Shown: positions 1 to 64,000 of the stretch, piece by piece
Numbering within the stretch: the stretch's first letter is position 1
Layout: each line of letters starts with the position of its first letter
Source of the DNA: Nitrosophilus labii
Lineage (GTDB): Bacteria; Campylobacterota; Campylobacteria; Campylobacterales; Nitratiruptoraceae
Length of the DNA: 64,000 bases
Reading direction: 5' to 3'
Assembly: GCF_014466985.1 (NCBI RefSeq)
Contig: NZ_AP022826.1
Location: 1,798,001-1,862,000, forward strand
The notes under the pieces: generated by a model
The model's input: only the letters and a program-made list of their open reading frames with translations
What the model was told of the DNA's origin: nothing
Databases searched by the model: none
Position numbers and translations under genes: made by a program

Positions 1-510
1 GTTAGCAGCTTTTTTAGCAGCTTCCAATGCCTCTTCGTAATTAGGCTCTTCAGTAATCTCAGGAACTAGTTGCTTATAAACTACATTTCCATCTTTATCG
101 ATGATGAAAATTGCTCTTGCTAGAATTCCACTAAGTGGTCCCTCAGCTATTACTACGCCATATTTTTCGCCGAAATCTCTGTTTCTATAATCGCTTGCTA
201 CAGTTAAGTTTTCAACACCTTCAGTAGAGCAAAATCTTTTGCTAGCAAATGGAAGGTCCATAGAAACTACAGTTACGTCAACACCCTCAATATTTGCAGC
301 CTCTTCGTTAAACTTTCTTGTCTCAGTAGCACATACTGGAGTATCAAGAGAAGGAACAACTACGATCATTTGAACATTACCCTGAGCCCCTCCAACTTTT
401 TTCTCTTGCAAGTCAGTAGTAACTACAGTAGCCTCTGGAGCTTTATCTCCAACATTTACCTCGTTTCCGCTCAATTTTACTTCGTTACCTTTCAACGTTA
501 CAGTTGCCAT
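1..510 (-). CDS. tpx: Thiol peroxidase Tpx (3' end cut by window edge)
   Basis: Thioredoxin-dependent peroxidase of the atypical 2-Cys peroxiredoxin (Tpx) family, which reduces hydrogen peroxide and organic peroxides in the cytoplasm. The translation starts MATVTLKGNEV. It carries the peroxidatic site PSLDTPVCATE and a later FCSTEG with the resolving cysteine, in the spacing typical of Tpx. 170 codons are visible and the frame is still open at base 1, so only a few C-terminal residues are missing, given the family length of about 165-175. The start ATG at 510-508 is preceded by AAAGGAG. It is monocistronic on its upstream side, with its own promoter and a palindromic leader. Family identification is secure from the active-site motifs. 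Confidence 0.93.
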   Translation of the reverse strand, partial: MATVTLKGNEVKLSGNEVNVGDKAPEATVVTTDLQEKKVGGAQGNVQMIVVVPSLDTPVCATETRKFNEEAANIEGVDVTVVSMDLPFASKRFCSTEGVENLTVASDYRNRDFGEKYGVVIAEGPLSGILARAIFIIDKDGNVVYKQLVPEITEEPNYEEALEAAKKAAN

Positions 511-537
511 GTTTTCTCCTTTTTTGATTTTTAAATT

Positions 538-573
538 GTTTAGTAATTTAATCTGTTTTTTCGTTTACTAAAC
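538..573. promoter_or_regulatory. Inverted repeat in the tpx leader
   Basis: GTTTAGTAA at 538-546 is matched by TTACTAAAC at 565-573, giving perfect 9-base arms around an 18-base loop. It sits between the candidate -10 box and the tpx ribosome-binding site. It could be an operator for a redox regulator or an mRNA 5' hairpin; the sequence alone does not decide. Confidence 0.45.
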
Positions 574-583
574 TTGTAACAAA

Positions 584-589
584 ATTATA
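584..589 (-). promoter_or_regulatory. Candidate -10 box of the tpx promoter
   Basis: A perfect TATAAT on the minus strand lies about 75 bases upstream of the tpx start codon. No convincing -35 hexamer is visible, as is common for Campylobacterota housekeeping promoters. Transcription would begin near base 577, immediately ahead of the inverted repeat at 538-573. Inferred from sequence only. Confidence 0.5.
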
Positions 590-646
590 ACTAATTAGGA
601 TAAATTTTGTCTTAATTAAATTTCAAGCATTTTTTATAAGTTTTTT

Positions 647-1645
647 TTAAGTTATGCTAGATTTTGGATTTACTTTTAATCCCAATGGATCACTAAACTC
701 TCCTAGCTTGTAAGCCTCTATAGCAGCTCGACCTATCATAGCCGCATTATCGCTACAATACTCCATTTTGGCAAAATCTATAAAAATTCCTCTCTTTTCA
801 CACTCCTTTTCAAACGCCTCTCTTAAAGCTAGATTTGCGCTAGCCCCTCCAACAATAGCAAAATTTTTAGGTTTAAAGATATCAAAAACCTTTTTCGTTT
901 TTTGCAAAAGATGTTCGATAGCCGCCTTTTGAAAAGAGGCAGCTATGTCAGCTCTATCTTGCTCGCTTAATTCTCCCAGCTCCTCTATGGCAACTCGAAC
1001 CGCGTTTTTAAGACCTGAGTAGCTAAAAGCGATTTTAGGGGAGTTTTTAAGAGGTATAGGAAAAGAGAATCTATGTGGATCTCCTTTTTGTGCCAATTTT
1101 TCTATAATTGGGCCTCCTGGATATCCTAATCCAAGCATCTTCGCCACCTTGTCAAAACTCTCGCCAAAACTGTCATCCATACTTTTTGCTTCCACCCTCA
1201 TAACCTTGTAACTCTCAACCTGTATGATCATAGTATGTCCGCCAGAAACCAGAAGAATACTCTTTGGAAAGAAGGCCTCTTTTTCTATAAACAAAGAGTA
1301 TATATGTCCTACTAAATGGTTTATCCCTATCAAAGGAAGATTTAAAGATAGGCTAAGAGCTTTTGCCATCATGACCCCTTCCATAAGAGTCACGGAAAGT
1401 CCTGGTTCATTCGTCACGGCTATTGCCTTTAAATTTGGGAAAAACTCTTTTGTCTGTTTCAAGATTTTTGGCAATGCCACTGCGTGGAGTCTACTGGCAA
1501 GTTCTGGAACAACTCCTCCATAAATTGAGTGCTCCCTCTCTTGAGAAATCTTTTTGTGAAAAATCAGTTTATAATCGTTAATATCTGTTATAGCTATAGA
1601 GCTGTCATCACAGCTGCTCTCTATACTCAAAATCAGATTTTTCAT
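647..1645 (-). CDS. tsaD: tRNA N6-adenosine threonylcarbamoyltransferase TsaD
   Basis: Transfers the threonylcarbamoyl group to A37 of ANN-decoding tRNAs (t6A), acting in the cytoplasm with TsaB, TsaE and the product of TsaC. The 332-residue length fits the family (about 330-340). The ASKHA-fold start is [15 protein letters not shown]. The metal-binding HxxxH is seen as NHLVGH near residue 110, followed by VSGGHTMI, and the C-terminal [11 protein letters not shown] motif is intact. Its start overlaps the end of the upstream hydrolase gene by 4 bases (ATGA type), so the two are co-translated; the coiled-coil lipoprotein gene lies further upstream in the same run. Confidence 0.96.
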
Positions 1646-2187
1646 ACTACCTCGCTATCTCTTTTTGCCCACTTCAATACCCAAGGCCATGTTCCGTATC
1701 CGCTTTTATCGTTAATATGTCCCGCATTTTCTAAAAAAAGCATATCTACCCCTAACTCTTCACCAAATCGATGAGCCTCCTCTAAACTTAAATAAGGATC
1801 ATTGGTAGAGACTACCAGTTTTGCCTCTTTTGCAAAAAGATTATTTGGCAAAGATGAGGGGAAAAAAGATTTTAGAAGTTCTATATCGGTCTCAAGACCG
1901 GGAGGTGCTACTAAAAGCAACCTCTCTACCTCATCTATTTCACCCTCTTCACACAATGCAAACCAAACCGTACAAGCAAGAGAGTGACATATAACGGTAG
2001 TTGGTCTAAACTCATTTAGATGTTTTTTGAACTGGCTCATCCACTTTTTTCTGTTTGGATGGTGAGGATGATGTATCAATGGAAAAGAGACGATTCCATA
2101 ATCTTTGGCAAGTTCTGAAGCAAGCCAGCTTTGCCAATGGGGATAATCACTACCTCCCCACCCATGAAAAAGAAGATATTTATCCAT
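1642..2187 (-). CDS. RBBP9/YdeN-type alpha/beta hydrolase
   Basis: Small serine hydrolase of the RBBP9/YdeN family, substrate unknown. The 181-residue protein has the oxyanion-region start LFHGWGGS (residues 6-13). The nucleophile elbow is CHSLACT (GxSxG replaced by CHSLA, as in many members of this family). A plausible acid is the Asp in STNDPYL, and the catalytic histidine is in ENAGHIND near residue 157. It overlaps tsaD downstream by 4 bases and the coiled-coil lipoprotein gene upstream by 8 bases. The family call is firm; the physiological role is not known. Confidence 0.8.
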
Positions 2188-2914
2188 CTTTTTTATCCTC
2201 TTTATCTTCTAATTCGGCAACTATGGTCTCATTATCTTTTATATCTTTTGGAAGCTCTTTTTTATCTATATTTCCCGGAGATTTCAAAACGGATATCAAT
2301 CTTTGTTCTTGTTCAGGAGATAGTTTGCCCGAAGCTATAGTATCTATGATTTTATTTGCAATTGCTATTTTGGATTCATTCTCCTTTAATCTAAAATATT
2401 TTTCAAGATTGTCATGGTAGGCAAGGATTTTATCTTTTCTCTTTTTATATATATACAAAACTATCCCTATAAACATCAAAAGAATCAAAAAAGCCCCTAT
2501 AAGTAGCAGATATAACTGCTCTTTGGCTTTTAGCTCCTCTTTCGCTATAAGTTTTTGGTTCTCCATCTCAAGGCGCATCCTCTCTTTTTGGATCTCTAAC
2601 TCTTTTAGTTTTAACTCTTTTTGAATCTTTTGGATCTCCAGCTCTTTTTGCGCCTCTATCTGAGCTAGTCTTTGCTGAAGCTCGGCTTTTTTTATATTCT
2701 GCTTAAGCGCTAGTTCCTCCAGCTCTTTTTTCATTTTAGTTAGAGCTAGTTCTCTTTTTTTATCGGCTTCTAGCCTAGCTTTTTGAATCTCTTCATCAAG
2801 CTTAGCCTTTTTTTCTTGTAAAATACCCTGCTCACTATTTTTGATCTTTTGGCTATCAAAGCATCCGGTAAAAAGAAAAATTGCAACTATCAACAAAACT
2901 CTTGCAAACAACAC
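2180..2914 (-). CDS. Putative lipoprotein with long coiled coil and a membrane segment
   Basis: A 244-residue protein of unrecognised family. Residues 1-17 form a signal sequence ending in the lipobox FTGC, so Cys18 is a likely lipidation site. Residues about 25-130 are a highly charged K/E/L/Q heptad-rich region, a strong coiled coil. A hydrophobic segment at about 134-157 (start LYLLLIGAFLILL) is a transmembrane helix followed by KKRKDK, and about 85 further charged residues follow. A lipoprotein signal combined with a later transmembrane helix is unusual. It is the first gene of a tightly overlapping run with the hydrolase and tsaD. No function is assigned. Confidence 0.6.
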   Translation of the reverse strand: MLFARVLLIVAIFLFTGCFDSQKIKNSEQGILQEKKAKLDEEIQKARLEADKKRELALTKMKKELEELALKQNIKKAELQQRLAQIEAQKELEIQKIQKELKLKELEIQKERMRLEMENQKLIAKEELKAKEQLYLLLIGAFLILLMFIGIVLYIYKKRKDKILAYHDNLEKYFRLKENESKIAIANKIIDTIASGKLSPEQEQRLISVLKSPGNIDKKELPKDIKDNETIVAELEDKEDKKDG

Positions 2915-3300
2915 TCACCCTTTTGAAGTATAATAATTGAGACCTCTGAAAAATTACAAATTGAGCGAAAGCTTTGCAATTTTAGCTTTAAAATTTTATG
3001 TTCGCCATAAAGCGAAAAAAGTACGCTTGCTTAGTACTTTTTAATAAAATTTTCAAGCGTTCCTAAAAGGAAAAATTGCAACTAGCCCCAGCGAAATTTA
3101 GTAATTTTTCAGAGCATTCAATTAAAATTATATCCAATGGAAAAAATTTTTAAAAACAGTCACGATATAGAAGCATATAAAATATTTTTATAACAAAAAT
3201 CTTTCATCAACGCTATCTTAAAATACAACTCTTAATAATATTAGTATATCAGACACGATAAAAGAAAAAAACCAAATAAATAGATATTTTTGCCAAAAAT
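2915..3300. other. 386-base intergenic stretch
   Basis: No convincing coding region is seen. It holds the palindromic repeat described at 2944-3114 and, to its right, about 180 bases of very AT-rich DNA with runs of A and T beyond the 3' end of dxr. No clear GC-rich terminator hairpin is visible in the right half. Confidence 0.5.
2944..3114. repeat. 171-base palindromic (MITE-like) intergenic repeat
   Basis: The ends are a perfect 14-base inverted repeat, CTCTGAAAAATTAC at 2944-2957 and GTAATTTTTCAGAG at 3101-3114. Further in, nested complementary pairs continue: TTGCAATTTT against AAAAATTGCAA, AAAATTTTAT against ATAAAATTTT, and AAAAAGTAC against GTACTTTTT. The whole block can therefore fold into one long imperfect hairpin. 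There is no open reading frame. The size and the inverted termini resemble a non-autonomous mobile repeat, but no flanking target duplication is obvious and only one copy lies in the window. Confidence 0.6.
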
Positions 3301-4434
3301 TTAGATTAAATTTTCGGCAAAAAACCTCACCTCTTTGTCTGCAGTGAATATATCATCCAAATTTTTCAGCTCTATATTTTCAAACGCTGCAACAGAGTCC
3401 AATATGATTTTAGAAATCTTTAAAAAAGAGATTTTTTTTCTCAAAAAGGCCTCAACAGCCACCTCATTGGCAGCATTTACTACCACTCCCAAGTCGGCCC
3501 TATTTAAAAGCTTGTCTTTGATTTGCCAAACCGGATATCTAGACTCTTCTATCTTTTTAAACTCCAAACTTTTAATATCTGTAAAATCAATCTTTTTAAC
3601 TATCTCTTTTTTCACACTTTTTAAAAGGGCAAAAGCTATAGGCAGTCTCATATCGGCATAAGCCGCGTGCAAAAGTGAAGTTCCGTCAACAAAATCTACA
3701 ATAGCGTGAATAATCGATTTTGTCTCAATGATAGCATCCAATCTTGTCGTATCAAAAAGCCATTTAGCCTCCAAAAGCTCAAAAAGTTTATTAACCATAG
3801 TCGCACTATCTACTGTAATTTTCTTACCCATAGACCAGTTTGGATGATTGAGAGCATCTTCTACCGTTGCGTTTTTTAATCTTTCGACCGGCCAATCTCT
3901 GAAAGCTCCGCCGCTAGCAGTAATAATTAGGCGATCTATTGATGAAGTCAGACTATGTTCTTTTGTTCCTTTTAAAAGATACCATAATCCAAAATGTTCG
4001 CTATCTATAGGATGAATTTTTGAAATATCGATAAATTTACCGGCAACAACCAAAGACTCTTTATTTGCCAAAGCCACTTTTTTACCGCACTCTATCGCTT
4101 TTAAAGTGGGTTTTAGTCCCAAGAAACCGACAAGTGCGTTTACAACTGTTTGGGATTTGCATTTCTCTATCGCCTCTAAAATACCTTCTTCGCCATATAA
4201 AACGTTTTTATGAAGAATTTTTCTTGCAAGCTCTTTTTTACCAACAACGACTATTTCAGGTTTAAACTCATCTATCTGCTTTTGTAAAAGTTTAACGTTA
4301 TTGCCGGCTACCAAAACCTCTATCCCTATATCAAACTCTCTAGCGATATTTAGCGTATTAACCCCAATAGAGCCGGTAGAACCTAAAACAACAATCTTTT
4401 TTGAGGAGTTTTTAGCCCTATTATCTATACTCAC
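3301..4434 (-). CDS. dxr: 1-deoxy-D-xylulose 5-phosphate reductoisomerase
   Basis: Second step of the MEP isoprenoid pathway: NADPH-dependent rearrangement and reduction of DXP to MEP, in the cytoplasm. The 377-residue translation has the Rossmann start VVLGSTGSIGVNTL at about residues 15-28. The NADPH/substrate region ANKESLVVAG is followed by IDSEHF and ASGGAFRDWP, and the metal-binding and loop region HPNWSMGKKITVDSATMVNK is intact. It lies 14 bases downstream of cdsA, forming a lipid-precursor operon. ispA in the same window uses products of this pathway. Confidence 0.96.
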   Translation of the reverse strand: MSIDNRAKNSSKKIVVLGSTGSIGVNTLNIAREFDIGIEVLVAGNNVKLLQKQIDEFKPEIVVVGKKELARKILHKNVLYGEEGILEAIEKCKSQTVVNALVGFLGLKPTLKAIECGKKVALANKESLVVAGKFIDISKIHPIDSEHFGLWYLLKGTKEHSLTSSIDRLIITASGGAFRDWPVERLKNATVEDALNHPNWSMGKKITVDSATMVNKLFELLEAKWLFDTTRLDAIIETKSIIHAIVDFVDGTSLLHAAYADMRLPIAFALLKSVKKEIVKKIDFTDIKSLEFKKIEESRYPVWQIKDKLLNRADLGVVVNAANEVAVEAFLRKKISFLKISKIILDSVAAFENIELKNLDDIFTADKEVRFFAENLI

Positions 4435-4448
4435 CTTTGCGCCTTAAT

Positions 4449-5210
4449 TTATAAAAGTCCTCTAAGAAGTACAACCATAGCAGGAGCAGCGAACAGATAC
4501 CCATCTACTCTGTCTAGCACTCCACCGTGTCCGGGCAAGATATTTCCGCTATCTTTCACTTCTGCTCTTCTTTTTAGATAGCTCTCAAAAAGATCACCAA
4601 ACACACTAGCTACAGATGTCAAAAAAGAGATAATAAGCGCATAGGGGATATCCACCAAAACCAAAGCATAATAACTCCCAAAAGAGGTTGCCAACACAAC
4701 CCCTCCTACGACACCTTCTAAAGTTTTATTTGGGGAAGTTTCGCAAAATTTAGTTTTACCGAACATTTTTCCTGCAAAAAAGGCTCCAATATCAGTGGAA
4801 GCCACCACTATCAAAAGCCATATAAGAGCATTCATCCCAAAATCGTGATAGAGTGCTAAAAGAAAAAGAAAACTAGAAGCCGGATACAAAAATGGAATAA
4901 AGTTTCTTGTATCGTAATCTTTATGATATGCCAAAAAAGAGGCAAAGATTATAGCTACTATGAAAAAAAGATCATCGGGGTTGGGATAAAAATAGGCTGT
5001 AAGCCAAAGCATCAGTGCCCAAAAAAATAGGTTGTTATGACTATCCATCTTTAAGAGTTTCAATGTTTCGTAAAAAGCAAACATAAAAACTATACCAAAA
5101 AAGAGCCACGTCAGAAAATAGTTATCAATCAGCCCAACAGCCAAAACAACTGCAAGAAGTATCGAGCCTGTTACAAACCTTTGAGAGTTGTCTTTTATAA
5201 TATTAAACAT
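4449..5210 (-). CDS. cdsA: Phosphatidate cytidylyltransferase
   Basis: Integral inner-membrane enzyme that makes CDP-diacylglycerol from phosphatidic acid and CTP, the branch point of phospholipid synthesis. The 253-residue protein has about seven hydrophobic segments. The family signature is at the C-terminus: SYLKRRAEVKDSGNILPGHG followed by GVLDRVD. The start ATG at 5210 has an AAGGATATAT-type ribosome-binding site. It is followed after 14 bases by dxr. Upstream lies the heptamer-word hairpin at 5224-5347 that marks the end of the preceding NFACT gene. Confidence 0.94.
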   Translation of the reverse strand: MFNIIKDNSQRFVTGSILLAVVLAVGLIDNYFLTWLFFGIVFMFAFYETLKLLKMDSHNNLFFWALMLWLTAYFYPNPDDLFFIVAIIFASFLAYHKDYDTRNFIPFLYPASSFLFLLALYHDFGMNALIWLLIVVASTDIGAFFAGKMFGKTKFCETSPNKTLEGVVGGVVLATSFGSYYALVLVDIPYALIISFLTSVASVFGDLFESYLKRRAEVKDSGNILPGHGGVLDRVDGYLFAAPAMVVLLRGLL

Positions 5211-5223
5211 ATATATCCTTGAA

Positions 5224-5347
5224 ATTGGGTATTAGGAATTGGGAATTGGAAATTGAAAAAAAAGAGTTTCTCTTTTAATCATTCTTTTTAAAGGGCACCT
5301 CTAAACTACAAAATTCCACTAATTCCTAATTCCCAATTCCTAATTTT
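5224..5347. terminator. Heptamer-word hairpin between the NFACT gene and cdsA
   Basis: The left arm (5224-5255) is a run of units close to GAATTGG; the right arm (5311-5347) is a run of CTAATTC/CCAATTC units. The arms are complementary and 7-base phased, separated by a spacer that holds the 17-base repeat at 5291-5307. The right arm begins within five bases of the NFACT stop codon. It is probably a terminator or 3'-end element; its function is inferred. Confidence 0.6.
5291..5307 (+). repeat. 17-base repeat AAGGGCACCTCTAAACT, copy 1
   Basis: An exact copy of the 17-mer found again at 58733-58749 upstream of sodB. Here it sits in the loop of the heptamer hairpin between cdsA and the NFACT gene. 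Two exact copies of a 17-mer in unrelated intergenic sites are unlikely by chance. Confidence 0.6.
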
Positions 5348-5351
5348 AAAA

Positions 5352-6680
5352 TTATACCTTCCTCACCTTTACAGTTTTATAATTTACATAATTCACAAAA
5401 GCTCTATCTTTTATTTTTACATTTCTTCTTTGAGTATAATCAACCAAATAATCACCTGAACTATCTACGCTAAAATCTACACAAAGTTTTGCCGCTTCGT
5501 TTAGTATATGAGATGGGATATTTTGTTTGTTTGTCTGGATAATCACGTGAGCCGAAGGAGTATCTTTTATATGCATCCATATATCGCTCGCTTTCGCCCT
5601 TTTTAAAAGCTCTTCATTTCCTTTTTCGTTTTTTCCAACATATACATTGAAACCGTCAATTACAAACTTTTCAAAATTTTGCTGTTTTGCCCTTTTTGCT
5701 TTAAAACTCTCTTTTTTGGGAAACAAAATCTCTATCTCTTCTATATTTTTAGCTTTTTCGATTCTATTTGCCATTCTTTCTAAAAACTTTATTTTAGAGG
5801 CTAGGTTTTCTCTCTCAATATGTATATTTTTAGCCTTTTGCCTAAATCTTTTAGCTTTTGCGAAAAAGATATCCGCCATATTGGATACGCTTTTAGCTTC
5901 TAAAGGTAACTCTACTTTTATACTCTTTCCTTCAAAATCTTTTAGCTCCACCTCTTTGTCATAGGGCTTTATTTTATGCATATTGGCTAAAATCAGGTTT
6001 GCTTTAAGCTCTTCTTGTGAAGCTTTTTTTAAGAGATCCTCCTCTTTTTCTAAAGAGTATAAAATCTCTTTTAACTTCTCTATTTGCTTATTTAAAGAGA
6101 AAATTTTAACAGATTTAAGTGAGCGAAGTTTTGCCTCTTTCTCTTTTTCATATACTTCATAAAGGTACTTTTGGATATCTTCTATCCTGTTTTCCTCTTT
6201 TTTAATCTTTTTCAAAGGAGGAAGGGGTAGAAGTTTTTTACCTGGTTTTACCTCTCTAAAAGATGTAGATATGTCAATATGCCTTAAAGCTTCTAAAACT
6301 GTCTCATCTTCATCTAAAATGATGGCATTCGTATTTCTTCCGGTAAATTCTAGTTGCAAAAGAGAAATCTCTTTTTTATATGAAGAGCTGGTTTGTACTT
6401 TTATCCTTAAAATTTTGTCGTTTGGAAGAAGATTGATATCTACGATTTTAGCTTTTTTAAACCTTTTTTGCAAAACTACGTCAAATGGAGCATTATATCT
6501 TTTTGTCTTTACGAAATCTTCTCTTTTGTATATTTTGGAGTTTCCTTTTGTTAGGTCAAAATATATCGGCTCTTTATCGAAAACTATCTTTATAACATTG
6601 TCGTCAACTCTGTAAATATCGCTTATGGTTCTAAATTTTTTTAAGAAATCTACAATTTGATTTAACTCATAATATTTCAC
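5352..6680 (-). CDS. NFACT-family protein (RqcH/FbpA-like)
   Basis: Member of the NFACT family, whose bacterial representative RqcH binds obstructed 50S subunits and adds C-terminal alanine tails to stalled chains. The 442-residue protein has an N-terminal NFACT-N-like region (to about 190), a charged coiled-coil middle (about 190-330) and the NFACT-R domain (about 340-430) containing KASDIWMHIKDTPSAHVII. It starts at GTG 6680 with an AAGG motif seven bases upstream; the start overlaps the end of the toxin gene by 14 bases. Campylobacterota homologues are often annotated as fibronectin-binding proteins, but the ribosome-quality-control role is the better-supported one for the family. Confidence 0.85.
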   Translation of the reverse strand: MKYYELNQIVDFLKKFRTISDIYRVDDNVIKIVFDKEPIYFDLTKGNSKIYKREDFVKTKRYNAPFDVVLQKRFKKAKIVDINLLPNDKILRIKVQTSSSYKKEISLLQLEFTGRNTNAIILDEDETVLEALRHIDISTSFREVKPGKKLLPLPPLKKIKKEENRIEDIQKYLYEVYEKEKEAKLRSLKSVKIFSLNKQIEKLKEILYSLEKEEDLLKKASQEELKANLILANMHKIKPYDKEVELKDFEGKSIKVELPLEAKSVSNMADIFFAKAKRFRQKAKNIHIERENLASKIKFLERMANRIEKAKNIEEIEILFPKKESFKAKRAKQQNFEKFVIDGFNVYVGKNEKGNEELLKRAKASDIWMHIKDTPSAHVIIQTNKQNIPSHILNEAAKLCVDFSVDSSGDYLVDYTQRRNVKIKDRAFVNYVNYKTVKVRKV

Positions 6681-6999
6681 ATATCGCCTTTTTTAAAATA
6701 TCCATCTCTTCATCTTTTAATTTTGCAATTTTTTTGATAACTCGTTTCTTACTCACAGCTCTTAAATGGTATATCAAAATATCGCTATCTTGCTCTAAAT
6801 TCTCTCTTTTTTTCGCTCTTATTCTATAAGGATAAGCTTTATCGACAAGTTTTGTTGACAAAGGAACAACCAAAATCACATCAAGCTCGCTATTTAAAAT
6901 ATCTTCGCTCATTACAACGGCGGGTCTAATTTTACCAATCTCCTCGCCTTTTTTAGGGTTTAGATCTACTAAAACAATATCTCCTTTTTTAAACTCCAT
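6667..6999 (-). CDS. MazF/PemK-type toxin (endoribonuclease)
   Basis: Type II toxin of the MazF/PemK fold, a sequence-specific mRNA-cleaving ribonuclease. The 110-residue translation starts MEFKKGDIVLVDLNP and has GKIRPAVVMSEDI, the usual RP-V-V region holding the catalytic Arg, then VVPLSTK with the catalytic Ser/Thr. ATG 6999 is chosen over the in-frame TTG at 7005 because the GAGG motif upstream is then correctly spaced. It overlaps its antitoxin gene by 11 bases upstream and the NFACT gene by 14 bases downstream, so all three are probably translationally coupled. Confidence 0.88.
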   Translation of the reverse strand: MEFKKGDIVLVDLNPKKGEEIGKIRPAVVMSEDILNSELDVILVVPLSTKLVDKAYPYRIRAKKRENLEQDSDILIYHLRAVSKKRVIKKIAKLKDEEMDILKKAICEIL

Positions 7000-7237
7000 C
7001 GCCAACTACCTCATCCCATGAGCTCATATCATCATCTACTTCTTTTATCTTTTTTAAAATCTTTAATTTTTCCTCTTTTTCTATCTTCTCTAAGATTAAA
7101 TTAAAATATTTCTCATACTTTTTAGGGATAAAGATACCTATTTCTTTATTGTCTCTTTTATCTACAATATCCAAAATCTCCTCATTTTTAAAAATTGATG
7201 GTTTTTTTTGGATTTGACTTATACTTACTTTAATCAT
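6989..7237 (-). CDS. Antitoxin partner of the MazF-type toxin
   Basis: A small charged protein of about 82 residues starting MIKVSISQIQKKPSIF, in the antitoxin position directly upstream of the toxin and overlapping it. The N-terminal part resembles a Phd/RelB-like DNA-binding strand, and the C-terminal part (DDDMSSWDEV) is acidic, as expected of a toxin-neutralising tail. The ATG at 7237 is preferred over the longer frame from 7279 because AAAGG lies about seven bases upstream and the longer form reads through the palindromic promoter region. The exact antitoxin family is not certain. Confidence 0.72.
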   Translation of the reverse strand: MIKVSISQIQKKPSIFKNEEILDIVDKRDNKEIGIFIPKKYEKYFNLILEKIEKEEKLKILKKIKEVDDDMSSWDEVVGDGV

Positions 7238-7245
7238 AATAAACC

Positions 7246-7270
7246 TTTTATATAAAAAATTTATATAAAA
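7246..7270. promoter_or_regulatory. AT-rich imperfect palindrome between the antitoxin gene and leuC
   Basis: TTTTATATAAAAAATTTATA extends into TAAAA, forming an imperfect palindrome of TTTATATAAA-type half sites about 10 bases from the antitoxin start codon. Antitoxins of this kind usually autoregulate by binding such sites, so this is a candidate operator. It also lies about 60 bases from the leuC start and may influence it. Confidence 0.4.
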
Positions 7271-7326
7271 GTATATCATAAATTAATATTATGCTAAAAT
7301 ATCAAAAATTTTTCAAAAGGAAAAAG

Positions 7327-8595
7327 ATGAAACAAACTATTACTGAAAAAATTTTTAGCGATCATGTAGGACGTGAAGTAAAAGCCGGGGAGATAGTTAG
7401 ATGTGAAATAGATATGATTATAGGAAACGACATCACAACTCCTATCTCCATAAAAGCATTCAGAGAATCAGGCGCTAAAAAACTTGCAAAGCCGGATAAC
7501 TTCGCTATCGTTATGGATCACTTTATTCCGGCAAAAGATATAGCAAGCGCAAATCAGGCAAAAATCAGTAGAGAGTTTGCGTATGAACACGATCTTAAAT
7601 ACTTTTTCGACGAAAAAGATATGGGAATTGAGCATGCACTTTTGCCTGAAAAAGGACTCATAGTTCCGGGAGACGTGATAATTGGTGCAGACTCTCATAC
7701 TTGTACACACGGAGCCTTGGGAGCTTTTGCAACGGGAATGGGTTCAACTGACCTTGCATTTGCTATGATCACTGGAACAAACTGGTTTAAAGTTCCAGAA
7801 TCTATAAAAGTTATATTGAAAGGAAAGCCCGGTGACTTTATATACGGAAAAGATATTATTTTAGAACTCATCAGAAGAATAGGCGTTGACGGTGCATTAT
7901 ACAAAGCTTTGGAGTTTACAGGAGATACAGTAGTCTATCTAAGTATGGATGATAGATTTAGTCTATGCAATATGGCTATAGAAGCGGGAGCTAAAAACGG
8001 TATTATCGCAGTTGACAAGGTAACAAAAGAGTTTTTGGCCGATAAAAACTTAAAACATGAACCAAAGTTCCACTACTCAGATGAAGATGCAAACTATGTA
8101 CAAACAATAGAGATTGATGTGGAAAAATTAGAACCTGTTATAGCTTTCCCTCATCTTCCTAGCAATGGAAGACCTATAAGCGAAGCAGCGAAAATGGATC
8201 TGAAAGTAGATCAAGTTTTCATTGGAAGCTGCACCAACGGAAGGCTAAGTGACCTTGCTATCGCAGCCGAAATAGTAAAAGGCAAAAAAGTAGCGCGCCA
8301 TACAAGAATGATAGTTACCCCAGCAACTCAAAAAATACTAAAAGAGGCAGAAAAGCTCGGGATTATAGATACTTTGATAGATGCTGGCGCGGTTGTTAGC
8401 AATCCAACTTGCGGCGCATGTCTTGGAGGCTATATGGGGATTTTGGCCGATAACGAAAGATGCGTCTCCACTACAAATAGAAACTTTGTAGGAAGAATGG
8501 GTGCTAGAACTAGTGAAATTTACTTGGCAAACTCTGCCGTCGCTGCTGCAAGTGCGATTGCAGGAAAGATTGCAGATCCAAGAGAGATAAATTAG
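7327..8595 (+). CDS. leuC: 3-isopropylmalate dehydratase large subunit
   Basis: Catalytic [4Fe-4S] subunit of isopropylmalate isomerase in leucine synthesis. It is an aconitase-family protein of 422 residues, the length of the short bacterial/archaeal LeuC type. Cluster ligands are visible in IGADSHTCTHG, IGSCTNGR and NPTCGACLGG. Substrate and fold motifs such as GTNWFKVP and RMGA are intact. The start at 7327 is chosen over an in-frame ATG at 7291 because AAAAGG sits seven bases upstream and the extra residues (LKYQKFFKR) match nothing in the family. The small subunit leuD is not adjacent. Homoaconitase-type enzymes are similar, so the substrate call rests on family length and motifs. Confidence 0.9.
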   Translation: MKQTITEKIFSDHVGREVKAGEIVRCEIDMIIGNDITTPISIKAFRESGAKKLAKPDNFAIVMDHFIPAKDIASANQAKISREFAYEHDLKYFFDEKDMGIEHALLPEKGLIVPGDVIIGADSHTCTHGALGAFATGMGSTDLAFAMITGTNWFKVPESIKVILKGKPGDFIYGKDIILELIRRIGVDGALYKALEFTGDTVVYLSMDDRFSLCNMAIEAGAKNGIIAVDKVTKEFLADKNLKHEPKFHYSDEDANYVQTIEIDVEKLEPVIAFPHLPSNGRPISEAAKMDLKVDQVFIGSCTNGRLSDLAIAAEIVKGKKVARHTRMIVTPATQKILKEAEKLGIIDTLIDAGAVVSNPTCGACLGGYMGILADNERCVSTTNRNFVGRMGARTSEIYLANSAVAAASAIAGKIADPREIN

Positions 8596-8665
8596 TTAGT
8601 ATCGGTATATTTAGTATATTGGGACTCTTTTTTCCCCAATATACTAATAACAAATAGACTAATAA
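8594..8665. terminator. Heptamer-word hairpin after leuC
   Basis: From the leuC stop onward, TTAGTATATTGGG-type words (8596-8631) face CCCCAATATACTAATA-type words (8635-8665), with a TTTTTT stretch between the arms. The pairing GTATATTGG/CCAATATAC is perfect at its core. It fills the gap between leuC and sfsA and leaves sfsA with almost no leader of its own. Confidence 0.6.
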
Positions 8666-8668
8666 ACA

Positions 8669-9358
8669 ATGATACTATTTGACCTCAAATCATTAGGACA
8701 ACTAACTACAGGCTTTTTAATAGTAAGAAAAAACCGTTTCTTAGCTACCGTAAACGTAAAAGACAAAACCAAAAAAGTTCATATCGCAGATACGGGAAGA
8801 CTTGAAGAGATACTTACTCCTTCCCGAGAACTTCTTTTACTAAAAAATAGAGAAGGATTAAAAACCCACTACACTCTTTTGGCCGCGAAAATGGAAGAGG
8901 GGTGGGTTTTGATAAACACTAAACTTCACTCTCAAATAGCGTATGAAGCCATAAAAAACGGCATTTTGGGTTTTGTCCCACAGGATATAAAAAAAGAGGT
9001 TTCGTATAAAAAGAGTAGATTCGACTATCTAGTTGATAATGCCTTGGTCGAACTAAAAGGATGCTCTTTGGTTGAAAAAAATATATGTCTCTTTCCAAAC
9101 GCTCCAACTTCAAGGGGCGTTAAACACTTAAAAGAGCTTATAGAAGCCAAAAATGAAGGATATAACGCTTTTTTGCTCATTATGGCGGTTAGAAAATGTA
9201 ACTGCTTTCAACCGCATCCATTTCGCGACGAAGAGTTTAAAAAAGTTTTTTGGGAAGCTTTGCAAAAAGGAATCGAGTTTAAAGGATTTTTTGTTAAAAT
9301 AGATGAAAACCTAAACGTAATTTATAATGGGGAGTTAAGTCTTTGCAAAAAATTTTAG
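8669..9358 (+). CDS. sfsA: SfsA family DNA/RNA-binding protein
   Basis: Homologue of the sugar fermentation stimulation protein SfsA, with an OB-like N-terminal part and a nuclease-like C-terminal fold; its molecular role is poorly defined. The 229 residues match the family. Characteristic blocks are HIADTGRLEEIL, a central SRFDYLV followed by VELKGCSLV, FPNAPTSRGVKHL and CNCFQPH. No good ribosome-binding site precedes ATG 8669, and the heptamer hairpin ends a few bases before it. It overlaps mobA by 16 bases. Confidence 0.9.
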   Translation: MILFDLKSLGQLTTGFLIVRKNRFLATVNVKDKTKKVHIADTGRLEEILTPSRELLLLKNREGLKTHYTLLAAKMEEGWVLINTKLHSQIAYEAIKNGILGFVPQDIKKEVSYKKSRFDYLVDNALVELKGCSLVEKNICLFPNAPTSRGVKHLKELIEAKNEGYNAFLLIMAVRKCNCFQPHPFRDEEFKKVFWEALQKGIEFKGFFVKIDENLNVIYNGELSLCKKF

Positions 9359-9954
9359 ATATACCTTGCGTTATATTTGCCGGTGGCAAAAGTTCTCGAA
9401 TGGGCAAAGATAAATCTTTGCTCCCATTTGAAGATAGCTCTCTCGTAAAATTTCAATATGAAAGACTAAAAGAGATTTTCAGCGAAGTTTGCATATCTAC
9501 TAAAATAGACAAATTTGATTTTAAAGCTCCTATGATTTTTGACAAAAGTGACATTTTTGCTCCGACGGTCGCTTTTAAAGCGATATTTGAAAAGTTTGAT
9601 AATTTTTTTGCAATCAGCGTAGATACTCCTTTTGTAGACGAAGAAGTAATTAAAAAGTTAATAAACGTGTATAAAGATAACAAAACTATAGACGCTGTTA
9701 TCGCTAAAACCAAATTTCCTCATCCGCTTATAGGAATCTACCAAAAATCTATCTTACCTATTATAAAAAGAGAGATAGAAAAAGAAAACTACAAACTAGG
9801 CTATATTTTAAAGAGTTCAAACACTATTTTTGTTGAATTTGAAGAAGAGGAGAAGTTTTTCAACATAAACTATCCCGATGATTATAAAAACGCCCTGCTA
9901 AAATCTACTCAAATATCGCATAAATCAAATCGAAACTCGCTATTTCTTTCATAA
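9343..9954 (+). CDS. mobA: Molybdenum cofactor guanylyltransferase
   Basis: Adds GMP to molybdopterin to form the guanine dinucleotide cofactor used by nitrate and formate enzymes. The nucleotidyltransferase start IFAGGKSSRMGKDKSLLPF (residues 11-29) is diagnostic, and SVDTPFVDEEVI gives the metal-binding Asp region. It starts at TTG 9343, with GGGGAG eight bases upstream and inside the sfsA 3' end. The length of 203 residues is normal. The last residues (SHKSNRNSLFLS) are encoded opposite the shifted tail of the Uma2 gene, so the C-terminus overlaps an antisense relic. Confidence 0.9.
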   Translation: MQKILDIPCVIFAGGKSSRMGKDKSLLPFEDSSLVKFQYERLKEIFSEVCISTKIDKFDFKAPMIFDKSDIFAPTVAFKAIFEKFDNFFAISVDTPFVDEEVIKKLINVYKDNKTIDAVIAKTKFPHPLIGIYQKSILPIIKREIEKENYKLGYILKSSNTIFVEFEEEEKFFNINYPDDYKNALLKSTQISHKSNRNSLFLS

Positions 9955-10384
9955 ATTTTTTTGTAACTATAATCTTTCAGTTTAATTTTAAAATCTGGAT
10001 ACGCTAAAATATATAATATTTAACACCCTCTTTTGCATAAAGTTCAAATTTTATATCTTCATCTTTAGTAGCGCTAGATTTTGATACTATTTCAATAATA
10101 ATTTTTGGAGTAGTTTTTGGATATTCTTCAATATCTTCGCAATATATTGCCAAATCCGGCCTTACAACATTTTTTTCGTCCACTATCCAATCAAGCTTAG
10201 GATAAACATCACATTCACAATTTTCTAACTCTTCATCAAATACTCTTAAAAGTTTTGACATTAATTTTTGATGTTTTCCGCTGGGACTTAGAGACATTGC
10301 AAAAGGATAACCCTCAATCAACTCCCAATCTCCTTGCCAAAGCTTATAATCTTCATATGCATATTTTGGAGGATTTATACTCAT
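9909..10384 (-). pseudogene. Uma2-family endonuclease-like gene broken by a frameshift
   Basis: Uma2 (DUF820) proteins have a restriction-endonuclease-like fold and usually about 180-190 residues. The intact frame from ATG 10384 gives 126 residues with the family core (YPKLDWIVDEKNVVRPDLAI, then IIIEIVSKSS) and stops at 10004, straight after GVKYYIF. In another frame the expected continuation LAYPDFKIKLKDYSYKKIY runs on to a TGA at 9911-9909, giving a normal-length protein. The shift falls in the T/A run near 10007-10020. The tail overlaps the mobA 3' end on the other strand. It may be a recent mutation or a sequencing error. The start lies 2 bases after the stop of the upstream gene. Confidence 0.7.
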
Positions 10385-10386
10385 AA

Positions 10387-10845
10387 TTAATCCTTTAAAA
10401 TCCTTTTAGCCTCTTTTTCATTAAACTCCTTATATATTTTATCTAAAACTTTGAAGTTTCTATCTATAAAAAAATCTACATTTTTCACACTCTTTTTAAA
10501 TTTTTTATAATACTCTTTCGCCTTTTGCTTATCGCCTTTTATAAGATATACGTCCGCAATATACTCATATGCATAATTTTCTTTCATCTTAACGGCCTTT
10601 TTGGCGGCTTCAAGGGACTTTTGCGGCTCTAAAGACAAAAGATAGTACCAAGCGGCTTTTCCGTAAACTTTTGTATCGTTAAGATAGTCTGCGTAATCTT
10701 TGCAATGCCCTTTTTTCGAAGTATCCCCTTTTTTAGCAACATAGTAGTTACACTGCATCTCCGCTCTATTTAGATTGCATTTTGTGCAAACTTTTGAGGA
10801 AGCTAATAAAATAAGTGGTAAAATAGCAATAAATATTTTTTTCAT
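10387..10845 (-). CDS. Small exported cysteine-containing TPR-like protein
   Basis: A 152-residue protein with a signal peptide at residues 1-15 (MKKIFIAILPLILLA). A mature N-terminal segment with four cysteines (VCTKC, MQC, HCKDY) is followed by helical TPR-like repeats (EAAKKAVKMKENYAYEYIADVYLIK and similar). It is probably periplasmic, with possible disulfides or metal binding. TAGGAG lies upstream of ATG 10845. It forms an operon with the Uma2 gene, and its start is only 22 bases from the divergent Dabb gene. The function is unknown. Confidence 0.65.
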   Translation of the reverse strand: MKKIFIAILPLILLASSKVCTKCNLNRAEMQCNYYVAKKGDTSKKGHCKDYADYLNDTKVYGKAAWYYLLSLEPQKSLEAAKKAVKMKENYAYEYIADVYLIKGDKQKAKEYYKKFKKSVKNVDFFIDRNFKVLDKIYKEFNEKEAKRILKD

Positions 10846-10867
10846 AAATCACTCCTAAAGGGTAAAT

Positions 10868-11149
10868 ATGATAAAACATATAGTTTTTATGAAGTTTCCT
10901 GATTTTAGTTTAGCAAAAATTGCTAAAGAGAAACTTTTAAGCATGAAAGGAAATATCGAGGTTCTAAAAGATATAGAAGTGGGACTTGATTTTTCAAGAA
11001 GTGAGAGAAGTTACGACTTGGCTTTAGTTACGGTTTTTGAAAATAAAGATAATTTAGAAAAATATCGTATTCATCCTTATCATCAAGAAATAGTAAAATG
11101 GCTAAAAGAAAATAACACACAAACAAAGGTGGTTGATTATGAAATCTGA
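10868..11149 (+). CDS. Dabb (stress-responsive A/B barrel) family protein
   Basis: A 93-residue dimeric alpha-beta barrel protein of the Dabb family, function in bacteria unclear. It starts IKHIVFMKF, with the conserved H-x-V-x-x-K pattern, has a central [17 protein letters not shown], and ends [11 protein letters not shown], both typical of the family. AAAGGG precedes the ATG. The stop overlaps the moaC start by 11 bases, suggesting co-transcription with molybdenum cofactor synthesis. Confidence 0.82.
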
Positions 11150-11618
11150 CCTAACTCATCTTGACGAAAAAAAACGGCCAAAAATGGTTGATGTCGGCGA
11201 AAAGAGTGAGACCGAAAGAGTAGCGGTTGCAAGCGGTATAATCCAGATGAGCCTAGAGGCATATCAAGCTATCATAAACCAGACTACTAAAAAAGGTGCA
11301 GTTTTGCATACAGCTATCATTGCGGCTATTATAGGCGCTAAAAAAACACCGGATCTTATACCTATGTGCCACCCTCTCCTTCTAACATCTATAAACTGTG
11401 ATATTGAAGAACTTCCCGAACTTCCTGGATTTAAACTTTATGTAACCTGCAAACTCAAGGGAAGAACCGGCGTGGAAATGGAAGCTTTAACCGGTGTAAG
11501 TATCGGACTTTTAACTATTTACGACATGGTAAAAGCTATAGATAAAGGAATGGTTATAAAAAATATTCAACTCGAAAAAAAGAGCGGTGGGAAAAGTGGA
11601 GATTTTGTAAGAAGTTAG
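11139..11618 (+). CDS. moaC: Cyclic pyranopterin monophosphate synthase
   Basis: Converts the MoaA product into cyclic pyranopterin monophosphate, the first committed stage of molybdopterin synthesis. Family motifs are [23 protein letters not shown] and [19 protein letters not shown], with catalytic Lys residues in the last part (VKAIDKGM). ATG 11139 is chosen over the in-frame TTG at 11133 because AAAGGTGG is correctly spaced from it. The 159-residue length is normal. With mobA, this is the second molybdenum cofactor gene in the region. Confidence 0.95.
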
Positions 11619-11682
11619 TTATTGGTATATTGGTTATTTGGAATTAGTAAAAATCCTAATATACCAAATATACCTATTACAA
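11617..11682. terminator. Heptamer-word hairpin between convergent moaC and the DUF493 gene
   Basis: TTATTGGTATATTGG-type words (11619-11640) face CCTAATATACCAAATATACC words (11655-11680). TTGGTATA and TATACCAA pair with 7-base phasing. It lies between two convergent stop codons and reaches into the last codons of the DUF493 gene, so it could terminate both. Confidence 0.6.
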
Positions 11683-11946
11683 CACCATCTTAACATCTTT
11701 ATGCTCTTTTAGTTCTTTGAAGAGTCTCTCCCTCTCCTCTTCGCTATGAACAAATATATCCGCATTAAAACTTTGATATTTTCCTTTGTTGCTTATTTTT
11801 GAAAAGGAGATGGTACAAGTTAAACCTTTTGCTACATCTTCTATCGCTTCTCTCGTTTTTTTGGCATTTTCGCCTATAACTTTATATCTCCAAATAGTTG
11901 GATACTCTATCTTCACTTTTTCTTTAAAATCTTTCATTTCTTTCAT
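11677..11946 (-). CDS. DUF493 (YbeD-like) protein
   Basis: An 89-residue ferredoxin-like ACT-type fold protein of the DUF493/YbeD family. The characteristic pattern is YPTIWRYKVIG near the N-terminus, a middle alpha-helix with amides, then KYQSFNADIFVHSEEERERLF and a terminal strand. In enterobacteria the homologue acts near lipoate metabolism, but no lipoate gene is seen here. Divergent from the helicase gene, it has a 250-base shared upstream region. Confidence 0.82.
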   Translation of the reverse strand: MKEMKDFKEKVKIEYPTIWRYKVIGENAKKTREAIEDVAKGLTCTISFSKISNKGKYQSFNADIFVHSEEERERLFKELKEHKDVKMVL

Positions 11947-12000
11947 TTTGACTCCTTAATTAAGTTTATATTTATTTATATTATACCAAATTAGAGAAAA

Positions 12001-12022
12001 AAACTTAAGAGCATTTAAGTTT
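12001..12022. promoter_or_regulatory. Perfect palindrome upstream of the helicase gene
   Basis: AAACTTAA (12001-12008) and TTAAGTTT (12015-12022) form 8-base arms around GAGCAT, just upstream of the candidate -10 box at 12030-12035. The position suits an operator overlapping the -35 region. The flanking A and T runs also give it the look of an AT-rich bidirectional terminator, but no gene ends here. Confidence 0.45.
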
Positions 12023-12029
12023 TTGGCGC

Positions 12030-12035
12030 TATAAT
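12030..12035 (+). promoter_or_regulatory. Candidate -10 box and long leader of the helicase gene
   Basis: TATAAT at 12030-12035 would start transcription near 12042, giving a leader of about 155 bases before ATG 12197. The leader contains a repeated GGCGCT (12025-12030 and 12054-12059) and no open frame. Long structured leaders are known for cold-inducible DEAD-box helicase genes in other bacteria; for this one it is inference. Confidence 0.45.
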
Positions 12036-12196
12036 ATCGTAATGCCTTTGATAGGCGCTTTGTTAAACGATTCGATCTCCTTATCACCTCTATTGATACA
12101 GCCTCTTGGCAAAAATCATTTGCTTTTAGATGTGACTTTCGATTGAACGTTTAGATTCGCACATCGAAGGTAAATTTTTTTTTACAAAGAGACAAA

Positions 12197-13603
12197 ATGA
12201 CATTTCAAGATTTCAATCTTAAGCCACAAATTCAAAAAGCTATCGATTTAGCTGGATTCAAAGAACCAAGCCCTATACAAAGAGAATCAATCCCGGTAAT
12301 TCTTACCGGACGCGATATAGTTGGACAAGCTCATACAGGAACTGGAAAAACTGCCGCATTCGCTCTGCCTATGCTAAATATGCTAGAAATAAACGACGAA
12401 GTTGAAGGTTTGATAATCGTACCTACAAGAGAGCTAGCAACTCAAGTAAGCGACGAAGTTTTTAGACTTGGCAAATTTTTAGGCATAAAAACAGCTACAG
12501 TTTATGGAGGAAGCTCTTATTCAAGACAGCTTCACCACATAGAGAGCGCTTCTGTAGTAGTTGCGACTCCCGGAAGACTACTTGATCTTTTAAAAAGCGG
12601 TAAAATCGAGTTAAATCCAAGCTTTGTAGTTTTGGATGAAGCAGATGAGATGCTCGATATGGGATTTTTGGATGATATCAAAGCGATTTTTGAATTTTTA
12701 CCTTCAAATAGACAGACAATGCTCTTTAGCGCTACAATGCCAAACGAAATAAAAGAACTAGCTTCTAAGATACTTTACAATCCGGCGTTTATCTCAATAA
12801 CCAAAAATGAAGTGACGAACGAAAATATAAAACAGTATTACTATGTTGTAGATGAAAGAGAAAGAGACGAAGCACTTATAAGACTTTTGGACTATAAAGC
12901 TCCTTCAAAAGCTATTATCTTTTGCAGAATGAAAGTAGAAGTTGATAGACTAAATGAGTTTCTAAACGCTCAGGGAATAAGCGCAAAAGGTCTGCACGGA
13001 GATATGCAGCAGCGCCAACGTGAAGATGTTATACAATCATTCAAAAAAGGAAATACAGAAATACTCATAGCTACCGACGTGGCGGCTAGGGGTCTAGATA
13101 TTAGCGATGTTACGCACGTTTTTAATTATCATATACCTTTTGATCCGCAAAGCTATGTCCACAGAATCGGAAGAACAGGAAGAGCCGGAAGGGAGGGGAT
13201 TGCCATATCTTTAGTTACTCCCCACGAATTTAAACAGCTTCTTCGTATACAAAAAGCTGTAGGAAGCGCTCTTATAAATAAGGAGATCCCAACAAGTAGT
13301 GAACTAAAAGAAAAAAAGCAGAACTCTACCTTAGAAAGAGTTTTAGCAACGCAAATTTCCACCGAAGCTATAGAGCTTATAAATCTGCTTGAAGCTCAAA
13401 CAGATCTATCTACTATCGCGCTCAAGCTTGCCTCAATGGTTATAGAGGATGAAAAAGTAGCGGGAAGAGAAAAAATCGGCAAAAGCAAAAAAGAGATAGA
13501 GAGACTTATCAGACAGTTTGAAAATGAAAAAAGAAGACCAAACAGAGCAAGGAACTCATTCACTAGAGGACAAAGAAAAAGTCCAAGAACTAGAAGACAC
13601 TAA
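12197..13603 (+). CDS. DEAD-box ATP-dependent RNA helicase
   Basis: Unwinds RNA duplexes; probably acts in ribosome assembly, RNA decay and cold adaptation, as DeaD/CsdA does. The 468-residue protein has all core motifs: Q motif (FKEPSPIQRE), motif I AHTGTGKT, Ia PTRELA, II VLDEADEMLDMGF, III SATMP, and in domain 2 ATDVAARGLD and HRIGRTGRAGR. After residue 360 comes an accessory helical region, then a basic tail rich in Arg (RRPNRARNSFTRGQR), a common RNA-binding extension. CsdA is the nearest well-known relative, but its RNA-binding domain is not clearly recognisable here. Confidence 0.94.
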   Translation: MTFQDFNLKPQIQKAIDLAGFKEPSPIQRESIPVILTGRDIVGQAHTGTGKTAAFALPMLNMLEINDEVEGLIIVPTRELATQVSDEVFRLGKFLGIKTATVYGGSSYSRQLHHIESASVVVATPGRLLDLLKSGKIELNPSFVVLDEADEMLDMGFLDDIKAIFEFLPSNRQTMLFSATMPNEIKELASKILYNPAFISITKNEVTNENIKQYYYVVDERERDEALIRLLDYKAPSKAIIFCRMKVEVDRLNEFLNAQGISAKGLHGDMQQRQREDVIQSFKKGNTEILIATDVAARGLDISDVTHVFNYHIPFDPQSYVHRIGRTGRAGREGIAISLVTPHEFKQLLRIQKAVGSALINKEIPTSSELKEKKQNSTLERVLATQISTEAIELINLLEAQTDLSTIALKLASMVIEDEKVAGREKIGKSKKEIERLIRQFENEKRRPNRARNSFTRGQRKSPRTRRH

Positions 13604-13610
13604 AAAAATA

Positions 13611-13695
13611 TTTAGTATATTGGTCTATTTGTATATTAGGGTAAAAAATCCAATTTCCCTATACACCAATAACCAATATACTAATTTACTAACAT
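13611..13695. terminator. Heptamer-word hairpin after the helicase gene
   Basis: TTTAGTATATTGGT...TATTAGGG words (13611-13641) face TCCCTATACACCAATAACC and ATATACTAA words (13656-13695). The arms are complementary in 7-base steps, with an A-rich loop. It fills most of the gap between the helicase stop and the coiled-coil gene. Confidence 0.55.
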
Positions 13696-13750
13696 CTCCA
13701 TCAACTAATAAAATGCTATAATATCTAAAATCTCAAAACAAAGGTTTCCT

Positions 13751-14713
13751 ATGCAAGCAAAAATAGAGAATATATTAAAAGAAGATGATTTAAAAGAGGC
13801 GATATCAATACTTATAGAGGAAATCAAAAAAGAGAAAGAAAAACATATACAAGAACTCATTTTAGAGATTGATAGATTAAACAGAGAAATAGAGCATGAA
13901 AAAGAGGACCTAAAACTAAAGCTCAAAGAGACATTCGAAATTTTGGAAAATCTAGCCCAAGAGCTTGATGGTGACAAAAAAGAGGAGTTTATAAAAGCAA
14001 TAGAGGTTAACAAACTCAAAACTCTGGAATTTTTGGGAATACTAAAAGAGACTACAGAAGCAGCAATCATCGCTGCTTTAGAAAAAAACGAAGATATAGA
14101 AGAGACTGTAAAAGAGATAACCAAAAATCTGGCTTTTGAAACAATAGATATAAAAGTGGATGCAGCACATATCAAAGATGTCTCCATCGCCATTTTATCT
14201 GTAGCAGCAGATATAGCAAGCGTATCCATAAACTATAGCGACGAAATTCTTAGTGGAACAGTACAAGGTGTTAAAACTGGTATCTTAAAATCTATAGAAA
14301 AATTTAAAGAGTCTATAGAGTTTACCCCTCTTGAAGCTAGAGAGATAATCATAGACAATTACGATAAAATCATAAAAGATTTAGAAAATGTAGATGATCT
14401 TTATATATCTTGCATTAAAGAGGTAGCTCACAATAGCGAAGCAGGCATAAAAGAAAAGCTACTAAAACTTGCCGAAGAACTCCAAAGCACTATGTATAAA
14501 CTAAAAAATGCGGCACAAGAGACTATAGAGATTTTTAAGACAAAATTTAGCGATCTTGCCAAAGAAGCTGCTTCTACAACATCTATTTTCAAAGAGAAAG
14601 CCGAAGAGGCAAAAAAACTTGGAGCTAGAGCTTTCATGATCGCAAAAGCTGCCATAGATGGAGCCATTAAAGGAGCAAAAGATGCTATAACAAAGGAAAA
14701 AGATGAAAAGTAG
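13751..14713 (+). CDS. Helical coiled-coil protein of unknown function
   Basis: A 320-residue, almost wholly helical, acidic/lysine-rich cytoplasmic protein with no signal peptide. Residues about 1-75 are a coiled coil (repeated EIKKEKEKHIQEL-type heptads). The middle contains AIIAALEKNEDIEETV and alanine-rich amphipathic stretches, and the C-terminus (about 265-315) has phasin-like Ala/Lys repeats (KEKAEEAKKLGARAF). No enzyme motif is visible. Its stop overlaps the start of the BON-domain gene by 11 bases, so they form a pair. The family cannot be named confidently; it may be specific to Campylobacterota. Confidence 0.65.
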   Translation: MQAKIENILKEDDLKEAISILIEEIKKEKEKHIQELILEIDRLNREIEHEKEDLKLKLKETFEILENLAQELDGDKKEEFIKAIEVNKLKTLEFLGILKETTEAAIIAALEKNEDIEETVKEITKNLAFETIDIKVDAAHIKDVSIAILSVAADIASVSINYSDEILSGTVQGVKTGILKSIEKFKESIEFTPLEAREIIIDNYDKIIKDLENVDDLYISCIKEVAHNSEAGIKEKLLKLAEELQSTMYKLKNAAQETIEIFKTKFSDLAKEAASTTSIFKEKAEEAKKLGARAFMIAKAAIDGAIKGAKDAITKEKDEK

Positions 14714-15176
14714 CCTTTTATTTTCAACTATTTTTGTTATTTTTAGTCTTAACTTAGTAGCCAAAGACTCTTATGACCTAAACCAGACAGCAAAAGAGAT
14801 ATTAGATAAAGCCTATAAAATGTTTGAAGAGTCCAAAAAAATAATAGAATCATACTCCAATCCAACTCAAGAGGCTATACCTCAAACAGAAAAAGGTTTC
14901 TCGCTTTATTATAAAGTTATCAAAAATAGTGCAAATGTTGAAGAAAGAAATGATTTTTTAATCATAACACAGATAAAATACAAAATAGATCTTGAAAAAG
15001 AGCTCTCTATAGGAGATATTTTAGTAAAATCTAACGGTGGCACTGTTGAGCTATACGGCAAAACAGACTTTAAAGAGAAAGCAGATAAAATTATTGACAT
15101 TGCTCTAAAAACAAAAGGCGCTAAAAAGGTAGTATTCTATCTGATTATTTTTCAACGGGAGGTAATTTCTCTATAG
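14703..15176 (+). CDS. Exported BON-domain-like protein
   Basis: A 157-residue protein with a signal peptide (MKSSLLFSTIFVIFSLNLVA, cleaved near residue 20). A helical segment spans about residues 25-60. The C-terminal part (about 80-148) fits a BON domain: hydrophobic strand/helix alternation, then ILVKSNGGTVELYG, and a final GAKKVVFYLII. The last residues (FQREVISL) look unlike the family and lie over the 3' end of the opposing EAL fragment, so the natural C-terminus may have been altered by a rearrangement. It probably sits at the outer membrane or periplasm; translationally coupled to the coiled-coil gene. Confidence 0.6.
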   Translation: MKSSLLFSTIFVIFSLNLVAKDSYDLNQTAKEILDKAYKMFEESKKIIESYSNPTQEAIPQTEKGFSLYYKVIKNSANVEERNDFLIITQIKYKIDLEKELSIGDILVKSNGGTVELYGKTDFKEKADKIIDIALKTKGAKKVVFYLIIFQREVISL

Positions 15177-15390
15177 GTAAAGGTTTTCCTATATAGTATC
15201 CTTGGGAGTAGTCTACTCCTATATCTTCAACTTTTTGCTGGATATCTTTTTCGCTTACAAATTCCGCTATTGTTTTAATACCCAAATCTTTTGTAAAATG
15301 AACAATTGCCTTAACAAGTGCCTCTGATTTTTCATCTTTCATCCCAAATTTCTCATTAGATAATGATAAAATATTAAACCTACCATACAA
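15145..15390 (-). pseudogene. C-terminal fragment of an EAL-domain c-di-GMP phosphodiesterase
   Basis: The frame encodes the last part of an EAL domain: ALVKAIVHFTKDLGIKTIAE, followed by FVSEKDI and then GVDYSQGYYIGKPL, which are the closing motifs of the c-di-GMP phosphodiesterase fold. Everything upstream (the EAL motif itself, the metal-binding Asp/Asn residues, any sensor domain) is missing. Homology ends near 15345, where transposase-like remnants take over. It is therefore not expected to be active. It overlaps the opposing BON gene by 32 bases, consistent with a deletion that joined the two. Confidence 0.75.
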
Positions 15391-15534
15391 GCGGAAAAAC
15401 TAAAGGGAAGAGGGACTAACCAAATAGGTGAATTGAAGATTGGGTATATAGACAAGAATATTGCGCCATTTGGAGGGATGAAAATATTAAACCCAGATTT
15501 TGCAATAGAGTTCTTCTTGAATAAGAAAATTTAA
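15370..15534 (+). pseudogene. N-terminal transposase remnant (possibly IS1380-like)
   Basis: An open stretch reading ELKIGYIDKNIAPFGGMKIL resembles the N-terminal PFGG/HGGL region of IS1380-type and related DDE transposases, then stops at 15532-15534. No complete gene surrounds it. The assignment rests on one short motif, so it is tentative. Confidence 0.35.
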
Positions 15535-15594
15535 TGATATTATTTTGAAGTTTATCTTTTTTCTCAACTAAAAAGCGATAAAAGTTATCCAAAT

Positions 15595-15823
15595 CCACCA
15601 ATAGGAAGAGATAGATTCTTGTTTTTTTCAAAAAGAGAGTTCATCCAAGCTCTTCTTTTTTTGGCTAGAGCCATTTTGAGCACTTTTTGATTGGAGTAGT
15701 GATTAGTAATATAACTTCCTATTGCAAAGCAATAGGCTCTGATAGTTGTGAAAGACATTGATTTGATTGTAAAAGAGAGTGTTTAAAAAGAGCTAGGATA
15801 TTGTACGCCATCATAATTGTCAC
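15595..15823 (-). pseudogene. C-terminal remnant of a DDE transposase (IS1380-like)
   Basis: In one minus-strand frame TIMMAYNILALFKHSLL is read. After a shift near 15730 the next frame reads FAIGSYITNHYS, KVLKMALAKKRRAWMNSL and ends at TAA 15597-15595. This is the usual order of the C-terminal end of IS1380-type transposases (AYN-L-ALF, then IGxYI, then LKLxLAxKRRxW). At least one frameshift is present and the 5' part is missing. The IS256 element begins only 35 bases beyond, so insertion and decay have happened here more than once. Confidence 0.5.
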
Positions 15824-15857
15824 CTGCAATGCTAAAATGTACCAGATACGCAATATG

Positions 15858-17252
15858 GATAGTGTACACTAAAGTTCGCAATTTCACTTGAAGACTCTTT
15901 TTTAGATTTTGAAATCTTCAAAAGAGTTGGATAGACTTCCCAGTGAGGAATAAAGCAAGCAGGAGGAAACCAATCTAAAAGAAATAATAGCAAAAAAATA
16001 GATGAAACAAAAATATTCAAAGAGATAATGACACAGTTTGTAGTTGATGAAGATCCACTTTTATCAATGATGAAATGGATGATGGAACAGTTGATGAAGA
16101 TAGAGTCCGAGATGAAAGTTGGAGCTAAAAAAGGTGAGCATAATAGTGAGAGAAAAAGCTATTTCAGTGGTTATAGACCAAGAAGGTTCGATACGAGACT
16201 AGGGACAGTTTATCTTATGATTCCAAAGATAAGAAAAGGTGGCTACATTCCCTTTTTCATCACCGAAAAGAGAAGAAGTGAACAGGCTCTGATTTCGATG
16301 GTGAAAGAGGCATACGTCAATGGAATATCAACAAGAAAGATAGAACGTTTGGCAAAAGAGCTTGGAATCGAGAATATCAGTGCATCACAGGTATCACAAA
16401 TCAACAAAGGGCTAGATGAACAAGTAGAAGAGTTTCGAAACAGACCACTGCAAAAAGAGTATCCCAACGCAAGGGTTGATGCTTTGTATGAGAAAGTGAG
16501 AGACTATGAAGGAAGAGTGGTATCTACCGCTATTATGATAGCTTATGGTGTAACACTAGAAGGCAAAAGAGAGGTATTGGCAATAGAGCCATTTATCAAT
16601 GAGTCTTATGAAACTTGGAGAAATTTCTTTGAGAGACTCAAAGAAAGAGGATTACAAAAAATAGCATTGCTTATCAGTGATGCTCATCAAGGAATCCAAA
16701 AAGCTTTTAAAGAAGCTTTTCTTGGTGCCTCTTGGCAACGGTGCAAAGTACACTTTATGAGAAACATTTTAGCTCATGTTCCACCTAAAGCAAAAGAAAA
16801 ATTTGCAGCCAAACTTAAAACTATTTGGCTACAAGAGGGCAAAAAAGATGCATTCACAATAGCACAGATGATTATAGAGGAGTTTCGCAAAAAATTCCCT
16901 GAAGCAATTGAAGTGCTTCAAGAAGGACTAGAAGATTCACTGCAGTTTTATCACTTCCCGCAAATTGATAAAAGGAGGATAAGTTCGACAAATGTGTTAG
17001 AAAGAATCAACAAGGAGATTAGAAGACGCTCTAAAGTAGTATCTGTTTTTCCATCAAGAGAGTCCTATATTAGACTCATTACCACATACTTGATGGAGTA
17101 CACTGAAGACTGGGAGATTGAGAGAAGTTATATTCATCCACAAAAGCTTCAAGAGGTGATGGAAATCTATGAGGTGCAGCTTAAAGCCGCTTGATATGCA
17201 ATGAAATATAACTTGCTGGGAAGGAAAATTGCGAACAAAACTTGACAGTATC
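15858..17252 (+). mobile_element. IS256-family insertion sequence, about 1.4 kb
   Basis: One transposase gene is flanked by imperfect inverted ends. The left end reads GATAGTGT then GTTCGCAATTT (15858-15883). The right end, read inward on the minus strand, is GATACTGT then GTTCGCAATTTTCCTT (17252-17219). The 1395-base length is typical for IS256 elements. No 8-9 base target duplication is visible (CGCAATATG on the left against AAATAGAAA on the right), suggesting flanking deletion or recombination since insertion. Confidence 0.8.
16028..17194 (+). CDS. IS256-family (Mutator-type) transposase
   Basis: Catalyses copy-paste-type movement of its element. The 388-residue length is normal for the family. 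It contains the N-terminal GYRPRRFDTRLG followed by TVYLMIPKIRKGGYIP, the helix-turn-helix-like KLAKELGIENISASQVS region, the first catalytic Asp in PNARVDALYEKV, the second in LLISDAHQGI, the family QRCKVHFMRNI signature, and the final catalytic Glu in STNVLERINKEIRRR. The gene is uninterrupted and probably functional. It sits between the scarred EAL/transposase region and the end of the alginate operon. Confidence 0.95.
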   Translation: MTQFVVDEDPLLSMMKWMMEQLMKIESEMKVGAKKGEHNSERKSYFSGYRPRRFDTRLGTVYLMIPKIRKGGYIPFFITEKRRSEQALISMVKEAYVNGISTRKIERLAKELGIENISASQVSQINKGLDEQVEEFRNRPLQKEYPNARVDALYEKVRDYEGRVVSTAIMIAYGVTLEGKREVLAIEPFINESYETWRNFFERLKERGLQKIALLISDAHQGIQKAFKEAFLGASWQRCKVHFMRNILAHVPPKAKEKFAAKLKTIWLQEGKKDAFTIAQMIIEEFRKKFPEAIEVLQEGLEDSLQFYHFPQIDKRRISSTNVLERINKEIRRRSKVVSVFPSRESYIRLITTYLMEYTEDWEIERSYIHPQKLQEVMEIYEVQLKAA

Positions 17253-17346
17253 AAATAGAAAATTTCATTCAAACAAGTTTAATTTTACTTTTAACTACAC
17301 TTGGATAATTTATTGATATACTGTAAACAATCAAAATTTTTTAGCT

Positions 17347-17377
17347 TTTTGGCTGTCATAATATTTTCGAGCCAAAA
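17347..17377. terminator. Possible hairpin downstream of the alginate operon
   Basis: TTTTGGCT (17347-17354) pairs with AGCCAAAA (17370-17377). It lies about 65 bases past the last stop codon of the alginate operon and could end that transcript. There is no long T-run directly after the stem on the minus strand, so an intrinsic terminator is only possible. Confidence 0.35.
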
Positions 17378-17440
17378 TGATAAAATTTTCCTCAATATAT
17401 TCAGAAGGTCCGACTTTTTAGTTTAGACATAAATCCTAAT

Positions 17441-18172
17441 TTATTGTACACTCAAATTTTCAAATAGAACTTTCGAGCAACCATCCCCCTGAAGATAAAC
17501 TCCTGCTTTAAAATAGTTCCAATATCCATTCCAATAACTTACATTTTTATCGATTTTTAATTTTTTGTTTAAATAAATTCTCATACGAGAATTTTGCACT
17601 TCAATAGAAACGGTAAAAAAATCTTTTGGTCTTTTCCCAAGGTCTATTTTTTCATATAATTGCTCATTTTTCTCTCCACTTAAACGTATCACTGCCCAAA
17701 GATGGTCTCGTTTACTCTTTTGTTCTTTCCACCATGTAAGTCGCAAAAGAGGTTTATTTATAATTTTACCATTAATTCCTGTTCTATTTGAATTGGCATG
17801 AATTTGCAGGAAAGTAAACTCTTTTTTTTGATCTAAAGGAAAAAGATATAGTTTAGCACGTATAATTTTAGGATATTTTGTTTCCACTCTCCACTCATCT
17901 TTAAATCTCAATTCACTACGATTTTTTTTTCCGCACATAAAAAAGACCATAAACTTTGCATCTTGAAGGTAGAAATATCGATTTGAAAAATATCGAAACT
18001 CTCCATACTTTACACTATATCTAGGATTATAAGGACTTTTAGGAGCTTGTAGTTTAGAGTTATCCAAAACTTGCCTAAATTTTTGTAATGCATAGGGCGC
18101 ATCATGAGCAAAAATAATAGAGCTAAAAAAAATTAAAAATAACAATTTTTTAATAAAATTTAATTTTTGCAT
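17441..18172 (-). CDS. Alginate lyase, polysaccharide lyase family 7
   Basis: Exported enzyme that cleaves alginate by beta-elimination. The 243-residue protein has a signal peptide (about 1-22, ending IIFAHDA). The three conserved PL7 blocks are present: RSELRF near residue 86 (catalytic Arg), LQIHAN near 125 (catalytic Gln and His), and YFKAGVYLQG near 220 (catalytic Tyr), all on the beta-jelly-roll scaffold. It is the last gene of the alginate operon, overlapping the AlgK-like gene by 13 bases. It takes the place of the PL5 lyase AlgL of Pseudomonas, so it probably trims polymer in the periplasm or releases the matrix. Confidence 0.88.
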   Translation of the reverse strand: MQKLNFIKKLLFLIFFSSIIFAHDAPYALQKFRQVLDNSKLQAPKSPYNPRYSVKYGEFRYFSNRYFYLQDAKFMVFFMCGKKNRSELRFKDEWRVETKYPKIIRAKLYLFPLDQKKEFTFLQIHANSNRTGINGKIINKPLLRLTWWKEQKSKRDHLWAVIRLSGEKNEQLYEKIDLGKRPKDFFTVSIEVQNSRMRIYLNKKLKIDKNVSYWNGYWNYFKAGVYLQGDGCSKVLFENLSVQ

Positions 18173-20442
18173 TTTGGATAGCCTTTTGCTTTTTCATAAA
18201 TCTGTTTGATAGTTTTTGAGTCATTTATAAGGCGCATCAAATCATAAGTTAATTTCCCACTTGATGGAGTATTGCAAAGATGGGCTCTAAAAGCGTATAA
18301 AAGAGCTTTTTTTCTTGATTTTTTAGCGACAGAAGATGCATATTGCAAAAGAAGTCTCCCATTGTTTGTTAAAGAGCCTTGATGTAGATAATAATTTTTT
18401 CCGGTAATTTTATAAAGAAGCACTTTTGCTTTTGGATTGTTTAAGTCGTTCAAAAGAAGTTCCTTTGCTTTTTTTATCTCTCCCTTTTTAATAAGAAAAT
18501 TGGCGTACTGCACTTTGGCATCTTTGACATTACTTAATATCGCTTCAAAATACATATTTTTAATATTATTATCATATTTATTATTTATATTAATTTTTTC
18601 ATAAAGATTAGCAATCTTAATATACCCACCGCTATCGCCATCATTTATAGCCAACGTATAGTAATACACCGCGGCTTTAGGATCAAAATCGACCCCTTTT
18701 CCCTCTGCATAAGCATCGCCTAAAATATTTGCTGCTGCGATATCTCCTTCATGAGCATATCTATCCAACATCTGTTTTATCTCTTTAATATCTTCATCGA
18801 TGAAGCCATCAAATACTAATGAAGCGTACTCAATCTGCGCCGCTCTGTTGTTTTGAGCTTTAGCTTTTGATAACCAATATCTCTGTAAATCTATCTTACA
18901 TAACTCTTTATAGATTTGAGACAGTTTGTATTGCGCTTTATCATTGTTTTGCTGAGCATAAAAATGTAAGATAGTAGCTCCTTGAAGAAGTCTGTTTTGT
19001 CGCAAGAAAAAATCGGCAAATTTTAAATCTAAAGAACTGCTTAACGGATCGCTCTGACATGCTTTTTTTAATAATCCAATCATATCAATATTTTCTATAA
19101 GACCTTTTGAGTATAAAGTATAAAGATAGCTAATCGCATTAAGATCACCTTTTTGAGCCTCCTCAATAAGAAGCCGACGAGAACTTTCTATCTTTTTGCC
19201 CTCTAGTAGATTTTGATACGCTTCTATGACAAGTGCGGGTTTAAACTCTCTTTTAATTAAATCTTTTAAATAAGCTTTAGCACGATAATTTTTTGCGCCA
19301 ATTTTGCTATAAAACTGATAAAGTCTCCATTCTGCTTCGGTTAAATTTTGATCCATGTAGTCTAAATAAATAGATTCAGCTTTTTGAGTTTTATCAAGTT
19401 CAGGATATGTAGTATATAAACGCGCCAAAATAAGTTTTGGTTTTTGATCACTAAAACTTAGTAAAAACTTTTCTGCTTCTTGCAAACTCATTTGTGAGTA
19501 GCTTTTAGGCGTTCCTAATCTCTTTTGCTCTACATCAAATTTTATAAGCCGCAGCATAGCCTTATTGTATCCCAATCTATAAGCCTTCTGATACCAAGGA
19601 ACAATACCTTTTTGAAAGTAGAAATCCTGAAGTTTTAAAAGTGTTACTTTCTTAAGATAAAACTGATCTGGCTTTTGAAAAGATGCTGTAATGCAAGGAT
19701 TATTATAAGTTTTGAGTTTCTTTTGCATTTTTTGATACAAAATATTTCCAATCTCATAAGCAGCCTCCCCGTTACCTAAAGAGACCAAATTAGTTAATAT
19801 TTCTAATCCCTTCTTCTCTTTGTTAAACTGAAATATATACAAGCGAGCTAGTTTCAAACCTGCTTTAATATTCCCTGAAGCATAAGCTTTTTTATAAAAA
19901 TACAGTGCCCTTTTAGGATCATAAAATGGGTTTGAAGAATCATCATAAAATCGAGCTAATGAATAAGCTGCAAAGTGGTTATGACGGGCTATATCTTCAA
20001 AAGTATATAAAAACTCTTTTTGATCTGCAAAAGAATTGAGAAAATAGCGTACAAGATAGAGATGATTATCAAAATCTTTCTGACTAGAAAGATTAAAATC
20101 TCCCTTTTGCATCCAATAAAAAGCTTTTTGAAGATCACCTTGTTTTATATATAAATCTTCAAGCAAAAAGGCTGCTCTTTTTTTACCTTGATAATAGGCT
20201 TGTTTGGCAAGTTCAATAAATTTGTCATAATCTTTAATATTGTCAGTTTTATATAAAATATTTACAAGATGAATATTGGCATCAAGATGTCCAGAATCAG
20301 CCCATCGCTTCCAAATAACATAGGCTTTTTCAAAATCGCCATTATTGTAAGCTTTTCGAGCCACATCTTTATTGGCACAACCTGCAAACAAAAATATAAA
20401 TATAAGCGTGCTACCAAAGATATTTAAAATAGATTTGAGCAT
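18160..20442 (-). CDS. AlgK-like TPR/Sel1-repeat lipoprotein
   Basis: Outer-membrane lipoprotein scaffold of alginate export, probably the AlgK counterpart. The signal peptide ends in the lipobox LFAGC, giving a mature N-terminal Cys. The rest is a chain of Sel1/TPR-like helix pairs (for example NILGDAYAEGKGVDFDPKAA). At about 760 residues it is much longer than Pseudomonas AlgK (about 475). ATG 20442 is chosen over the frame from 20475 because GGATGG is correctly spaced and the lipobox signal is then of normal length. It overlaps the AlgE-like gene by 32 bases. Sequence similarity is only of the repeat type, so the AlgK role rests mainly on gene context. Confidence 0.75.
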   Translation of the reverse strand: MLKSILNIFGSTLIFIFLFAGCANKDVARKAYNNGDFEKAYVIWKRWADSGHLDANIHLVNILYKTDNIKDYDKFIELAKQAYYQGKKRAAFLLEDLYIKQGDLQKAFYWMQKGDFNLSSQKDFDNHLYLVRYFLNSFADQKEFLYTFEDIARHNHFAAYSLARFYDDSSNPFYDPKRALYFYKKAYASGNIKAGLKLARLYIFQFNKEKKGLEILTNLVSLGNGEAAYEIGNILYQKMQKKLKTYNNPCITASFQKPDQFYLKKVTLLKLQDFYFQKGIVPWYQKAYRLGYNKAMLRLIKFDVEQKRLGTPKSYSQMSLQEAEKFLLSFSDQKPKLILARLYTTYPELDKTQKAESIYLDYMDQNLTEAEWRLYQFYSKIGAKNYRAKAYLKDLIKREFKPALVIEAYQNLLEGKKIESSRRLLIEEAQKGDLNAISYLYTLYSKGLIENIDMIGLLKKACQSDPLSSSLDLKFADFFLRQNRLLQGATILHFYAQQNNDKAQYKLSQIYKELCKIDLQRYWLSKAKAQNNRAAQIEYASLVFDGFIDEDIKEIKQMLDRYAHEGDIAAANILGDAYAEGKGVDFDPKAAVYYYTLAINDGDSGGYIKIANLYEKININNKYDNNIKNMYFEAILSNVKDAKVQYANFLIKKGEIKKAKELLLNDLNNPKAKVLLYKITGKNYYLHQGSLTNNGRLLLQYASSVAKKSRKKALLYAFRAHLCNTPSSGKLTYDLMRLINDSKTIKQIYEKAKGYPKCKN

Positions 20443-22651
20443 TAAAACCATCCTTTTTCGATGCTTCGCTATCAAAAGCCTCTCCTCCTAAAAAGTATCC
20501 CAAAACAAATCTCCAGTATGTATTTTCAATAATATCGTAATGGAGAATAAAATCTATCTCATTACCCAAGCTTTTCTTCTCCCCGTTAGGATTAAAGGTA
20601 TAGAAAGTAGCAAAGTATTGGGAAGAAGAGGGTTTGTCTTGCATAAAATTATGATATGCAATAATGGCTGTTTTATTATCATTTCCCCATAAGTGATGCA
20701 TCAAATACAAAGAGCTTATCCAGATATTTGACAATTCAGGATTGAAAAAAGAGCCGTAATGTCTAAAAGAGATATCTTTGCTAAGATAATTGGTTCGATT
20801 ATTGGTAAAAGATGGCTGTCTATAAAGATTATCTCCTCCGGAACCATAAGCGATTGAGGCTGCAATTGCGCTATCATATCTATAAAAAGTATATTTACCT
20901 CCAATCTCAAATCCAAGCCCTTTAACAGTTCTCTCTTCCTGCATAGGAGCTGGAGTATAGTTTATTGTTTTATATACACCTTCAGCATGTGCTATATCTA
21001 ACCAATACGCTATTTCATCTAAATTTGTTCGTTTTACTTTTCCTTGCATTCTGACGCCAATCCAATCCACATTTTTGAGATTGCCGTCTTCTTGAATATA
21101 AAACCCCTCGATAGTATTATCTTTATAATACTCATAACTTATATGTCCAAACAAAAAATTAGTATTTTTTAGATTAGCTAAAGTCTCATCCTCGCCAGTA
21201 TATAATACAATACTATCGGTTAAACGGGTCCCTACATAAAACTCATAAAGCAAAAGATCATGTTTGTTGAAAAATCCTACAGTATCTAAATATGTTTTAA
21301 AATACCAACTACGATCGTCTTTAAGATATTTTCTACCTATTAAAAAGTTAGATTGATTATCAAATAGCCCGTCACTGCTTATAAACAGTTCCTTGACATC
21401 TAATTTTGTTTCTTTTCTATCTTTGGAAATATATAATAAACCTCTATCATCAGTAAAAAAGTACCACTTAGGAAAAAAATAGTATTTGTATTTTAAACCA
21501 GTAGTAATCGTAAATGATTGATTGTCTCTTTTGTTTCCGTTTATATCAATTTGTCCCTCATTAATATTTAGTGTTGCGGTGGAATAAAACAGTAGTTTTT
21601 CTTTGGATTTAAACAGCATCTTATTTTGTTCAGTTTGTAAAAATAGTCTTTGGGGAGATTTTGGAACCTCGATGTTTGGAACTGTTTTCTGTAATGAAGT
21701 ATCCACAAAATTCTCTACAGCTTCAAGATCTATATCTTCCCACGGAAAGCTTTTTTTGTCATCCATACACTTGTCCCTACAAGCAACAAGATTCTCCTCT
21801 ATATCAGTTGAACACCTACTCTCTATATCTTCACTAACAGATACTTTTTTGTAAAAAGATGGTTTTAGCACACTTTTTTTGTTTTTTTGCTGATGGGATA
21901 TAGTTAAGTTTTGATCTATTTTTTTTTCTGTTTTTTTAAGAATAGGCCCCAACTCCTCTTCTTCAACAACTTCTTGTTTTATAGGGATAATTATCGCCGT
22001 TGGAAAATCTTTTTTAAATCTTAACCACTCAGATTTTGCTTTGGTAGCTGACTCAAAACATCCATATCTAGCTATATAGAACCCATTTTCCTTAACAACT
22101 TTTACTCCTAAAGGAAGTTTGGTTTTTTTTATAGGTTTTTTACTCTCAAAAAGTTCAATAGTAAAACATGAATTTGTTTTGCTGTAGCTTGTTTGAGCGA
22201 TTTTTTTTGAAGTAGTAATTGTTTTTAATTTATCTTTAGCAACAATGGTTTTAAAAGGTATACTAGGTTCAACCTCTTCAACAGCTTCAAACTCTTTTAA
22301 ATGTCTCTTTTTTTTATCAGATTGCAAATATAAATTTTTTTTGAATTTTTTAAGAGAGGTACCATTACCTTTAACACTATCTTGAAATCTAAATCTATAT
22401 GTAGAAACGATATAGGCTTGAGGAAATTTCTGTTTTAAGCGTTTAAGAGCCGGCTTAGCCTCCTTAACTCTTTCAAAACATCCGTAACGTAAAGTATATA
22501 TTCCATTTATATGCATAACTTTCGCTTCTTTAGGAAAGGAGCTTTGATATGCAATAGGTTTTACGCTACTTAGAAGCTGAACAGAATAACAAGTATCTTT
22601 ACTATAAAGAAGTGTTACAAAAAATAGAGAAAAAAAGATTTTATTTCTCAT
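20411..22651 (-). CDS. AlgE-like alginate export porin with two SPOR-like modules
   Basis: Probable outer-membrane beta-barrel that lets alginate out of the cell. The 746 residues comprise a signal peptide (about 1-17), a first SPOR-like module (about 21-83, with C21 and C58), a second (about 162-224, with C162 and C198), a Cys/acidic linker (C280, C291, C295), and a barrel from about 350. The barrel ends in an aromatic residue (FKYLW), typical for BAM insertion, and contains GNEIDFILHYDI and WRFVLGYFLGGEAF, which resemble the closing strands of alginate-export barrels. Pseudomonas AlgE (about 490 residues) has no such N-terminal extension. It lies between algG and algK as in known alginate operons. 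Confidence 0.8.
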   Translation of the reverse strand: MRNKIFFSLFFVTLLYSKDTCYSVQLLSSVKPIAYQSSFPKEAKVMHINGIYTLRYGCFERVKEAKPALKRLKQKFPQAYIVSTYRFRFQDSVKGNGTSLKKFKKNLYLQSDKKKRHLKEFEAVEEVEPSIPFKTIVAKDKLKTITTSKKIAQTSYSKTNSCFTIELFESKKPIKKTKLPLGVKVVKENGFYIARYGCFESATKAKSEWLRFKKDFPTAIIIPIKQEVVEEEELGPILKKTEKKIDQNLTISHQQKNKKSVLKPSFYKKVSVSEDIESRCSTDIEENLVACRDKCMDDKKSFPWEDIDLEAVENFVDTSLQKTVPNIEVPKSPQRLFLQTEQNKMLFKSKEKLLFYSTATLNINEGQIDINGNKRDNQSFTITTGLKYKYYFFPKWYFFTDDRGLLYISKDRKETKLDVKELFISSDGLFDNQSNFLIGRKYLKDDRSWYFKTYLDTVGFFNKHDLLLYEFYVGTRLTDSIVLYTGEDETLANLKNTNFLFGHISYEYYKDNTIEGFYIQEDGNLKNVDWIGVRMQGKVKRTNLDEIAYWLDIAHAEGVYKTINYTPAPMQEERTVKGLGFEIGGKYTFYRYDSAIAASIAYGSGGDNLYRQPSFTNNRTNYLSKDISFRHYGSFFNPELSNIWISSLYLMHHLWGNDNKTAIIAYHNFMQDKPSSSQYFATFYTFNPNGEKKSLGNEIDFILHYDIIENTYWRFVLGYFLGGEAFDSEASKKDGFNAQIYFKYLW

Positions 22652-25292
22652 AATCGTGCCCTAATAAAAGATTTTTGACTACTGTTTCATACGAAATCTT
22701 TCTAAAACGATAGCGGTTGATATCCTCAAGATATTTTTTGATTTCAGGTTCAACCTGTTTTAAAATATCTTTTTTCTTCATGCGTATAAAAGATAATCCT
22801 TGCTGACGTGCTCTTTGCTGATTTTTGAGATAGTCTTTACAAAGCTTATATTTTCTTGCAAGTTTATAGACTCTGCTATAATATCTGTTAAAGCCTGCTT
22901 TTATTGCATTTACCTCTTTGATATGTTTTTTGAAGTAGATTTTAACAGGAGTTGTAAATATGGTATATTGTTTGCTGATACTCTTACAATAATCTAAAAA
23001 TGTTGATGCCTTAGCCATTTTGAACTTATACTGAAAAACTTTCCAAGCGGCTAAAACTTTTCTTTTTTTATAAAGACTATTTTTACAAACTGAGCAGTGT
23101 TCATACTTTTTCTGATCAAAAAGTTGACCTTTTTGCATTCGAGCTTTTGCTAATAAAAAAGCCTCTTCAATCAGATAAACTCCATTTGGAATAAAAAATC
23201 GAAGATACTCTAATCTATGAAAATCCAAAACATTGTCACTTAAAATCGCATCTTCTATAATATAACTTATCCCTTCAATAATTTTCTCTCTATCATCAAA
23301 CCCTTTCTTGCGACTCTCCGTTAGATAGTAAAATCCCAAAAAGGTTAAGGCACCTTTTGAGAAAATTGAACTGGCTCTAAGAAGTTCATATTCGGTTAAC
23401 TCTTTAGATTCCCGATTTATATAAAGACCTGCTAGATGCGTGCCAAAATAGTCATTAGGAGCATTTGCTATATCTTTATATATCTTTTTAGCAACTTTAT
23501 AGGCGTATGGATTTAACTCTAAAAGATCGCTACTGCGCGCATGAAATGGAAACCCTAACCCATAAAGAGTAAAAGAGCCTCGATTTTGAATAATCCGATC
23601 ATAAAAAAAGTTAAGATCACCTCCTATCCCAAAATAGTTTGGGATTTTATTTTTATATATCTTAACAGCCGCTCCATTTTTGATCATTATGTTTGTATTG
23701 TAATTGGATTCGATAATATTATTTGAAATAACAGCAGATGATGCTTTAAAGTAGGGATCTCGACGCATATCTCTTCCGGGAATATCATCGATATTTTTCT
23801 CTATTATCTCTATACCGTTTTTTCCGTTGTAGCGAATAGAGTTGTTGCGAATGCTTACTCTTAAGGAATTTCTTACCATTACTCCGTTGATATTGTTACC
23901 AACAACTGTATTGTTAGCTATCAAAATATTTTTGCTCTCTTGGGAAGATATACCCATAAATCCATTAGCTACGGTTAGATTATTGTAAATGATATTATTA
24001 TTTGATAATCTATCCACCATCAACCCATTTGAGCGGTTATTTAACGCAATGTTATCCACCATATATGAGTACTCGACTCCTCTTGAAACTATAAAACCAT
24101 GCGCCACTTCGGAATTCATTGCTATATTCTTAGCTATAACCAAATTTATGGAGTAATCATGGGGATCAAAATTGTATATTTGATTATTGTATGTAAAATT
24201 ACCTAAATAGACCGCATCTTTCGCTCCGTTTGTATAAAAACCCATAGTTGAATTAAGAATATCATTTCCAATATAAGCCCCCGTAGGTGCATTCATGTGG
24301 CTTAAAAAGTAATACATAGCCTGAGAATATGGAATGAAGTCATTTTTTTTGGGAGAAAGCAAACCTATCCCGAAAGTAGCAGATGTACTGTGAAAACCTA
24401 GTCCATCGAAAATATTATTGACAAAGTAGCTTTTTGAGCCAGAAAGACCTAAAAAGTATGGTCTAGGTTTCTCATAGTTGATATAGAGAATCTTCTCTTT
24501 TGGTATATTTTCTCTTGGACAATAGCGATCTCTTTTTGTATCCCAAGTTACAAATCTACTGTTGGCAAGATAAAGCTCTCCATAATAAACTATAAAAATA
24601 GGATTAGGTAAAGTTTGCAATCTAACCGTTTTGTTTTTGATAACTAGTTTCGCCGTAGATGATACAAAAATAGAGATATTAATCTCGTATGTTTTATTAT
24701 CTATTTTTTTTATCAAATTTGGATTATTGAGTCTTTTATAGATGTACTCCAAGCTGTAAACACCATCGTAAAGAACCAAAATTTTTCGATTTTTATGGTT
24801 ATTAAACATATAAAAAGAGTAAAGATTGATAGAAGGGATAAAGTTGGCTTTATCAAGATCATATAGTTCAATACCTTCTCCATAAAGGTGTTGGGGGAAC
24901 TGTCGTAAAACATTATGTGGAGTATATTTTCTATAGATTTTTTGAAGATACTTTTTCGCTCTTGTTAAAGAGAGAAAAGAGTTTTGGGGAAATATAACAT
25001 AAGGAATCCCATCATTAACTTTATGATAAACAATCTTTGGATCTTTAAAATTAAAATTTAGTGTCTCTAAAACCTTTTTCGCATCCTTCTCTTTTTTGTA
25101 ACATCCCACGTATGCGAGATTTGCTTTACGAAAAAGAGGAGGTTTTATAAAAAGATTGCAACGCTCCTTGGAATATGGGTTATAAAAATAGTTTTCACTT
25201 ACTGGAGTAGAGCTATCGACTTTGGTCAAAATTGAGTAGCAATACCCCGCAAAAAGTTTTATAGATATTACAAGCAACACAAAAGCTTTCAT
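22641..25292 (-). CDS. AlgG-like mannuronan C5-epimerase
   Basis: Periplasmic enzyme that converts mannuronate to guluronate within the polymer and helps guide it to the porin. The 883-residue protein has a signal peptide (MKAFVLLVISIKLFAGY). An N-terminal Cys-containing SPOR-like segment (about 18-100) is followed by a right-handed beta-helix of NNxI-type rungs (about 270-560). The AlgG catalytic motif DPHD lies at residues 376-379 with HGFIVSRG shortly after. A C-terminal helical domain of about 280 residues (600-883) has no counterpart in Pseudomonas AlgG (about 540 residues). It starts 9 bases after alg44 and overlaps the porin gene by 11 bases. Confidence 0.85.
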   Translation of the reverse strand: MKAFVLLVISIKLFAGYCYSILTKVDSSTPVSENYFYNPYSKERCNLFIKPPLFRKANLAYVGCYKKEKDAKKVLETLNFNFKDPKIVYHKVNDGIPYVIFPQNSFLSLTRAKKYLQKIYRKYTPHNVLRQFPQHLYGEGIELYDLDKANFIPSINLYSFYMFNNHKNRKILVLYDGVYSLEYIYKRLNNPNLIKKIDNKTYEINISIFVSSTAKLVIKNKTVRLQTLPNPIFIVYYGELYLANSRFVTWDTKRDRYCPRENIPKEKILYINYEKPRPYFLGLSGSKSYFVNNIFDGLGFHSTSATFGIGLLSPKKNDFIPYSQAMYYFLSHMNAPTGAYIGNDILNSTMGFYTNGAKDAVYLGNFTYNNQIYNFDPHDYSINLVIAKNIAMNSEVAHGFIVSRGVEYSYMVDNIALNNRSNGLMVDRLSNNNIIYNNLTVANGFMGISSQESKNILIANNTVVGNNINGVMVRNSLRVSIRNNSIRYNGKNGIEIIEKNIDDIPGRDMRRDPYFKASSAVISNNIIESNYNTNIMIKNGAAVKIYKNKIPNYFGIGGDLNFFYDRIIQNRGSFTLYGLGFPFHARSSDLLELNPYAYKVAKKIYKDIANAPNDYFGTHLAGLYINRESKELTEYELLRASSIFSKGALTFLGFYYLTESRKKGFDDREKIIEGISYIIEDAILSDNVLDFHRLEYLRFFIPNGVYLIEEAFLLAKARMQKGQLFDQKKYEHCSVCKNSLYKKRKVLAAWKVFQYKFKMAKASTFLDYCKSISKQYTIFTTPVKIYFKKHIKEVNAIKAGFNRYYSRVYKLARKYKLCKDYLKNQQRARQQGLSFIRMKKKDILKQVEPEIKKYLEDINRYRFRKISYETVVKNLLLGHDYEK

Positions 25293-25301
25293 TGCTTTAT
25301 C

Positions 25302-26396
25302 CTATTGCCAAAAGGTATCTATTGTTACAAATACCGTCGTATTAATCAATGAAATATCTAAAGGTTTTAGTGGCTCCAAATAGAGCGTATCGTAATCTCT
25401 AGGACGATTATAGATATTTGCCAATATTTTCGCTTTTTCTAGATCAACTGGCTGCGCTGGCTCTATTTTAATGATCCTTGCCTGAAAAACTTGTTCATCT
25501 TGTGTGCGTACATCTGCTATATAGCCAACTTTAACTTTTTTAAAAAACTTATGTTCCATTTTTGCTACAATATATGGAAGTGTATCTTTGTGTAAAACCG
25601 TAATAATGGGTTCTGCAGTATTTCGAAACTCATTTTCCAAAACATTGACTTTTAAAACTGTCCCACTTAAAGGAGAAACTATCGGTTGCATCTCTCCGTC
25701 AATAAACCTAGCTATAGCAATAGTTTCGTTTATATCTATATTGTCTCCTTTTTGCAAATCCCTCGTAAAATGGATATAGGAAAGAAAAGGAGCACGTATA
25801 ACGGTAATGTTCCCATCTACAAAAGCATTAGTAGTTTGCACGACAAAAGTGCGGTTGTATGCTATATAGCCCAAAAAAGAGAGTAAAATAAAGATAACTG
25901 TATAAATCAAAATCAGTATTTTATCTGCTCTTTTTCTGTTAAGTTTCTTCTCCTCCTTTTTAGGATATGTTATCTGTCTTGTAACCGCATAAAGAATATC
26001 CTCTTTAGTAATAATATCACCGTTAATATATGCTGTGATAATTTGATTTAAAATTGAGATTTGATAATCCTCTAGATTATGAAATTTTGCTCCTAATAAA
26101 GGATAGTGTTCTCCCACAGGCTTTTTACCTGTACAGATAAAATCTAAATTGAGATTGTCTATAACAGTTTCAAAGGTGTCGTACTTAAAAATCATTTTTC
26201 CTTTGCGAGACGGCTTTTGACAAAACTCCTTTGGAGCATTTTTTATGGCAAGTCCACCTAACGACCAGTTGTCAACTATATAGATTTTTCCGTCTATTTC
26301 AACTTTTGCCGGAATTCTATAACGAGCAAACTGCCTTGTCACCTCAGCCTCGTGCATAATCTGTTTTGCCAATTTCTCTTTTTTTTCGGTGTTCAT
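25302..26396 (-). CDS. alg44: Alg44-like PilZ-domain membrane protein
   Basis: Co-polymerase of alginate synthesis and receptor for c-di-GMP. The N-terminal PilZ domain has the RxxxR motif (R21-QFA-R25) and the (D/N)xSxxG motif (NWSLGG at 43-48) needed to bind c-di-GMP. A single membrane helix follows at about 166-188, then a periplasmic HlyD/membrane-fusion-like beta domain (PLSGTVLKVNVLENE). The 364-residue length is close to Pseudomonas Alg44 (389). It overlaps alg8 by 4 bases (ATGA), matching the invariant alg8-alg44 order. It implies that alginate production responds to c-di-GMP. Confidence 0.93.
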   Translation of the reverse strand: MNTEKKEKLAKQIMHEAEVTRQFARYRIPAKVEIDGKIYIVDNWSLGGLAIKNAPKEFCQKPSRKGKMIFKYDTFETVIDNLNLDFICTGKKPVGEHYPLLGAKFHNLEDYQISILNQIITAYINGDIITKEDILYAVTRQITYPKKEEKKLNRKRADKILILIYTVIFILLSFLGYIAYNRTFVVQTTNAFVDGNITVIRAPFLSYIHFTRDLQKGDNIDINETIAIARFIDGEMQPIVSPLSGTVLKVNVLENEFRNTAEPIITVLHKDTLPYIVAKMEHKFFKKVKVGYIADVRTQDEQVFQARIIKIEPAQPVDLEKAKILANIYNRPRDYDTLYLEPLKPLDISLINTTVFVTIDTFWQ

Positions 26397-27958
26397 GTCA
26401 ACACATCCTTTATGAAGTGAAGATATAGCCAGATATCGTCAAAACTAAGTATCTGAACTAAAAAAGCTATAGTGATCAAGAATAACAGCATTTTGATAAC
26501 AAGAGTTCCGTTTGAACTCACTCGATAATACCACTCTATATAAGCCTCTTTACTTTTTAGTTTTGTTTTTTGTCTCGTCCAAGACTGTTTATATAGATGC
26601 TCCCATATATAGATCTTCGTTAGCGAACCTATAAGCTGATGATAATAAAGCAAAAGCGGCCACATTGGATGTATGTCTCTTCTTGTTATTCTATAAACAA
26701 AAATCATAATCAAACGAGAAAAGAGTATCCACCATATATAGGCAAAAAGTATATATATTCCCCAATGAACTGCTCCTATAAGTGCAAGAAAAAAGCCATA
26801 AGGTGTCATCCATTTGGTAATCCTTTGATCAACAATAGCATACCATGGAAAATTTCCGATACGTTCTCTTATATTCTTGATTTTTAACTGCTTGAGATTT
26901 GTTCTATATTGATTTCCAAACCAACGTACCATTAATTGCAATGAACCTATAAAAAAATTTTTATGTACTAATTCATCGATTGTATGTACCATAACATCAG
27001 GTACATATGTAAGATGCCAACCATCTTTCATAACATAGTATAGACTCGATTTATCGTCGCCGGTTAAAAACTCAAAAGTTCCCAACCGCCAATGATGCAC
27101 ATAGTCAAGTTGTACTGTTTTAACAAAAGCAGCCTTTGCTACGATATTTGCCCTAATCATAGACATACGTCCAGTCAAAGTCAAGATCCTATCCGCTAGC
27201 GCAACAGAGCACATAGAGATATTGCGTTGTGCCATCCTAAGTCGATACCAGTTAAGATAAAGATATTCCGACACTGTTTTTGGGGGAGTAAGAAGTATAG
27301 AGTCTTCATCTGTAGTAAGTCCCCCCAGATTTGGCTCTAATCCAAATAGTCTAGCACATTTGCGAAAAGTCCCTGGAGTAACAATAGAATCGCCATCTAT
27401 TACAGCTACAACACTTCTATTTAAATTTACTTGGGGCGTATTAGCGACAACTCTGTATCCGGCAGCCAAAGCATCTCTTTTCCCTGTCCCTTTAATCCGT
27501 ACAATAACAAGCTTTATCCTCTCTGGAGGTTCAAGTTCTAAAAAAATCCTTCTTACAAGACGCTCTTCCGAAATCTCCACAAGGGAAGCTATAATAGTAG
27601 TATTATATCCAGAAGCAATTGCGTCTTTAATAGCTTCACGATAAACTTTTACGGTTATGCTAGTTGCAATTTTGTATGTGGTAATAAGAACAAAAAGATG
27701 ATCTGGATCGATCTCCTCTCCAGCCTCCTCCTCTTTTTTTCTCATTTTTCTAAACTTTGATGTTATATATCGATATGCTCGAATATTATTTAAAAAAAAC
27801 CAGCTATAGCGATATGCACCAACTACTCCCAATATAAAAATAAGCTGCTTTTGATAAGGATCAAAAAGTTCGCCTGGTAAAGCAAGAGCATAAAGAACAA
27901 CTACTATGATATAAAAAAGAAAAAAGATAAAGTTGTTGTTGACGCTCTCTTGATACAT
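26393..27958 (-). CDS. alg8: Alginate polymerase Alg8 (family 2 glycosyltransferase)
   Basis: Inner-membrane processive glycosyltransferase that joins mannuronate from GDP-mannuronate. The protein has about 521 residues. Two N-terminal membrane segments (from about residue 12) precede the GT2 catalytic domain with VAVIDGDSIVTPG (the DxD-type site) and FLTGDDKSS, and several C-terminal membrane segments follow. ATG 27958 is chosen over the longer frame from 27973, because AAGGGTGAG precedes it and it starts 8 bases after the algD stop. Cellulose and hyaluronan synthases are related, but the adjacency to algD and alg44 settles the identity. Confidence 0.92.
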   Translation of the reverse strand: MYQESVNNNFIFFLFYIIVVVLYALALPGELFDPYQKQLIFILGVVGAYRYSWFFLNNIRAYRYITSKFRKMRKKEEEAGEEIDPDHLFVLITTYKIATSITVKVYREAIKDAIASGYNTTIIASLVEISEERLVRRIFLELEPPERIKLVIVRIKGTGKRDALAAGYRVVANTPQVNLNRSVVAVIDGDSIVTPGTFRKCARLFGLEPNLGGLTTDEDSILLTPPKTVSEYLYLNWYRLRMAQRNISMCSVALADRILTLTGRMSMIRANIVAKAAFVKTVQLDYVHHWRLGTFEFLTGDDKSSLYYVMKDGWHLTYVPDVMVHTIDELVHKNFFIGSLQLMVRWFGNQYRTNLKQLKIKNIRERIGNFPWYAIVDQRITKWMTPYGFFLALIGAVHWGIYILFAYIWWILFSRLIMIFVYRITRRDIHPMWPLLLYYHQLIGSLTKIYIWEHLYKQSWTRQKTKLKSKEAYIEWYYRVSSNGTLVIKMLLFLITIAFLVQILSFDDIWLYLHFIKDVLT

Positions 27959-27966
27959 ACTCACCC

Positions 27967-29277
27967 TTACCAACAGATTCCTTGATAGTTTTCTTTACTT
28001 TTTTTATCAACAATTCTCATAAGATCAACAATATATTTGTGAAAATATCTATTGGGTATATCTCGAAACTCCTTAGAGTTATTACCTAAAATTATTATAT
28101 CAGCTTTTTCTATTGTTTCTTCTAAATTTTCATTAAGTCTTATATTGATATGTTGCAAATCACTCTCCAAAACCGTTTTCAATGCTCCCTCTTTTTTTGC
28201 TAGTAAAACGTTTTTATCATAAATGCTCAATTCATACCCTTTTCCTATCAACATCTCAGCAAGCGCTAATTGCGGAGATTCGCGCAAATCATCTGTGTCA
28301 GCTTTAAAGCTTATTCCCAAAAATGCGACTTTTTTGGAGGGCAAAGGTTGAATAAAATCGAGATAAACTCTTTTTATCTGCCACTCATTACTTGGCATAA
28401 TATGTTCCATCATCGGGATAGTTATATCTAACTCCTTGGCTTTATATGTGATCGCTCTTAAGTCTTTCGGTAAACATGAGCCTCCAAAAGCAAATCCGGG
28501 TTTGAGATAATATGAAGAGATATTTAGTTTTCTGTCTTCACAAAAAATTCGCATAACTTCATGGGAATCGATTTCTAATTCTTTGCAAATCATCCCTATT
28601 TCATTGGCAAATGTTATTTTAGCCGCGTGCCAACTATTGGAAGCATATTTGATCATCTCAGCCACTTCTATTTGGGTTTCAAATAAAGGAGCGTCTAAAA
28701 AAGAGTAAAGTTGTTTGAAGATTTCAAAAACTTTTAAGTCTTCTGCACCGACAACGGTAAATGGAGGGTGATAAAAATCCTCTATTGCCGAACTTTCACG
28801 TAAAAATTCAGGATTAGAAGCATATCCAAAATCTACGCCATGTTTTTTTCCAGAAATCTTTTCAATTAAAGAGATAACTACATCTTTGCCGGTTTTTGGC
28901 AAGACAGTACTACGCATAGTGACAACATGATAACTATTTTTGCTTTGTAGCTCTTTTCCTATAGCTACGGCGGTATCTTGAATATAGCGTAAATCCAAAG
29001 AGCCATTTTTTTGACTCGGTGTTCCTACGGCAATTATCGTAAGATCACTATTGGCGATAGCATAATGTAAATCGGTAGTAGCTTTTAGTCTGTTTGCCTC
29101 TACGCCCTCTTTTATAAGCTCTCCCAACCCTTTTTCTACAATAGGAGATTTTCCTTTGTTGATAAGTTCTACCTTTACGCTATCTACATCAACTCCAATA
29201 ACAGTATGTCCCTCTTTGGCAAACGCAGCTGAACAGACACTGCCTACATATCCCAAACCGATCACACTTATTCGCAT
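27967..29277 (-). CDS. algD: GDP-mannose 6-dehydrogenase AlgD
   Basis: NAD-dependent four-electron oxidation of GDP-mannose to GDP-mannuronate, the committed step of alginate synthesis. At 436 residues it has the length of Pseudomonas AlgD. It has the dinucleotide-binding start ISVIGLGYVGSVCSAAF, GKSPIVEKGLGELI, the catalytic cysteine in FAFGGSCLPKDLRAITY, and FKADTDDLRESPQLALAEML. These blocks match AlgD better than UDP-glucose dehydrogenases. It overlaps the phosphatase gene upstream by 10 bases. Confidence 0.95.
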   Translation of the reverse strand: MRISVIGLGYVGSVCSAAFAKEGHTVIGVDVDSVKVELINKGKSPIVEKGLGELIKEGVEANRLKATTDLHYAIANSDLTIIAVGTPSQKNGSLDLRYIQDTAVAIGKELQSKNSYHVVTMRSTVLPKTGKDVVISLIEKISGKKHGVDFGYASNPEFLRESSAIEDFYHPPFTVVGAEDLKVFEIFKQLYSFLDAPLFETQIEVAEMIKYASNSWHAAKITFANEIGMICKELEIDSHEVMRIFCEDRKLNISSYYLKPGFAFGGSCLPKDLRAITYKAKELDITIPMMEHIMPSNEWQIKRVYLDFIQPLPSKKVAFLGISFKADTDDLRESPQLALAEMLIGKGYELSIYDKNVLLAKKEGALKTVLESDLQHINIRLNENLEETIEKADIIILGNNSKEFRDIPNRYFHKYIVDLMRIVDKKSKENYQGICW

Positions 29278-30029
29278 CTATTTTTCCCCTTTTTTAAAAA
29301 ATCTAAAACTCTTTTAACAAAAGATAACTTCTGTTCAACAACAATAAAACTAACATTGTCAGAGAGTTTTTTTCTTTTTTTGATTCTTTCAAATATTTTT
29401 AAAATATTTGAGCTCATAACTATCTCTTGAATTTCGTTTTCAAATTCTCTCCAAAATCCATCGGAACAAATCAGCAATTTCTCACCTTTTTCTATAGCTG
29501 TTGACGAAAAAAAAATTTCAAACTCCTCTATACCAATACCTCCCGATATTGACGAAGTAAGAATATTGCTATTTTGATGTTTTAATCCTATCGACTGTAG
29601 TTCATTGACTAATGTATGATCTTTTGTCAATACTTCTATATTTTGTGGAGAAACTTTATACACTCGACAATCTCCTACATTAAATATCAAAGCTTCATTT
29701 TTTTTCCAAACAATACCTGCTAAAGCTGTTGCTAGAGAAATAATCTCTTTGGCAGCTATCTCCTCTAGTTCTCTCTTTGCCTCTATCAATGTTGCAACAA
29801 TCATTTGCCTATTACTAGGCTTTTTTTGTTTTAAACATTCTAACACTGTTCGCGCTGCTTTCATTCCAGCTTTATGTCCTCCTAATCCATCTGCTACTAC
29901 AGTCAAGAAGTGATCATTTTTTATCTCTTTTTGTGAACATTTTTGGACAATCTCATCATCGATTAAAAGCAAATCTTCGTTTTTTCTACGAACACTTCCT
30001 AATTCACAGCAGTAAGAAACATATAACAC
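29268..30029 (-). CDS. PP2C-family protein serine/threonine phosphatase
   Basis: Metal-dependent phosphatase expected to reverse the action of the neighbouring kinase. The 253-residue protein has the canonical motifs: RRKNEDLLLID near residue 15, VVADGLGGHKAG near 47, NVGDCRVY near 116, LLICSDGFWRE near 187 and LSDNVSFIVV near 224. All metal-binding Asp residues are present. It resembles the Stp1/PppA group encoded beside Hanks-type kinases. It lies 9 bases after the kinase gene and overlaps algD by 10 bases, so it is locked into the alginate operon. Confidence 0.92.
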   Translation of the reverse strand: MLYVSYCCELGSVRRKNEDLLLIDDEIVQKCSQKEIKNDHFLTVVADGLGGHKAGMKAARTVLECLKQKKPSNRQMIVATLIEAKRELEEIAAKEIISLATALAGIVWKKNEALIFNVGDCRVYKVSPQNIEVLTKDHTLVNELQSIGLKHQNSNILTSSISGGIGIEEFEIFFSSTAIEKGEKLLICSDGFWREFENEIQEIVMSSNILKIFERIKKRKKLSDNVSFIVVEQKLSFVKRVLDFLKKGKNRCE

Positions 30030-30038
30030 TTTCTATCC

Positions 30039-33000
30039 TTAAAAGAGTTTTGCCAAAATTTTACCAACAATAAAGCCAAATTTACGATAACGTTTAGCTT
30101 TAGAAACAGAAATATCTGCAGCTTTCCACTCTTTAGCCTCTTCAATATCAAAACCGGCCTTCTTCCACTCTCTAGCCTCTTCCAAACTAAATCCTTGGTC
30201 TATCCAAGCTAAAAGTTCATCAATACTAAAACCATCATCCACTAAGTTTTTGGCAACATTTGGCAAGAACCCTATATTTTTCCACTCCAAAACTGATCTA
30301 ACATCAAACCCGTACTCAATCCACTTTTTTGCTTCATTGGGCAAAAAACCCTCTTTTTTCCACCTAATAGCTTTTTGCGATTCAAAACCTAACTCATGCC
30401 ACCTTTTTGCTTCTTGCAACGAAAAACCTTTTGTAAACCAACTTAAAAACTCTTTAACCCTAAAACCCTCCTCTTTTATTTTTTGAATTACATCAAAAAG
30501 ATTAGATGACCAAACCTGTAATTTGCCATTAAGTCCTCCGGCAACAAGAAGGTCTCCTTTTGGATTATAAGCTAACGACAACATAGCGTCTCTATTCAAA
30601 GTAATAGAGCTGATCTTTTTTTGCTCATAAAGATTCCAAAGCTCAATAGTTTTGCCTTGTTGAATAGCCAAAACACCATCTTGCATCGGAACAGTTTTCA
30701 TAAACTCTGTATAATCAAAATTATCGGAAAGTTCAGTAACTTTAGACCTATTTTCTATATCCCAAATGGTTATATCTCCCTCTTCACCAGCAACAGCAAC
30801 AACCGTACCGCTTGGATTAAAAGCAACAGATTTGATACTTGTATTATGCTGAAAAAGAGTAATTTTCTCTTTACTTTGATAATCCCACAATATAACACTC
30901 CCATCTTCAGAACCACTAGCCAAAATGTTTTTTAATGGATGAAAAGTGACCATCCGTACACTAGCCTTATGTTCATCAAAAAAAGCTTTTGCCTCTTTTG
31001 TACGAAGCTCCCAAACTATAACATTACCACCCTCTGTTCCACAGGCAAGCAAAGTACCGTTGTGATTAAAATCAATACTATTAATATAGCTTTTGCTATC
31101 TTTTAAGACGTAAAATGTCTGTTTTGTTTCTATGTTCCATAGGCGTATCTGCATGTCCCAACTACCGCTAGCGAGTATATTTTCAACTGGACTAAAAGCT
31201 ACGCACGTTACATAACTTTGATGTCCTTCCAATCTTGCAAGATGCTTTTTTGACGACACATCCCAAAGAGATACTGTTTTATCCTTGCTTGCACTTGCTA
31301 AGATCTCACCATCTTTGCTAAATGCAACAGATTGAACACAATCTGTATGCAATTCCAAAATAGCAAACTCTTGATCAGCTTTCTCGCTTAATAATCTAAT
31401 CGTATAGTCATTGCCGCCGCAAGCAAGCATATCCCCTTGAGGACTGTATCTTATACTTTTAATGGCTCCATTTAGAACTTTTTTATTCTCTAAAAGAGTA
31501 TAAAAACCTCTCTTTAACTGCTTAATTTCATCAAAAACCAAACCCTCTTTTTGTGCGATTTTAGCTTCTTCAGGTTTTACATTTATCTCTTTTTTAAATA
31601 AAAGAGCTTCATGCAACCGAAAACCGGCATCTCTCCACTCTTTTGCTTCTTCTAGATCAAACCCTGCTTCTTGCCAGTTTCTAGCGCTTGTCTCATCGAA
31701 ATTCTCCAAACCTATTTGCTTACTATTTTGTACCTGGTAATTTTCTCTTTTATTTAAAAATCGATCTATCTCTTCTGCACCCCAACGCTTAGAGCTATCT
31801 TTTTGGAGAAGTCCTTCAAGAACCTCTTTAATATCTTGTTCGCTTGTTTCGATAGGTATGGGCTCATGTCCAGCTATCTTAGATAGCAAGCTATTAAATT
31901 CAACTCCTTCAAAAGGTTCTTTGCCAAAATATAACAGATATAAGATCATTCCAAGTGACCAGTAATCACTCTTTTTGTTATATTCGTTTGAGAAAGTTTC
32001 TGGAGCAGAGTATTTATATGTACCTTTAAAATTTTTAGTAAAAACAGTTGACTCCTCAATACTTTTAGCAATACCAAAATCGCAAAGTACTACTTCAAAC
32101 CAATCTCTAAGAAGAATATTGGATGGTTTCAGATCTCGGTGATAAATATTGTGACTGTGCAAAACTTTTAAAGCTTCGTTTACCTGTTTTAGAAAATCAT
32201 AGAAGATCTCTTTTGAAGCAAAACGATCTTTATACTCTTTATTGTGTAAAAGTTCTGAAATACTACCTAGTTTACAATATTCATATATTTCAAAAAAACT
32301 TCCTTGCGTCTCTCCAAAATCTATAAGTCTAACCAGATGCTGAGGATGCTCTACGGTAAGTTGTTTGATATTTTTTACTAAATCAAGATCTGGAAAGATA
32401 TCTTTGCGATATATTTTAAGCACATACTGGGTATCATCTTTTTGTACCAAATATGTATCAGACTCTCCCCCTAAAAAAAGATGTTTTATGATCTCATACC
32501 CCTCTATTTGCCGGGGAGTATGTACTAGAGACTCAGCTCTTGCCATAACTATCGTCTTATTAACAGTTTGCCCATCTATAGATGGCTCTTTTTCTGTTTT
32601 ATCGCAAATATAATTTTCTTTGATCGTTTTATCACTCTCTAAACCATACTGCACCGTCAAAAAGATTTTCTGCGATAAGGAAATAACGTCATTATGTTTT
32701 AAAAGAAAATGTTTGTTGGGAGATAGCTTTTGAGCGTTTAGATAAGTCCCGTTAGTACTTCCTAGATCTTGAATGTACCATTGATCATTTTTTTTAAAAA
32801 TCTTTGCATGTCTTCTTGAGATAGCTTTATCCACAAAGTAAGATTTCGCGATCCCTTCTCTTCCTAAAATAGTAGGTTTAATTATTGTAATAGTAAATCC
32901 GTCTCCAAACAATACCAAAGGGATCTCAACTAATTCATCTTCAGTTAAAGAGACGGAAGAGATGTCGGTTGAACAATTTTTACACAAAAGAGAATTTGGC

Positions 33001-33041
33001 TCATTTTTTGTTTTACAAACAGGACAGATTTTATACGCCAT
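30039..33041 (-). CDS. Zinc ribbon-FHA-Ser/Thr kinase-WD40 protein
   Basis: A 1000-residue cytoplasmic regulatory kinase. In order: zinc ribbon (CPVC and CKNC, residues 6-23); FHA domain (about 50-130, GREG, SRRHAK, DLGSTNGTYLN); Hanks-type kinase (about 180-440) with VLKIYRKD lysine, HRDLKPSN, CDFGIAKS and APETF, all catalytic residues kept though the glycine loop is poor; short EAxxW-type helical repeats; about seven WD40 repeats (about 545-820, LASGSWDMQIRLW and similar); and a C-terminal array of about eight repeats of type EAxxWxxxGF. ATG 33041 is chosen over the frame from 33077 because GGAAGG precedes it and it then starts just after the upstream gene. Its substrate is not known; alginate export proteins are candidates. 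Confidence 0.88.
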   Translation of the reverse strand: MAYKICPVCKTKNEPNSLLCKNCSTDISSVSLTEDELVEIPLVLFGDGFTITIIKPTILGREGIAKSYFVDKAISRRHAKIFKKNDQWYIQDLGSTNGTYLNAQKLSPNKHFLLKHNDVISLSQKIFLTVQYGLESDKTIKENYICDKTEKEPSIDGQTVNKTIVMARAESLVHTPRQIEGYEIIKHLFLGGESDTYLVQKDDTQYVLKIYRKDIFPDLDLVKNIKQLTVEHPQHLVRLIDFGETQGSFFEIYEYCKLGSISELLHNKEYKDRFASKEIFYDFLKQVNEALKVLHSHNIYHRDLKPSNILLRDWFEVVLCDFGIAKSIEESTVFTKNFKGTYKYSAPETFSNEYNKKSDYWSLGMILYLLYFGKEPFEGVEFNSLLSKIAGHEPIPIETSEQDIKEVLEGLLQKDSSKRWGAEEIDRFLNKRENYQVQNSKQIGLENFDETSARNWQEAGFDLEEAKEWRDAGFRLHEALLFKKEINVKPEEAKIAQKEGLVFDEIKQLKRGFYTLLENKKVLNGAIKSIRYSPQGDMLACGGNDYTIRLLSEKADQEFAILELHTDCVQSVAFSKDGEILASASKDKTVSLWDVSSKKHLARLEGHQSYVTCVAFSPVENILASGSWDMQIRLWNIETKQTFYVLKDSKSYINSIDFNHNGTLLACGTEGGNVIVWELRTKEAKAFFDEHKASVRMVTFHPLKNILASGSEDGSVILWDYQSKEKITLFQHNTSIKSVAFNPSGTVVAVAGEEGDITIWDIENRSKVTELSDNFDYTEFMKTVPMQDGVLAIQQGKTIELWNLYEQKKISSITLNRDAMLSLAYNPKGDLLVAGGLNGKLQVWSSNLFDVIQKIKEEGFRVKEFLSWFTKGFSLQEAKRWHELGFESQKAIRWKKEGFLPNEAKKWIEYGFDVRSVLEWKNIGFLPNVAKNLVDDGFSIDELLAWIDQGFSLEEAREWKKAGFDIEEAKEWKAADISVSKAKRYRKFGFIVGKILAKLF

Positions 33042-33049
33042 ACCCTTCC

Positions 33050-34804
33050 TTACGTCATATAACCGCTTAATCGCCATCGGCTATCTTGTAATTCTATCTT
33101 TTCTATTAATATAGTTTGACCACCTTTTATATCCAATCGCAAGAATAGATCTGATAAAGGATTAATAAAGATATTTTGCAAACATTTTTCGATCTTTATC
33201 ATATCTAAAGAGTTGCAATGTTTAATACACTCCTCTTCAATTCTCTTTCTAGATATATCATTCATCATTATCGTAATTTTTTGGAAACTTTTTATATTCT
33301 CTATAGTTTTATCGATCATTTTTTGGATCCACCATTTTATATCCTCTTCCTTAAGCAAATCAAATATTATTAATTGAAGATTGTCAAGAAGAGATTTTTG
33401 GAATTTTTGCTCTAAAATTCGAAATACTTCATTATGATAGTCTTTTTTGTTATCATTAGAAAATGATTCATCATCGAACAATAAAGATGTATTTGTCGTT
33501 AATATAATAACCGCTTCGCCAAAATAGAGTATCTCTTGCTCATCGATATTCACTTTTCCTTTTGTAACAATTTGATTAATAAAGTCAAGTATATCAGAAG
33601 GAGCAGCATCGAAATTTTCAAACATCACAATACTGTTGGGATTTTCTTGAATAATTCTTATAAGCTTTGATTCTGTTAGCAGTAATCTATCAAGAGCCTT
33701 ATCTTTGTTTATATACTCTAAAAGATCAAAATGAAAAAAGAGAGATTCTGTTTGAAAAAGATTTTTTGCCAAACTTTGTCCTAGTTTTTTGTGTATCTGT
33801 TCATATGGTCCTGCAAACAAAAGTGTAAGACGAGGTCTGTCTATGTTTTCTGGATTTTCTAATCGATTGAGATTGAAATAAGCACTTTGAATGGCCTTAA
33901 CTATCTTTTCTATTGCTTTTTCTTGACCAAAAATCTCTTTGTTCAATTTTTCTTGCAATTTCATCAGTTGTTTTTTTCCTATTTTACTCCATAAAATTTC
34001 TGAAGAGCCAATCTTATATTCTTGAATTGCTTCAAAAATCTTATTTATTTTAGAACGTTTTTGTTTTGCAAGAATAAAGCTATGCAAAATATCTTTACCA
34101 TAAAAAGAGTTTGTATAAAGAGATAAAAGTTCTAAAAGCTCATTTTGTCTCTCTGGCAATAATGTCTTATACTCTTCAAAAGTAACTATAATCGACTGGA
34201 TAATCTTTTTTCTAGTTTCGATATCGGGCTTTGGGATAGAAATGGTTCTGATTTTGCTATTGTTGTAGTATAAAGGAAAATCTTTACTTTTGTCTAAAAT
34301 ATAAATTAAAAGATTAAATCTTGATATGTCTCCAACTTTAATCGGATAAGCGTTAAGAGAGTATCGAAAAAAGGTATATAAAAACTTATCTATCTCTTCT
34401 TGTGGATATAGTTCTTTAATTCGAGAGCAATGGTTAACTATAAGAGCGCTATTTGTATCGTTTGCTTGCAGAAGATTTTCGACTTTCCAGATAGCCTCGG
34501 CTAAAGAGTTAGTTTGTATCATATCTTTATTGTCAAAATCTATACCTAAGACTTGTAACTGTTCTTTATCACCGCTTAAAAGTGAAAAACCAAATAAAGG
34601 CTCAAACATAACAATATTCTCATACCCTTCTTGACTTAAAATAGTAGCCAGATAGTTTGGTAAAGACAGGGTAGTATAACCGTATTTTTCATCATAATAG
34701 GGATAAAAATCATATATATTTCCATCAATCAAAAATTGTTGGTGAACTGAAGTAAAAGCAAGAAGTTCTTTTGCCCAATTTGGAAGATTTTCTTTTTTAA
34801 CCAT
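33050..34804 (-). CDS. ClpB/ClpA-like AAA protein with degenerate ATP site
   Basis: A 584-residue cytoplasmic protein. The second half (about 285-560) follows the ClpB second-ATPase layout: IFGQEKAIEKIVKAIQSAYF, then a position equivalent to Walker A reading LLFAGPYEQIHKKLG, then a Walker B position reading IVMFENFDAA, and a sensor-like VIILTTNT. The GKT/GKS of Walker A is absent and the Walker B acids are altered, so ATP hydrolysis is doubtful. The first half is an unrecognised AAA-like domain. ATG 34804 (AAAGGTGG upstream) is preferred over the longer frame; it overlaps algA by 8 bases. It may be a scaffold or pseudo-ATPase partner of the kinase. Confidence 0.7.
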   Translation of the reverse strand: MVKKENLPNWAKELLAFTSVHQQFLIDGNIYDFYPYYDEKYGYTTLSLPNYLATILSQEGYENIVMFEPLFGFSLLSGDKEQLQVLGIDFDNKDMIQTNSLAEAIWKVENLLQANDTNSALIVNHCSRIKELYPQEEIDKFLYTFFRYSLNAYPIKVGDISRFNLLIYILDKSKDFPLYYNNSKIRTISIPKPDIETRKKIIQSIIVTFEEYKTLLPERQNELLELLSLYTNSFYGKDILHSFILAKQKRSKINKIFEAIQEYKIGSSEILWSKIGKKQLMKLQEKLNKEIFGQEKAIEKIVKAIQSAYFNLNRLENPENIDRPRLTLLFAGPYEQIHKKLGQSLAKNLFQTESLFFHFDLLEYINKDKALDRLLLTESKLIRIIQENPNSIVMFENFDAAPSDILDFINQIVTKGKVNIDEQEILYFGEAVIILTTNTSLLFDDESFSNDNKKDYHNEVFRILEQKFQKSLLDNLQLIIFDLLKEEDIKWWIQKMIDKTIENIKSFQKITIMMNDISRKRIEEECIKHCNSLDMIKIEKCLQNIFINPLSDLFLRLDIKGGQTILIEKIELQDSRWRLSGYMT

Positions 34805-36230
34805 TATCCACCTTTGATTTTTCGATCCTGCCGTAATCATCGGCATATCGAATGATATCATCTTCATCCAAATACTCTCCTACCTGAACTTCAACAATTT
34901 CAAGCGCTACTTTCCCAGGATTAGAGAGTCTATGTTTTGCTCCTATAGGAATATATATTGATTCATTGCTTCTAAGCAAAAATTCCTTATCGTCAATTTG
35001 TACCAAAGCTGTCCCTTTAACTACAATCCAGTGTTCGCTCCTGTGAAGATGTTTTTGTAAAGAGAGGCGCTTACCTGGTCTAACCACCAACGTTTTTACT
35101 TTAAATCGTTTATCTTCGTGAAGATTGGTAAATTTTCCCCAAGGCTTGTAAACTGTCCTTCCGTAACGAACTAACTCTGGATTTTTTTCTTTTAATTTTT
35201 TTACAATTTCACGAACCTTTTGAGAAGAACCCTTTTTCCCTATCAAAAGAGCAGAAGGAGTATCTACTATTATCAAATCGTTTACCTCGTTTAAAGCTAT
35301 AGTTTTGTAACGCCCAAATATAAAGTTATTATGAGAGTTATAAGAGATAAGATTTTTTTGTTTAGTATTTTGATCTTCATCCTTCTCAAAAACTTCGTCT
35401 AAACTATCGAAACTACCAATATCGTTCCATTCGATAACACTTTTTACTACTTTGATATTTGAGCTTTTTTCCATAACCGCATAATCTACACTAATATCTG
35501 GTATATCAATCATATTGTCACTTTTCAATCTAATAAAATCATCTTTTTGAACATTTTCAAAAGCCGCTTTCGACTTTTCATAAATTTCAGGAGCATGTCG
35601 TTGTAACTCTTCTAAATAAAGAGAGGCTTTAAACATAAACATACCAGAGTTCCATAAAAACATCGATGTACTTTTTGGATCGCTATTGGCTTGTAGATAA
35701 TTTTTTGCGGTTTGCAAATCAGGTTTTTCTTTAAAACTTTTAACGTCTAAAACAGTAGCCTCATCTTTGCTTACTTGTATGTATCCATATCCGGTCTCAG
35801 GCTTAATAGGTATTATGCCAAAGGTAACCAAAGAGCCTTTTTTTGCTGCTTCAAGACCATATTTAATCATCTTTGCATAATTATGATCGGCTTTTATTAA
35901 ATGATCGCTTGGAGTAACAAATAAAATATCTTCTTCTGCTAAAAATGCACCAAAAGCGATAGCAGCCGCAGTGTTACGTCCAATAGCTTCCACTACAAAA
36001 TACGGATGACATCTATTTAGATGTAACTCTTGTGTTTGATCTTGAGCAAGAAAATATTGAGCCGCATTAGAAACCACAATCGTCTTATCGCTAAAGGGTC
36101 TATTACGTAAAAGGGTTAATTGATAAAGCGATCTGTTTTCAAACATTTTTAAAAACTGTTTAGGCATATTTTCTCTACTAATTGGCCAAAGTCTTGTTCC
36201 ACTACCTCCACATAAGATAATATTCGTCAT
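34797..36230 (-). CDS. algA: Mannose-1-phosphate guanylyltransferase / mannose-6-phosphate isomerase AlgA
   Basis: Bifunctional enzyme: isomerises fructose-6-phosphate to mannose-6-phosphate and forms GDP-mannose from mannose-1-phosphate. The 477-residue protein has the nucleotidyltransferase signature GGSGTRLWPISRENMPKQF at 8-26 and FVTPSDHLI. The C-terminal cupin isomerase domain contains PGKRLSLQKHLHRSEHW and YIPIGAKHRL. Length and layout match AlgA/ManC. The phosphomannomutase needed between its two reactions (AlgC) is not in the window. It is the first gene of the operon; upstream lies an AT-rich region with a direct repeat. Confidence 0.95.
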   Translation of the reverse strand: MTNIILCGGSGTRLWPISRENMPKQFLKMFENRSLYQLTLLRNRPFSDKTIVVSNAAQYFLAQDQTQELHLNRCHPYFVVEAIGRNTAAAIAFGAFLAEEDILFVTPSDHLIKADHNYAKMIKYGLEAAKKGSLVTFGIIPIKPETGYGYIQVSKDEATVLDVKSFKEKPDLQTAKNYLQANSDPKSTSMFLWNSGMFMFKASLYLEELQRHAPEIYEKSKAAFENVQKDDFIRLKSDNMIDIPDISVDYAVMEKSSNIKVVKSVIEWNDIGSFDSLDEVFEKDEDQNTKQKNLISYNSHNNFIFGRYKTIALNEVNDLIIVDTPSALLIGKKGSSQKVREIVKKLKEKNPELVRYGRTVYKPWGKFTNLHEDKRFKVKTLVVRPGKRLSLQKHLHRSEHWIVVKGTALVQIDDKEFLLRSNESIYIPIGAKHRLSNPGKVALEIVEVQVGEYLDEDDIIRYADDYGRIEKSKVDNG

Positions 36231-36247
36231 TGTATGCCCTTTTAATC

Positions 36248-36279
36248 TTTAATATGATTTAGTTTTAATATGATTATGT
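36248..36279. promoter_or_regulatory. Direct repeat upstream of the alginate operon
   Basis: TTTAATATGATT occurs at 36248-36259 and again at 36264-36275, 16 bases apart, 18 bases from the algA start codon. The 16-base spacing (about one and a half helical turns) and AT-rich sequence suggest a regulator-binding site or upstream part of a promoter. A TATAAT further up on the minus strand (36331-36326) is a possible -10 box for the operon. Confidence 0.4.
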
Positions 36280-36454
36280 TAATCTATTTTTAGTTTAAAA
36301 TTACAATACTAGCCTTAACTCTATAATTATATAACTAAATAGCAAGAAAAAAAATTAAATTAAACTCATTAATAAATAAGAGATAATATTTTTGCGCTAA
36401 TCTTACTATAGTCATTGAACTTTTTTGATAAAATAAATCTAAAAAGCATGTTCG

Positions 36455-36889
36455 ATGTCAATTAACAAAGACTTTTTAAAAATTCTTTTGTTTTTTCCGC
36501 TTTTAATAATAAACCTTATTTCTTTATCTCTTTTTTCATCGACTTCAAACCTTCTAGAAGAAGCGTTGAAAAAAAAAGAGTTCCTATCAAAAGATAATGT
36601 CATAATAACAAATCCTTGCACTAAAAAAAACAGATCTTGTAATACTCCAACGCTTAATACTAACAAAAGCTACGAACTTGATCTACTAGTTCCTCAAAAA
36701 AAGATAGCAGAACCGATACATCCTTTAAACAAAAGTATGAGAAAGTTTAAAAAAATGCAAAAAGAAGTTGAAAAAGAGATTAGTAAAGATATAAAAAGGC
36801 TCTTTTTTATACCCAAAAAGATAAAGGTTAAATCCCATCTAAAAAAAGACAAAATATATACAAGGTTTATTTATTATCTTGAAGATTGA
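36455..36889 (+). CDS. Small secreted or membrane-anchored protein of unknown function
   Basis: A 144-residue protein with a hydrophobic N-terminus (about residues 8-28, LKILLFFPLLIINLIS), either a signal peptide or an anchor. A Lys/Asn-rich region with two cysteines (PCTKKNRSC) follows, then a charged helical tail. No family is recognised. The ribosome-binding site is weak. It is divergent from the alginate operon across 224 AT-rich bases and convergent with tkt. The antisense frame over it has no better features, so this strand is preferred. Confidence 0.5.
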   Translation: MSINKDFLKILLFFPLLIINLISLSLFSSTSNLLEEALKKKEFLSKDNVIITNPCTKKNRSCNTPTLNTNKSYELDLLVPQKKIAEPIHPLNKSMRKFKKMQKEVEKEISKDIKRLFFIPKKIKVKSHLKKDKIYTRFIYYLED

Positions 36890-36904
36890 TTTTTGAAGCA
36901 AATC

Positions 36905-36932
36905 TAGTCCCCAGTCATAGGACTGAAGACTA
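36905..36932. terminator. Compact four-heptamer hairpin between convergent genes
   Basis: TAGTCCC, CAGTCAT, AGGACTG and AAGACTA follow one another at 36905-36932. The first two heptamers are nearly complementary to the last two, giving a stem of the TAGTC/CAGTC type. It lies between two convergent stop codons and is a candidate bidirectional terminator, the shortest example of the heptamer hairpin family here. Confidence 0.6.
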
Positions 36933-36936
36933 TTTG

Positions 36937-38880
36937 TTATTGATTTAAAAGTTTTTCAACTCTATTTATAACATTTTCTATAGTAAAACCGTACTCTTTA
37001 AATATCACATCCGCTTTACCGCTAGCTCCAAATCTGTTTTCAATTGCCAAAACATCATCTGCAAATCTATACCATTCCATACCTGCTGCTGCTTCTATTG
37101 CTAAAACTTTCGTTGAAGGATCAATTACGGCTTTTTGATACTCATTTGATTGTTCTAAAAAGAGCTCCATACAAGGCATACTTACTATATTTGCGTTTAT
37201 TCCTCTCTCTTCGAGATGACACCCCGCCTGCAAAGCAAGCATTACTTCGCTTCCGGTAGCTATAAGAGTAACTGTAGCATTCTCCCTTTTTTTGATGATA
37301 TAGGCACCTTTGTCTATATCTCCATAGTCTCTGTAAGGTTTTAAGGTTTTAAGTTTTTGACGGCTTAGAACAAACGCACAAGGTTTGTCTAGTTTTAGTG
37401 CTACTTTCCAACACTCAACATTTTCACTTGCATCCGCAGGTCTAAATAGATAAAGACCAGGAAGAGCTCTAAACTGGCTTAAATGTTCTATAGGTTGATG
37501 TGTAGGTCCATCTTCACCTACACCTATACTATCATGTGTCCAGATAAAAAAGTTTTTCAATTTTGAAAGGGATGCAATTCTTACAGCAGGTTTTTGATAA
37601 TCGCTAAAAACAAAAAAGGTAGCGTTAAAAGGAATTAACAGTCCATAAGCGGCCATACCGTTGGCTATAGCACCCATAGCGTGCTCTCTAATACCGAAAT
37701 GAAAATTTTTCCCTTTTGGAAAATCTCCCATATTGTTAAGATATGTCTTGTTCGATGGAGCCAAATCCGCACTTCCACCCACAAATCCAGGTAGTGCTTT
37801 AGCAATAGCATTTAAAATCTTACCGTTGCTCTCTCTGGTTGCCACCATAGAACCTGCTTCAAACTCAGGCCATTCGATCGAATCAAAATTAGGATTTTTC
37901 AAAATCTCAAGAAGTTCATTTTGTTCTTTGTATGGAAGTTCTAAAAGAAGCTTTTTCCACTCTTTTTCTAAAAGTTCTCCTTTTTCTACTGCACATCTAA
38001 ATCTTACCAATACATCTTCAGGAACAAAAAACTTCTTATCAGGATCAAACCCGGCTCGCTCTTTTGAGCATCTTATCTCATCTTCTCCTAGAGGGGCTCC
38101 GTGAGAGTGAGGATCTCCTTCAAAGTTACAAGCACCCTTAGCAATCACAGTATTTGCTATGATAAGCACAGGTTTTTTTCTATTTTTTGCCCAATTAAGA
38201 GCCGCATCTATATCATCATAATTATGGCCATCTATCTCTATAACATCCCAGTTTTGAGCTTCAAATCTAACTTTTACGTTTTCATTCCACGCTATAGAAG
38301 TATCTCCTTCTATAGTTATTTGATTGCTATCATATATAAGAATGAGATTGTTTAGTTCAAATCTTCCGGCCAACGAACAAGCTTCATAACTAATACCCTC
38401 TTCAAGATCTCCATCGCCACAAAGACAATAAACTTTATGGTCAATTACTTTTGCGGTCTCACTGTTTAGTATATTTTGAAGATATTTTTGGGCCATTGCC
38501 ATACCCACTGCGTTAGCAACACCTTGTCCAAGAGGTCCTGTTGTTATTTCAACGCCCGGAGTATGTCCATATTCTGGGTGACCTGGAGTTTTAGAGCCGT
38601 ACTGTCTAAACTCTTTTAAATCCTCTATACTTAAATCGTATCCCCAAAGATACAATAAAGAATAAATTAGGCCTGTTGCATGTCCGCCGCTAAATACAAG
38701 TCTGTCTCGATTTAGCCATTTAGGATTTTTAGGATTATGTTTTAAATGCTCACTTAAAACTACCGCAATGTCTGCTAATCCCAAAGGAGCACCTGGATGT
38801 CCGCTATTGGCTTCTTGAATCATATCCAAAGCCAAAAATCTTATAGTGTCGGCCATTTTTTTTCTTATCTGGTTATCCAT
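36937..38880 (-). CDS. tkt: Transketolase
   Basis: Thiamine diphosphate enzyme moving two-carbon units between sugar phosphates in the pentose phosphate pathway. The 647-residue length is typical. The N-terminal EANSGHPGAPLGLAD, HxxGH-type HATGLIYSL, and the cofactor-binding GDGDLEEGISYEA followed by an Asn-rich NNLILIYDSN are present. Substrate-contact motifs DSIGVGEDGPTHQPIEH and FRPADA are intact. It is the last gene of the run ybaB-ispA-tkt, 61 bases after ispA. Confidence 0.96.
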   Translation of the reverse strand: MDNQIRKKMADTIRFLALDMIQEANSGHPGAPLGLADIAVVLSEHLKHNPKNPKWLNRDRLVFSGGHATGLIYSLLYLWGYDLSIEDLKEFRQYGSKTPGHPEYGHTPGVEITTGPLGQGVANAVGMAMAQKYLQNILNSETAKVIDHKVYCLCGDGDLEEGISYEACSLAGRFELNNLILIYDSNQITIEGDTSIAWNENVKVRFEAQNWDVIEIDGHNYDDIDAALNWAKNRKKPVLIIANTVIAKGACNFEGDPHSHGAPLGEDEIRCSKERAGFDPDKKFFVPEDVLVRFRCAVEKGELLEKEWKKLLLELPYKEQNELLEILKNPNFDSIEWPEFEAGSMVATRESNGKILNAIAKALPGFVGGSADLAPSNKTYLNNMGDFPKGKNFHFGIREHAMGAIANGMAAYGLLIPFNATFFVFSDYQKPAVRIASLSKLKNFFIWTHDSIGVGEDGPTHQPIEHLSQFRALPGLYLFRPADASENVECWKVALKLDKPCAFVLSRQKLKTLKPYRDYGDIDKGAYIIKKRENATVTLIATGSEVMLALQAGCHLEERGINANIVSMPCMELFLEQSNEYQKAVIDPSTKVLAIEAAAGMEWYRFADDVLAIENRFGASGKADVIFKEYGFTIENVINRVEKLLNQ

Positions 38881-38941
38881 GTCTACCTCTTTTTTGATTC
38901 GAATTTTATTTCAATTTTTATAAAAATGTATTTAACCAATA

Positions 38942-39802
38942 TTAACACTTGTGTCTATAGAGATATTTTTGTAAAAGGGATTTAAGAGCATTTTTAAGGT
39001 TTTCATCAAAACTATCAAGGTTTAGTTCTAATTTTTTTGCTAGTTCATCAGCCTCTTTTAAAGCTCCTTCAACCCCTAAAAGATTTACAAAACTATTTTT
39101 GTGTTCGTCGTTATTTGTGGTTTTTCCCGCCTCTTTTTCATCTGCTAAAACATCTATCAAATCATCTTGAATCTGAAACAGAAGTCCCAAATCTATACCA
39201 AACTTATAGAGTTCATCTTTTGTTTTTTCATCCATATCAACTATAATAGCTCCTATTTTCAAACTTGATGCAATAAGCTTTGCAGTTTTGTGTATATGCA
39301 AAAATTTTAGCTGTTCTAAATCCAATGGTCTGTTTTCAAAATGGCAGTCACACGCTTGTCCTAAAACCATCCCAAAGATTCCGCCATTTAAAGATAGCTC
39401 TTTTATAACCTCGATTTTCACATCATTAGAAAGAGGAGCATTCGCTATAAGAAAAAAAGAGTGAGTGTTTAAAGCATCTCCTATTAGTATAGCCGTTGTT
39501 TCGTCATATTTTTTATGAAGCGTCTCAAAACCCCGTCTTAGATCTGCGTTGTCCATAGCAGGAAGATCATCGTGGATTAGCGAGTATGTATGAAGATACT
39601 CTATTGCCGCCGCAACTGGCATAGCGTTATTTAGAAGAAGTGGCTCATATACACTTACTACCGTTAAAAGAAGAAGCGGTCTAAATCTTTTGCCGCCGGC
39701 ATTTAGCATATAATGCAATGAGTCTTCAAAATGGGGATGATAGCTCTCTACACAAGGTAGAGTATTTTGCAGATATTTTTCAAACTCATCTTTTAGATTC
39801 AT
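38942..39802 (-). CDS. ispA: Polyprenyl (geranyl/farnesyl) diphosphate synthase
   Basis: Chain elongation of isoprenoid diphosphates from IPP and DMAPP. The 286-residue length fits short-chain trans-prenyltransferases. The first Asp-rich motif is HDDLPAMDNADLRRG with DDxxxxD spacing. The second is FQIQDDLIDV (DDxxD-like), and GGKRFRPLL lies near the start. The residues before the first Asp motif (HTYSLI) suggest a farnesyl-length product, but chain length cannot be proven. It lies 6 bases after ybaB and upstream of tkt. Confidence 0.92.
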   Translation of the reverse strand: MNLKDEFEKYLQNTLPCVESYHPHFEDSLHYMLNAGGKRFRPLLLLTVVSVYEPLLLNNAMPVAAAIEYLHTYSLIHDDLPAMDNADLRRGFETLHKKYDETTAILIGDALNTHSFFLIANAPLSNDVKIEVIKELSLNGGIFGMVLGQACDCHFENRPLDLEQLKFLHIHKTAKLIASSLKIGAIIVDMDEKTKDELYKFGIDLGLLFQIQDDLIDVLADEKEAGKTTNNDEHKNSFVNLLGVEGALKEADELAKKLELNLDSFDENLKNALKSLLQKYLYRHKC

Positions 39803-39808
39803 TTAGCT

Positions 39809-40120
39809 TTACTGTCCAAATGGATTTGTTGAACTCATCAGATTCATAGCCACTCTTTTTTTCTCATCTTCAACCATCTTCAATACGTCATTTATGGCGC
39901 TTATTAGAAGTATTTGCATGGAGTCTTTATCTTCCATTAATGAATCATCAATTTCAATATCTACAATTTCACCTTTTCCGTTAGCGCTAACTTTAACAAG
40001 CCCGCCACCGCTTTTAGCGGTAAAAATCTTGCTTTCACTCTCTTCTTGAATCTTTTTGGCTTTCTCTTGAATCTCTTCTAAAACTTTCCCTAAATCTCCA
40101 AGATTTAGTTTATCGAACAT
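39809..40120 (-). CDS. ybaB: YbaB/EbfC nucleoid-associated protein
   Basis: Small dimeric DNA-binding protein of the YbaB/EbfC family, about 103 residues. It has the typical coiled-coil N-terminal helix (LEEIQEKAKKIQEE) and the strand pattern GGGLVKVSANGKGEIVDIEI, then a C-terminal helix. ATG 40120 is chosen over the longer frame to 40171 because GAAGGAAA precedes it and the extra residues read through the heptamer hairpin at 40142-40190. It is co-transcribed with ispA and tkt. Confidence 0.88.
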   Translation of the reverse strand: MFDKLNLGDLGKVLEEIQEKAKKIQEESESKIFTAKSGGGLVKVSANGKGEIVDIEIDDSLMEDKDSMQILLISAINDVLKMVEDEKKRVAMNLMSSTNPFGQ

Positions 40121-40141
40121 TTTTTTCCTTCTTTTAAGAAT

Positions 40142-40190
40142 TAGTTGAGTGGTAGTTACTTGCTTACTCAACCACTCAACTACTCAACTA
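40142..40190. terminator. Heptamer-word hairpin between panD and ybaB, with two pairing registers
   Basis: TAGTTGAGTGGT (40142-40153) pairs perfectly over 12 bases with ACCACTCAACTA (40171-40182). A second partly matching partner, ACTACTCAACTA, overlaps at 40179-40190, so the same left arm can pair in two registers about 8 bases apart. It sits immediately after the panD stop codon. Confidence 0.7.
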
Positions 40191-40192
40191 TA

Positions 40193-40558
40193 TCACATAT
40201 AATTAAGTATTTCATCTATATCGTTGTTATCATTGACTAAAACTATTGTAGGTTCGTAATTTCCAAGCTCTTCCTCTTTATAAAGAGCGTAAGCTACGAT
40301 AATAATCTTATCTCCTGGATGCGCTTTTCTTGCTGCAGCACCATTTAGACAAATATCACGTTTACCTCTTTCGCCCTTTATAACATAAGTTGTAAATCTT
40401 TCACCGTTATTAATATTCAAAATCTCTACTTTTTGGCCGACTCTAAGTTTTGCAGCTTCAAGTAGTTCCTCATCGATTGTTATAGAGCCAACATAATTTA
40501 AGTTGGCATCCGTAACCGTAGCACGATGAATTTTACTAAAAAGCATTTCAATCTGCAT
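40193..40558 (-). CDS. panD: Aspartate 1-decarboxylase
   Basis: Pyruvoyl enzyme that makes beta-alanine for pantothenate and CoA. The translation starts [16 protein letters not shown] and contains the self-cleavage site Gly-Ser in YVGSITID near residues 24-25, and [19 protein letters not shown]. About 121 residues, normal for the family. ATG 40558 is chosen because GGTGGAG lies six bases upstream, inside the end of the [2Fe-2S] gene, whereas the frame from 40570 has no such site. Confidence 0.95.
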
Positions 40559-40559
40559 T

Positions 40560-40946
40560 TTATGCTCCACCGCTCATTTTCATCATATCTTCAGCAGAAA
40601 TTGGCTGATCCCAATACTCTTCAGGGATAAGGAACTCTTTTACCGGATTACCGCCTATAATATGTTCTTCTATAATTCTATCAATTTTTTCCTTATTTAA
40701 TCCAACATACATATAGTGTCCCGGTTCAACAAGCATAACGGGCCCAAGTTGACATCTGTTTAGGCATCCTGTTCTAACAGGCTGAACAGTCCCTATAATT
40801 CCCTTTTCCATTAGTTTTTGAGCAAGATATTGGAAAAGCTGCGCAGATTCAGGATCGTGTTGACTTACACAGCTAGGTTTAGGAAAGCCCGGAGGCGCTG
40901 ATTGTTCACATTTAAATATATAAAAAGCTGGTTGTGGTATTCCCAT
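40560..40946 (-). CDS. Thioredoxin-like [2Fe-2S] ferredoxin-type protein
   Basis: A 128-residue protein of the thioredoxin-fold [2Fe-2S] ferredoxin family (as in NuoE C-terminal and Shethna-type ferredoxins). Cluster ligands are suggested by [17 protein letters not shown] near the N-terminus and by [18 protein letters not shown] in the middle. The tail [14 protein letters not shown] is not part of the cluster domain. Electron carrier in the cytoplasm, partner unknown. The stop codon overlaps the panD start region, so the two are translationally coupled. Confidence 0.85.
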
Positions 40947-41005
40947 TTTATTCTCCTTAATTCATACAATTTTTGTCTGAATTTTAGCAATAAATTTTTA
41001 AATTG

Positions 41006-41123
41006 TAATTAGTAATTGGGGATTTGGAATTAGTAAAGTTTTTTTTAAGCTCTCCAATTCCCAATTCCCAATTCCCAATTCCCAATTCCCGATTCCCAAT
41101 TCCTAATTCCTAATTCCTAATAA
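41006..41123. repeat. Heptamer array of ten CCAATTC-type units facing four complementary units
   Basis: The right arm is ten consecutive 7-base units (41054-41123): five CCAATTC, one CCGATTC, one CCAATTC, two CTAATTC and a degenerate last unit. The left arm (41008-41036) holds four units close to GGAATTG (GTAATTA, GTAATTG, GGGATTT, GGAATTA). The last three right-arm units lie inside the murE coding end, giving its final residues. It lies between murE and the [2Fe-2S] gene and probably forms a hairpin. Confidence 0.75.
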
Positions 41124-42389
41124 CTCTCTTGCAATTTCCCTATCGTCAAAAGATATTTTTTTACCATTTACCTCTTGATAAGTTTCGTCACCTTTTCCCA
41201 AAATCAACAATACTTCATCTTCTTTCATATCTTCAATCGCTTTTCTTATTGCCTCTTTTCTGTTTTCTATTAAAATCGCTTTATCTTTTTCCACAACGCC
41301 TTCGTAAATCTCTTCCATTATTTTTTTTGGTTTTTCATTTCTTGGATTATCGCTAGTTATATATATTTTTTTACAAAATCTTGATGCAATCTCCCCCATA
41401 ATCGGTCTTTTTTTTCTATCTCTATCACCACCTGCACCAAATACGCAAACCAGATCTTTTCCGGGGAAAGATTCGAAAACTTTTTTCATCCCATCAGGAG
41501 TATGCGCAAAATCTACAATAATGGCTGGTTCGTGGTTTATCACTTCCATTCTTCCACTTACGCCAGCAAAATTTTCTATATTTTCACAAATCTTATCTAA
41601 CGGTTCATTTTCTAAAATCTTTACAGCTCCAATTGCTGCTGTAAGATTGTATATATTAAAAAGTCCCATTAAACAAGAGTGAAAATCCGCTATCTCATTA
41701 GCAAATCTTATTACGGCACTTATTCCTTTCTCAATAGAGTAAGCCATAACTTGAAAAGTCGATGGATTTTCAAGTCCGTATGTATATGCATTTTTTATAT
41801 TGAATTTTACATAAGAGTCATCTTTGTTGATCAGTTTTGGCGTTTCATCCGCAAAAAATGAATTTTTTGTATCAATATAGTTTTTCATAGTTTTATGAAA
41901 ATCTAGATGATCTTGAGAAATATTTGTAAAGACTTTCAGTGAAAAATCAATACCTTCCACCCTTTTTTGTGCTATCGCGTGTGAACTTACTTCCATTACA
42001 AAATATTCACAATTTTCACTTAAAGCTTGATACATATGTTTTATATTTTTTAAAATCGGTGGAGTGGTTAAAGATTTATCCTCAATTTTCTTATCATCTA
42101 TAAAAAAACCTCTAGTTCCTTGAAGTGCCGTTTTTTTCCCAAGATCCAAAAGAAGCGAGTAGATAGCGGCCGTTGTAGTTGTTTTTCCGTTTGTACCCGT
42201 AACACCTACTACTTTTATTTTTTCTAAACTTAGTTTTTTTATAAGCTCAGATGGTGTAATTATTTTATCTTCATCTATAAAACTATTTTTTAAATATTTT
42301 TCGTTTTGATAGGTTTTTAAAAAAAAGAGCCCATTACTCCACTCTTTTGTATTATCCGTAACGATAAATTCTTTAAAATCAACTATCAT
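41103..42389 (-). CDS. murE: UDP-N-acetylmuramoyl-tripeptide synthetase
   Basis: Adds the third amino acid (meso-diaminopimelate in this group) to the UDP-MurNAc dipeptide. The 428-residue length is short, as in other Campylobacterota MurE. The ATP-binding motif is VVGVTGTNGKTTTTAAI at about 60-76. QGTRGFFIDD, FMEVSSHAIAQKRV, and the C-terminal ITSDNPRNEKP (DNPR, typical of DAP-adding enzymes) and ILGKGDETYQEV follow. The C-terminal residues LLGIRN are encoded by heptamer repeats. It overlaps the TPR gene upstream by 11 bases. Confidence 0.94.
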   Translation of the reverse strand: MIVDFKEFIVTDNTKEWSNGLFFLKTYQNEKYLKNSFIDEDKIITPSELIKKLSLEKIKVVGVTGTNGKTTTTAAIYSLLLDLGKKTALQGTRGFFIDDKKIEDKSLTTPPILKNIKHMYQALSENCEYFVMEVSSHAIAQKRVEGIDFSLKVFTNISQDHLDFHKTMKNYIDTKNSFFADETPKLINKDDSYVKFNIKNAYTYGLENPSTFQVMAYSIEKGISAVIRFANEIADFHSCLMGLFNIYNLTAAIGAVKILENEPLDKICENIENFAGVSGRMEVINHEPAIIVDFAHTPDGMKKVFESFPGKDLVCVFGAGGDRDRKKRPIMGEIASRFCKKIYITSDNPRNEKPKKIMEEIYEGVVEKDKAILIENRKEAIRKAIEDMKEDEVLLILGKGDETYQEVNGKKISFDDREIARELLGIRN

Positions 42390-42969
42390 TATGTAAATCT
42401 ACCGGTTTTATCTTTTCAAACAGTTCAAAAATTTTACTATCAGAAGGATAAAGCATTGATGCATCTTCCAAATAAGTTAATGCCATTTCATTAAACCCAT
42501 TGTCAATCAAAGCCTCTAAAAAATCAAAAAAATCTCTTTTATCAGAAATGATTACTTTTGTACTAAACATTATATCTTCAAAAGCTCTTTTAAAACTTCC
42601 TCTACTTTTAATAAGCCTTTTAAAATCCTCGTATGAGATTCCTTCCTCCAACTCAATCATATTTTCATTAAAAATATTTGTTATCATATCTATATTACTA
42701 TCAGTTGTTTCAATCAAATCTTCTATAATTTTTTCTGCTCTTTCATTTTTCTCTTCTTTTAAAATTAAATAATAGTCATATAAGGACAAAGCATCATCAT
42801 TTCCTTCCATTGCTATATCACTTAAAAGGACGCCTATTTTTGCTTCTTTATTTTGTGGTTCTTGCTTTAATACTAAAGAAAAATAAAAAATAGCCTTTTT
42901 ATAATCTCCATTTAAAAAGGCTTTATTCGCCTCTTTTAACAACAATTTTTTACTAAAACTTCTTCTCAT
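42379..42969 (-). CDS. TPR-like protein between nifU-like and murE genes
   Basis: A 196-residue helical protein, no signal peptide. The N-terminal part (about 8-70) fits a tetratricopeptide pair (KAFLNGDYKKAIFYFSLVL); the rest is acidic and helical, ending with another TPR-like unit (MALTYLEDASMLYPSD). Its function is unknown, probably a protein-protein interaction module. It overlaps the NifU-like gene by 4 bases and murE by 11 bases, so it belongs to one operon with them. Confidence 0.72.
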   Translation of the reverse strand: MRRSFSKKLLLKEANKAFLNGDYKKAIFYFSLVLKQEPQNKEAKIGVLLSDIAMEGNDDALSLYDYYLILKEEKNERAEKIIEDLIETTDSNIDMITNIFNENMIELEEGISYEDFKRLIKSRGSFKRAFEDIMFSTKVIISDKRDFFDFLEALIDNGFNEMALTYLEDASMLYPSDSKIFELFEKIKPVDLHNDS

Positions 42970-43271
42970 TTACCTTCTTCACCAATAATTTTTTTTGCTA
43001 TTTCTTCCCAATTTTCCGCTAAATCTGGTGCTATATTAATAACTTCAATTTCCGGATGTATATCTATTCTTAATTGTCTTTCTACTCCATACTTCAATGT
43101 ATTTCCGCTAGCACTACAGCCTACGCATGCACCGCCTAGCGATACAAACACTTTTCCCCCTTTTACTCCTAAAAGAGTTATATTACCGCCATCAAGAGCT
43201 AGCATAGGTCTAATCTTCTCTATAGACTTTTCAACTGCCGGCATTAGATCTTCATCACTAAAAGGTATCAT
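42966..43271 (-). CDS. NifU-like C-terminal domain Fe-S scaffold protein
   Basis: A 101-residue Nfu-type domain that carries or delivers Fe-S clusters in the cytoplasm. It shows the conserved IRPMLALDGGNITLLGV block and the cluster-binding VGCSASGNTLKYGVE (the CxxC of the family is GACVGC here). It lacks the NifU N-terminal and central domains, so it is the stand-alone Nfu form. It is the first gene of the operon with the TPR protein and murE. Confidence 0.88.
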   Translation of the reverse strand: MIPFSDEDLMPAVEKSIEKIRPMLALDGGNITLLGVKGGKVFVSLGGACVGCSASGNTLKYGVERQLRIDIHPEIEVINIAPDLAENWEEIAKKIIGEEGK

Positions 43272-43363
43272 ATAGCTTCTCCTAAAAATATGTTTTAGGA
43301 ATATATGGAAATTTTACTTAAGGTAAGATTAATTTGGAAGATTAGCGGTATTTTAGTAGTTAA

Positions 43364-43416
43364 AAAGTAGTCGAGAAGTGGTTAATAAGTTAAAACCACA
43401 TTTACTCAACTACTTT
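43364..43416. terminator. Heptamer-type hairpin after rplQ
   Basis: AAAGTAGTCGAGAAGTGGTT (43364-43383) faces AACCACATTTACTCAACTA followed by CTTT (43394-43416). The two arms pair with one small bulge. It lies just past the rplQ stop codon and is a candidate terminator for the alpha operon. Confidence 0.6.
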
Positions 43417-43423
43417 ATTATAA

Positions 43424-43774
43424 TTAAACCAACTCTATAAATGCCATAGGTGCTGCGTCACCTCTTCTTATCCTTGTTCTTACTATTCTAGTATAACCAC
43501 CTTCTCTATTTTGATAATTAGGCGCTATCTCATTTACAAGTTTTTTAGTCGCTTCTTTATCCTGAAGATAAGCAAACACTTCACGATGAGCGTTAAAATC
43601 GCCTTTTTTTGCTTTTGTTATAAGCTTTTCTATATAGCTTCTAAGTGTTTTGGCTTTTGCTACCGTAGTCTCAATTTTTCCGTTCATTATCAATGCAATA
43701 GCTAGATTTTTAAGCAAAGCTTTTCTATGAGAGCTTGTTCTCCCTAGTTTTCTATATCCATGTTTATGTCTCAT
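43424..43774 (-). CDS. rplQ: 50S ribosomal protein L17
   Basis: Large-subunit protein at the polypeptide exit. 116 residues, starting with the diagnostic [20 protein letters not shown] and ending [22 protein letters not shown]. It is the last gene of the alpha operon, 10 bases after rpoA, and is followed by the hairpin at 43364-43416. Confidence 0.97.
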
Positions 43775-43784
43775 AAACCATCCT

Positions 43785-44780
43785 TTAAGACTTTATCTTT
43801 TCTATTTTCTTTTTTAAAACTTCTAATTCTTTAGCAGAAAGATTTTGCATCTTCTGTGTAATCTCATCTATTTTCTCTTTTATCTCTTCAAGAGATTTTT
43901 TTCCGAGATTTTTTATATTTTTTAGCTCATCTTCACTCATTAAAACTAGTTCACCGATATATTCAATACCTGCTCTTTCAAGACAGTTGTGACTTCTAGC
44001 GCTTAGGTTTAGAGTATCGATCTTTTGTAAAAGTTTTTTAAGTTCGGCTGAGTTTTCTTCAGAATCATTTTCAGCAATAATCTGAACATTTAATTCGTTA
44101 TTAAATACGGACATCTGTTTGTACATTACAGATAAGGCATCTTTAAAAGCAGTGATAGGCTCTATTTGTCCATCTGTTTCAATATAAAATACAATCTTTT
44201 CAAAATTCGGATTATCTTCTACCAAGACTTTTTCTATATCATAAACCGCTTTTTTCACAGGAGTAAAAAAAGCATCCAATGGAAGATAACCTTCAGGTAA
44301 TTCATCTCTTATCTCTTCACTAGGCACATAGCCTATACCTTTATGAATAATCAAAGAAAATTGAAGATTCGCATCTTCATTTAATGTTGCTAAAAAGGCA
44401 TCTGGCGTTACTATCTCTATATCTTCATTCTCTAGATCTTTTCCATAAATCTCTTTTGGGCCGCTAAACTCGTACGTTACCTCTTTTTTATCGCTTTCAT
44501 CTCTTATTTTAAATCTTATGTTTTTAAGATTTATGATAAAAACAGCCACATCCTCTAACATTCCTCTTATACTATCAAACTCATGAGACACGCCTTCAAT
44601 CTTTATAGCAACTGGTGAATAACCGATAGAGCTACTAAGAAGAAGTCTTCTTAGAGGATGTGCTAAAGAGATTGCATAACCACTTTCAAACGGATATGCT
44701 TCAATTTTTATACTATTTTCTCCAAGTTGTGTAACTTCAACTTCCGAAGGCATAAAAGGTGCTGTTTTGATTTTTTTCAT
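43785..44780 (-). CDS. rpoA: RNA polymerase alpha subunit
   Basis: Assembly platform and promoter UP-element contact of RNA polymerase. 331 residues: alpha-NTD about 1-230 ([17 protein letters not shown] near the start) and alpha-CTD about 255-320 with the DNA-binding [19 protein letters not shown] and [15 protein letters not shown]. Unusually, a heptamer-type repeat array lies between it and rpsD, so it may be partly separated from the upstream ribosomal genes. Confidence 0.97.
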
Positions 44781-44810
44781 TGCTAACTCTCTCTTTTTGA
44801 ATTTTTTATA

Positions 44811-44866
44811 AGGTTGAAGGTTGAAGGTTGAAGGAAATTACTGCTCCTTCCTTCTGCCTTCTACCT
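44811..44866. repeat. Heptamer array between rpsD and rpoA
   Basis: AGGTTGA repeated three times (44811-44834) faces CCTTCCTTCTGCCTTCTACC (44846-44865). The arms are partly complementary (GAAGG against CCTTC) and 7-base phased. It touches the rpsD stop codon and lies within the alpha operon, so it may attenuate or be a site of processing between rpsD and rpoA. Confidence 0.55.
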
Positions 44867-44867
44867 A

Positions 44868-45494
44868 TTACTTAGAGTATAGCTCGACTATTAGACGCTC
44901 TTCGATTGGGATAGCTATCTCTTCTCTTTCTGGAAGTCTTGTAAATATTCCGAAAACTTTCTCTTTATCAACATCAACCCAAGGAACTATTCCAGTTTGA
45001 TTAGAAAGTTCAATCGCTCTTTGTATTTGAGGATTATTTTTACTTTTTTCTCTTATCTCAATTTTTTGTCCAGGCTTAACTCTGTAAGAAGGAATATTTA
45101 CTCTCTTACCGTCAACTAAAACGTGTCCATGATTAACTAATTGTCTTGCAAATCTTCTAGTAGTTGCAAAGCCCATTCTATAAACTACGTTATCTAATCT
45201 TCTCTCAAGTAGAATGATAAGATTCTCCCCAGTATTGCCTTCCATTCTACTTGCTTCTTTGAAAAGATTTCTAAACTGTTTTTCGGCTACGCCATACATA
45301 TATTTAGCTTTTTGTTTCTCTCTAAGCTGCAATCCGTATTCGGAAATTTTCGCTCTTCTTTGTCCATGTTGCCCTGGTGCGTATGGTCTTTTCTCTAATG
45401 CGCTCTTACCGGCAAGTCTTCTTTCGCCTTTAAGAGCAAGACTTACACCTAGACGTCTCTCTATTTTTTCAACCGGACCTCTATATCTTGCCAT
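44868..45494 (-). CDS. rpsD: 30S ribosomal protein S4
   Basis: Primary 16S-rRNA-binding protein and, in several bacteria, autoregulator of the alpha operon. 208 residues, starting [19 protein letters not shown]. The N-terminal region has no cysteines (the zinc-free form), followed by the S4 RNA-binding domain ([33 protein letters not shown]). It ends ELYSK as usual. Confidence 0.97.
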
Positions 45495-45549
45495 AGTTTC
45501 TCCTAATACTTTTTAATTCTCTAAACTTCAGCGTACCGTAATAAATAGA

Positions 45550-45939
45550 TTATACTCTTCTTCTTTTCGGAGGCCTACACCCGTTATGCGGTAAAGGTGT
45601 GATATCTTTGAAAAACAAAACTTTTATCCCCTCAATCGCCCCTACAGTCTTTACTGCAGTATCTCTACCGCTTCCAGGACCTTGAACTTTGATACCTACT
45701 TCTTTTATGCCGTGCTCTTTAGCTTTAGTCATAGCATCTTCAACAGCTTGTTGAGCAGCAAATGGCGTAGACTTTTTGCTGCCTTTAAAACTAAGGCTTC
45801 CGGCACTACTCCATGCTATAACATTACCCATCTCATCGGTAACTGTTACAACAGTATTGTTAAAGGTAGCGTTAATAAACACAATACCTTTTGCAATATT
45901 CTTTTTAACTACTTTTTTTCTTGTTTTTCTTTTTGCCAT
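45550..45939 (-). CDS. rpsK: 30S ribosomal protein S11
   Basis: Platform protein of the small subunit contacting mRNA near the E site. 129 residues with [31 protein letters not shown] and the terminal [11 protein letters not shown], all diagnostic. 11 bases after rpsM. Confidence 0.97.
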
Positions 45940-45950
45940 CCATCAATCCT

Positions 45951-46313
45951 TTACTTAGATCCTACTGTTTTCTTTTTACCTTTTCTAGTTCTGGCATTAG
46001 TTTTGGTTCTTTGACCTCTAACTGGAAGACCTCTTCTATGTCTAAGACCTCTATAACAGCCAATATCCATTAGAGCTTTTATATCCATAGCTACTTTACG
46101 TCTTAGATCACCCTCTACCATATAGTTATCTCTGATCTCTTTGTTAATTTTAGCCACTTCTTCTTCTGTCAGTTCATGAACTCTTTTGTCATAGCTGATC
46201 CCTGTAGCATCCAAAATTTTTCTGGAAGTAGTCAAGCCTATACCGTAAATATAGGTCAATGCATACTCCATTCTTTTGCTTTTCGGTAAATCTACACCTG
46301 CAATCCTTGCCAT
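45951..46313 (-). CDS. rpsM: 30S ribosomal protein S13
   Basis: Head protein of the small subunit that contacts the P-site tRNA. 120 residues starting [20 protein letters not shown], with [20 protein letters not shown] near the end. It follows rpmJ by 3 bases. Confidence 0.97.
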
Positions 46314-46316
46314 TTA

Positions 46317-46430
46317 CTATCCTTGTCTCTGTTTATGTTTTGGATTTTCGCAAATTACTCTAATAACACCTTTTCGCTTAATGATTTTGCATTTTTCGCA
46401 CATCTTTTTAACAGATGGTCTAACCTTCAT
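46317..46430 (-). CDS. rpmJ: 50S ribosomal protein L36
   Basis: Smallest large-subunit protein, 37 residues: [20 protein letters not shown], then [17 protein letters not shown]. The zinc ligands C11, C14, C27 and H32 are present, so this is the C+ form. A GGAG-type ribosome-binding site precedes the ATG at 46430. It stands in its usual place before rpsM. Confidence 0.95.
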
Positions 46431-46447
46431 TGTATCTCCTTAAAATT

Positions 46448-46574
46448 AGGTAGAAGGGTGAAGGGAAGGATGAAGGGCGAAGGATGAAGGGTGAAGGGCG
46501 AAGGATGAAGGAACGTTTTCCTTCTACCTTCTGCCTCCTGCCTTCTGCCTTCTACAGCCTTCTACCTTCTACCT
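46448..46574. repeat. Heptamer array between infA and rpmJ
   Basis: The left arm is a run of GAAGGGT/GAAGGGC/GAAGGAT units (46453-46512). The right arm is a run of CCTTCTA/CCTTCTG units (46519-46574). The arms are complementary in 7-base steps and could form one long G-C-containing hairpin with many registers. It is the largest array in the window after the one at 41006-41123 and lies in the 312-base gap upstream of rpmJ. Confidence 0.75.
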
Positions 46575-46742
46575 TAACCCCCAAACAAACTGCACTGTTT
46601 ACGGTACGCTTTAGGTTTAATGAGTTTAATTAAACCAATCCTTGTAAGAAGAGTGCTACTTCTTACAAAGATTCTTCGCGCAGTTCCCTAGAAAGGGACA
46701 AAATTGTACTAAAATAGAGCTTAATTTAAGATAAATTTTAGA
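46575..46742 (-). promoter_or_regulatory. Structured leader region upstream of rpmJ-rpsM
   Basis: Between infA and the heptamer array lie three hairpins: TCCCT/AGGGA around AGAA (46685-46698), TTGTAAGAAG/CTTCTTACAA around a 7-base loop (46642-46668), and GGTTTAAT/ATTAAACC around a 7-base loop (46614-46636). A possible -10 box TACAAT lies on the minus strand at 46708-46703, just upstream of the first hairpin. Together they suggest a separate promoter and structured leader for the alpha operon, possibly a ribosomal-protein autoregulatory site. No known leader family is recognised. Confidence 0.5.
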
Positions 46743-46961
46743 TTATTTGTATCTAAAGGTTATCCTACCTTTATCTAAACTATACGGTGTCAACTCAACC
46801 TTAACTTTATCACCTGGTAATATTTTAATATAATGCATTCTCATTTTGCCTGCAATATGGCACAATACAACATGTCCATTTTCAAGTTCTACTCTAAATG
46901 TTGCATTAGGTAGAGCCTCTTTAACTATACCGTCAACTTCTATTACATCATCCTTAGCCAT
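46743..46961 (-). CDS. infA: Translation initiation factor IF-1
   Basis: S1-fold factor that occupies the A site during initiation. 72 residues, starting [19 protein letters not shown] and ending [15 protein letters not shown], the standard sequence. In the spc-alpha junction after map, followed by the structured leader region. Confidence 0.97.
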
Positions 46962-47022
46962 TTTACCTCCTATTTTTTATTGAGTGGTTTATCTTTAGTA
47001 TGTAGTAACAAATAAATGCCAA

Positions 47023-47781
47023 TCAAACTTTACTTAAAATTTCGGCTTTCCCTTCTATTATTGCTACAGTATGCTCATAATGAGCACCATTAAGTCCATC
47101 TTCACTAACTACTGACCACTTATCTTCTAATATTTTTGGAGTCCCACTTTTTTGGCAGATCATAGGCTCTAAACAAAAAACCATTCCATTTTTGATTTTA
47201 GGGCCGCTTTTTGGTGAGCCATGCTCTAGATAGTTAGGAATTTCAGGTTCTTCATGCGGCTTTTTTCCGATACCATGCCCGCAAAACCCATGAAGTGGAA
47301 CAAAACCACGAGATTTTATAAATTTCTCGATCTCAAAACTAAGTTCTTTAAATCTAAGTCCCGGTTTTATCAGTTCTATAGCGAAATAAAGAGTCTCCTT
47401 CGCACATAAAACGAGCTCTTTATCTCTTTCGCTAACATCTCCTACACAAACTGTTATAGCCGCATCTCCATACCAACCATCAAGCTCAGTACCTATATCT
47501 AGACCTATAATATCACCTTCTTTAAGTCTATAATCAGTAGGAATACCATGAATTATAACCTGATTTACTGAAGTACACACAGAAGCAGGAAAGCCGTAAA
47601 GGCCTTTAAATGAGGGGCGTGCTCCGTAGTCTCTTATAAACTCTTCTCCTAGTTTATCTAATTCTTTCAAAGAGATGCCGGGAACACATTTTTCCTTTAA
47701 ATACTCTAAAGTTTTAGCTACTATAATATTGGCTTTTCTTAGAGCTTCAATTTCATTAGGTTTTCTTATCGCAATAGACAT
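47023..47781 (-). CDS. map: Methionine aminopeptidase type I
   Basis: Removes the initiator methionine from nascent proteins. 252 residues with the metal ligands in GLDIGTELDGWYGDAAITV (two Asp), FCGHGIGKKPHEEPEI (His) and FCLEPMI and YEHTVAI (two Glu). It overlaps secY by one base and is translationally coupled to it. Confidence 0.97.
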   Translation of the reverse strand: MSIAIRKPNEIEALRKANIIVAKTLEYLKEKCVPGISLKELDKLGEEFIRDYGARPSFKGLYGFPASVCTSVNQVIIHGIPTDYRLKEGDIIGLDIGTELDGWYGDAAITVCVGDVSERDKELVLCAKETLYFAIELIKPGLRFKELSFEIEKFIKSRGFVPLHGFCGHGIGKKPHEEPEIPNYLEHGSPKSGPKIKNGMVFCLEPMICQKSGTPKILEDKWSVVSEDGLNGAHYEHTVAIIEGKAEILSKV

Positions 47782-49043
47782 TAAAGACCTACAGCACTTA
47801 ATGTCTCATATTTGTTCATATATATCTGTGCCTCAATTTTTCTCATTGTATCAAGAGCAACTTGAACCACTATCAATACCGCAGTTCCTCCAAAATAAAA
47901 AGGCACACCCATACCTTTTACCAATATCCATGGTAAAGTAGAAATGATTCCTAGATAAATTGCTCCCCAAAATGTCAACCTGCTCGCTACTTCATTTAAA
48001 AACTCTGCGGTATGTTCTCCAGGTCTAACTCCGGGGATAAATCCGCCTTGTCTTTTTAAATTTTCCGCTATATCTTTTGCATTAAATACAATTGAAGCAT
48101 AGAAATAAGCAAAAAATACAACTAGAAAAAACATTAAGATATTAAACAGATATCCGTTTGGATTAAGAATATCTGATATCTTTTGAATGATAGGATTAGT
48201 ACTCGCTTGTAAAATTGTTGACGGAAACATCAATATAGCCGAAGCAAAAATAGGCGGAATAACTCCACTTAAATTTACCTTGATAGGGATGTAGTTCATT
48301 ACTCTTTTTTTCTGATTTTGCATCATTACTTTTCTAGAATATGAAACCGGTATTCTTCTCTCACCTAGCTCAACATATATAATAAATCCGACTGTTAAAA
48401 GTATAATTGCAAATATAGCTATCAAAATTAAGAAGTTAAGTTCACCTGTATTTACAAGATTTATCGTTCCAGCAATTGCTGACGGAATACCAGATACTAT
48501 ACCTGCAAAGATTATGAGTGATATACCGTTTCCTATTCCTCTTTGGGTAATCTGTTCCCCTATCCACATCAATATCATTGTTCCAGCTAGCATAGATATA
48601 GCAGCTACTGTGATAAATGTTGGCATATCGATCATAATTGCGCTCTCGCCGCCGCGTCCAGTAAGGCTTTGTAAACCAATAGAAACACCGACTGCCTGAA
48701 CTAAGGTAATTGCTATGGTTGCATATCTAATAATCTGCATATATTTAACCATCCCATCTCTCTCTTTTTTCATCTGCCCAAGAGATGGGAATGTAGCCGC
48801 TAATAGTTCCATAATAATCGAAGCAGTAATATAAGGCATAATACCTAAAGAGATGATACTAAGTCTCTCAACAGCGTTACCGCTAAACATATTAAATAGC
48901 CCCAAGGCATTACCTGCCTGGGAGTCGAAAAACTCTTTTACAACGTCAATATTCACACCAGGAACTGGAACATAAGCTAATACTCTATAAATAAACAGAA
49001 AGCCTAGTGTTATTAGTATCTTATTTAAAAGAGCTTTATTCAT
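47781..49043 (-). CDS. secY: Protein translocase subunit SecY
   Basis: Central pore of the Sec translocon, inner membrane. 420 residues with ten transmembrane helices. It has the plug/TM2 region PYITASIIMELLAA, the conserved QRGIGNGISLIIFAGIV and the C-terminal GTAVLIVVQVALDTMRKIEAQ. One-base overlaps with both map and rplO. Confidence 0.97.
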   Translation of the reverse strand: MNKALLNKILITLGFLFIYRVLAYVPVPGVNIDVVKEFFDSQAGNALGLFNMFSGNAVERLSIISLGIMPYITASIIMELLAATFPSLGQMKKERDGMVKYMQIIRYATIAITLVQAVGVSIGLQSLTGRGGESAIMIDMPTFITVAAISMLAGTMILMWIGEQITQRGIGNGISLIIFAGIVSGIPSAIAGTINLVNTGELNFLILIAIFAIILLTVGFIIYVELGERRIPVSYSRKVMMQNQKKRVMNYIPIKVNLSGVIPPIFASAILMFPSTILQASTNPIIQKISDILNPNGYLFNILMFFLVVFFAYFYASIVFNAKDIAENLKRQGGFIPGVRPGEHTAEFLNEVASRLTFWGAIYLGIISTLPWILVKGMGVPFYFGGTAVLIVVQVALDTMRKIEAQIYMNKYETLSAVGL

Positions 49044-49444
49044 TATTTTTGTCCGCTGTAAGTAATATTTTCATCTTTTATCTTATTAACTATATCTTTT
49101 ACACCTGAACCAATAAGTTTAACTTTAGTTACTTTCTTAGTCATCTTATGAACACTTCTTATAGTGTCCATTGTTATTTCATCAAGTTCTGCAACTTTTT
49201 TTACTTTATCAACATTGATTACATACGGTTTTACAACATTTGAAGTAAAACCGATTTTAGGTAATCTTCTTTGAAGTGGTTGTTGCCCGCCTTCAAAACC
49301 TCTTTTTTGTTTATAACCAGTTCTACTTTTTTGTCCTTTTTGGCCTCTCGTAGCAGTTTTACCCATACCGCTACCCTGACCGCGTCCAACTCTTTTAGTC
49401 TTATGAGTACTTCCCGCTGCTGGTTGTAAGTTATGAAGTGCCAT
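49043..49444 (-). CDS. rplO: 50S ribosomal protein L15
   Basis: Late-assembly large-subunit protein. 133 residues with [20 protein letters not shown] and [19 protein letters not shown]. The gap to rpsE is only 26 bases, so the rpmD (L30) gene usually found here is absent, as is common in Campylobacterota. Confidence 0.96.
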
Positions 49445-49470
49445 CTATCTATCCTTAAATTTAATTTTGA

Positions 49471-49920
49471 CTATGCTTTAATTTTTCCAAGAGCTTCTAT
49501 TGTTGCTCTTACTAAGTTTGAAGGATTGTTAGATCCAAGTGATTTAGTCAAAATATCCTTAATTCCTGCAAGTTCAAGAACTGGCCTTGCAGCACCACCG
49601 GCAATAACCCCAGTACCTTCACTGGCCGGTTTTAAAATAATTTTACTTGCATTATATTTATGAGTAATATCATGAGCAATGGTTGAACCTTTGATATTTA
49701 CGGTAGTTATATTTTTAAAAGCGTTGTCAACAGCCTTTTTAATAGCATCTGGTACCTCTTTTGCTTTACCGATACCGTAACCTACATGTCCTTTTTTATC
49801 TCCTACAACAACTAAAGCACTAAATCTAAATCTTCTACCGCCTTTTACAACCTTTGTAACTCTACCGATATTAACAACTACCTCTTCAAACTCTTCTCTA
49901 TTCCACTTTTCCATAGTCAC
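49471..49920 (-). CDS. rpsE: 30S ribosomal protein S5
   Basis: Decoding-accuracy protein of the small subunit. 149 residues: N-terminal dsRNA-binding-like domain ([40 protein letters not shown]) and C-terminal domain with [20 protein letters not shown]. Confidence 0.97.
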
Positions 49921-49925
49921 AACCT

Positions 49926-50282
49926 TTAAAACTTAATTCCGTTTTCTCTAAGTGCATCCGCAAAAGATGCAACTACACCATGGTAAAGATAACCGTTTCT
50001 ATCAAATACGATTGTCTCAATACCTTTTGCTTTTAGCTGTTCAGCCATTACTGAAGCAACTTTTTTTACATCTTCTTTATTAGCTTTCAAACCCATTTTT
50101 GCCCCATCAGCATACGCTATAGTATGTCCTTTAGTATCATCAATGGCTTGAGCGTAAAAGTGTCTGTTTGATTTAAATACTGAAACTCTCGGTCTACTTT
50201 CGCAGCCGGTTATCTTACCTCTAACTCTTCTTTTTCTTTTTATTCTTAGTCTATTTTTTTTTCTTTGAATTGATTCTCTCAT
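49926..50282 (-). CDS. rplR: 50S ribosomal protein L18
   Basis: 5S-rRNA-binding large-subunit protein. 118 residues with [20 protein letters not shown] and [20 protein letters not shown], both diagnostic. Five bases before rpsE. Confidence 0.96.
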
Positions 50283-50297
50283 GAGACACGCCCCTTA

Positions 50298-50834
50298 CTA
50301 TTTCTTAGCTGTCTTACCAGCTTTTCTGATGATAACTTCATCCACGTACTTCACGCCTTTTCCTTTGTAAGGCTCAGGCGGTCTAAAACTTCTAATTTTT
50401 GCAGCAACTTGACCAACTTGCTGCTTATCATGACCTTTAACAATAATTATATTTTTTTCAACTTTTATTTCAATTCCTTCCGGAATAGGAAATATTACAG
50501 GATGTGAAAATCCAAGCTGTAGTTCTAGATTTTTTCCGCTAACCGCAGCTCTGTAACCAACACCGTTGATCTCTAGTCTCTTTTCGAATCCTTTAACGAG
50601 ACCTTCGATCATATTATTTGTCAAAGCTCTATATGTTCCCCAGAAAGCTCTGCTTTGTCTATCTTCACCTTTTGGTGAAAAAATGATTTTATTATCTTCA
50701 ATTTTTACATCAACATAATTTCTGGTATCCACCTCTTTTACAAGGTTTCCTTTCTTTGCTATTACTTTACCATCTTCAATCTTAACTTCTACACCTGATG
50801 GTATCTCTACAGGCTGTTTTCCTATTCTACTCAT
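50298..50834 (-). CDS. rplF: 50S ribosomal protein L6
   Basis: Large-subunit protein near the GTPase centre. 178 residues with two homologous halves. [16 protein letters not shown] at the start and the C-terminal [20 protein letters not shown] mark the family. Confidence 0.97.
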
Positions 50835-50882
50835 TTTTTTCCTTTTTACGATATTTCTACGATTATACGAATGGATATCGTA

Positions 50883-51287
50883 TTACCAAACACTGCAAAG
50901 CAGTTCGCCACCAACACCTTTGGCGTATGCTTCATCATTAGGAAGGACACCTTTAGAGGTGCTTACAATAATAGTTCCATAACCGTTTTTAAATCTCTTT
51001 ATCTCATCCTTGCCTTTGTAGATTCTTCTACCTGGTTTAGATATTCTTTTTATCTCATTAATTACAGGCTTTTTAACTTTGCCTTGTTCTTCATATTTCA
51101 ATACTACATTGATGAACTTTTTATTTCCATCTTCGATAACTTTATAACTTTCGATATAACCTTTATCCTGCAATATTTTTACAATAGATTCAACAATTTT
51201 AGAGTATAAAAGTTTAGTAACCTCTTGTCTTCTCATGCTTGAATTTCTGATTCTAGTTATAGAATCTGCTATCATATCGTTAATCAA
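50883..51287 (-). CDS. rpsH: 30S ribosomal protein S8
   Basis: 16S-rRNA-binding protein that in other bacteria also represses the spc operon. The family start is [16 protein letters not shown]. The codon in front is TTG at 51287, with AAAGGAG six bases upstream, so TTG is taken as the start, giving about 134 residues rather than the 147-residue frame from 51326, whose extra residues match nothing. The C-terminal [11 protein letters not shown] is diagnostic. Confidence 0.94.
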
Positions 51288-51353
51288 TTTTATCTCCTTT
51301 TCGTGAATATCAAATAGGGTTCGCACATTCTGTGCGCTTCCTATTTGCGAAAA

Positions 51354-51539
51354 TTACCAGCTAGCTTTTCTAACGCCTGGTAATAACCCTTCGCTTGCCA
51401 TCTTTCTTAAACAGATTCTGCAAAGACCGAAATCTCTATAAACAGAGTGAGGTCTGCCGCAAATTCTACATCTTGTATAAGCTCTAACCTTGAATTTAGG
51501 CTTTCTTTTAGCCTTTGCTATCATACTTTTTTTCGCCAT
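51354..51539 (-). CDS. rpsN: 30S ribosomal protein S14 (zinc type)
   Basis: Small-subunit head protein. The 61-residue zinc-ribbon form with [20 protein letters not shown] supplies four cysteine ligands, and it ends PGVRKASW. It is the short C+ type rather than the longer zinc-free type. Confidence 0.96.
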
Positions 51540-52093
51540 TATGATCTTCCTTTTGCAAATGGAAATCCAAGAAGCTCTAATAGCTTATAAGCTTCTTTAT
51601 CGTTGTCTGTTGACGTAACTATAGTAATATTCATCCCGTGAGTTTTCATAATGTTATCATAATCAACTTCAGGAAACATCAACTGCTCGTTTAGACCGAA
51701 ATTGTAATTTCCCCTTCCATCAAAACCGTTTCTTGGAAGACCTCTAAAGTCTTTCACTCTAGGAAGAGCTATATAGATTAATTTTTGGAGAAAGTTCCAC
51801 ATTCTATCACCTCTAAGTGTTACTTTAACACCTACAGGCATACCTTCTCTTATCTTAAATCCGGCCTCACTCTTTTTTGCTTTTGTAACTACAGCGTGCT
51901 GACCGGCGATAAGGCTTATAGTATCTTGGATGTTTTGCATCAATTTGCTGTCTCTACTTGCCTCGCCAGCGCCAACACTTATTACGATTTTTTCAAGTTT
52001 TGGCGTTAACATAGGATTTTTAATATCAAGTTCTTCTTTTAATGCAGGAATGACTCTTTCCGTATACTCTTTTTTTAGCTCTATTGTCTTCAT
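51539..52093 (-). CDS. rplE: 50S ribosomal protein L5
   Basis: 5S-rRNA and P-site tRNA contact. 184 residues with [39 protein letters not shown] and [20 protein letters not shown]. It overlaps rpsN by one base and rplX by four. Confidence 0.97.
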
Positions 52094-52329
52094 TTGCCAC
52101 CTTCTACTTTACGAACGTTAGATATATGTATAGGCATCTCTTTATTGATAAAACCGCCTTCAGGATTCTCTTCAGTAGGTTTTACAGCCTTTTTGGCTAT
52201 TTTACATCCCGCCACTATAACTGCATCTTTTTTTGTAAGAACTTGCAACACTTCACCCGTTTTGCCTTTGTCGTCACCTGTGATGATCTCAACGATATCA
52301 CCCTTTTTAATTTTAAACTTCTTTGCCAT
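52090..52329 (-). CDS. rplX: 50S ribosomal protein L24
   Basis: Assembly initiator of the large subunit. 79 residues with the KOW motif [20 protein letters not shown] and a [18 protein letters not shown] segment. Short, as in other Campylobacterota. Confidence 0.96.
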
Positions 52330-52697
52330 TACAGCACCTCCGGTGCAAGCGATACTATCTTCATATAGTTTTTGTATCTTACTTCCCTGCTAACAGGTCC
52401 GAAGATACGAGTTCCGATAGGCTCGCCTTTATTATCAAGGATAACAGCAGCGTTGTCATCAAATCTAATCAATGATCCATTTTCTCTTTGGATCTCTTTT
52501 TTAGTTCTAACAACAACGGCTTTTACTACTTGACCTTTTTTAACTTTACCATTTGGCAAAGCCTTTTTTACAGATGCAACTATTACGTCTCCGACAGAAG
52601 CATATCTTCTTTTACTTCCGCCTAAAACTTTAATACACATTATCTCTTTAGCGCCGCTGTTATCAGCAACGTTTAGTCTCGTAAAACTCTGTATCAT
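52329..52697 (-). CDS. rplN: 50S ribosomal protein L14
   Basis: Inter-subunit bridge protein. 122 residues, starting [20 protein letters not shown] and with [20 protein letters not shown], diagnostic. Confidence 0.97.
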
Positions 52698-52948
52698 TAT
52701 TTAACTCCTGTAGAGACTATTCTTTTAAGCCTAAAAGATTTTCTCTTAGAGATTGGTCTGCACTCAATTGCAACAATTTCATCGCCTACGTTCACTTCGT
52801 TTCTCTCGTCATGAACTAGGTATTTTTTAAATCTTTTTACAATCTTATGGTATCTTGGATGTAAAACTTTTCTCTCTACAAGCAAAGATACTGTTTTATC
52901 TCCGCTCTTTTTTACAACGACACCCTGTATCTCTCTTTTATAAGCCAT
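52697..52948 (-). CDS. rpsQ: 30S ribosomal protein S17
   Basis: OB-fold small-subunit protein. 83 residues with [34 protein letters not shown], and [17 protein letters not shown]. Two bases after rpmC and overlapping rplN by one base. Confidence 0.96.
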
Positions 52949-52950
52949 TT

Positions 52951-53148
52951 TTACGCCCTTTTCATAGCAGAAATCGCAGTTTTTATTCTTGCGATATCTT
53001 TTCTAGTTTTTCTAATTTCGCTAGTATCTTGAAGCTGCATAGTTTTCAACTTGGCTCTTAGTTGAAAAAGCAGCAACTTTTTCTCCCTCAACAACCCTTC
53101 GAGCTCTTGTAGGCTCTTATCTTTTAACTCAGTATATTTCATTTTCAC
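52951..53148 (-). CDS. rpmC: 50S ribosomal protein L29
   Basis: Exit-tunnel docking-site protein. 65 residues with [20 protein letters not shown] and [15 protein letters not shown]. Its start overlaps the rplP end by 20 bases. Confidence 0.95.
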
Positions 53149-53554
53149 TCTCTTGCGTTACAATTTTTGTTTTAAAAGGTAGTTTGTATCTTGCAAGATC
53201 AAGAGCTTCTCTAGCTAAGCTCTCTTCAACGCCTGCCATTTCATAAATAATTCTGCCAGGCTTAATATTCATTACCCACTTTTCTACAGAACCTTTACCT
53301 TTACCCATCCTTGTCTCCAAAGGCTTCTTGGTTAAAGGTTTATCAGGGAAAACCCTAATCCATATTTTTCCGGTTCTTTTAACTTTTCTAGTCATAGCAA
53401 CCCTCGCCGCTTCTATCTGGCGAGAATCGATTCTTCCGTGCTCAAGAGCTTTAATACCGATATTTCCAAACGCAAGACTATTTCCTCTATAAGCCTTGCC
53501 TCTGTTTCTACCTTTTTGCTGTTTTCTGTATTTTGTCTTCTTTGGCATTAACAT
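53129..53554 (-). CDS. rplP: 50S ribosomal protein L16
   Basis: A-site region large-subunit protein. 141 residues starting [20 protein letters not shown], with [13 protein letters not shown]-like [20 protein letters not shown] and [15 protein letters not shown] 53554 is kept because the GAGG motif fits it and many L16 proteins begin MLMPK. Confidence 0.97.
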
Positions 53555-53556
53555 GA

Positions 53557-54252
53557 TTATCTACCTCTCCTTCTTGGAGCTCTGCGTCTAGGCTTTGTCT
53601 CTTTTTTCTCAGGCTGGATTCCCTTTTGGAGAACCTCACCTTTAAATATCCAAACTTTAACGCCGATTACTCCATAAGTTGTATGAGCCTCTGCAAATCC
53701 ATAATCAATCTTTGCTCTTAACGTGTGTAGAGGTACTCTACCTTCAAGATACCACTCAGTTCTAGCCATCTCAGCACCGCCAAGACGACCGGCAACTTGA
53801 ACTTTGATACCTTTTGCACCAGCTTTTTGAGCTGCTTGTATAACTTTTTTCATTGCTCTTCTAAATGCTACCCTTCTCTCTAATTGAGTAGCAACATTTT
53901 CAGCGGCAAGCTGAGCAGAAGCTTGAGGTCTTTTTTGTTCTTTGATATTTATAGATACATCTTTATTTACAAGCTTTTGAACTTTTTGTTTTATTTTTTC
54001 TATATCGGCACCTTTTTTACCGATTATGATACCAGGTCTTGCAGCTACAATAGTTACCCTTAGTCTTTTAGCTGTTCTTTCGATGATTATATCGCTAATT
54101 CCAGCATAATACAGCTCTTTTTTCAAAAAGCTTCTTATTTTGTAATCTTCTTCAACAAAATCTGGCATTCTGTTATAATCAGGATACCACCTACTACCCC
54201 AATTCCTGTTTATTCCAAGTCTTAGTCCAATCGGATTTACTTTCTGACCCAT
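53557..54252 (-). CDS. rpsC: 30S ribosomal protein S3
   Basis: mRNA-entry-channel protein. 231 residues: KH domain with [20 protein letters not shown], and the C-terminal domain with [20 protein letters not shown] and EMARTEW. A basic Arg-rich tail ends the protein. Confidence 0.97.
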
Positions 54253-54581
54253 TAGCTATCCTTCTTTTGTTCAGCTACTTCTACATAAATGTGAGAAGTT
54301 GGTTTCTCTATTCTGCTGGCTCTACCTCTTGCTCTTGGTCTAAATCTTTTTAAAACTGGTCCTTTATCAACTCTGCAAGATGTTATAACAACCTCTTCAG
54401 GTTCATAACCTCCGTTTGCAACAGCACTTGCTATAACTTTTGATATAACTTTTGCCGCTTTATTTGGCATAAACTCTAAAGAAGCAAGCGCAAGTTCTGC
54501 GTTCATCCCCTGAACTTCTCTTGCAATTAGTCTTGCCTTTGTTGGTGAGAGCCTAATAAATCTCAATACTGCTTTACTCAT
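54252..54581 (-). CDS. rplV: 50S ribosomal protein L22
   Basis: Exit-tunnel protein; its hairpin lines the tunnel. 109 residues with [19 protein letters not shown] and [20 protein letters not shown], diagnostic. One-base overlap with rpsC. Confidence 0.96.
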
Positions 54582-54590
54582 GGCTTACCC

Positions 54591-54872
54591 TTATTTACCT
54601 ATCTTTTTCTGAACAGTGCCTTTGTGGCCTCTAAAAGTTCTTGTCGGTGCAAATTCACCTAGTTTAAAACCTACATGATTTTCAGTAATGTAAACTGGAA
54701 CAAACTGTCTTCCGTTATGAACGTTTATAGTAAGGCCTATCATCTCAGGGACGATAGTACTTCTTCTTGACCAAGTTTTAATAGGTTTTTTATCGCCGCT
54801 CTCTTTTGCTTTGAGCACTTTTTTCATTAAGTGTTCATCTACAAATGGACCCTTTTTTACTGATCTTGCCAT
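54591..54872 (-). CDS. rpsS: 30S ribosomal protein S19
   Basis: Small-subunit head protein. 93 residues, [20 protein letters not shown] at the start, [20 protein letters not shown] and [12 protein letters not shown], diagnostic. Confidence 0.97.
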
Positions 54873-54883
54873 TTCATCCTACC

Positions 54884-55711
54884 TTATTTTTTTCTTCTTG
54901 AGATGATTAGTCTATCACTCGGTTTTTTCTTCCTAGTCTTATAACCTTTTGTAGGTTTACCCCAAGGCGTAACAGGATGTCCGCTAGGACCTGTTTTACC
55001 TTCACCACCACCGTGTGGGTGATCAACTGGGTTCATAGCTGAACCTCTTGTTTGAGGTCTAATACCTCTATGTCTGTTACGTCCCGCTTTACCGATGGTC
55101 ATGTTAATATAGTCTTCATTTCCTACAGTTCCAATAGTAGCCATACATTCGCCAAGAACGTATCTCATCTCACCGCTTGGAAGTCTTAAAATTACATATT
55201 TATCTTCCCTACCCATAATCTGAGCATAACTTCCAGCACTTCTAGCAAGCTGTCCGCCATGGCCAGGGCTAAGTTCTATATTATGAACTAAAGTACCCAC
55301 AGGGATATTTTTAAGTTTCATAGCGTTTCCAGGAAGTACATCAAGTCCAGCCTCCGCTGCCTCTACTGTATCACCAACTTTTAAACCTTTTGGCTGGATG
55401 ATATATCTTTTGTCTCCATCTTTGTAAACAACTAAACAGATTCTACAGTTTCTGTAAGGATCGTACTCTATAGTAGCTACGCGTCCCGGAACGCCGAACT
55501 TATTTCTTTTAAAATCTATAATTCTATAAAGTTTTTTAGCTCCAGCCTCTTTGTGTCTAGAAGTAATTCTTCCGTAATTGTTTCTACCGGCTTTTGCTGG
55601 TAGTTTTTTCAAAAGTTTTCTAACAGTCGGTTTACTTGTAATATCGCTTGAATCAAGTGTAGTCATAAATCTACGACTAGGTGTATACGGTTTATATGTT
55701 TTTATCGCCAT
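54884..55711 (-). CDS. rplB: 50S ribosomal protein L2
   Basis: Peptidyl-transferase-centre support protein. 275 residues with [34 protein letters not shown], and the conserved [20 protein letters not shown] with its functional histidine. Confidence 0.97.
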
Positions 55712-55720
55712 TTTCTATCC

Positions 55721-56002
55721 TTACACCGCTAAGCTTTCTATCTGAGTGCCTTCTGGCAACTTCACATAGAATTTTTTATAGTTGTCTCTTCTTCCCTCAA
55801 TCCCTCTAAATCTCTTCTTTTTACCTTTTACTTTTAAAGAGTTGATTTTTACGGGATTAACTCCAAAATACTCTCTTAAAACCTCTTTTAGCTGATTCTT
55901 AGTCATTTTATCTGACGTTTGAATCACTACATATCCCTCTTCTTGAAGGCCTAAAGTTTTCTCTGTATATATGATCGATTTGATATCTGTTATATCTGCC
56001 AT
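55721..56002 (-). CDS. rplW: 50S ribosomal protein L23
   Basis: Exit-site docking protein for signal recognition particle and trigger factor. 93 residues with [19 protein letters not shown] and [20 protein letters not shown]. Confidence 0.95.
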
Positions 56003-56003
56003 C

Positions 56004-56618
56004 TTAGCCCTCTTTTACTAAATTTTCCCAAACAGCTTTTTCGATAACGATAGCGTTATACGCTGCTGCCAAATATGCGTTAAGCTCGTTTGGCTCAATC
56101 AAATAAGCGTTTGGTAGGTTTCTAAATGCAAGATAAGTCTTCTCATCTATCAAGTCTTTAACTATCAATGCATCTCTTACATTCAACTTTTTCATTATCG
56201 CCGCAGCATCTTTAGTCTTTCCTGACTCTACACTGATTGAGTCGACAATGAACAGTTTTCCATCATTTGCTTTTTCAAATAGCGCATACTCAAGAGCCAA
56301 TCTTTTCTGTTTTTTATTAACTTTTTGAGTATAATTTTTCTGATTTGTAGGACCAAAAGCCACACCACCACCTACAAACAGAGGTGATCTGATAGAACCT
56401 GCTCTTGCTCCTCCTCTACCTTTTTGCTGCCATGGTTTTCTACCACCGCCGCTAACAGCGCTTCTGTTTTTAGTATGAGCATTGTTTGCTCTTAGACTTG
56501 CCGCATAAGCCTTTACATAAAGATATAGGTTGTGCGGATTTATTTGCGCATACTTTTTGGGAAGAGTAATCTCGTTTTCTTTTTCAAAATTTTCGTTCAA
56601 TACTACAGCTTTACTCAT
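56004..56618 (-). CDS. rplD: 50S ribosomal protein L4
   Basis: Exit-tunnel protein and, in enterobacteria, repressor of the S10 operon. 204 residues with the extended-loop motif [20 protein letters not shown] and [18 protein letters not shown]. It overlaps rplC by 4 bases. Confidence 0.97.
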
Positions 56619-57193
56619 TTTACTATCCTTATTCTTCCTAATGCTCCGTTAGGGCCTGGAACAGAACCTTTGATAACCAAAATTTTGTTTTCAGGATCAA
56701 AACTTACTATTTCGTTCTGAACTGTAATCTTCTCGTTTCCGTAATGTCCCGGCATCTTTTGTCCAGGCTGAACACGTCCTGGCCATTCACAGTTACCGAT
56801 AGAACCTGTTCTTCTGTGAAATCTTGAACCGTGGCTTCTAGGACCTCCGCCGAAATTCCATCTTTTCATAACACCTGCAAAACCTCTACCTTTTGAGGTA
56901 AAAGAGCTTTTAATCTTTTTTGCGTTTTCTAAAACGCTTATATCGATATCTCCTGCCTCTTTATTTGCAACTTTAAGTGTTACAAATCTGTTAAATTCGC
57001 CAGGAAGACCATACTTTTTCTGTTGACCCTCTATAGCTTTGTTTCTTTTCTTTCCTTGAGAGTAAGCAACTATAGCCTTACCATCTTCAAGGATTTCGCA
57101 AACTTTAGCATCTTTTACTTTTAGCAGTGTAACAGGTACGCTAGGTACACTGATGGTTCTGCTCATTCCTATTTTTTCTACTATAAATTCCAT
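56615..57193 (-). CDS. rplC: 50S ribosomal protein L3
   Basis: Large-subunit core protein. 192 residues with [33 protein letters not shown] and [13 protein letters not shown]; shorter than the usual 205-210 residues, as in other Campylobacterota. Confidence 0.97.
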
Positions 57194-57204
57194 CTACTAC
57201 TCCC

Positions 57205-57516
57205 TTATTGACCCATTGACCTAACTTCTACATCCACTTCAGGAGCCAAGTCTAACTTCATTAGCGAATCTACCGTATCCGGTGTCGCCGACACTATGTC
57301 AATAAGTCTTGAATGAATTCTGATTTCGAACTGTTCTCTTGAATCTTTGTTGATGTGAGGTGACCTAAGAACTGTATATCTTCTTATCTTAGTAGGTAGT
57401 GGAATCGGTCCACGAATCTCTGCACCCGTTCTCTTAACAGCCTCCACAATAGCTGCAACACTTCTATCTAAAACCCTGTGATCGTAAGCACGAAGCTTAA
57501 GTCTAATTTTTTCCAT
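57205..57516 (-). CDS. rpsJ: 30S ribosomal protein S10
   Basis: First gene of the S10 operon; S10 also partners NusB in antitermination. 103 residues with [40 protein letters not shown] and [16 protein letters not shown]. It has a strong promoter 77 bases upstream. Confidence 0.97.
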
Positions 57517-57569
57517 TAACTTCCCTTGTAAAAAGAACTCGGCAAATAGTTGCCCAATTTGGAGTGGAA

Positions 57570-57598
57570 ATTATATGTGAAAATTCTTATTTAGTCAA
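57570..57598 (-). promoter_or_regulatory. Sigma70 promoter of the S10 operon
   Basis: On the minus strand TTGACT (57598-57593) is followed after exactly 17 bases by TATAAT (57575-57570). This is the best promoter in the window. Transcription would start near 57563 and the short leader contains a GGCAA/TTGCC hairpin (57541-57554) before rpsJ. Confidence 0.8.
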
Positions 57599-57626
57599 TA
57601 TTTTATGGTAAAATTTTTAAAATTTA

Positions 57627-57645
57627 TTTCCTTCTAGAAAGGAAA
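57627..57645 (+). promoter_or_regulatory. Hairpin covering the ribosome-binding site of the 57654 ATPase gene
   Basis: TTTCCTT (57627-57633) pairs with AAGGAAA (57639-57645) around CTAGA. The right arm is part of the AAGGAAAGG ribosome-binding site of the gene that starts at 57654, so the stem could limit translation. A possible -10 box TAAAAT lies at 57609-57614. Confidence 0.45.
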
Positions 57646-57653
57646 GGACAAAT

Positions 57654-58730
57654 ATGGAGCAGTTGGAGTATTTTTTTGATAGAAAATCGAAAAAGATTCC
57701 GTTCACTCAGAGAAAAAAGGTAGTCCCTACCAATAAACACACTCTTATAAACGGTATAAAATTTAGTGGAAAAACTTTTTTAATAAAAGATTATCTTTAC
57801 CAGCAAAGCGACAAAAAAAGTCTATATCTAGATCTTGATGATACCAGGATAGAGATAGAATCTATCAAAAAAAATCTGCAGTTGTTTATAGAGGAAAAAG
57901 ATATTGAGATAGTAGCTATAGACAATTTTAAAAAAGATTTCCCTATTCCAAAAGCTAAACAGATCATCCTTGCTGCTTCCGAACCTATAGAACTTGATGG
58001 ATTTGAAAATATAAAACTTTATCCTTTGGATTTTGAAGAATATATAGCTTTTGACAAATCAACAGATATTAAAGTAATTTTCAATAATTTTTTAAAAAAC
58101 GGTACGTTTCCTGAAATCTCACAACTTCCAGATTTTAAAAAAGATGAAAGATTTTTCGAGATGCTAAGGCTCTTTTTTAAAGATGAGATAGAGCTGCAAT
58201 GTTTCAAAGAGATTTCGATTATGCAAGGGCACAAAAGCAGCCCTTACCATATATTTACCAAAATAAAACCAAAAATAAAGATTTCTAAAGATAGATTTTA
58301 CACTTTCTACGAAACTTTAAAAGAAAAAGATATAATCTTTACTCTTGAAAAATACTCTTTTCCAAAAGCCTCTAAAAAGATATATCTTTGCGATTTTGTT
58401 TTAAAAAGTTATTTGAGTTTTTCCAAAGAGTTCCCTAAGATCTTTGAAAATATGGTTTTTTTAGAAATGATAAAAAGAGATTATGAAATTTTTTATTATG
58501 ATTTGATAGACTTTTATATCCCAAAGTCTCAAGAAGTTATTTTTTGCATACCTTTTGGTAGTGAGGTAACTATACAGAGAAAAATTGATAGTGCATACAA
58601 ATATATTAAAGAGCTCAAAGTTGATAAAATAACAGTTCTAAGTGTAGCAAATAGTTTTAAATTTTATGAAAATGATATACCTGTAACAGTTCTTCCCTTT
58701 TATGAGTGGGCTATAAGCGAACTTGATTAG
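57654..58730 (+). CDS. AAA-type ATPase, possibly of the DUF4143-linked family
   Basis: A 358-residue cytoplasmic protein. The P-loop is NGIKFSGKTFLIKDYL at about 43-58 (GxxxxGKT). A Walker-B-like hydrophobic stretch ends in IEIVAIDNF, and IILAASEPIEL resembles a sensor strand. The C-terminal half (about 180-355) has ENMVFLEMIKRDYEIFYYD and a final nuclease-like region, as in proteins where an AAA ATPase is followed by a DUF4143-like domain. Such genes are common, often with unknown roles. It is divergent from the S10 operon across 137 bases. Confidence 0.65.
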   Translation: MEQLEYFFDRKSKKIPFTQRKKVVPTNKHTLINGIKFSGKTFLIKDYLYQQSDKKSLYLDLDDTRIEIESIKKNLQLFIEEKDIEIVAIDNFKKDFPIPKAKQIILAASEPIELDGFENIKLYPLDFEEYIAFDKSTDIKVIFNNFLKNGTFPEISQLPDFKKDERFFEMLRLFFKDEIELQCFKEISIMQGHKSSPYHIFTKIKPKIKISKDRFYTFYETLKEKDIIFTLEKYSFPKASKKIYLCDFVLKSYLSFSKEFPKIFENMVFLEMIKRDYEIFYYDLIDFYIPKSQEVIFCIPFGSEVTIQRKIDSAYKYIKELKVDKITVLSVANSFKFYENDIPVTVLPFYEWAISELD

Positions 58731-58732
58731 TT

Positions 58733-58749
58733 AAGGGCACCTCTAAACT
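58733..58749 (+). repeat. 17-base repeat AAGGGCACCTCTAAACT, copy 2
   Basis: Identical to the copy at 5291-5307. Here it directly precedes TATAAT (58753-58758), so it covers the -35 region of the presumed sodB promoter. It begins a few bases after the stop of the ATPase gene. Confidence 0.6.
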
Positions 58750-58752
58750 TGC

Positions 58753-58758
58753 TATAAT
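58753..58758 (+). promoter_or_regulatory. Candidate -10 box of sodB
   Basis: TATAAT lies 16 bases upstream of the sodB start codon, giving a very short leader (about 10 bases) that contains the AAAAGGA ribosome-binding site. The -35 region is occupied by the 17-base repeat. Confidence 0.5.
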
Positions 58759-58774
58759 AAAAAAAGGATTTAAA

Positions 58775-59353
58775 ATGAACTTCCAACTTCCACCTCTATC
58801 TTACCCCTATGATGCATTTGAACCATATATCTCAAAAGATACAATGCATTATCACTATGATAAACATTATGGAGGATATATAAAAAATACAAATGAGCTT
58901 AAAAAAGGCACCGCTTTTGAAAATCTTTCTCTTACTCAGATAGTAAAATCAAGTGAGGGGAAACTTTTTAATAATGTGGCACAGGCTTTTAACCATAAAT
59001 TTTATTTCAACTCTTTATCTCCAAAGCCAACTTCTCCCTCCGATCAGCTTCTAGCGGCCATTGAGGAAACATTTTCTTCATTGAGCAAATTTAAAGAAGA
59101 GTTTATTGAAAAAGCCTCATCTTTGTTTGGATCAGGATGGACATGGCTTATAAAAGATGAAAATAACAAAGTTTTCATTTTAAATACTCAAAATGCCGAA
59201 ACTCCAATAACAGAAGAACTAAAACCAATATTAGTTTGCGATATATGGGAACATGCTTACTATTTGGATTATAAAAACGAAAGAGTAAAATATCTAAACT
59301 CGTTTTTTGAATTAATAAACTGGGATTTTGCATCAAAAAATTTTGTTGAGTAA
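58775..59353 (+). CDS. sodB: Fe/Mn superoxide dismutase
   Basis: Converts superoxide to hydrogen peroxide and oxygen in the cytoplasm. The 192 residues match the family. Metal ligands are His in MHYHYDKHYGGYI, His in AQAFNHKFYFNSL, and Asp and His in CDIWEHAYYLDYKNERVKYL. Changes at usually conserved places (HYHYDKHYGGY for the common xFHYxKHHxxY) are noted but the ligands are kept. Iron is the usual metal in this group. It is followed by rnhB after 4 bases. Confidence 0.92.
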   Translation: MNFQLPPLSYPYDAFEPYISKDTMHYHYDKHYGGYIKNTNELKKGTAFENLSLTQIVKSSEGKLFNNVAQAFNHKFYFNSLSPKPTSPSDQLLAAIEETFSSLSKFKEEFIEKASSLFGSGWTWLIKDENNKVFILNTQNAETPITEELKPILVCDIWEHAYYLDYKNERVKYLNSFFELINWDFASKNFVE

Positions 59354-59357
59354 GAAG

Positions 59358-59906
59358 ATGGTAGTTTGCGGGATTGATGAGGCTGGACGCGGACCACTGG
59401 CTGGACCACTGGTGGTTGCTGGAGTAGTGTTTGAAAAAAAAGTATATAAACTCAACGACTCAAAACTACTAGATGAAAAAAAGAGAGAGACTCTTTTTGA
59501 AAAGATCAAAAATGCAAGCCACCATAAAATTGTAATAATTGATAATAAAACCATAGATGAGAAAGGTCTCTCTTTTTGTATAACAAAAGCCCTAAAAGAG
59601 ATAATCTCCTGTTTGGAAGCTCACAAATATATTTTCGACGGAAATTCAAAATTTGGAGTAAAAGAGATAGAACCGGTTATAAAGGCAGATATGAAAATCA
59701 AAGAGGTAATGGCAGCCTCTATCTTAGCAAAAGTTACAAGAGATAAGATAATGTGTGAACTATCGTTAAAATATCCAGAGTATAATTTTTGCAAACATAA
59801 AGGCTATCCGACAAAAGAGCATATAGAGCTCATCAAAAAATACGGTCTTTGCGAAATACACAGAAAAAGCTTTCGCCCTAAAGCTTTACAACCTACACTT
59901 TTTTAA
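59358..59906 (+). CDS. rnhB: Ribonuclease HII
   Basis: Removes ribonucleotides and RNA primers from RNA-DNA hybrids. 182 residues with CGIDEAGRGPLAGPLVVAG at the start (Asp-Glu active site), DGNSKFG, and ADMKIKEVMAASILAKVTRD with the remaining Asp. ATG 59358 follows TAAGAAG and is preferred over the longer frame from 59328, which overlaps sodB. Its end overlaps the convergent dedA gene by 4 bases. Confidence 0.94.
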   Translation: MVVCGIDEAGRGPLAGPLVVAGVVFEKKVYKLNDSKLLDEKKRETLFEKIKNASHHKIVIIDNKTIDEKGLSFCITKALKEIISCLEAHKYIFDGNSKFGVKEIEPVIKADMKIKEVMAASILAKVTRDKIMCELSLKYPEYNFCKHKGYPTKEHIELIKKYGLCEIHRKSFRPKALQPTLF

Positions 59907-60505
59907 TTGGCAAAAACTTTTTTGTTTTTGTTGTAATAGTAGTAAAAAACGACTATTATAACAAATATTATAAAACCCAAAATCCAGTGCAATGTCTGAT
60001 GAATCTTCTCTTCATTCTCTCCTAAAAAGTATCCAAGAGCTAAAAGTATAGCACACCAAATACCTGCACCTAAAAATGTGTATATACTAAATTGTACCAG
60101 CTTCATCTTTCCAAGACCTGCCGGCAAAGAGATATACTGTCTTATACCTGGAACCAATCTTCCAAAAAAAGTGCTCGCATAACCATATTTTTGAAAAAAG
60201 TTTTCCACTTTTTCCAAAGAACTCTCTTTTAGAAAAAAATATCTACCATATTTTAATAAAAAAGGGCGTCCAAGCCTGTATCCAAGTATATAATTAAATA
60301 GTGCACCTGCTAAAGAACCGCCGGCACCTGCTAAAAAAGCCACAAATATATCCATCTCTCCTTTGCTGGCAATATAACCGGCCGGTATCATAGCAACTTC
60401 ACTTGGAAAAGGGAAAAATGAGCTTTCCAAAAACATCATAAAAAAGATCCCTATATAGCCTAAGTCTCCTATAAGATTGACTATAAAATCAACGATCTCT
60501 TTCAT
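59903..60505 (-). CDS. DedA-family membrane protein
   Basis: Inner-membrane protein of the DedA/VTT family, thought to act in lipid carrier recycling or membrane homeostasis. 200 residues with four to five membrane segments. The family features are the N-terminal [20 protein letters not shown] and the [20 protein letters not shown] re-entrant motif. It overlaps aroC upstream by 4 bases. Confidence 0.88.
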
Positions 60506-61578
60506 GAGAGATATACCTTTTTAACACTTTCTAGTTTGGAAGTAGCATTAAGCAAAAGCAAATCTGCTAAAACTAAAGCCGTCATAGCTTCCGCAACCAC
60601 ACTACCTCTAATAGCCACACAAGGATCGTGTCTTCCTTTTAATTCAAATTCAGTTTCCTTTCCATAGATATCTACAGTTTTTTGTTTTTTGAAAATTGAT
60701 GGTGTGGGTTTAAAATAGAGTTTTGCCTCAATTGGCTCTCCGTTTGAGATCCCTCCTAAAATACCGCCTGCATTGTTGCTCAAAAAACCGTTTTTAGAAA
60801 TCTGATCATTATTTTGGCTCCCTTTGATTTTAGCACTCTCGCATCCCAAACCTATTTCTACCGCTTTAGCCGCGTTTATACTCATCAGCGCATCTGCCAA
60901 AAGCGCATCAAGCTTGTAATATATAGGTTCTCCTAGCCCTACTGGAATGTTGGTAGCTCTTACTATAACAGCACCGCCTACGCTATCATGCTCATTTTTA
61001 GCACTAAGAATTGCCTCTTTTTGTTTCTCTTCTATATCAGGGTCTAGCGCAAAAATCTCACTTTTTCTCGCATAATCAAAATCTTTCTTTTTAGCTTTTA
61101 TTCCGGCTATTTCAAAAACTCCCCCCTTTACCTCTATACCAAACTCTTTTAAAAAAAGTTTTGCAACAGCACCTGCGGCAACTCTTGCAGCAGTTTCTCT
61201 CGCACTGCTTCTTCCACCTCCTCTATAATCTCTTATTCCATATTTGTACCAGTAGGTAAAATCAGCATGTCCCGGGCGGAAAATATCTTTTATGTTTGAA
61301 TAGTCTTTACTTTTTTGATCCTTGTTGAAAATCACCATTGCTATAGGCGTTCCTGTCGATTTTCCTTCAAAAACGCCGCTTAAAATCTCTACTTTGTCAC
61401 TCTCTTTTCTTGCTGTTGCAAACTGGTTTTGTCCCGGTCTTCTTCTATCGAGTTCACTTTGAATAAAATCTTCATCTATACAAAGTCCTGCAGGAACTCC
61501 GTCAACAACACAACCAATTGCCTTTCCGTGTGACTCTCCAAAAGTGGTAAACTTAAACTTTATACCGAAACTGTTCAT
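60502..61578 (-). CDS. aroC: Chorismate synthase
   Basis: Last step of the shikimate pathway; needs reduced FMN. 358 residues with [19 protein letters not shown] (signature 1), [20 protein letters not shown] (signature 2) and [20 protein letters not shown] (signature 3), all intact. The start lies 58 bases after the rnc stop, with a heptamer-type hairpin between. Confidence 0.96.
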
Positions 61579-61584
61579 TATCTC

Positions 61585-61640
61585 CCTTTTTAGTAAAGAA
61601 CAAGTAACAAGTGAAAAGCAAATTGTTCTCCATTACTCAT
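61585..61640. terminator. Heptamer-type hairpin between rnc and aroC
   Basis: GTAAAGAACAAGTAACAAGT (61592-61611) faces TTGTTCTCCATTACTCATAA then CTTAT (61622-61646). ACAAGTAA/TTACTC-type words pair in 7-base steps. It touches the rnc stop codon. Weaker than the other examples. Confidence 0.45.
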
Positions 61641-62323
61641 AACTTATCGCTCTTTTTCAAAATTTCGAGCGCTTTTTTAGCTGCCTCTTGCTGAGCCGCT
61701 TTTTTACTTTTTCCTTTTGCGCTGGAAAGCATCTCACCATGCAGCAAAACTGCTACTTCAAACTCTTTTTTGTGATCAGGGCCATAAGAACTTATCAGTT
61801 TATACTCCGGAGTTGTACCGTATTTTGCCTGAGTCAGTTCTTGAAGGGTAGTTTTATAATCTTTAAAAAGAGTATTTAGATCTATTTTAGGATAAATTTT
61901 CTCAAGAAGTTTCAAAGTTATCTTTTTTACCTCATCCAAACCACTTTCTAAATATATAGCGCCCATAACAGCTTCAAAAGCGTTTGAGAGCAAAGAGGGT
62001 TTGTTTCTACCGTTGTTATTCTCCTCAGCAGCAGAAATAAAGATATATTTTCCAAGTTCGAGCTCATTTGCAAGCCTGGCAAAACCATCTTCGTTTACCA
62101 AAGAAGCTCTCATCTTAGAAAGTTCTCCCTCATTTGCATTTGGAAATTTGAAAAAGAGATACTCGCCTATTACAAGGTCTAGTACTGCATCACCTAAAAA
62201 CTCCAGCCTTTCATTGTTATACGGTTTTTTGTAGCTTTTATGCGTTAAAGCCTCTATCAATAGGTTTCTATTTTTAAAGGTGTAACCAAGCCTCTCTTCA
62301 AATTTTCTCAAACTCTGTTGCAT
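61637..62323 (-). CDS. rnc: Ribonuclease III
   Basis: Cuts double-stranded RNA in rRNA and mRNA processing. 228 residues: catalytic domain with the family signature [20 protein letters not shown] at about 37-56, a second acidic patch near [14 protein letters not shown], and a C-terminal dsRNA-binding domain (about 155-225, [19 protein letters not shown]). It lies between rnhA and aroC. Confidence 0.96.
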
Positions 62324-62334
62324 AACTCCTCCTC

Positions 62335-62405
62335 ACGAAAAGCAAGAAAGAGAGAGTTAGAGAGTGAGAAAGAGTTTCTCAACTTTCTGACTTTCTAACT
62401 TTCTC
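62335..62405. terminator. Heptamer-word hairpin between rnhA and rnc
   Basis: AGAAAGA, GAGAGTT, AGAGAGT, GAGAAAG-type units (62344-62374) face TTTCTCAACTTTCTGACTTT followed by CTAACTTTCTCC (62376-62405). The right arm enters the coding end of rnhA, so the last residues of RNase HI are encoded by these repeats. Confidence 0.6.
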
Positions 62406-62810
62406 CGCTTCACTCTTCGCTATTTTATCACATAATTCATTCTCTTTGTGTCCGCTGTGTCCCCTTATCCAAACAGCCTCTATCTTATGAGGTTCGCTAA
62501 CTTTTATATACTCTTTCCACAAATCTATATTTTTTACATTTTTAAAATCTTTTTTTATCCAGCCCTCAAGCCATTCATTTATAGCTTTTACAACATAATT
62601 AGAATCACTATATATTACCACTTCACAAGGCTCTTTAAGTCTCTTTAGTCCCTCGATAACGGCTTTTAGCTCCATTCTGTTATTAGTTGTTTGAGGTTCT
62701 GAACCTTTTATGATTTTTTCGCTGCTTTTATATCTAAGAATAGCGCAGTACCCTCCGGGACCCGGATTTCCCAACGAGGAGCCGTCACTGAAAAGATATA
62801 CTTTCTTCAT
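62379..62810 (-). CDS. rnhA: Ribonuclease HI
   Basis: Degrades the RNA strand of RNA-DNA hybrids. 143 residues with the four catalytic acids: Asp in LFSDGSSLGNPGPGG, Glu in NNRMELKAVIEGL, Asp in VIYSDSNYVV and Asp in HKENELCDKIAKSEA, plus WIRGHSGH. The final residues KVRKSES come from a heptamer-type repeat (AGAAAGT). It overlaps the TPR gene upstream by 26 bases. The window thus contains RNases HI, HII and III together. Confidence 0.95.
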   Translation of the reverse strand: MKKVYLFSDGSSLGNPGPGGYCAILRYKSSEKIIKGSEPQTTNNRMELKAVIEGLKRLKEPCEVVIYSDSNYVVKAINEWLEGWIKKDFKNVKNIDLWKEYIKVSEPHKIEAVWIRGHSGHKENELCDKIAKSEAEKVRKSES

Positions 62811-63804
62811 TATTTCCTCTCTTTTTTGTCAACATCAACTCTACCTTGGGACTTCTAGCTATCAAACAGCTAGGGCATCTGCTAAAAGAAAAAGGGAAAA
62901 CCTGTTTGCACTCTTCGCATATATACTCAAAATCCAAATCGGCAATATCTTTATTTAGATTTAAAAGAACATCAAACTCAAACACCTCACTCTCATTTTT
63001 AAGTCTAGCATACCCTTTTGCACTGTAAAGCTGAGACAAAAAGTCACTCTTTTTTACAACATTCATATCCACATTTTCTTTTGGAAGGTTCCAAAAAAGA
63101 TCACTAAGTTTCTTATAATCTTTACTCTTTAATTTCTCCCAAGCTTTTTTAGGATCTTTTTTGAAAAGATATTCAAATATCAATCTAACGTGCAAAGAGG
63201 AGTTTTTATAAATTTCAAGAAGCGTCTTGTCATCATTTTTCATATTTTTCACAATATCTAGAGCTTTAAAATAATTTTTTTCCTCTTTACCTTCTCCCAG
63301 TTCTTCTAGTGACTCTAAAACTTCTTTCGCTTTATCATATTGTTGAAGTCTTTCATAAATGACCATCAAAAACCTCAACGCCTCTTTATCCCTTGGATAA
63401 AACTTCAAGGACTCCAAAAAAATCTCTCTTGATTTTTCCAAAAAACCTGCTTTAAAGTAGATAAAACCCAGTTTTTTTAAAAGTTCTTGCCTCTCTTTTG
63501 GTTTTTCCTCACTTTTGGAAAGGTTGACATATATCGCTATAGCCTTTTCAAAATCTCCACTTCTCTCAAATGCAGAAGCCAAAAGCAAAAATGCTTTTTT
63601 GGTATCTTTTTCTTTTTCTATATTTAAGATCTCTTCATCCGCACTCTCTTCAAATTTTGCAAAAAATCTGGCTATTTCGTCATCTTGCTCTTTTCTTTTG
63701 TACCAGGCCCACCAGTAGCTGAAAAAAGATACTATAAAAACGAGAATTAAAAAAACCAATATGCCAAAAAGTGGATCTCTGTACTCAAGTAAGAAGTTTT
63801 CCAA
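62785..63804 (-). CDS. LapB/YciM-like TPR protein with C-terminal metal-binding knuckle
   Basis: A 339-residue protein with an N-terminal membrane segment (about 12-33, DPLFGILVFLILVFIVSFFS). A TPR array follows (about 70-200, for example RSGDFEKAIAIYVNLSKSEE and KAGFLEKSREIFLESLKFY). A rubredoxin-like CxxC...CxxC knuckle closes it (YICEECKQVF, FSRCPSCLIA). This order is that of LapB/YciM, which in enterobacteria controls lipopolysaccharide synthesis with FtsH. The role here is inferred. First gene of the run with rnhA, rnc, aroC and dedA. Confidence 0.78.
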   Translation of the reverse strand: MENFLLEYRDPLFGILVFLILVFIVSFFSYWWAWYKRKEQDDEIARFFAKFEESADEEILNIEKEKDTKKAFLLLASAFERSGDFEKAIAIYVNLSKSEEKPKERQELLKKLGFIYFKAGFLEKSREIFLESLKFYPRDKEALRFLMVIYERLQQYDKAKEVLESLEELGEGKEEKNYFKALDIVKNMKNDDKTLLEIYKNSSLHVRLIFEYLFKKDPKKAWEKLKSKDYKKLSDLFWNLPKENVDMNVVKKSDFLSQLYSAKGYARLKNESEVFEFDVLLNLNKDIADLDFEYICEECKQVFPFSFSRCPSCLIARSPKVELMLTKKRGNNEESISFQ

Positions 63805-64000
63805 AACCTTCCCTGCTTTTTTTGGTTTTATTATACTATAAACCCGGATTTTACAATAGACTTTATCACATTAGTACTATTCATTAAGTTTATAGGCAAT
63901 CAAAAATTTTTTTGACTTATCACCTTGTAGATAAGCCTTCAAAATTTTTAAAAAACCTCTAAATCTCAAGCAAAAGCACTACTGAAACAAATTCTATTGC
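63805..64000. other. Window-edge intergenic region
   Basis: 196 AT-rich bases upstream of the TPR gene. They hold no convincing gene or RNA. ATAGACTTTATCACATTAGT and a run of T are present but no clear promoter hexamers were found. Confidence 0.3.

Follow-up and report, generated by a model that had tools for sequence, protein, structure and literature searches.

An intact, divergent alginate operon in Nitrosophilus labii, rearranged and slimmed in comparison to the Pseudomonas set

Known alginate operons and the N. labii gene cluster

The alginate operon of Pseudomonas aeruginosa is composed of 12 genes, and one of its products, AlgX, is essential for the polymer, its loss leaving fragments only (PMC3815931). 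In Pseudomonas and Azotobacter the gene order is algD-8-44-K-E-G-X-L-I-J-F-A. The operon of Nitrosophilus labii described here is similar to it in that a single operon holds AlgA, AlgD, Alg8, Alg44 with a PilZ receptor for c-di-GMP, AlgG, AlgE, an AlgK-like protein and an alginate lyase of the periplasmic type, and differs from it in that algA is the first gene and not the last, that algX, algI, algJ, algF and algL are lacking, with a PL7 enzyme in place of the PL5 lyase AlgL, that AlgK, AlgG and AlgE are enlarged, AlgE with SPOR-type domains, and that genes for a probable pseudo-AAA protein, a Ser/Thr kinase (STK) and a PP2C phosphatase are inserted. According to a survey from 2020, alginate operons that are atypical and have lost parts occur in "deep sea dwelling bacteria" (PMC7112194), and in one comparison alg8 was recovered only from deep-sea hydrothermal metagenomes (PMC9426474).

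The window, that is, the whole stretch of 64,000 nucleotides that was analyzed, carries the cluster at 17441-36230 on the minus strand. A preliminary description of this DNA had claimed a complete alginate operon of eleven same-strand, tightly spaced genes in a Campylobacterota host. The host assignment is supported, and the list of open reading frames agrees in coordinates and count, with neighboring genes overlapping or sitting no more than 9 bases apart and all 11 frames open. The eight roles it named (AlgA, AlgD, Alg8, Alg44, AlgG, AlgE, AlgK and PL7 lyase) are each supported by profile, structure-sequence and motif tests, AlgK only weakly, but it left the three remaining genes unnamed and missed the SPOR domains. 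"Complete" is only partly correct, since in relation to the Pseudomonas set AlgX, AlgI/J/F and AlgL are absent. The genes are, in order of transcription:

34797..36230, minus strand: algA, first gene, bifunctional mannose-6-phosphate isomerase / GDP-mannose pyrophosphorylase (TIGR01479, 2.2e-161; PF01050, 6e-49); 81% identical to the SB155-2 orthologue
33050..34867, minus strand: AAA+-like protein (ClpB-like C-half), start likely at ~34804 (PF07724, 7e-11; ClpB model, 2.3e-23 over 298-590)
30039..33077, minus strand: FHA-Ser/Thr kinase-WD40 propeller protein, 1012 aa (PF00069, 3.2e-41; PF00400, seven matches); 67% identical to SB155-2
29268..30029, minus strand: PP2C Ser/Thr phosphatase, Stp1-like, metal motifs ADGLGG and SDG (NF033484, 2.3e-29; PF13672, 2.4e-11)
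27967..29277, minus strand: algD, GDP-mannose 6-dehydrogenase, catalytic Cys in GGSCLPKD (PDB 1mfz, 1.5e-146 over 1-436)
26393..27973, minus strand: alg8, membrane GT2 polymannuronate synthase, DGD 193-195, TGDDK 304-308 (PF13641, 3.3e-29); 55-90% identity in six loci of the phylum
25302..26396, minus strand: alg44, PilZ (c-di-GMP)-TM-HlyD-like co-polymerase, R21xxxR25, NWSLGG (4rt0, Alg44 PilZ, 7e-5)
22641..25292, minus strand: algG, mannuronan C5-epimerase, beta-helix ~164-550, DPHD 376-379 (NF038177, 1.9e-37; 4nk6, 4.1e-33; Foldseek 4ozy, 5.4e-16)
20411..22651, minus strand: algE, outer-membrane alginate porin after two SPOR-type domains, ~20-85 and 160-226 (4afk/3rbh/4xnk, ~6e-4 over 529-703)
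18160..20475, minus strand: algK-like, enlarged Sel1/TPR lipoprotein, lipobox FAGC, start likely at ~20442 (PF08238, 4.4e-6; NF038194, 0.0036)
17441..18172, minus strand: PL7 alginate lyase replacing AlgL, RSELR, QIH, YFKAGVY, Cys80 and Cys232 (PF08787, 1.3e-33; 7w13, 6.6e-32)

With likelier internal ATG starts at ~34804 and ~20442, the two longest overlaps shrink from 70 to ~8 nt (AAA/AlgA) and from 65 to ~32 nt (AlgK/AlgE). The nearest relative of N. labii is genome G009, which we infer to be Nitratiruptor sp. SB155-2, and it carries the same 11 genes in identical order with 52-90% identity. Because this full order is kept there, and because an eight-gene core is found in three further genomes (G036, G083 and G408), the run is not a chance arrangement.

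Precursor supply, polymerization and export

From the sequence identity and intact motifs observed, we infer the polymer, the assembly of the complex and its regulation: the locus very probably serves synthase-dependent secretion of alginate in a chemolithoautotroph that is thermophilic and lives at vents, gated by c-di-GMP, making an unacetylated M/G polymer and subject to an added phospho-control. One competing explanation is that alginate-like parts were reused for some other synthase-dependent polymer, either cellulose-like, PNAG-like or another uronan, which we regard as improbable. In its favor, Alg8 is by Pfam a generic GT2 enzyme with no solved homologue, and AlgK and AlgE are strongly diverged. 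The evidence against it comes first from the precursor genes. AlgD matches P. aeruginosa AlgD (1mfz) over its full length by a wide margin over the best match to UDP-glucose dehydrogenase (UGD, 3.5e-71), is 52% identical to it and keeps Cys268, Lys210, Asn252 and other active-site positions, which marks it as a GDP-mannose dehydrogenase and not a UGD. Both AlgA and AlgD, the enzymes of GDP-mannuronate supply, are therefore encoded in the operon, and phosphomannomutase (PMM)-family genes are found elsewhere in the N. labii genome. In an unrooted comparison of 10 sequences, the AlgD of Campylobacterota stands apart from that of Pseudomonas and the alphaproteobacteria.

The polymerase pair, Alg8 and the PilZ co-polymerase Alg44, was likewise found. 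Alg8 carries the GT2 DxD and TGDDK motifs. Compared with the PDB as a single sequence it gave no hit, and its profile matched no chain at E<=1, the lack of a match to BcsA or another synthase speaking against a different polymer. Its relatives outside the phylum are plasmid GT2 proteins with 35-40% identity (~38% for those discussed here), and the two neighborhoods examined, in Loktanella and Rhizobium, are both alginate operons, which also argues against a different polymer. Around the Loktanella gene are those for AlgD, AlgA, a beta-helix protein, MBOAT, AlgF and a member of the alginate lyase family, and the neighbors of the Rhizobium gene match AlgD, Alg44, AlgG and AlgK. These plasmid operons share with N. 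labii the clustering of AlgD, Alg8, Alg44, AlgG and AlgK-type genes, but both keep ALGX-family genes, and the Loktanella one the MBOAT, AlgF and lyase family genes in addition; both lie on large plasmids (L023, L024) and are mostly without such annotation. The identity of Alg8 is thus supported by Pfam and by comparison with these plasmid GT2 relatives. An Alg8-like GT2 protein in genome G384 (28% identity) was rejected as an alginate gene, since no other alg gene adjoins it. For Alg44, the PilZ and HlyD models match 6 of 6 orthologues, and the motif alignment showed that RxxxR and NxSxxG are kept; c-di-GMP is contacted in Alg44 by RxxxR and R21 (PMC8461298). The closest solved relatives of the N. 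labii protein are Alg44 PilZ structures. A placement of Alg8 and Alg44 with cellulose or another polymer system, which the preliminary description had named as a refutation of its reading, did not emerge from these searches.

The profile searches which that description proposed for AlgG, AlgE, AlgK, Alg44 and PL7 returned matches for all, weak in the case of AlgK. An alignment of AlgG with the solved periplasmic epimerase covers 380 residues and shows that DPHD is kept, and AlgG was also the top Foldseek match of its predicted fold; this mannuronan C5-epimerase again speaks against another polymer. It has a helical C-terminal extension of ~330 aa and, as judged by eye and with no Pfam support, a SPOR-like segment at its N-terminus, and in two relatives Alg44 ends in a similar segment, also seen by eye and with no Pfam support. 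The outer-membrane porin was recognized as AlgE from the three top PDB matches, which are all AlgE chains (4afk, 5.7e-4), and from PF13372 Alginate_exp (6.7e-22), which matched 4 of the 5 aligned orthologues but not the N. labii protein. Pfam detects a SPOR domain (PF05036, 6e-5) on AlgE. The AlphaFold model of AlgE, with a mean pLDDT of 43, is too poor for a fold search, and can be used only as a hint of two SPOR-like beta-beta-alpha-beta blocks in the DSSP pattern (pLDDT ~55-71). The AlgK-like lipoprotein, of 771 aa with a GCA invariant in the alignment, matches AlgK by profile (7ula_B, 1.1e-9; 3e4b, 7.7e-8), but other Sel1 proteins score better; Sel1 repeats are promiscuous, and taken alone this protein would be only a weak candidate for AlgK.

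The lyase, the missing parts and the inserted cassette

The operon lyase is 73% identical to its SB155-2 counterpart (L009:2561-3292), likewise encoded last in the operon, which has QIH and cysteines at 80 and 232 just as the N. labii protein does, and in four further orthologues neither cysteine varies. The N. labii enzyme has the three catalytic motifs and the Cys80-Cys232 pair of the NitAly type. NitAly of SB155-2 is a PL7 lyase with QIH, a preference for polyM and an optimum of 70 C (PMC6165035), and its heat stability depends on Cys80-Cys232 (PMC8618178). Because QIH and cysteines at exactly positions 80 and 232 fit these published features, the SB155-2 operon lyase is almost certainly NitAly. 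The preliminary description knew of no characterized alginate operon in Campylobacterota, which needs to be qualified, since NitAly, the probable lyase of the same operon, was reportedly characterized biochemically in 2016 and since the 2020 survey mentions atypical deep-sea operons. As regards the whole operon or its polymer, no paper was found in our literature search, outside of which most subscription papers lay, and we know of no report of a polymer isolated from such an operon.

PL7 lyases are known mostly from alginate eaters and NitAly was described as a lyase, so that the locus could also be taken to serve the consumption of external alginate by its lyase and epimerase. We consider this hardly credible, since AlgA, AlgD, Alg8, Alg44 and AlgK are synthesis and export genes, genes for an oligo-lyase, a DEH reductase or uptake were not recognized within the operon, and EPR55-1, another strain in the family, did not use any organic carbon source (PMC7728183). 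The presence of a PL7 alginate lyase, whose orthologue is probably an assayed alginate lyase, also argues against a polymer other than alginate. P. aeruginosa AlgL prefers polyM and clears periplasmic polymer, protecting the cells (PMC8829089), and by analogy a polyM-preferring lyase within a synthesis operon would fit an AlgL-like clearing role. NitAly would thereby gain a likely physiological role in polymer quality control rather than in feeding.

In the six carrier genomes the ALGX (PF16822) and MBOAT (PF03062) models gave no match, whereas the ALGX model, as a positive control, matched in both alginate-bearing plasmids; no AlgF gene is present within the operon, and the AlgL PL5 model (PF05426) had no match in the N. 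labii genome. Because AlgX, AlgI, AlgJ and AlgF are absent, we predict an unacetylated polymer, and the scaffold has to be a different one; presumably the enlarged AlgK has taken over the role of AlgX together with the extension of AlgG and the SPOR-type domains. That a protein essential in P. aeruginosa is absent here counts against the alginate reading. A tentative proposal, which we hold to be less likely than not, is an AlgX-independent, non-acetylating machine in which the SPOR-type domains of AlgE, AlgG and Alg44 would bind either the polymer or peptidoglycan, in the latter case tethering the envelope-spanning complex, and in which the kinase, phosphatase and pseudo-AAA protein would gate synthesis together with c-di-GMP.

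These last three genes separate algA from algD in only two genomes, both Nitratiruptoraceae, and the PL7 gene holds that place elsewhere. In the AAA+-like protein the Walker A and B motifs of Clp/Hsp100 enzymes are degenerate (GPYEQIHKKL and FENFDAA, versus GATGVGKT and FDEIEKA in an intact distant homologue), and it is probably a pseudo-ATPase or scaffold; among 298 genomes of the phylum a close homologue is found only in SB155-2. A distant homologue in G209 does not represent the same cassette, as its Walker A is intact and it has no kinase or phosphatase neighbor. The kinase keeps HRDLKPSN and DFGIAK, and its FHA domain was assigned by motif (GREG, SRRH). Judging by position and by co-occurrence in the two genomes, the cassette probably adds control by Ser/Thr phosphorylation. 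A 562-aa frame with both PP2C and Ser/Thr kinase domains is located elsewhere in the N. labii genome (L042, G000:C1 ~526-527.5 kb).

Distribution, history and proposed working of the operon

Strain HRV44, "Nitratiruptor labii", was placed in the new genus Nitrosophilus (PMC7728183). Alg8 orthologues with at least 55% identity were found in 6 of 397 genomes of the phylum, N. labii included, and on one MAG contig. Within the family only 1 of 21 relatives, several of which are incomplete MAGs, has an Alg8 orthologue, and no genus-mate has one. The genomes G036, G083 and G408, with partial copies in G358 and the MAG contig, share the eight core proteins and likewise lack ALGX and MBOAT matches, but their order is AlgA-PL7-AlgD-Alg8-Alg44-AlgG-AlgE-AlgK, uninterrupted by genes for a kinase, a phosphatase or an AAA protein, and some of their Alg44 proteins have a SPOR-like tail. 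Identity between N. labii and G036 is 63% for Alg8 and 75% for ribosomal proteins.

The SB155-2 operon occupies another chromosomal position, and its flanks differ from those in HRV44, though a nearby ribosomal region is syntenic. On its algA side there is an intact GGDEF-EAL gene, and directly after its lyase gene there is a 445-aa ORF with no Pfam match (L009:1214-2551, minus strand), absent from the window, instead of an insertion sequence. Just beyond that operon lies a second exopolysaccharide-like locus resembling PNAG genes (L017:4795-9907; GT2, polysaccharide deacetylase, TPR-like and barrel-like proteins). The patchy occurrence, together with the lack of synteny, suggests that the operon was transferred between vent Campylobacterota, with loss as the alternative. 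A recent arrival could not be read from base composition, the GC content of the operon (32.7%, versus 34-35% in the flanks) being uninformative.

Beside the 3' end of the N. labii operon, a Mutator/IS256-family transposase gene (16028-17194, plus strand) directly follows the lyase gene, and the C-terminal remnant of an EAL gene for a c-di-GMP phosphodiesterase (15172-15357, minus strand; Pfam EAL, 2.7e-13) is 50% identical to the C-terminus of the GGDEF-EAL protein near algA in SB155-2. Together with the patchy presence, the transposase and the remnant would suit a decaying, non-functional acquisition. This is very unlikely, as 11 of 11 frames are open, the motifs of AlgD, AlgG, PL7, kinase and PP2C are intact, and identity to SB155-2 is much the same for Alg8 (90%) and AlgD (84%) as for ribosomal proteins (87%), which suggests continued constraint.

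If the locus works as an alginate operon, AlgA and a phosphomannomutase encoded elsewhere would supply GDP-mannose, which AlgD would oxidize to GDP-mannuronate, and c-di-GMP bound to the PilZ domain of Alg44 would cause Alg8 to polymerize it. In the periplasm AlgG would convert some of the residues to guluronate, and the PL7 lyase would clear or trim stray polymannuronate like Pseudomonas AlgL. In Nitratiruptoraceae the FHA-STK-WD40 kinase, its PP2C phosphatase and the pseudo-AAA scaffold would add control by Ser/Thr phosphorylation.

The operon is of interest for its missing as well as its added parts. As a natural machine free of AlgX and AlgI/J/F it should help to establish which components are truly required in the periplasm, and it suggests a thermostable source of enzymes for non-acetylated alginate. 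At the level of genome sequence, it extends alginate biosynthesis to the hydrogen-oxidizing vent Campylobacterota.

Follow-up and report, generated by a model that had tools for sequence, protein, structure and literature searches.

RESULTS AND DISCUSSION

An alginate operon with three signaling genes

The window, that is, the whole 64,000-nucleotide stretch of Nitrosophilus labii DNA that we analyzed, carries on its minus strand a tightly packed operon in the order algA–[Hsp100-like–FHA/kinase/WD40–PP2C]–algD–alg8–alg44–algG-like–algE-like–algK-like–PL7 lyase. The first gene, algA (34797..36230), encodes a GDP-mannose pyrophosphorylase/phosphomannose isomerase that matches its counterpart in Nitratiruptor SB155-2 at about 80%; in a conserved arrangement, algA adjoins PL7/algD in other Campylobacterota too. 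Downstream of the three signaling genes, the operon continues with algD (27967..29277), encoding GDP-mannose 6-dehydrogenase; alg8 (26393..27973), encoding the membrane glycosyltransferase that acts as alginate polymerase; and alg44 (25302..26396), whose product joins a PilZ domain, the c-di-GMP input, through a transmembrane segment to an HlyD-like periplasmic part. The Alg44 PilZ domain keeps the RQFAR and NWSLGG motifs, though its score is below the Pfam cutoff. There follow the algG-like gene (22641..25292) for a beta-helix mannuronan C5-epimerase with extra domains; the algE-like gene (20411..22651) for an outer membrane export protein with an N-terminal SPOR domain, the porin assignment resting on operon position and on mutual homology among Campylobacterota operons; the algK-like gene (18160..20475) for a Sel1/TPR lipoprotein; and, as the last gene, a PL7 alginate lyase (17441..18172).

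With Alg8, Alg44 containing PilZ, AlgG, AlgK, an export porin, and AlgA/AlgD, the operon is of the synthase-dependent alginate type by gene content, and alginate is the predicted polymer. It has AlgA, AlgD, Alg8, Alg44 (PilZ), AlgG, AlgK, and an AlgE-like protein in common with the Pseudomonas/Azotobacter operon; unlike that operon, it holds the trio, has a PL7 lyase in place of AlgL (PL5), carries SPOR on the AlgE-like protein, and has no AlgX, AlgI, AlgJ, or AlgF within the operon.

The initial annotation had placed genes for an FHA-containing Ser/Thr kinase, a PP2C phosphatase, and a ClpB-like protein between algA and algD, and all three open reading frames are confirmed there on the minus strand. 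The outer boundary at 34804 was also correct: the Hsp100-like gene (33050..34804) starts at ATGGTTAAA, overlapping the algA stop by 8 nt, and a longer frame from 34867 is unneeded. The kinase gene (30039..33041) starts 8 nt past the Hsp100-like stop and is preceded by the ribosome-binding site AAGGAAGGG; we rejected a start at 33077 in favor of 33041, and the resulting MAYKICP start is common to both species. The PP2C gene (29268..30029) begins with GTG 9 nt past the kinase stop and ends in a 10-nt overlap with the algD start. Gene overlaps at both edges of the trio are kept in both genera, and the G+C content of the operon tracks that of each host (32.7% and 38.4%). A scan for promoters within the operon was uninformative, with fewer promoter-like sites than in shuffles.

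An intact kinase and phosphatase beside a dead ATPase

The 1,000-residue kinase is composed of a Zn-ribbon, an FHA domain, a Thr-rich linker, a Hanks-type Ser/Thr kinase domain, helical repeats (13-residue GFxxxEAxxW units), a WD40 propeller, and further helical repeats; its structure model can be relied on only over the WD40 propeller and the helical repeats, the kinase/FHA part being of low confidence. The zinc ribbon, propeller, and helical tail had not been noted in the initial annotation, nor had the absence of any intact ATPase motif in the ClpB-like protein. The kinase domain matches Pfam Pkinase at 3e-41, FHA is detected via NCBIfam FHA models (5e-13), and the VLK lysine, HRDLKPSN (HRDxxxxN), DFG, and APE motifs are all present; catalytic residues 299-390 are identical between Nitrosophilus and Nitratiruptor. 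No membrane span was found in any trio protein, and no 19-residue window of the kinase scores above 1.6, consistent with a cytosolic protein. The phosphatase matches Pfam PP2C_2 at 2e-11 and in both genera has intact metal-binding motifs (NED, DGxGG, GDCR, CSDG, and DN). Ahead of the kinase domain, six kinases together have 15 TxxE/D motifs against 5.5 expected, an excess that was seen first and tested afterwards in tails that are related to one another; the linker of the window kinase alone has 2 against 1.0 expected (P = 0.27, not significant).

The 584-residue Hsp100-like protein matches Pfam AAA_2 at 7e-11, and ClpB is its top NCBIfam match but far under the cutoff. It shares the tandem AAA fold of the ClpB/ClpC (Hsp100) chaperones (Z of about 26 over about 500 residues) but lacks an N domain, a pore loop, and a P-loop in both of its rings. 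The first domain has a GNIYD motif and no P-loop; the second has lost Walker A, the pore loop, Walker B, the Arg finger, and sensor 2. Of the features of a ClpB/Hsp100 disaggregase, the fold is present, but Walker A/B, the pore loop, and the Arg finger are absent. The losses, including identical pore-loop and Arg-finger deletions, are found in both N. labii and SB155-2 and thus predate the split of the two species. Every ATPase motif is retained by 12 of 13 relatives, the 13th (L026) differing solely at the Walker A lysine. On its sequence and modeled fold, the protein is a conserved pseudo-ATPase of two-ring Clp/Hsp100 architecture.

In the genomes sampled, the trio is found only in two alginate operons

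N. labii and Nitratiruptor SB155-2 are deep-sea-vent bacteria. A search of other genomes for the trio beside alg8-alg44, as proposed at the outset, found it in SB155-2 in the same order and at the same place in the operon, but at another genomic site. Synonymous sites are saturated between the two copies, so their divergence is old, and in each of the three genes pN is much lower than pS, as expected under purifying selection; the dead ATPase half is constrained too (pN of 0.33 versus pS of 0.70). Only 2 of the 22 genomes of the family have alg8, and these same two are the only ones among 397 Campylobacterota genomes with the full kinase and the only ones among 298 with an Hsp100-like form close to that of the window. 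Family genomes that lack alginate also lack the trio, though most of them keep another PP2C-kinase fusion. An Alg8 match in one further genome (G369) was left out as a probable synthase of the cellulose type (28%, 893 residues, no alg neighbors). Four other Campylobacterota alginate operons have no trio and presumably function without it, and in these PL7 lies between algA and algD or immediately ahead of algD. The trio is therefore not part of the core machine, and we rejected it as a core alginate gene set. The exact derived trio, known from two genomes that may stand for one event, is restricted to alginate operons in the genomes sampled.

A widespread parent module

Sequence comparison indicates that the trio derives from a module of five parts: a kinase, a Zn-ribbon-FHA protein, a radical-SAM protein, an active Hsp100-like ATPase, and a PP2C phosphatase. 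This module ranges over Bacillota, Nitrospirota, Muiribacteriota, and other Campylobacterota and occurs in part on Rhizobium plasmids. It is complete on a plasmid of Aristaeella lactis (L086); a kinase-AAA-radical-SAM-FHA set is found in Nitrospirota (L036 and L082) and Muiribacteriota (L039), Rhizobium plasmids carry an AAA-radical-SAM-kinase set, and the parts are dispersed in Sulfurovum FS08-3. The AAA homology extends over the whole length (26 to 30% with L023, L035, L036, and L039), and a GN(I/V)xD motif in the first domain is common to the AAA proteins of trio and module. The kinase matches module copies at 31 to 34% (31% with L039 over the N-terminal tail plus domain), and the Zn-ribbon-FHA and PP2C parts match Sulfurovum copies at 41% and 33%, respectively. 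The trio differs from the module in having no radical-SAM gene, in the fusion of FHA to the kinase, in the added WD40 and helical repeats, in a pseudo-ATPase where the second AAA ring of the module is active, and in its place in an alginate operon. No radical-SAM protein adjoins the trio: one trio genome (G036) gave no match, and the other (G000) a single weak match (25%) elsewhere.

Module relatives are found on plasmids, where their neighbors are large DUF4011 or AAA_11/AAA_12 helicases, a PIN-domain protein, and transposases. The kinase resembles kinases on defense lists (mad6 and PD-T4-6), as does any Hanks kinase, and we set aside PADLOC matches of the kinase and AAA protein as generic family similarity.

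No polysaccharide genes lie beside the module relatives in the loci examined. Together with the four trio-less alginate operons, this shows that the trio in the alginate operon is a lineage-specific recruitment. The question of whether the trio lies mostly away from polysaccharide genes thus has two answers: its relatives do, whereas the exact derived form is confined to alginate operons.

What the trio may do

The initial annotation likened the trio to the threonine phosphorylation pathway of type VI secretion (PpkA, PppA, and Fha/TagH), which could have been moved to alginate export. The two share a kinase, a PP2C phosphatase, and FHA near an export machine, along with an Hsp100-like protein. 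The likeness proved thematic only. FHA is fused to a cytosolic kinase and is nearer to the module Zn-ribbon-FHA proteins (41%) than to TagH (E value of 2.5e-06), so there is neither a separate Fha/TagH scaffold nor a membrane-spanning PpkA; the AAA protein is not a ClpV, matching ClpB more closely, and is without ATPase motifs; and VipB (VipB/TssC), of the type VI core, is absent from both trio genomes, with a positive E. coli control. On the FHA-kinase fusion, the missing membrane span, and the absence of VipB, we rejected a type VI origin, which is very improbable.

The plasmid location and helicase, PIN-domain, and transposase neighbors of the module relatives, the kinship to mad6 and PD-T4-6 kinases (shared by any Hanks kinase), and the loss of the radical-SAM partner and ATPase motor would suit a remnant of a mobile defense or conflict-type module, kept for its old role or slowly decaying. 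Purifying selection on all three genes across saturated synonymous divergence argues against this, as do the intact kinase and phosphatase motifs with an identical catalytic lobe; moreover, the losses are ancient and common to both species, not scattered, and no helicase or effector gene is left. We consider such a remnant improbable.

Somewhat unlikely, yet the strongest competitor, is a general cytosolic Ser/Thr unit responding to stress, temperature, or energy, which would share the operon for co-expression in biofilms and have its targets elsewhere. Module relatives have no tie to polysaccharides, alginate operons exist without the trio, and kinase targets are reported to be frequently pleiotropic (PMC4601284). 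A general role fits less well with the absence of the trio from alginate-less family genomes, most of which keep the other PP2C-kinase fusion, and with the gene overlaps conserved on both sides.

The best reading is phospho-control of alginate, with the trio as a reduced, repurposed signaling module that would act as a posttranslational gate on synthesis; on position, co-occurrence, and selection, we give it a probability of about 0.5. Of the control proposed initially, the anatomy held up (position in two genera, motifs, selection, and absence where there is no alginate), whereas control of output is what we infer from it. The trio would have been inserted between algA and algD in an ancestor of N. 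labii and SB155-2, or in a donor of both operons; the Zn-ribbon-FHA protein would have fused to the kinase, which gained the WD40 propeller and helical repeats, the radical-SAM protein would have been dropped, and the Hsp100 would have lost its motor while retaining its fold. In the likely mode of action, a signal sensed via the WD40/helical part would lead the cytosolic kinase to autophosphorylate on the Thr-rich linker ahead of its kinase domain and to phosphorylate partner proteins, and phosphothreonines of this kind would be docking sites for its FHA domain. As scaffold or switched partner, the dead Hsp100-like protein would couple the signal to the cytosolic face of Alg8/Alg44, and PP2C would reset the phosphorylation. 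The presumed outcome is a gate on alginate synthesis besides c-di-GMP at the Alg44 PilZ domain. More speculative, and rather unlikely as a whole, is the full picture, in which a dead two-ring chaperone drawn from a mobile signaling module has become a regulator of alginate synthesis: a pseudo-Hsp100 scaffold under phosphothreonine control that acts on the cytosolic side as a c-di-GMP-independent gate of a synthase-dependent polysaccharide machine.

In Rhizobium leguminosarum, the exopolysaccharide (EPS) region holds a Ser/Thr phosphatase gene, pssZ, whose mutation abolishes EPS (PMC6213207); the polymer and machinery differ from those here, and no linked FHA-kinase or pseudo-Hsp100 is described there.

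Implications

Alginate serves as a model system for how c-di-GMP controls the synthesis of biofilm polymers. To our knowledge, no Ser/Thr kinase is known inside a synthase-dependent alginate operon, nor was one found in the literature searched. The comparison also reveals a widespread five-part signaling module that is apparently undescribed, as the literature searched held nothing on it or on the trio. Should Alg8/Alg44 be its targets, the trio would provide a second, phosphorylation-based gate on alginate synthesis and would exemplify the conversion of an Hsp100 chaperone into a pseudo-enzyme scaffold.

Organization of the alginate operon

On the minus strand of the window, a single tight gene run extends from 36230 to 17441 in the order algA, Hsp100-like gene, kinase, PP2C phosphatase, algD, alg8, alg44, algG-like epimerase, algE-like porin, algK-like lipoprotein, and PL7 alginate lyase. 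The initial annotation had placed the trio (the Hsp100-like, or "ClpB-like," AAA protein, the kinase, and the PP2C) between algA and algD, and its positions were confirmed exactly. The Hsp100-like gene starts at 34804, overlapping the algA stop by 8 nt; the kinase gene starts at 33041, 8 nt after the Hsp100-like stop; and the PP2C gene, whose start follows the kinase gene by 9 nt, shares 10 nt with algD. Alg44 retains the PilZ motifs RxxxR and (D/N)xSxxG, as read from the sequence, and thus the c-di-GMP input to the polymer machine, also noted at the outset, is still present. Membrane spans are present in Alg8 and Alg44 and absent from all three trio proteins. The export porin (20411-22651) carries a SPOR domain, and no AlgX, AlgI, AlgJ, or AlgF was found in the operon. 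The 883-aa AlgG-like epimerase (22641-25292), with its extra N- and C-terminal parts, is conserved across all Campylobacterota alginate operons seen. A Mutator-family transposase lies at 16028-17194, just past the end of PL7 at 17441.

A lineage-specific addition

Nitrosophilus (formerly Nitratiruptor) labii HRV44 and Nitratiruptor sp. SB155-2, the two trio-bearing organisms, are both hydrothermal-vent Campylobacterota, and their operons occupy different genomic sites. The full kinase is found in 2 of 397 Campylobacterota genomes, both with alg8. Four other Campylobacterota alginate operons (in genomes G004, G040, G393, and G343) lack the trio, which is therefore an addition in one lineage. 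Seven of the 397 genomes contain alg8, one encoding a cellulose-type enzyme; within the Nitratiruptoraceae, alg8 is restricted to the two kinase-bearing genomes of 22. PL7 stands at the operon end in both of these, between algA and algD in G004 and G040, and directly before algD in G393 and G343. A different PP2C-kinase fusion of about 540 aa occurs in most other genomes of the family and is distinct from the trio. In the N. labii genome, such a fusion of about 560 aa (G000:C1:526144-527553) is the other Ser/Thr kinase/phosphatase.

Origin from a parent module

The proposed likeness to the type VI secretion switch (PpkA/PppA/Fha) was not borne out by membership tests. An Hsp100-like profile search of 84,980 genomes, together with a plasmid search, recovered relatives clustered with common parts: a kinase, a Zn-ribbon-FHA protein, a radical-SAM/4Fe-4S protein, an AAA protein with GN(I/V)xD in its first ring, and a PP2C. 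This module is spread over Bacillota, Nitrospirota, Muiribacteriota, and Campylobacterota and is partial in Alphaproteobacteria. All five parts are present on an Aristaeella lactis plasmid (L086 7639-14667), while kinase, AAA, radical-SAM, and Zn-ribbon-FHA genes are found in Nitrospirota (L036 1560-6993 and L082 9052-14494) and Muiribacteriota (L039 9986-16086); L080, L081, and L023 likewise count among the loci of the module. In the draft genome of Sulfurovum FS08-3, the module is distributed over three contigs, with radical-SAM, Zn-ribbon-FHA, and PP2C genes together. Rhizobium plasmids carry an AAA-radical-SAM pair plus a Zn-ribbon/kinase/helicase fusion. A sister AAA-radical-SAM pair (L024 to L030 and L087) also occurs in other Campylobacterota and on a Polaromonas plasmid, accompanied by a large SF1 helicase or by other large proteins and, on the plasmid, by a PIN-domain protein; it looks like a separate conflict-type system. 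The plasmid and helicase contexts hint at a possible role for the module in defense or stress, and our literature search found no paper describing it.

The first 136 residues of the window kinase match the free Zn-ribbon-FHA protein at 41%, the next 290 match the module kinase at 31%, and the PP2C matches its module counterpart at 33%. The trio is thus a fused, reduced form of the module. No polysaccharide genes were found in the module or AAA-radical-SAM loci.

A conserved loss of the Hsp100 motor

Modeled over its full length, the "ClpB-like" protein is predicted to take the tandem-AAA fold of a Clp/Hsp100, with Z about 26 across 478 to 506 residues. None of the aligned relatives has a P-loop in the first AAA ring, where a GN(I/V)xD-type motif takes its place. 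Of the 13 other aligned relatives, 12 have an intact second ring, and the 13th (L026) carries Asn in place of the lysine of Walker A. In the window and SB155-2 proteins, GPTGVGKT of Walker A has become GPYEQIHK and SSCKEIPK, respectively, the DE of Walker B is replaced by EN, the pore loop PGYVGY and the Arg-finger stretch are deleted, and sensor 2 GGR is gone. Since the deletions are common to both species, the loss predates their split. In the AAA tree, the two proteins pair within a seven-member clade supported at 97/99, and the stem leading to them is long, at 2.65 changes per site. The sequences fit a kept pseudo-enzyme rather than a decaying gene, because pN (0.33) is well below pS (0.70; synonymous sites near saturation) in the dead ATPase half too.

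Kinase architecture and proposed working

The kinase begins with a zinc ribbon (CPVC..CKNC), an FHA domain, and a linker. Next comes a Hanks kinase domain of the RD type, in which HRDLKPSN, DFG, and APE are present, and the remainder is a WD40 propeller preceded by short helical repeats and followed by more of them. Only the propeller and these repeats of 13 residues are modeled with confidence in the predicted structure. These tandem repeats (GF..(E)EA..W...), at 30039-30500 and 31470-31700 (residues about 860 to 1012 and 460 to 525 in long-ORF numbering), are modeled as short helix-turn units flanking the propeller on both sides; they are not recognized by Pfam and, among the loci fetched, occur in the window and SB155-2 kinases only. 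The PP2C retains its metal-binding motifs.

Before the kinase domain, six related kinases from three phyla contain 15 TxxE/D motifs, versus 5.5 in shuffles, in a post hoc comparison; the excess is not significant for the window kinase alone. It is plausible that these are autophosphorylation sites for FHA docking. Judging by position, the FHA domain would dock on the phosphorylated sites, the pseudo-Hsp100 may serve as a docked or scaffolding partner, and the output would be Alg8/Alg44. PssZ, a Ser/Thr phosphatase encoded within a Rhizobium EPS region and required for EPS (PMC6213207), provides a loose precedent. The main rival is that the trio is a general signaling unit co-expressed with the alginate genes. 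Phospho-control of alginate by the trio is the best reading, albeit unproven; the new findings are an Hsp100 motor whose loss is conserved and a parent module with no description in the literature searched.

Follow-up and report, generated by a model that had tools for sequence, protein, structure and literature searches.

A conserved pseudoknotted leader RNA upstream of the rpmJ-rpsM-rpsK-rpsD-rpoA operon in Campylobacterota

A structured RNA leader precedes the ribosomal protein operon rpmJ-rpsM-rpsK-rpsD-rpoA in Nitrosophilus labii and in much of the phylum Campylobacterota. This pseudoknotted leader is real and conserved, and it is undescribed in the literature that we searched. It came to light in a window of 64,000 nucleotides (the whole stretch of contig NZ_AP022826.1 that was analysed, whose numbering is used throughout), in the gap between infA and rpmJ. 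A preliminary description had suggested that the gap, with the long heptamer array that it contains, may be an uncharacterised autoregulatory leader (of the S4 or S13 type) of the alpha operon. The structured leader is upheld by covariation, but the array is not part of it: the gap holds two separate things, a conserved structured leader and a heptamer array. We consider it rather probable that the segment at about 46588-46699 of the minus strand is a ribosomal protein leader of the five genes behind it, with S4 acting through the pseudoknot as the most likely repressor.

The 312-base gap of the preliminary description was confirmed at 46431-46742, with infA and rpmJ both on the minus strand. 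Read 5' to 3' on that strand, it contains in this order TACAAT, TCCC, AACTGCGC, GAAG, the hairpins P2 and P3, GCGTACCGTAAAC, AGTGCAGTT, the array, AAGGAG and the ATG of rpmJ. The features are as follows.

46743-46961, minus strand: infA, upstream border of the gap
46703-46708, minus strand: -10-like box TACAAT, read from the sequence, with a predicted RNA start at about 46696-46699
46685-46698: third hairpin, TCCC-TTTCTA-GGGA, about 4 pairs
46678-46685, minus strand: 5' strand of P1, AACTGCGC, pairing with 46588-46595 when the gap is folded
46674-46677, minus strand: conserved junction GAAG (G in 29, A in 37, A in 35 and G in 38 of 38 genera)
46637-46673, minus strand: hairpin P2, 15 pairs, arms 46637-46651 and 46659-46673, 7-nucleotide loop TAGCACT (46652-46658)
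46652-46656, minus strand: 5' strand of the pseudoknot, GCACT, inside the P2 loop
46614-46636, minus strand: hairpin P3, GGTTTAAT-TAAACTC-ATTAAACC, arms 46614-46621 and 46629-46636, 8 of 8 pairs, 7-nucleotide loop
46592-46596, minus strand: 3' strand of the pseudoknot, AGTGC, downstream of P3
46588-46596, minus strand: AGTGCAGTT, holding the overlapping 3' strands of P1 and of the pseudoknot
46588-46595, minus strand: 3' strand of P1, GTGCAGTT, taken from the gap fold and overlapping AGTGC
46448-46575: inverted heptamer array, (GAAGGNN)n / (NNCCTTC)n, between the pseudoknot and the Shine-Dalgarno sequence
46453-46511 and 46520-46575: mutually inverted arms of the array, from the repeat search
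46436-46441, minus strand: Shine-Dalgarno sequence AAGGAG of rpmJ, read from the sequence
46317-46430, minus strand: rpmJ (L36), first gene 3' of the leader
43785-46313, minus strand: rpsM, rpsK, rpsD and rpoA, the next genes behind the leader

The leader is built of a closing helix P1, the GAAG junction, the long hairpin P2, a conserved UUGG formed by the end of P2 plus the start of P3, and the hairpin P3, together with the pseudoknot. The fold of the whole gap has an energy of -110.6 kcal/mol, as compared with -73.7 +/- 5.9 for 100 shuffles (z -6.3), a figure to which the heptamer hairpin contributes much. Three perfect hairpins had been claimed in this gap. Two of them are strong and both have 7-nucleotide loops, with 14 Watson-Crick pairs out of 15 and one G-U pair in the arms of P2, but the third has only about four pairs and is missing from two relatives (L010 and L018).

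Covariation in P2 and P3 was analyzed in a MAFFT alignment, made on sequence only, of 49 loci picked for diversity. In P2, for which the loci were partly picked by score, 94.4% of the cells are paired and double changes occur at 12 of 14 pairs; the corresponding values for P3 are 93.7% and 6 of 8 pairs. For the two hairpins together (1045 cells), the paired share is 94.2%, compared with 73.4 +/- 0.8% when shuffled and 37.9-57.4% when slid by 1-3 columns. Double changes are found in 207 cells, as compared with 54.6 +/- 6.5 after shuffling, and concern 18 of the 22 pairs. One locus, L092, is misaligned in P2 of this alignment (A1) and was left in. RNAalifold recovers both hairpins unprompted. 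The preliminary description had made the leader depend on covariation across Campylobacterota loci, and strong covariation is what was found.

In defining the loci, the parser imposed conditions on the score of P2, on a purine junction (with a preference for GAAG) and on YYGG, and took no account of P3, P1 or the pseudoknot. The constancy of the first three is accordingly overstated. An anchor-free check was made on 28 gaps entered by rpsM similarity. In 25 of the 28 the top hairpin terminates in YYGG, in 22 of the 28 it has GAAG directly 5' of it, and the covariance model finds the leader in all three YYGG misses (L003, L021 and L029). This check bears on another explanation, namely that the gap encodes a structured 5' untranslated region working via attenuation, RNA stability or translation enhancement, with no ribosomal protein as ligand. 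Protection of the mRNA is possible from a stable 5' structure, and one terminator-like match was found on P2 of the window where 0.4 were expected. However, the best hairpins, taken regardless of any motif, end in YYGG in those 25 gaps and not in a U-run, and the pseudoknot strand adjoins the ribosome-binding site, so that we hold this explanation to be quite unlikely. As for a transcription terminator at P2 itself, it is unlikely: P2 continues into GG and P3, and no U-run is present.

The closing helix P1 varies in sequence from family to family, with the pairs AACTGT/ACAGTT, TGCGTG/CACGCA, TTTTCAAC/GTTGAAAA, CTGTTTT/AAAACAG and GTCCCC/GGGGAT. When P1 strands were swapped among 37 genera (one genus, g63 with locus L109, was left out), the native mean was 13.95 versus 10.85 across families, and none of 2000 permutations reached the native value. 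In the sister genus of the window's (g3), the best P1 pairing of L007 lies off the expected place, so that P1 is doubtful in this genus.

The most telling feature of the leader is the pseudoknot, which was absent from the preliminary description. A strand located 3' of P3 is able to pair with the loop of P2, and the two read GCACT/AGTGC in the window. Elsewhere the pair is GGCACT/AGTGCC, CCACT/AGTGG, GCACC/GGTGC, CCGCT/AGCGG, GCATTT/AAATGC, TTTACAC/GTGTAAA or GGGAA/TTCCC, and TTTGTGTT/AACACAAA in family f9. A swap test on 32 genera, from which 12 loci with insertions were left out, gave a native mean of 13.12 against 9.27 for 906 cross-family pairs, a value that 0 of 2000 permutations reached. 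A score of at least 13 was obtained by 22 of the 32 native pairs and by 177 of the 906 crossed ones, and in 29 of 32 genera the native pair scores above the average of its shuffled versions. The test is conservative, since CCACT/AGTGG is common to several families. In the 24 distinct cases with a loop of the CAC type (20 loci with other loops fall outside this set), pairing is seen in 114 of 120 cells versus 28-52 of 120 when slid, it being understood that the rule anchors C-x-C and G-x-G and so makes pairs 2 and 4 of the five paired by construction. The pair changes observed there are C-G/G-C/A-U, A-U/G-C and U-A/C-G. Scores below 10 were obtained for L078, L092, L103 (where the strand lies further upstream) and L112, and a convincing pseudoknot was not found in families f16 and f17 or in L078.

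The place of the pseudoknot is also conserved. Its 3' strand ends 20-23 nucleotides before the start codon of rpmJ in 47 of 83 loci (the 84 parsed loci described below minus L123, where no pairing was obtained), and in the three uninterrupted loci that were folded, the stretch between this strand and the start codon forms no structure (MFE 0.0). In the window this distance is 161 nucleotides because the heptamer array intervenes. A long hairpin held by the pseudoknot against the upstream border of the ribosome-binding site, followed by an unstructured linker, would suit a mechanism in which access of the 30S subunit is controlled, whether by blocking it or by trapping it.

In the genus of the window, the 3' strand of P1 and that of the pseudoknot share four bases (46592-46595). 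Because of this overlap, one could imagine that P1-closed (translation on) and pseudoknot-closed (translation off) folds exclude each other, that S4 chooses between them, and that the length of the array tunes the distance as well as the gain over rpoA and the ribosomal genes. We regard such a switch in this genus as speculative and very doubtful. Elsewhere, as in L023, L030 and L085, the 3' strand of P1 precedes that of the pseudoknot.

The possible -10 box of the preliminary description is also borne out as a motif. The TACAAT of the window has a counterpart TANAAT located 10-70 nucleotides 5' of P2 in 34 of 38 genera, where 10.0 were expected from a mononucleotide shuffle, and in 24 of these 34 the box lies 21-29 nucleotides from P2. 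We propose this conserved -10-like box as a candidate promoter of the leader. It was not listed by a generic sigma-70 scan of the window. Searched by term, the main texts of the Campylobacter jejuni start-site papers PMC3847290, PMC3656092 and PMC11955535 contain no Cj1591, and rpmJ is named neither in the main texts of PMC3656092 and PMC11955535 nor among the matches listed for PMC3847290.

How widespread is this leader? Searches located rpsM in 57 of 60 relatives and in 297 of 298 genomes of the class, and 102 loci were sampled (L001-L030 and L054-L125), with rpmJ placed in every one. A purine-rich junction, a long hairpin, YYGG and a second hairpin could be parsed in 84 of them. Among the 18 others, the covariance model places the leader correctly in L003 and L021, five (L026, L099, L110, L114 and L125) look by eye like diverged versions, and the leader is missing in short gaps of 63-103 bp, e.g. 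L070, L080, L083, L091 and L113. Among 397 genomes of the phylum, the covariance model, R1, gave a match at E<=0.01 in 201, and in 193 of these the E value was below 1e-4. The count of 201 may miss some, since R1 sees the diverged leaders of f16 and f17 poorly. A single match per genome was obtained in 199 of the 201, and rpmJ lies just downstream in all 30 best-hit loci. The model finds the leader in 29 of 30 loci, most of which also trained R1 and are thus not independent.

Second or weak R1 matches in ten genomes sit away from the operon. We rejected these weak or second matches as leaders: 14 of 16 have none of six regional genes nearby and are taken as noise, and the remaining two loci correspond to the principal hits of G221 and G379. 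The eight genomes of the 201 with E above 1e-4 are doubtful, because similarly weak matches were taken as noise. R1 matched 0 of 35 genomes whose titles do not assign them to Campylobacterota (for three, the title says no more than 'bacterium' or 'Proteobacteria bacterium'), which is weak evidence, as this small set comprises no known positive and no close phylum. Within the phylum, the leader is present in Sulfurospirillum sp. SCADC (77.5 bits) and in three MAGs titled Campylobacteraceae (L131, L132 and L134), and two Nautiliaceae gave weak R1 matches at the correct location. Three Helicobacter loci (L136, L138 and L139) gave no R1 match at E<=10, nor did R1 match the Hydrogenimonas contig L130, which begins just 229 nucleotides before rpmJ. 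As far as sequence comparison can tell, it is the shape of the leader, more than its letters, that is kept in much of the phylum, including relatives of Campylobacter.

The leader also keeps its neighbours. The order rpmJ-rpsM-rpsK-rpsD-rpoA is constant in 61 of 62 loci, and the S4 gene rpsD thus stands behind the leader in the same number; the remaining locus stops at a contig edge. By contrast, infA was not found within 1.1-1.4 kb upstream in 32 of 102 loci. Since 25 of these 32 still carry a parsed leader, the leader travels with rpmJ and not with infA.

The heptamer array behaves differently from the leader. It was found in the gap, at differing lengths, in three of the five loci of the window's genus, g1 (L001, L002 and L004), but neither in the other two (L003 and L005) nor in 15 loci of genus g3. 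The motif GAAGGNN, in at least three units, occurs at 13 places of the genome, of which the infA-rpmJ gap is one, and in four units it gives 4 overlapping matches in the window versus none in 100 shuffles. Four-unit arrays exist in 3 of 60 genomes (its own, G003 and G005), and the pattern read backwards gave two matches, in one other genome. Further inverted heptamer pairs are located at 266265/266330 of the genome and, besides the gap array (46465-46512/46520-46575 by repeat period), at 5224-5259/5319-5345 of the window. The heptamer array is thus a dispersed repeat lying outside the conserved leader, and it looks like an unrelated insertion. Certain close relatives carry it and others do not, nothing was found to connect it with the function of the leader, and it could not be retained as the part of the leader that it had been taken for.

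One could still argue that all 312 bp, array included, form one regulatory element in which the heptamer hairpin is a functional domain. Indeed, the array lies between the pseudoknot and the Shine-Dalgarno sequence in those three g1 loci, and its segments fold better than shuffled ones (-65.8 vs -45.7 +/- 4.3 kcal/mol in L002, -41.1 vs -27.0 +/- 3.6 in L004 and -45.8 vs -35.9 +/- 3.9 in L001). A single element of this kind is nevertheless scarcely credible, given the absence of the array from L003, L005 and the g3 loci, the GAAGGNN heptamers at 12 other places of the genome and the other heptamer arrays of the window. The end-to-end compaction of the array is no better than that of shuffled sequence either, and despite its good folding we therefore rejected the idea of a hairpin that preserves the spacer, since the end-to-end path is no shorter.

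Seven is the favoured repeat period in the window, which holds six stretches of period 7, two each of periods 8 and 14, and none of periods 2-6, 9-13 and 15; ten randomised copies of the window contained no such repeat stretches. Arrays resembling inverted pairs were seen at 5221-5345 and 41001-41121 of the window (AATTGGG/CTAATTC and AATTAGT/CCAATTC), and a single heptamer array (AAGGTTG) lies at 44810-44834, upstream of rpoA. In other families, L074 and L077 have different inverted heptamers in the infA-rpmJ gap (GGATAAC/CTGTAAT and AAGGCAT/CTCATTGC), L074 being seemingly without leader. In the four f4 loci L022, L025, L027 and L054, whose gaps measure 598, 275, 544 and 366 bp, long insertions separate the pseudoknot strand from the Shine-Dalgarno sequence, at the spot that the array occupies in the window. 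L079 and L116 (genus g16, family f14) share another gap sequence, CATAGTCGTTTAGG...GGACTATAAACTCAATGC, possibly a replacement leader. The STRR of cyanobacteria are another case of intergenic heptamer repeats. The TAACTGA repeats of Beggiatoaceae are likewise intergenic tandem repeats of 7 bases, some within ribosomal operons, according to the available text of PMC4679880, which counts one inverted repeat among 170 sets; here, by contrast, GAAGG is fixed and followed by two variable bases, and some arrays occur as inverted pairs.

What could be the function of the leader? A conserved, covarying RNA structure upstream of a ribosomal protein operon, the very feature by which ribosomal protein leaders are recognized, is found here. 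We propose that the transcript would begin at its own promoter and carry rpmJ-rpsM-rpsK-rpsD-rpoA behind the leader. Free S4, itself a product of this operon, would when in excess over 16S rRNA bind the junction made of GAAG, P2, UUGG and P3, and stabilise the pseudoknot once bound. The folded RNA, lying against the Shine-Dalgarno sequence, would then block or trap the 30S subunit, rpmJ translation would fall, and the genes behind it would follow by coupling. Both a protein ligand and translational repression are thus supposed in this scheme, and S4 would be the natural ligand because it regulates the same operon in E. coli.

On the other hand, such a leader could respond to S13, S11 or L36 instead. 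The gene context fails to single out S4 from these three, as the gene order is constant across the 62 loci, and the leader lies directly upstream of rpmJ, followed by rpsM and rpsK, in the loci examined. Moreover, as far as helix 16 is concerned, no mimic of the S4 site of 16S rRNA was found in the leader. The GAAG..UUGG of the leader resembles the GAAG..GUUG of helix 16 of its own 16S rRNA, but six of the nine 16S genes compared have GATGAC, and we rejected mimicry on this ground; the comparison covered helix 16 in nine genomes, a tenth (G057) having yielded no 16S gene. Against another ligand, the accessible part of PMC10931766 describes S4 as a repressor of this operon in E. coli and of its own gene in B. 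subtilis, and the text seen of PMC7247131 proposes S4 as the ligand of leaders of this sort in four further lineages. We therefore find a ligand other than S4 unlikely. As a separate observation, the 16S matches of the window genome (L126) span 1806 bases in all three copies, for a model of 1533 positions, and about 1500-1545 in eight other genomes, which suggests an insertion in its 16S genes.

No known RNA family accounts for the leader among those compared. Rfam gave no family at gathering score in the window; in the gap, relaxed thresholds gave chance-like matches only, the majority of which concerned microRNA or snoRNA families and fell on the heptamer array. Ten loci had no Rfam match at E<=1 and 16 more a single microRNA match, with no leader family among them. 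The nearest known system is the S4 leader of the E. coli alpha operon, which we take to be Alpha_RBS (RF00140) of Rfam. The E. coli operator includes the start region of rpsM. The two have in common the operon, a position upstream of the genes and the involvement of a pseudoknot. They differ in that here the loop of a long hairpin pairs with a strand about 20 nucleotides upstream of rpmJ, beside a three-way core. In the portion of PMC10931766 available, S4 is described as repressing the alpha operon of E. coli via a complex pseudoknot operator, epsilon-proteobacteria are said to retain an E. coli-like operon, and the rpsD leader of Bacillus, also responsive to S4, concerns rpsD alone and has no pseudoknot.

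By comparative genomics, Eckert and Weinberg (2020; PMC7247131, available text) proposed S4 leaders in Clostridia, Fusobacteriales, Bacteroidia and Flavobacteria. Their Clostridia and Fusobacteriales motifs precede rpsM-rpsK-rpsD-rpoA-rplQ, the same place as our leader in other lineages, and the main text does not contain the terms 'epsilon', 'campylobacter' or 'pseudoknot'. The 16S-mimicking S4 leaders of Firmicutes and Fusobacteriales are characterised by conserved bases that match the S4 site in the 16S rRNA of the host; for the present leader, no such match was found in helix 16 of nine genomes. The mycobacterial rpsO (S15) leader, likened here by description and not by structure, belongs to another protein, operon and phylum. 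Term searches in the available texts of PMC7247131, PMC11109978, PMC2864571, PMC2965389, PMC10931766, PMC3847290, PMC3656092 and PMC11955535 retrieved no description of the leader, and subscription papers may contain an earlier one. Likewise, no description of the control of the rpmJ-rpoA operon in Campylobacterota was found in the literature searched.

Altogether, a compact leader stands, across many families, before the genes of S13, S11, S4 and the RNA polymerase alpha subunit, and its pseudoknot makes predictions that can be tested. Its absence from the Helicobacter loci examined offers a natural contrast. The leader would be one more independent answer to the same problem of regulation, and could be useful for asking how often RNA regulators of one protein arise anew.
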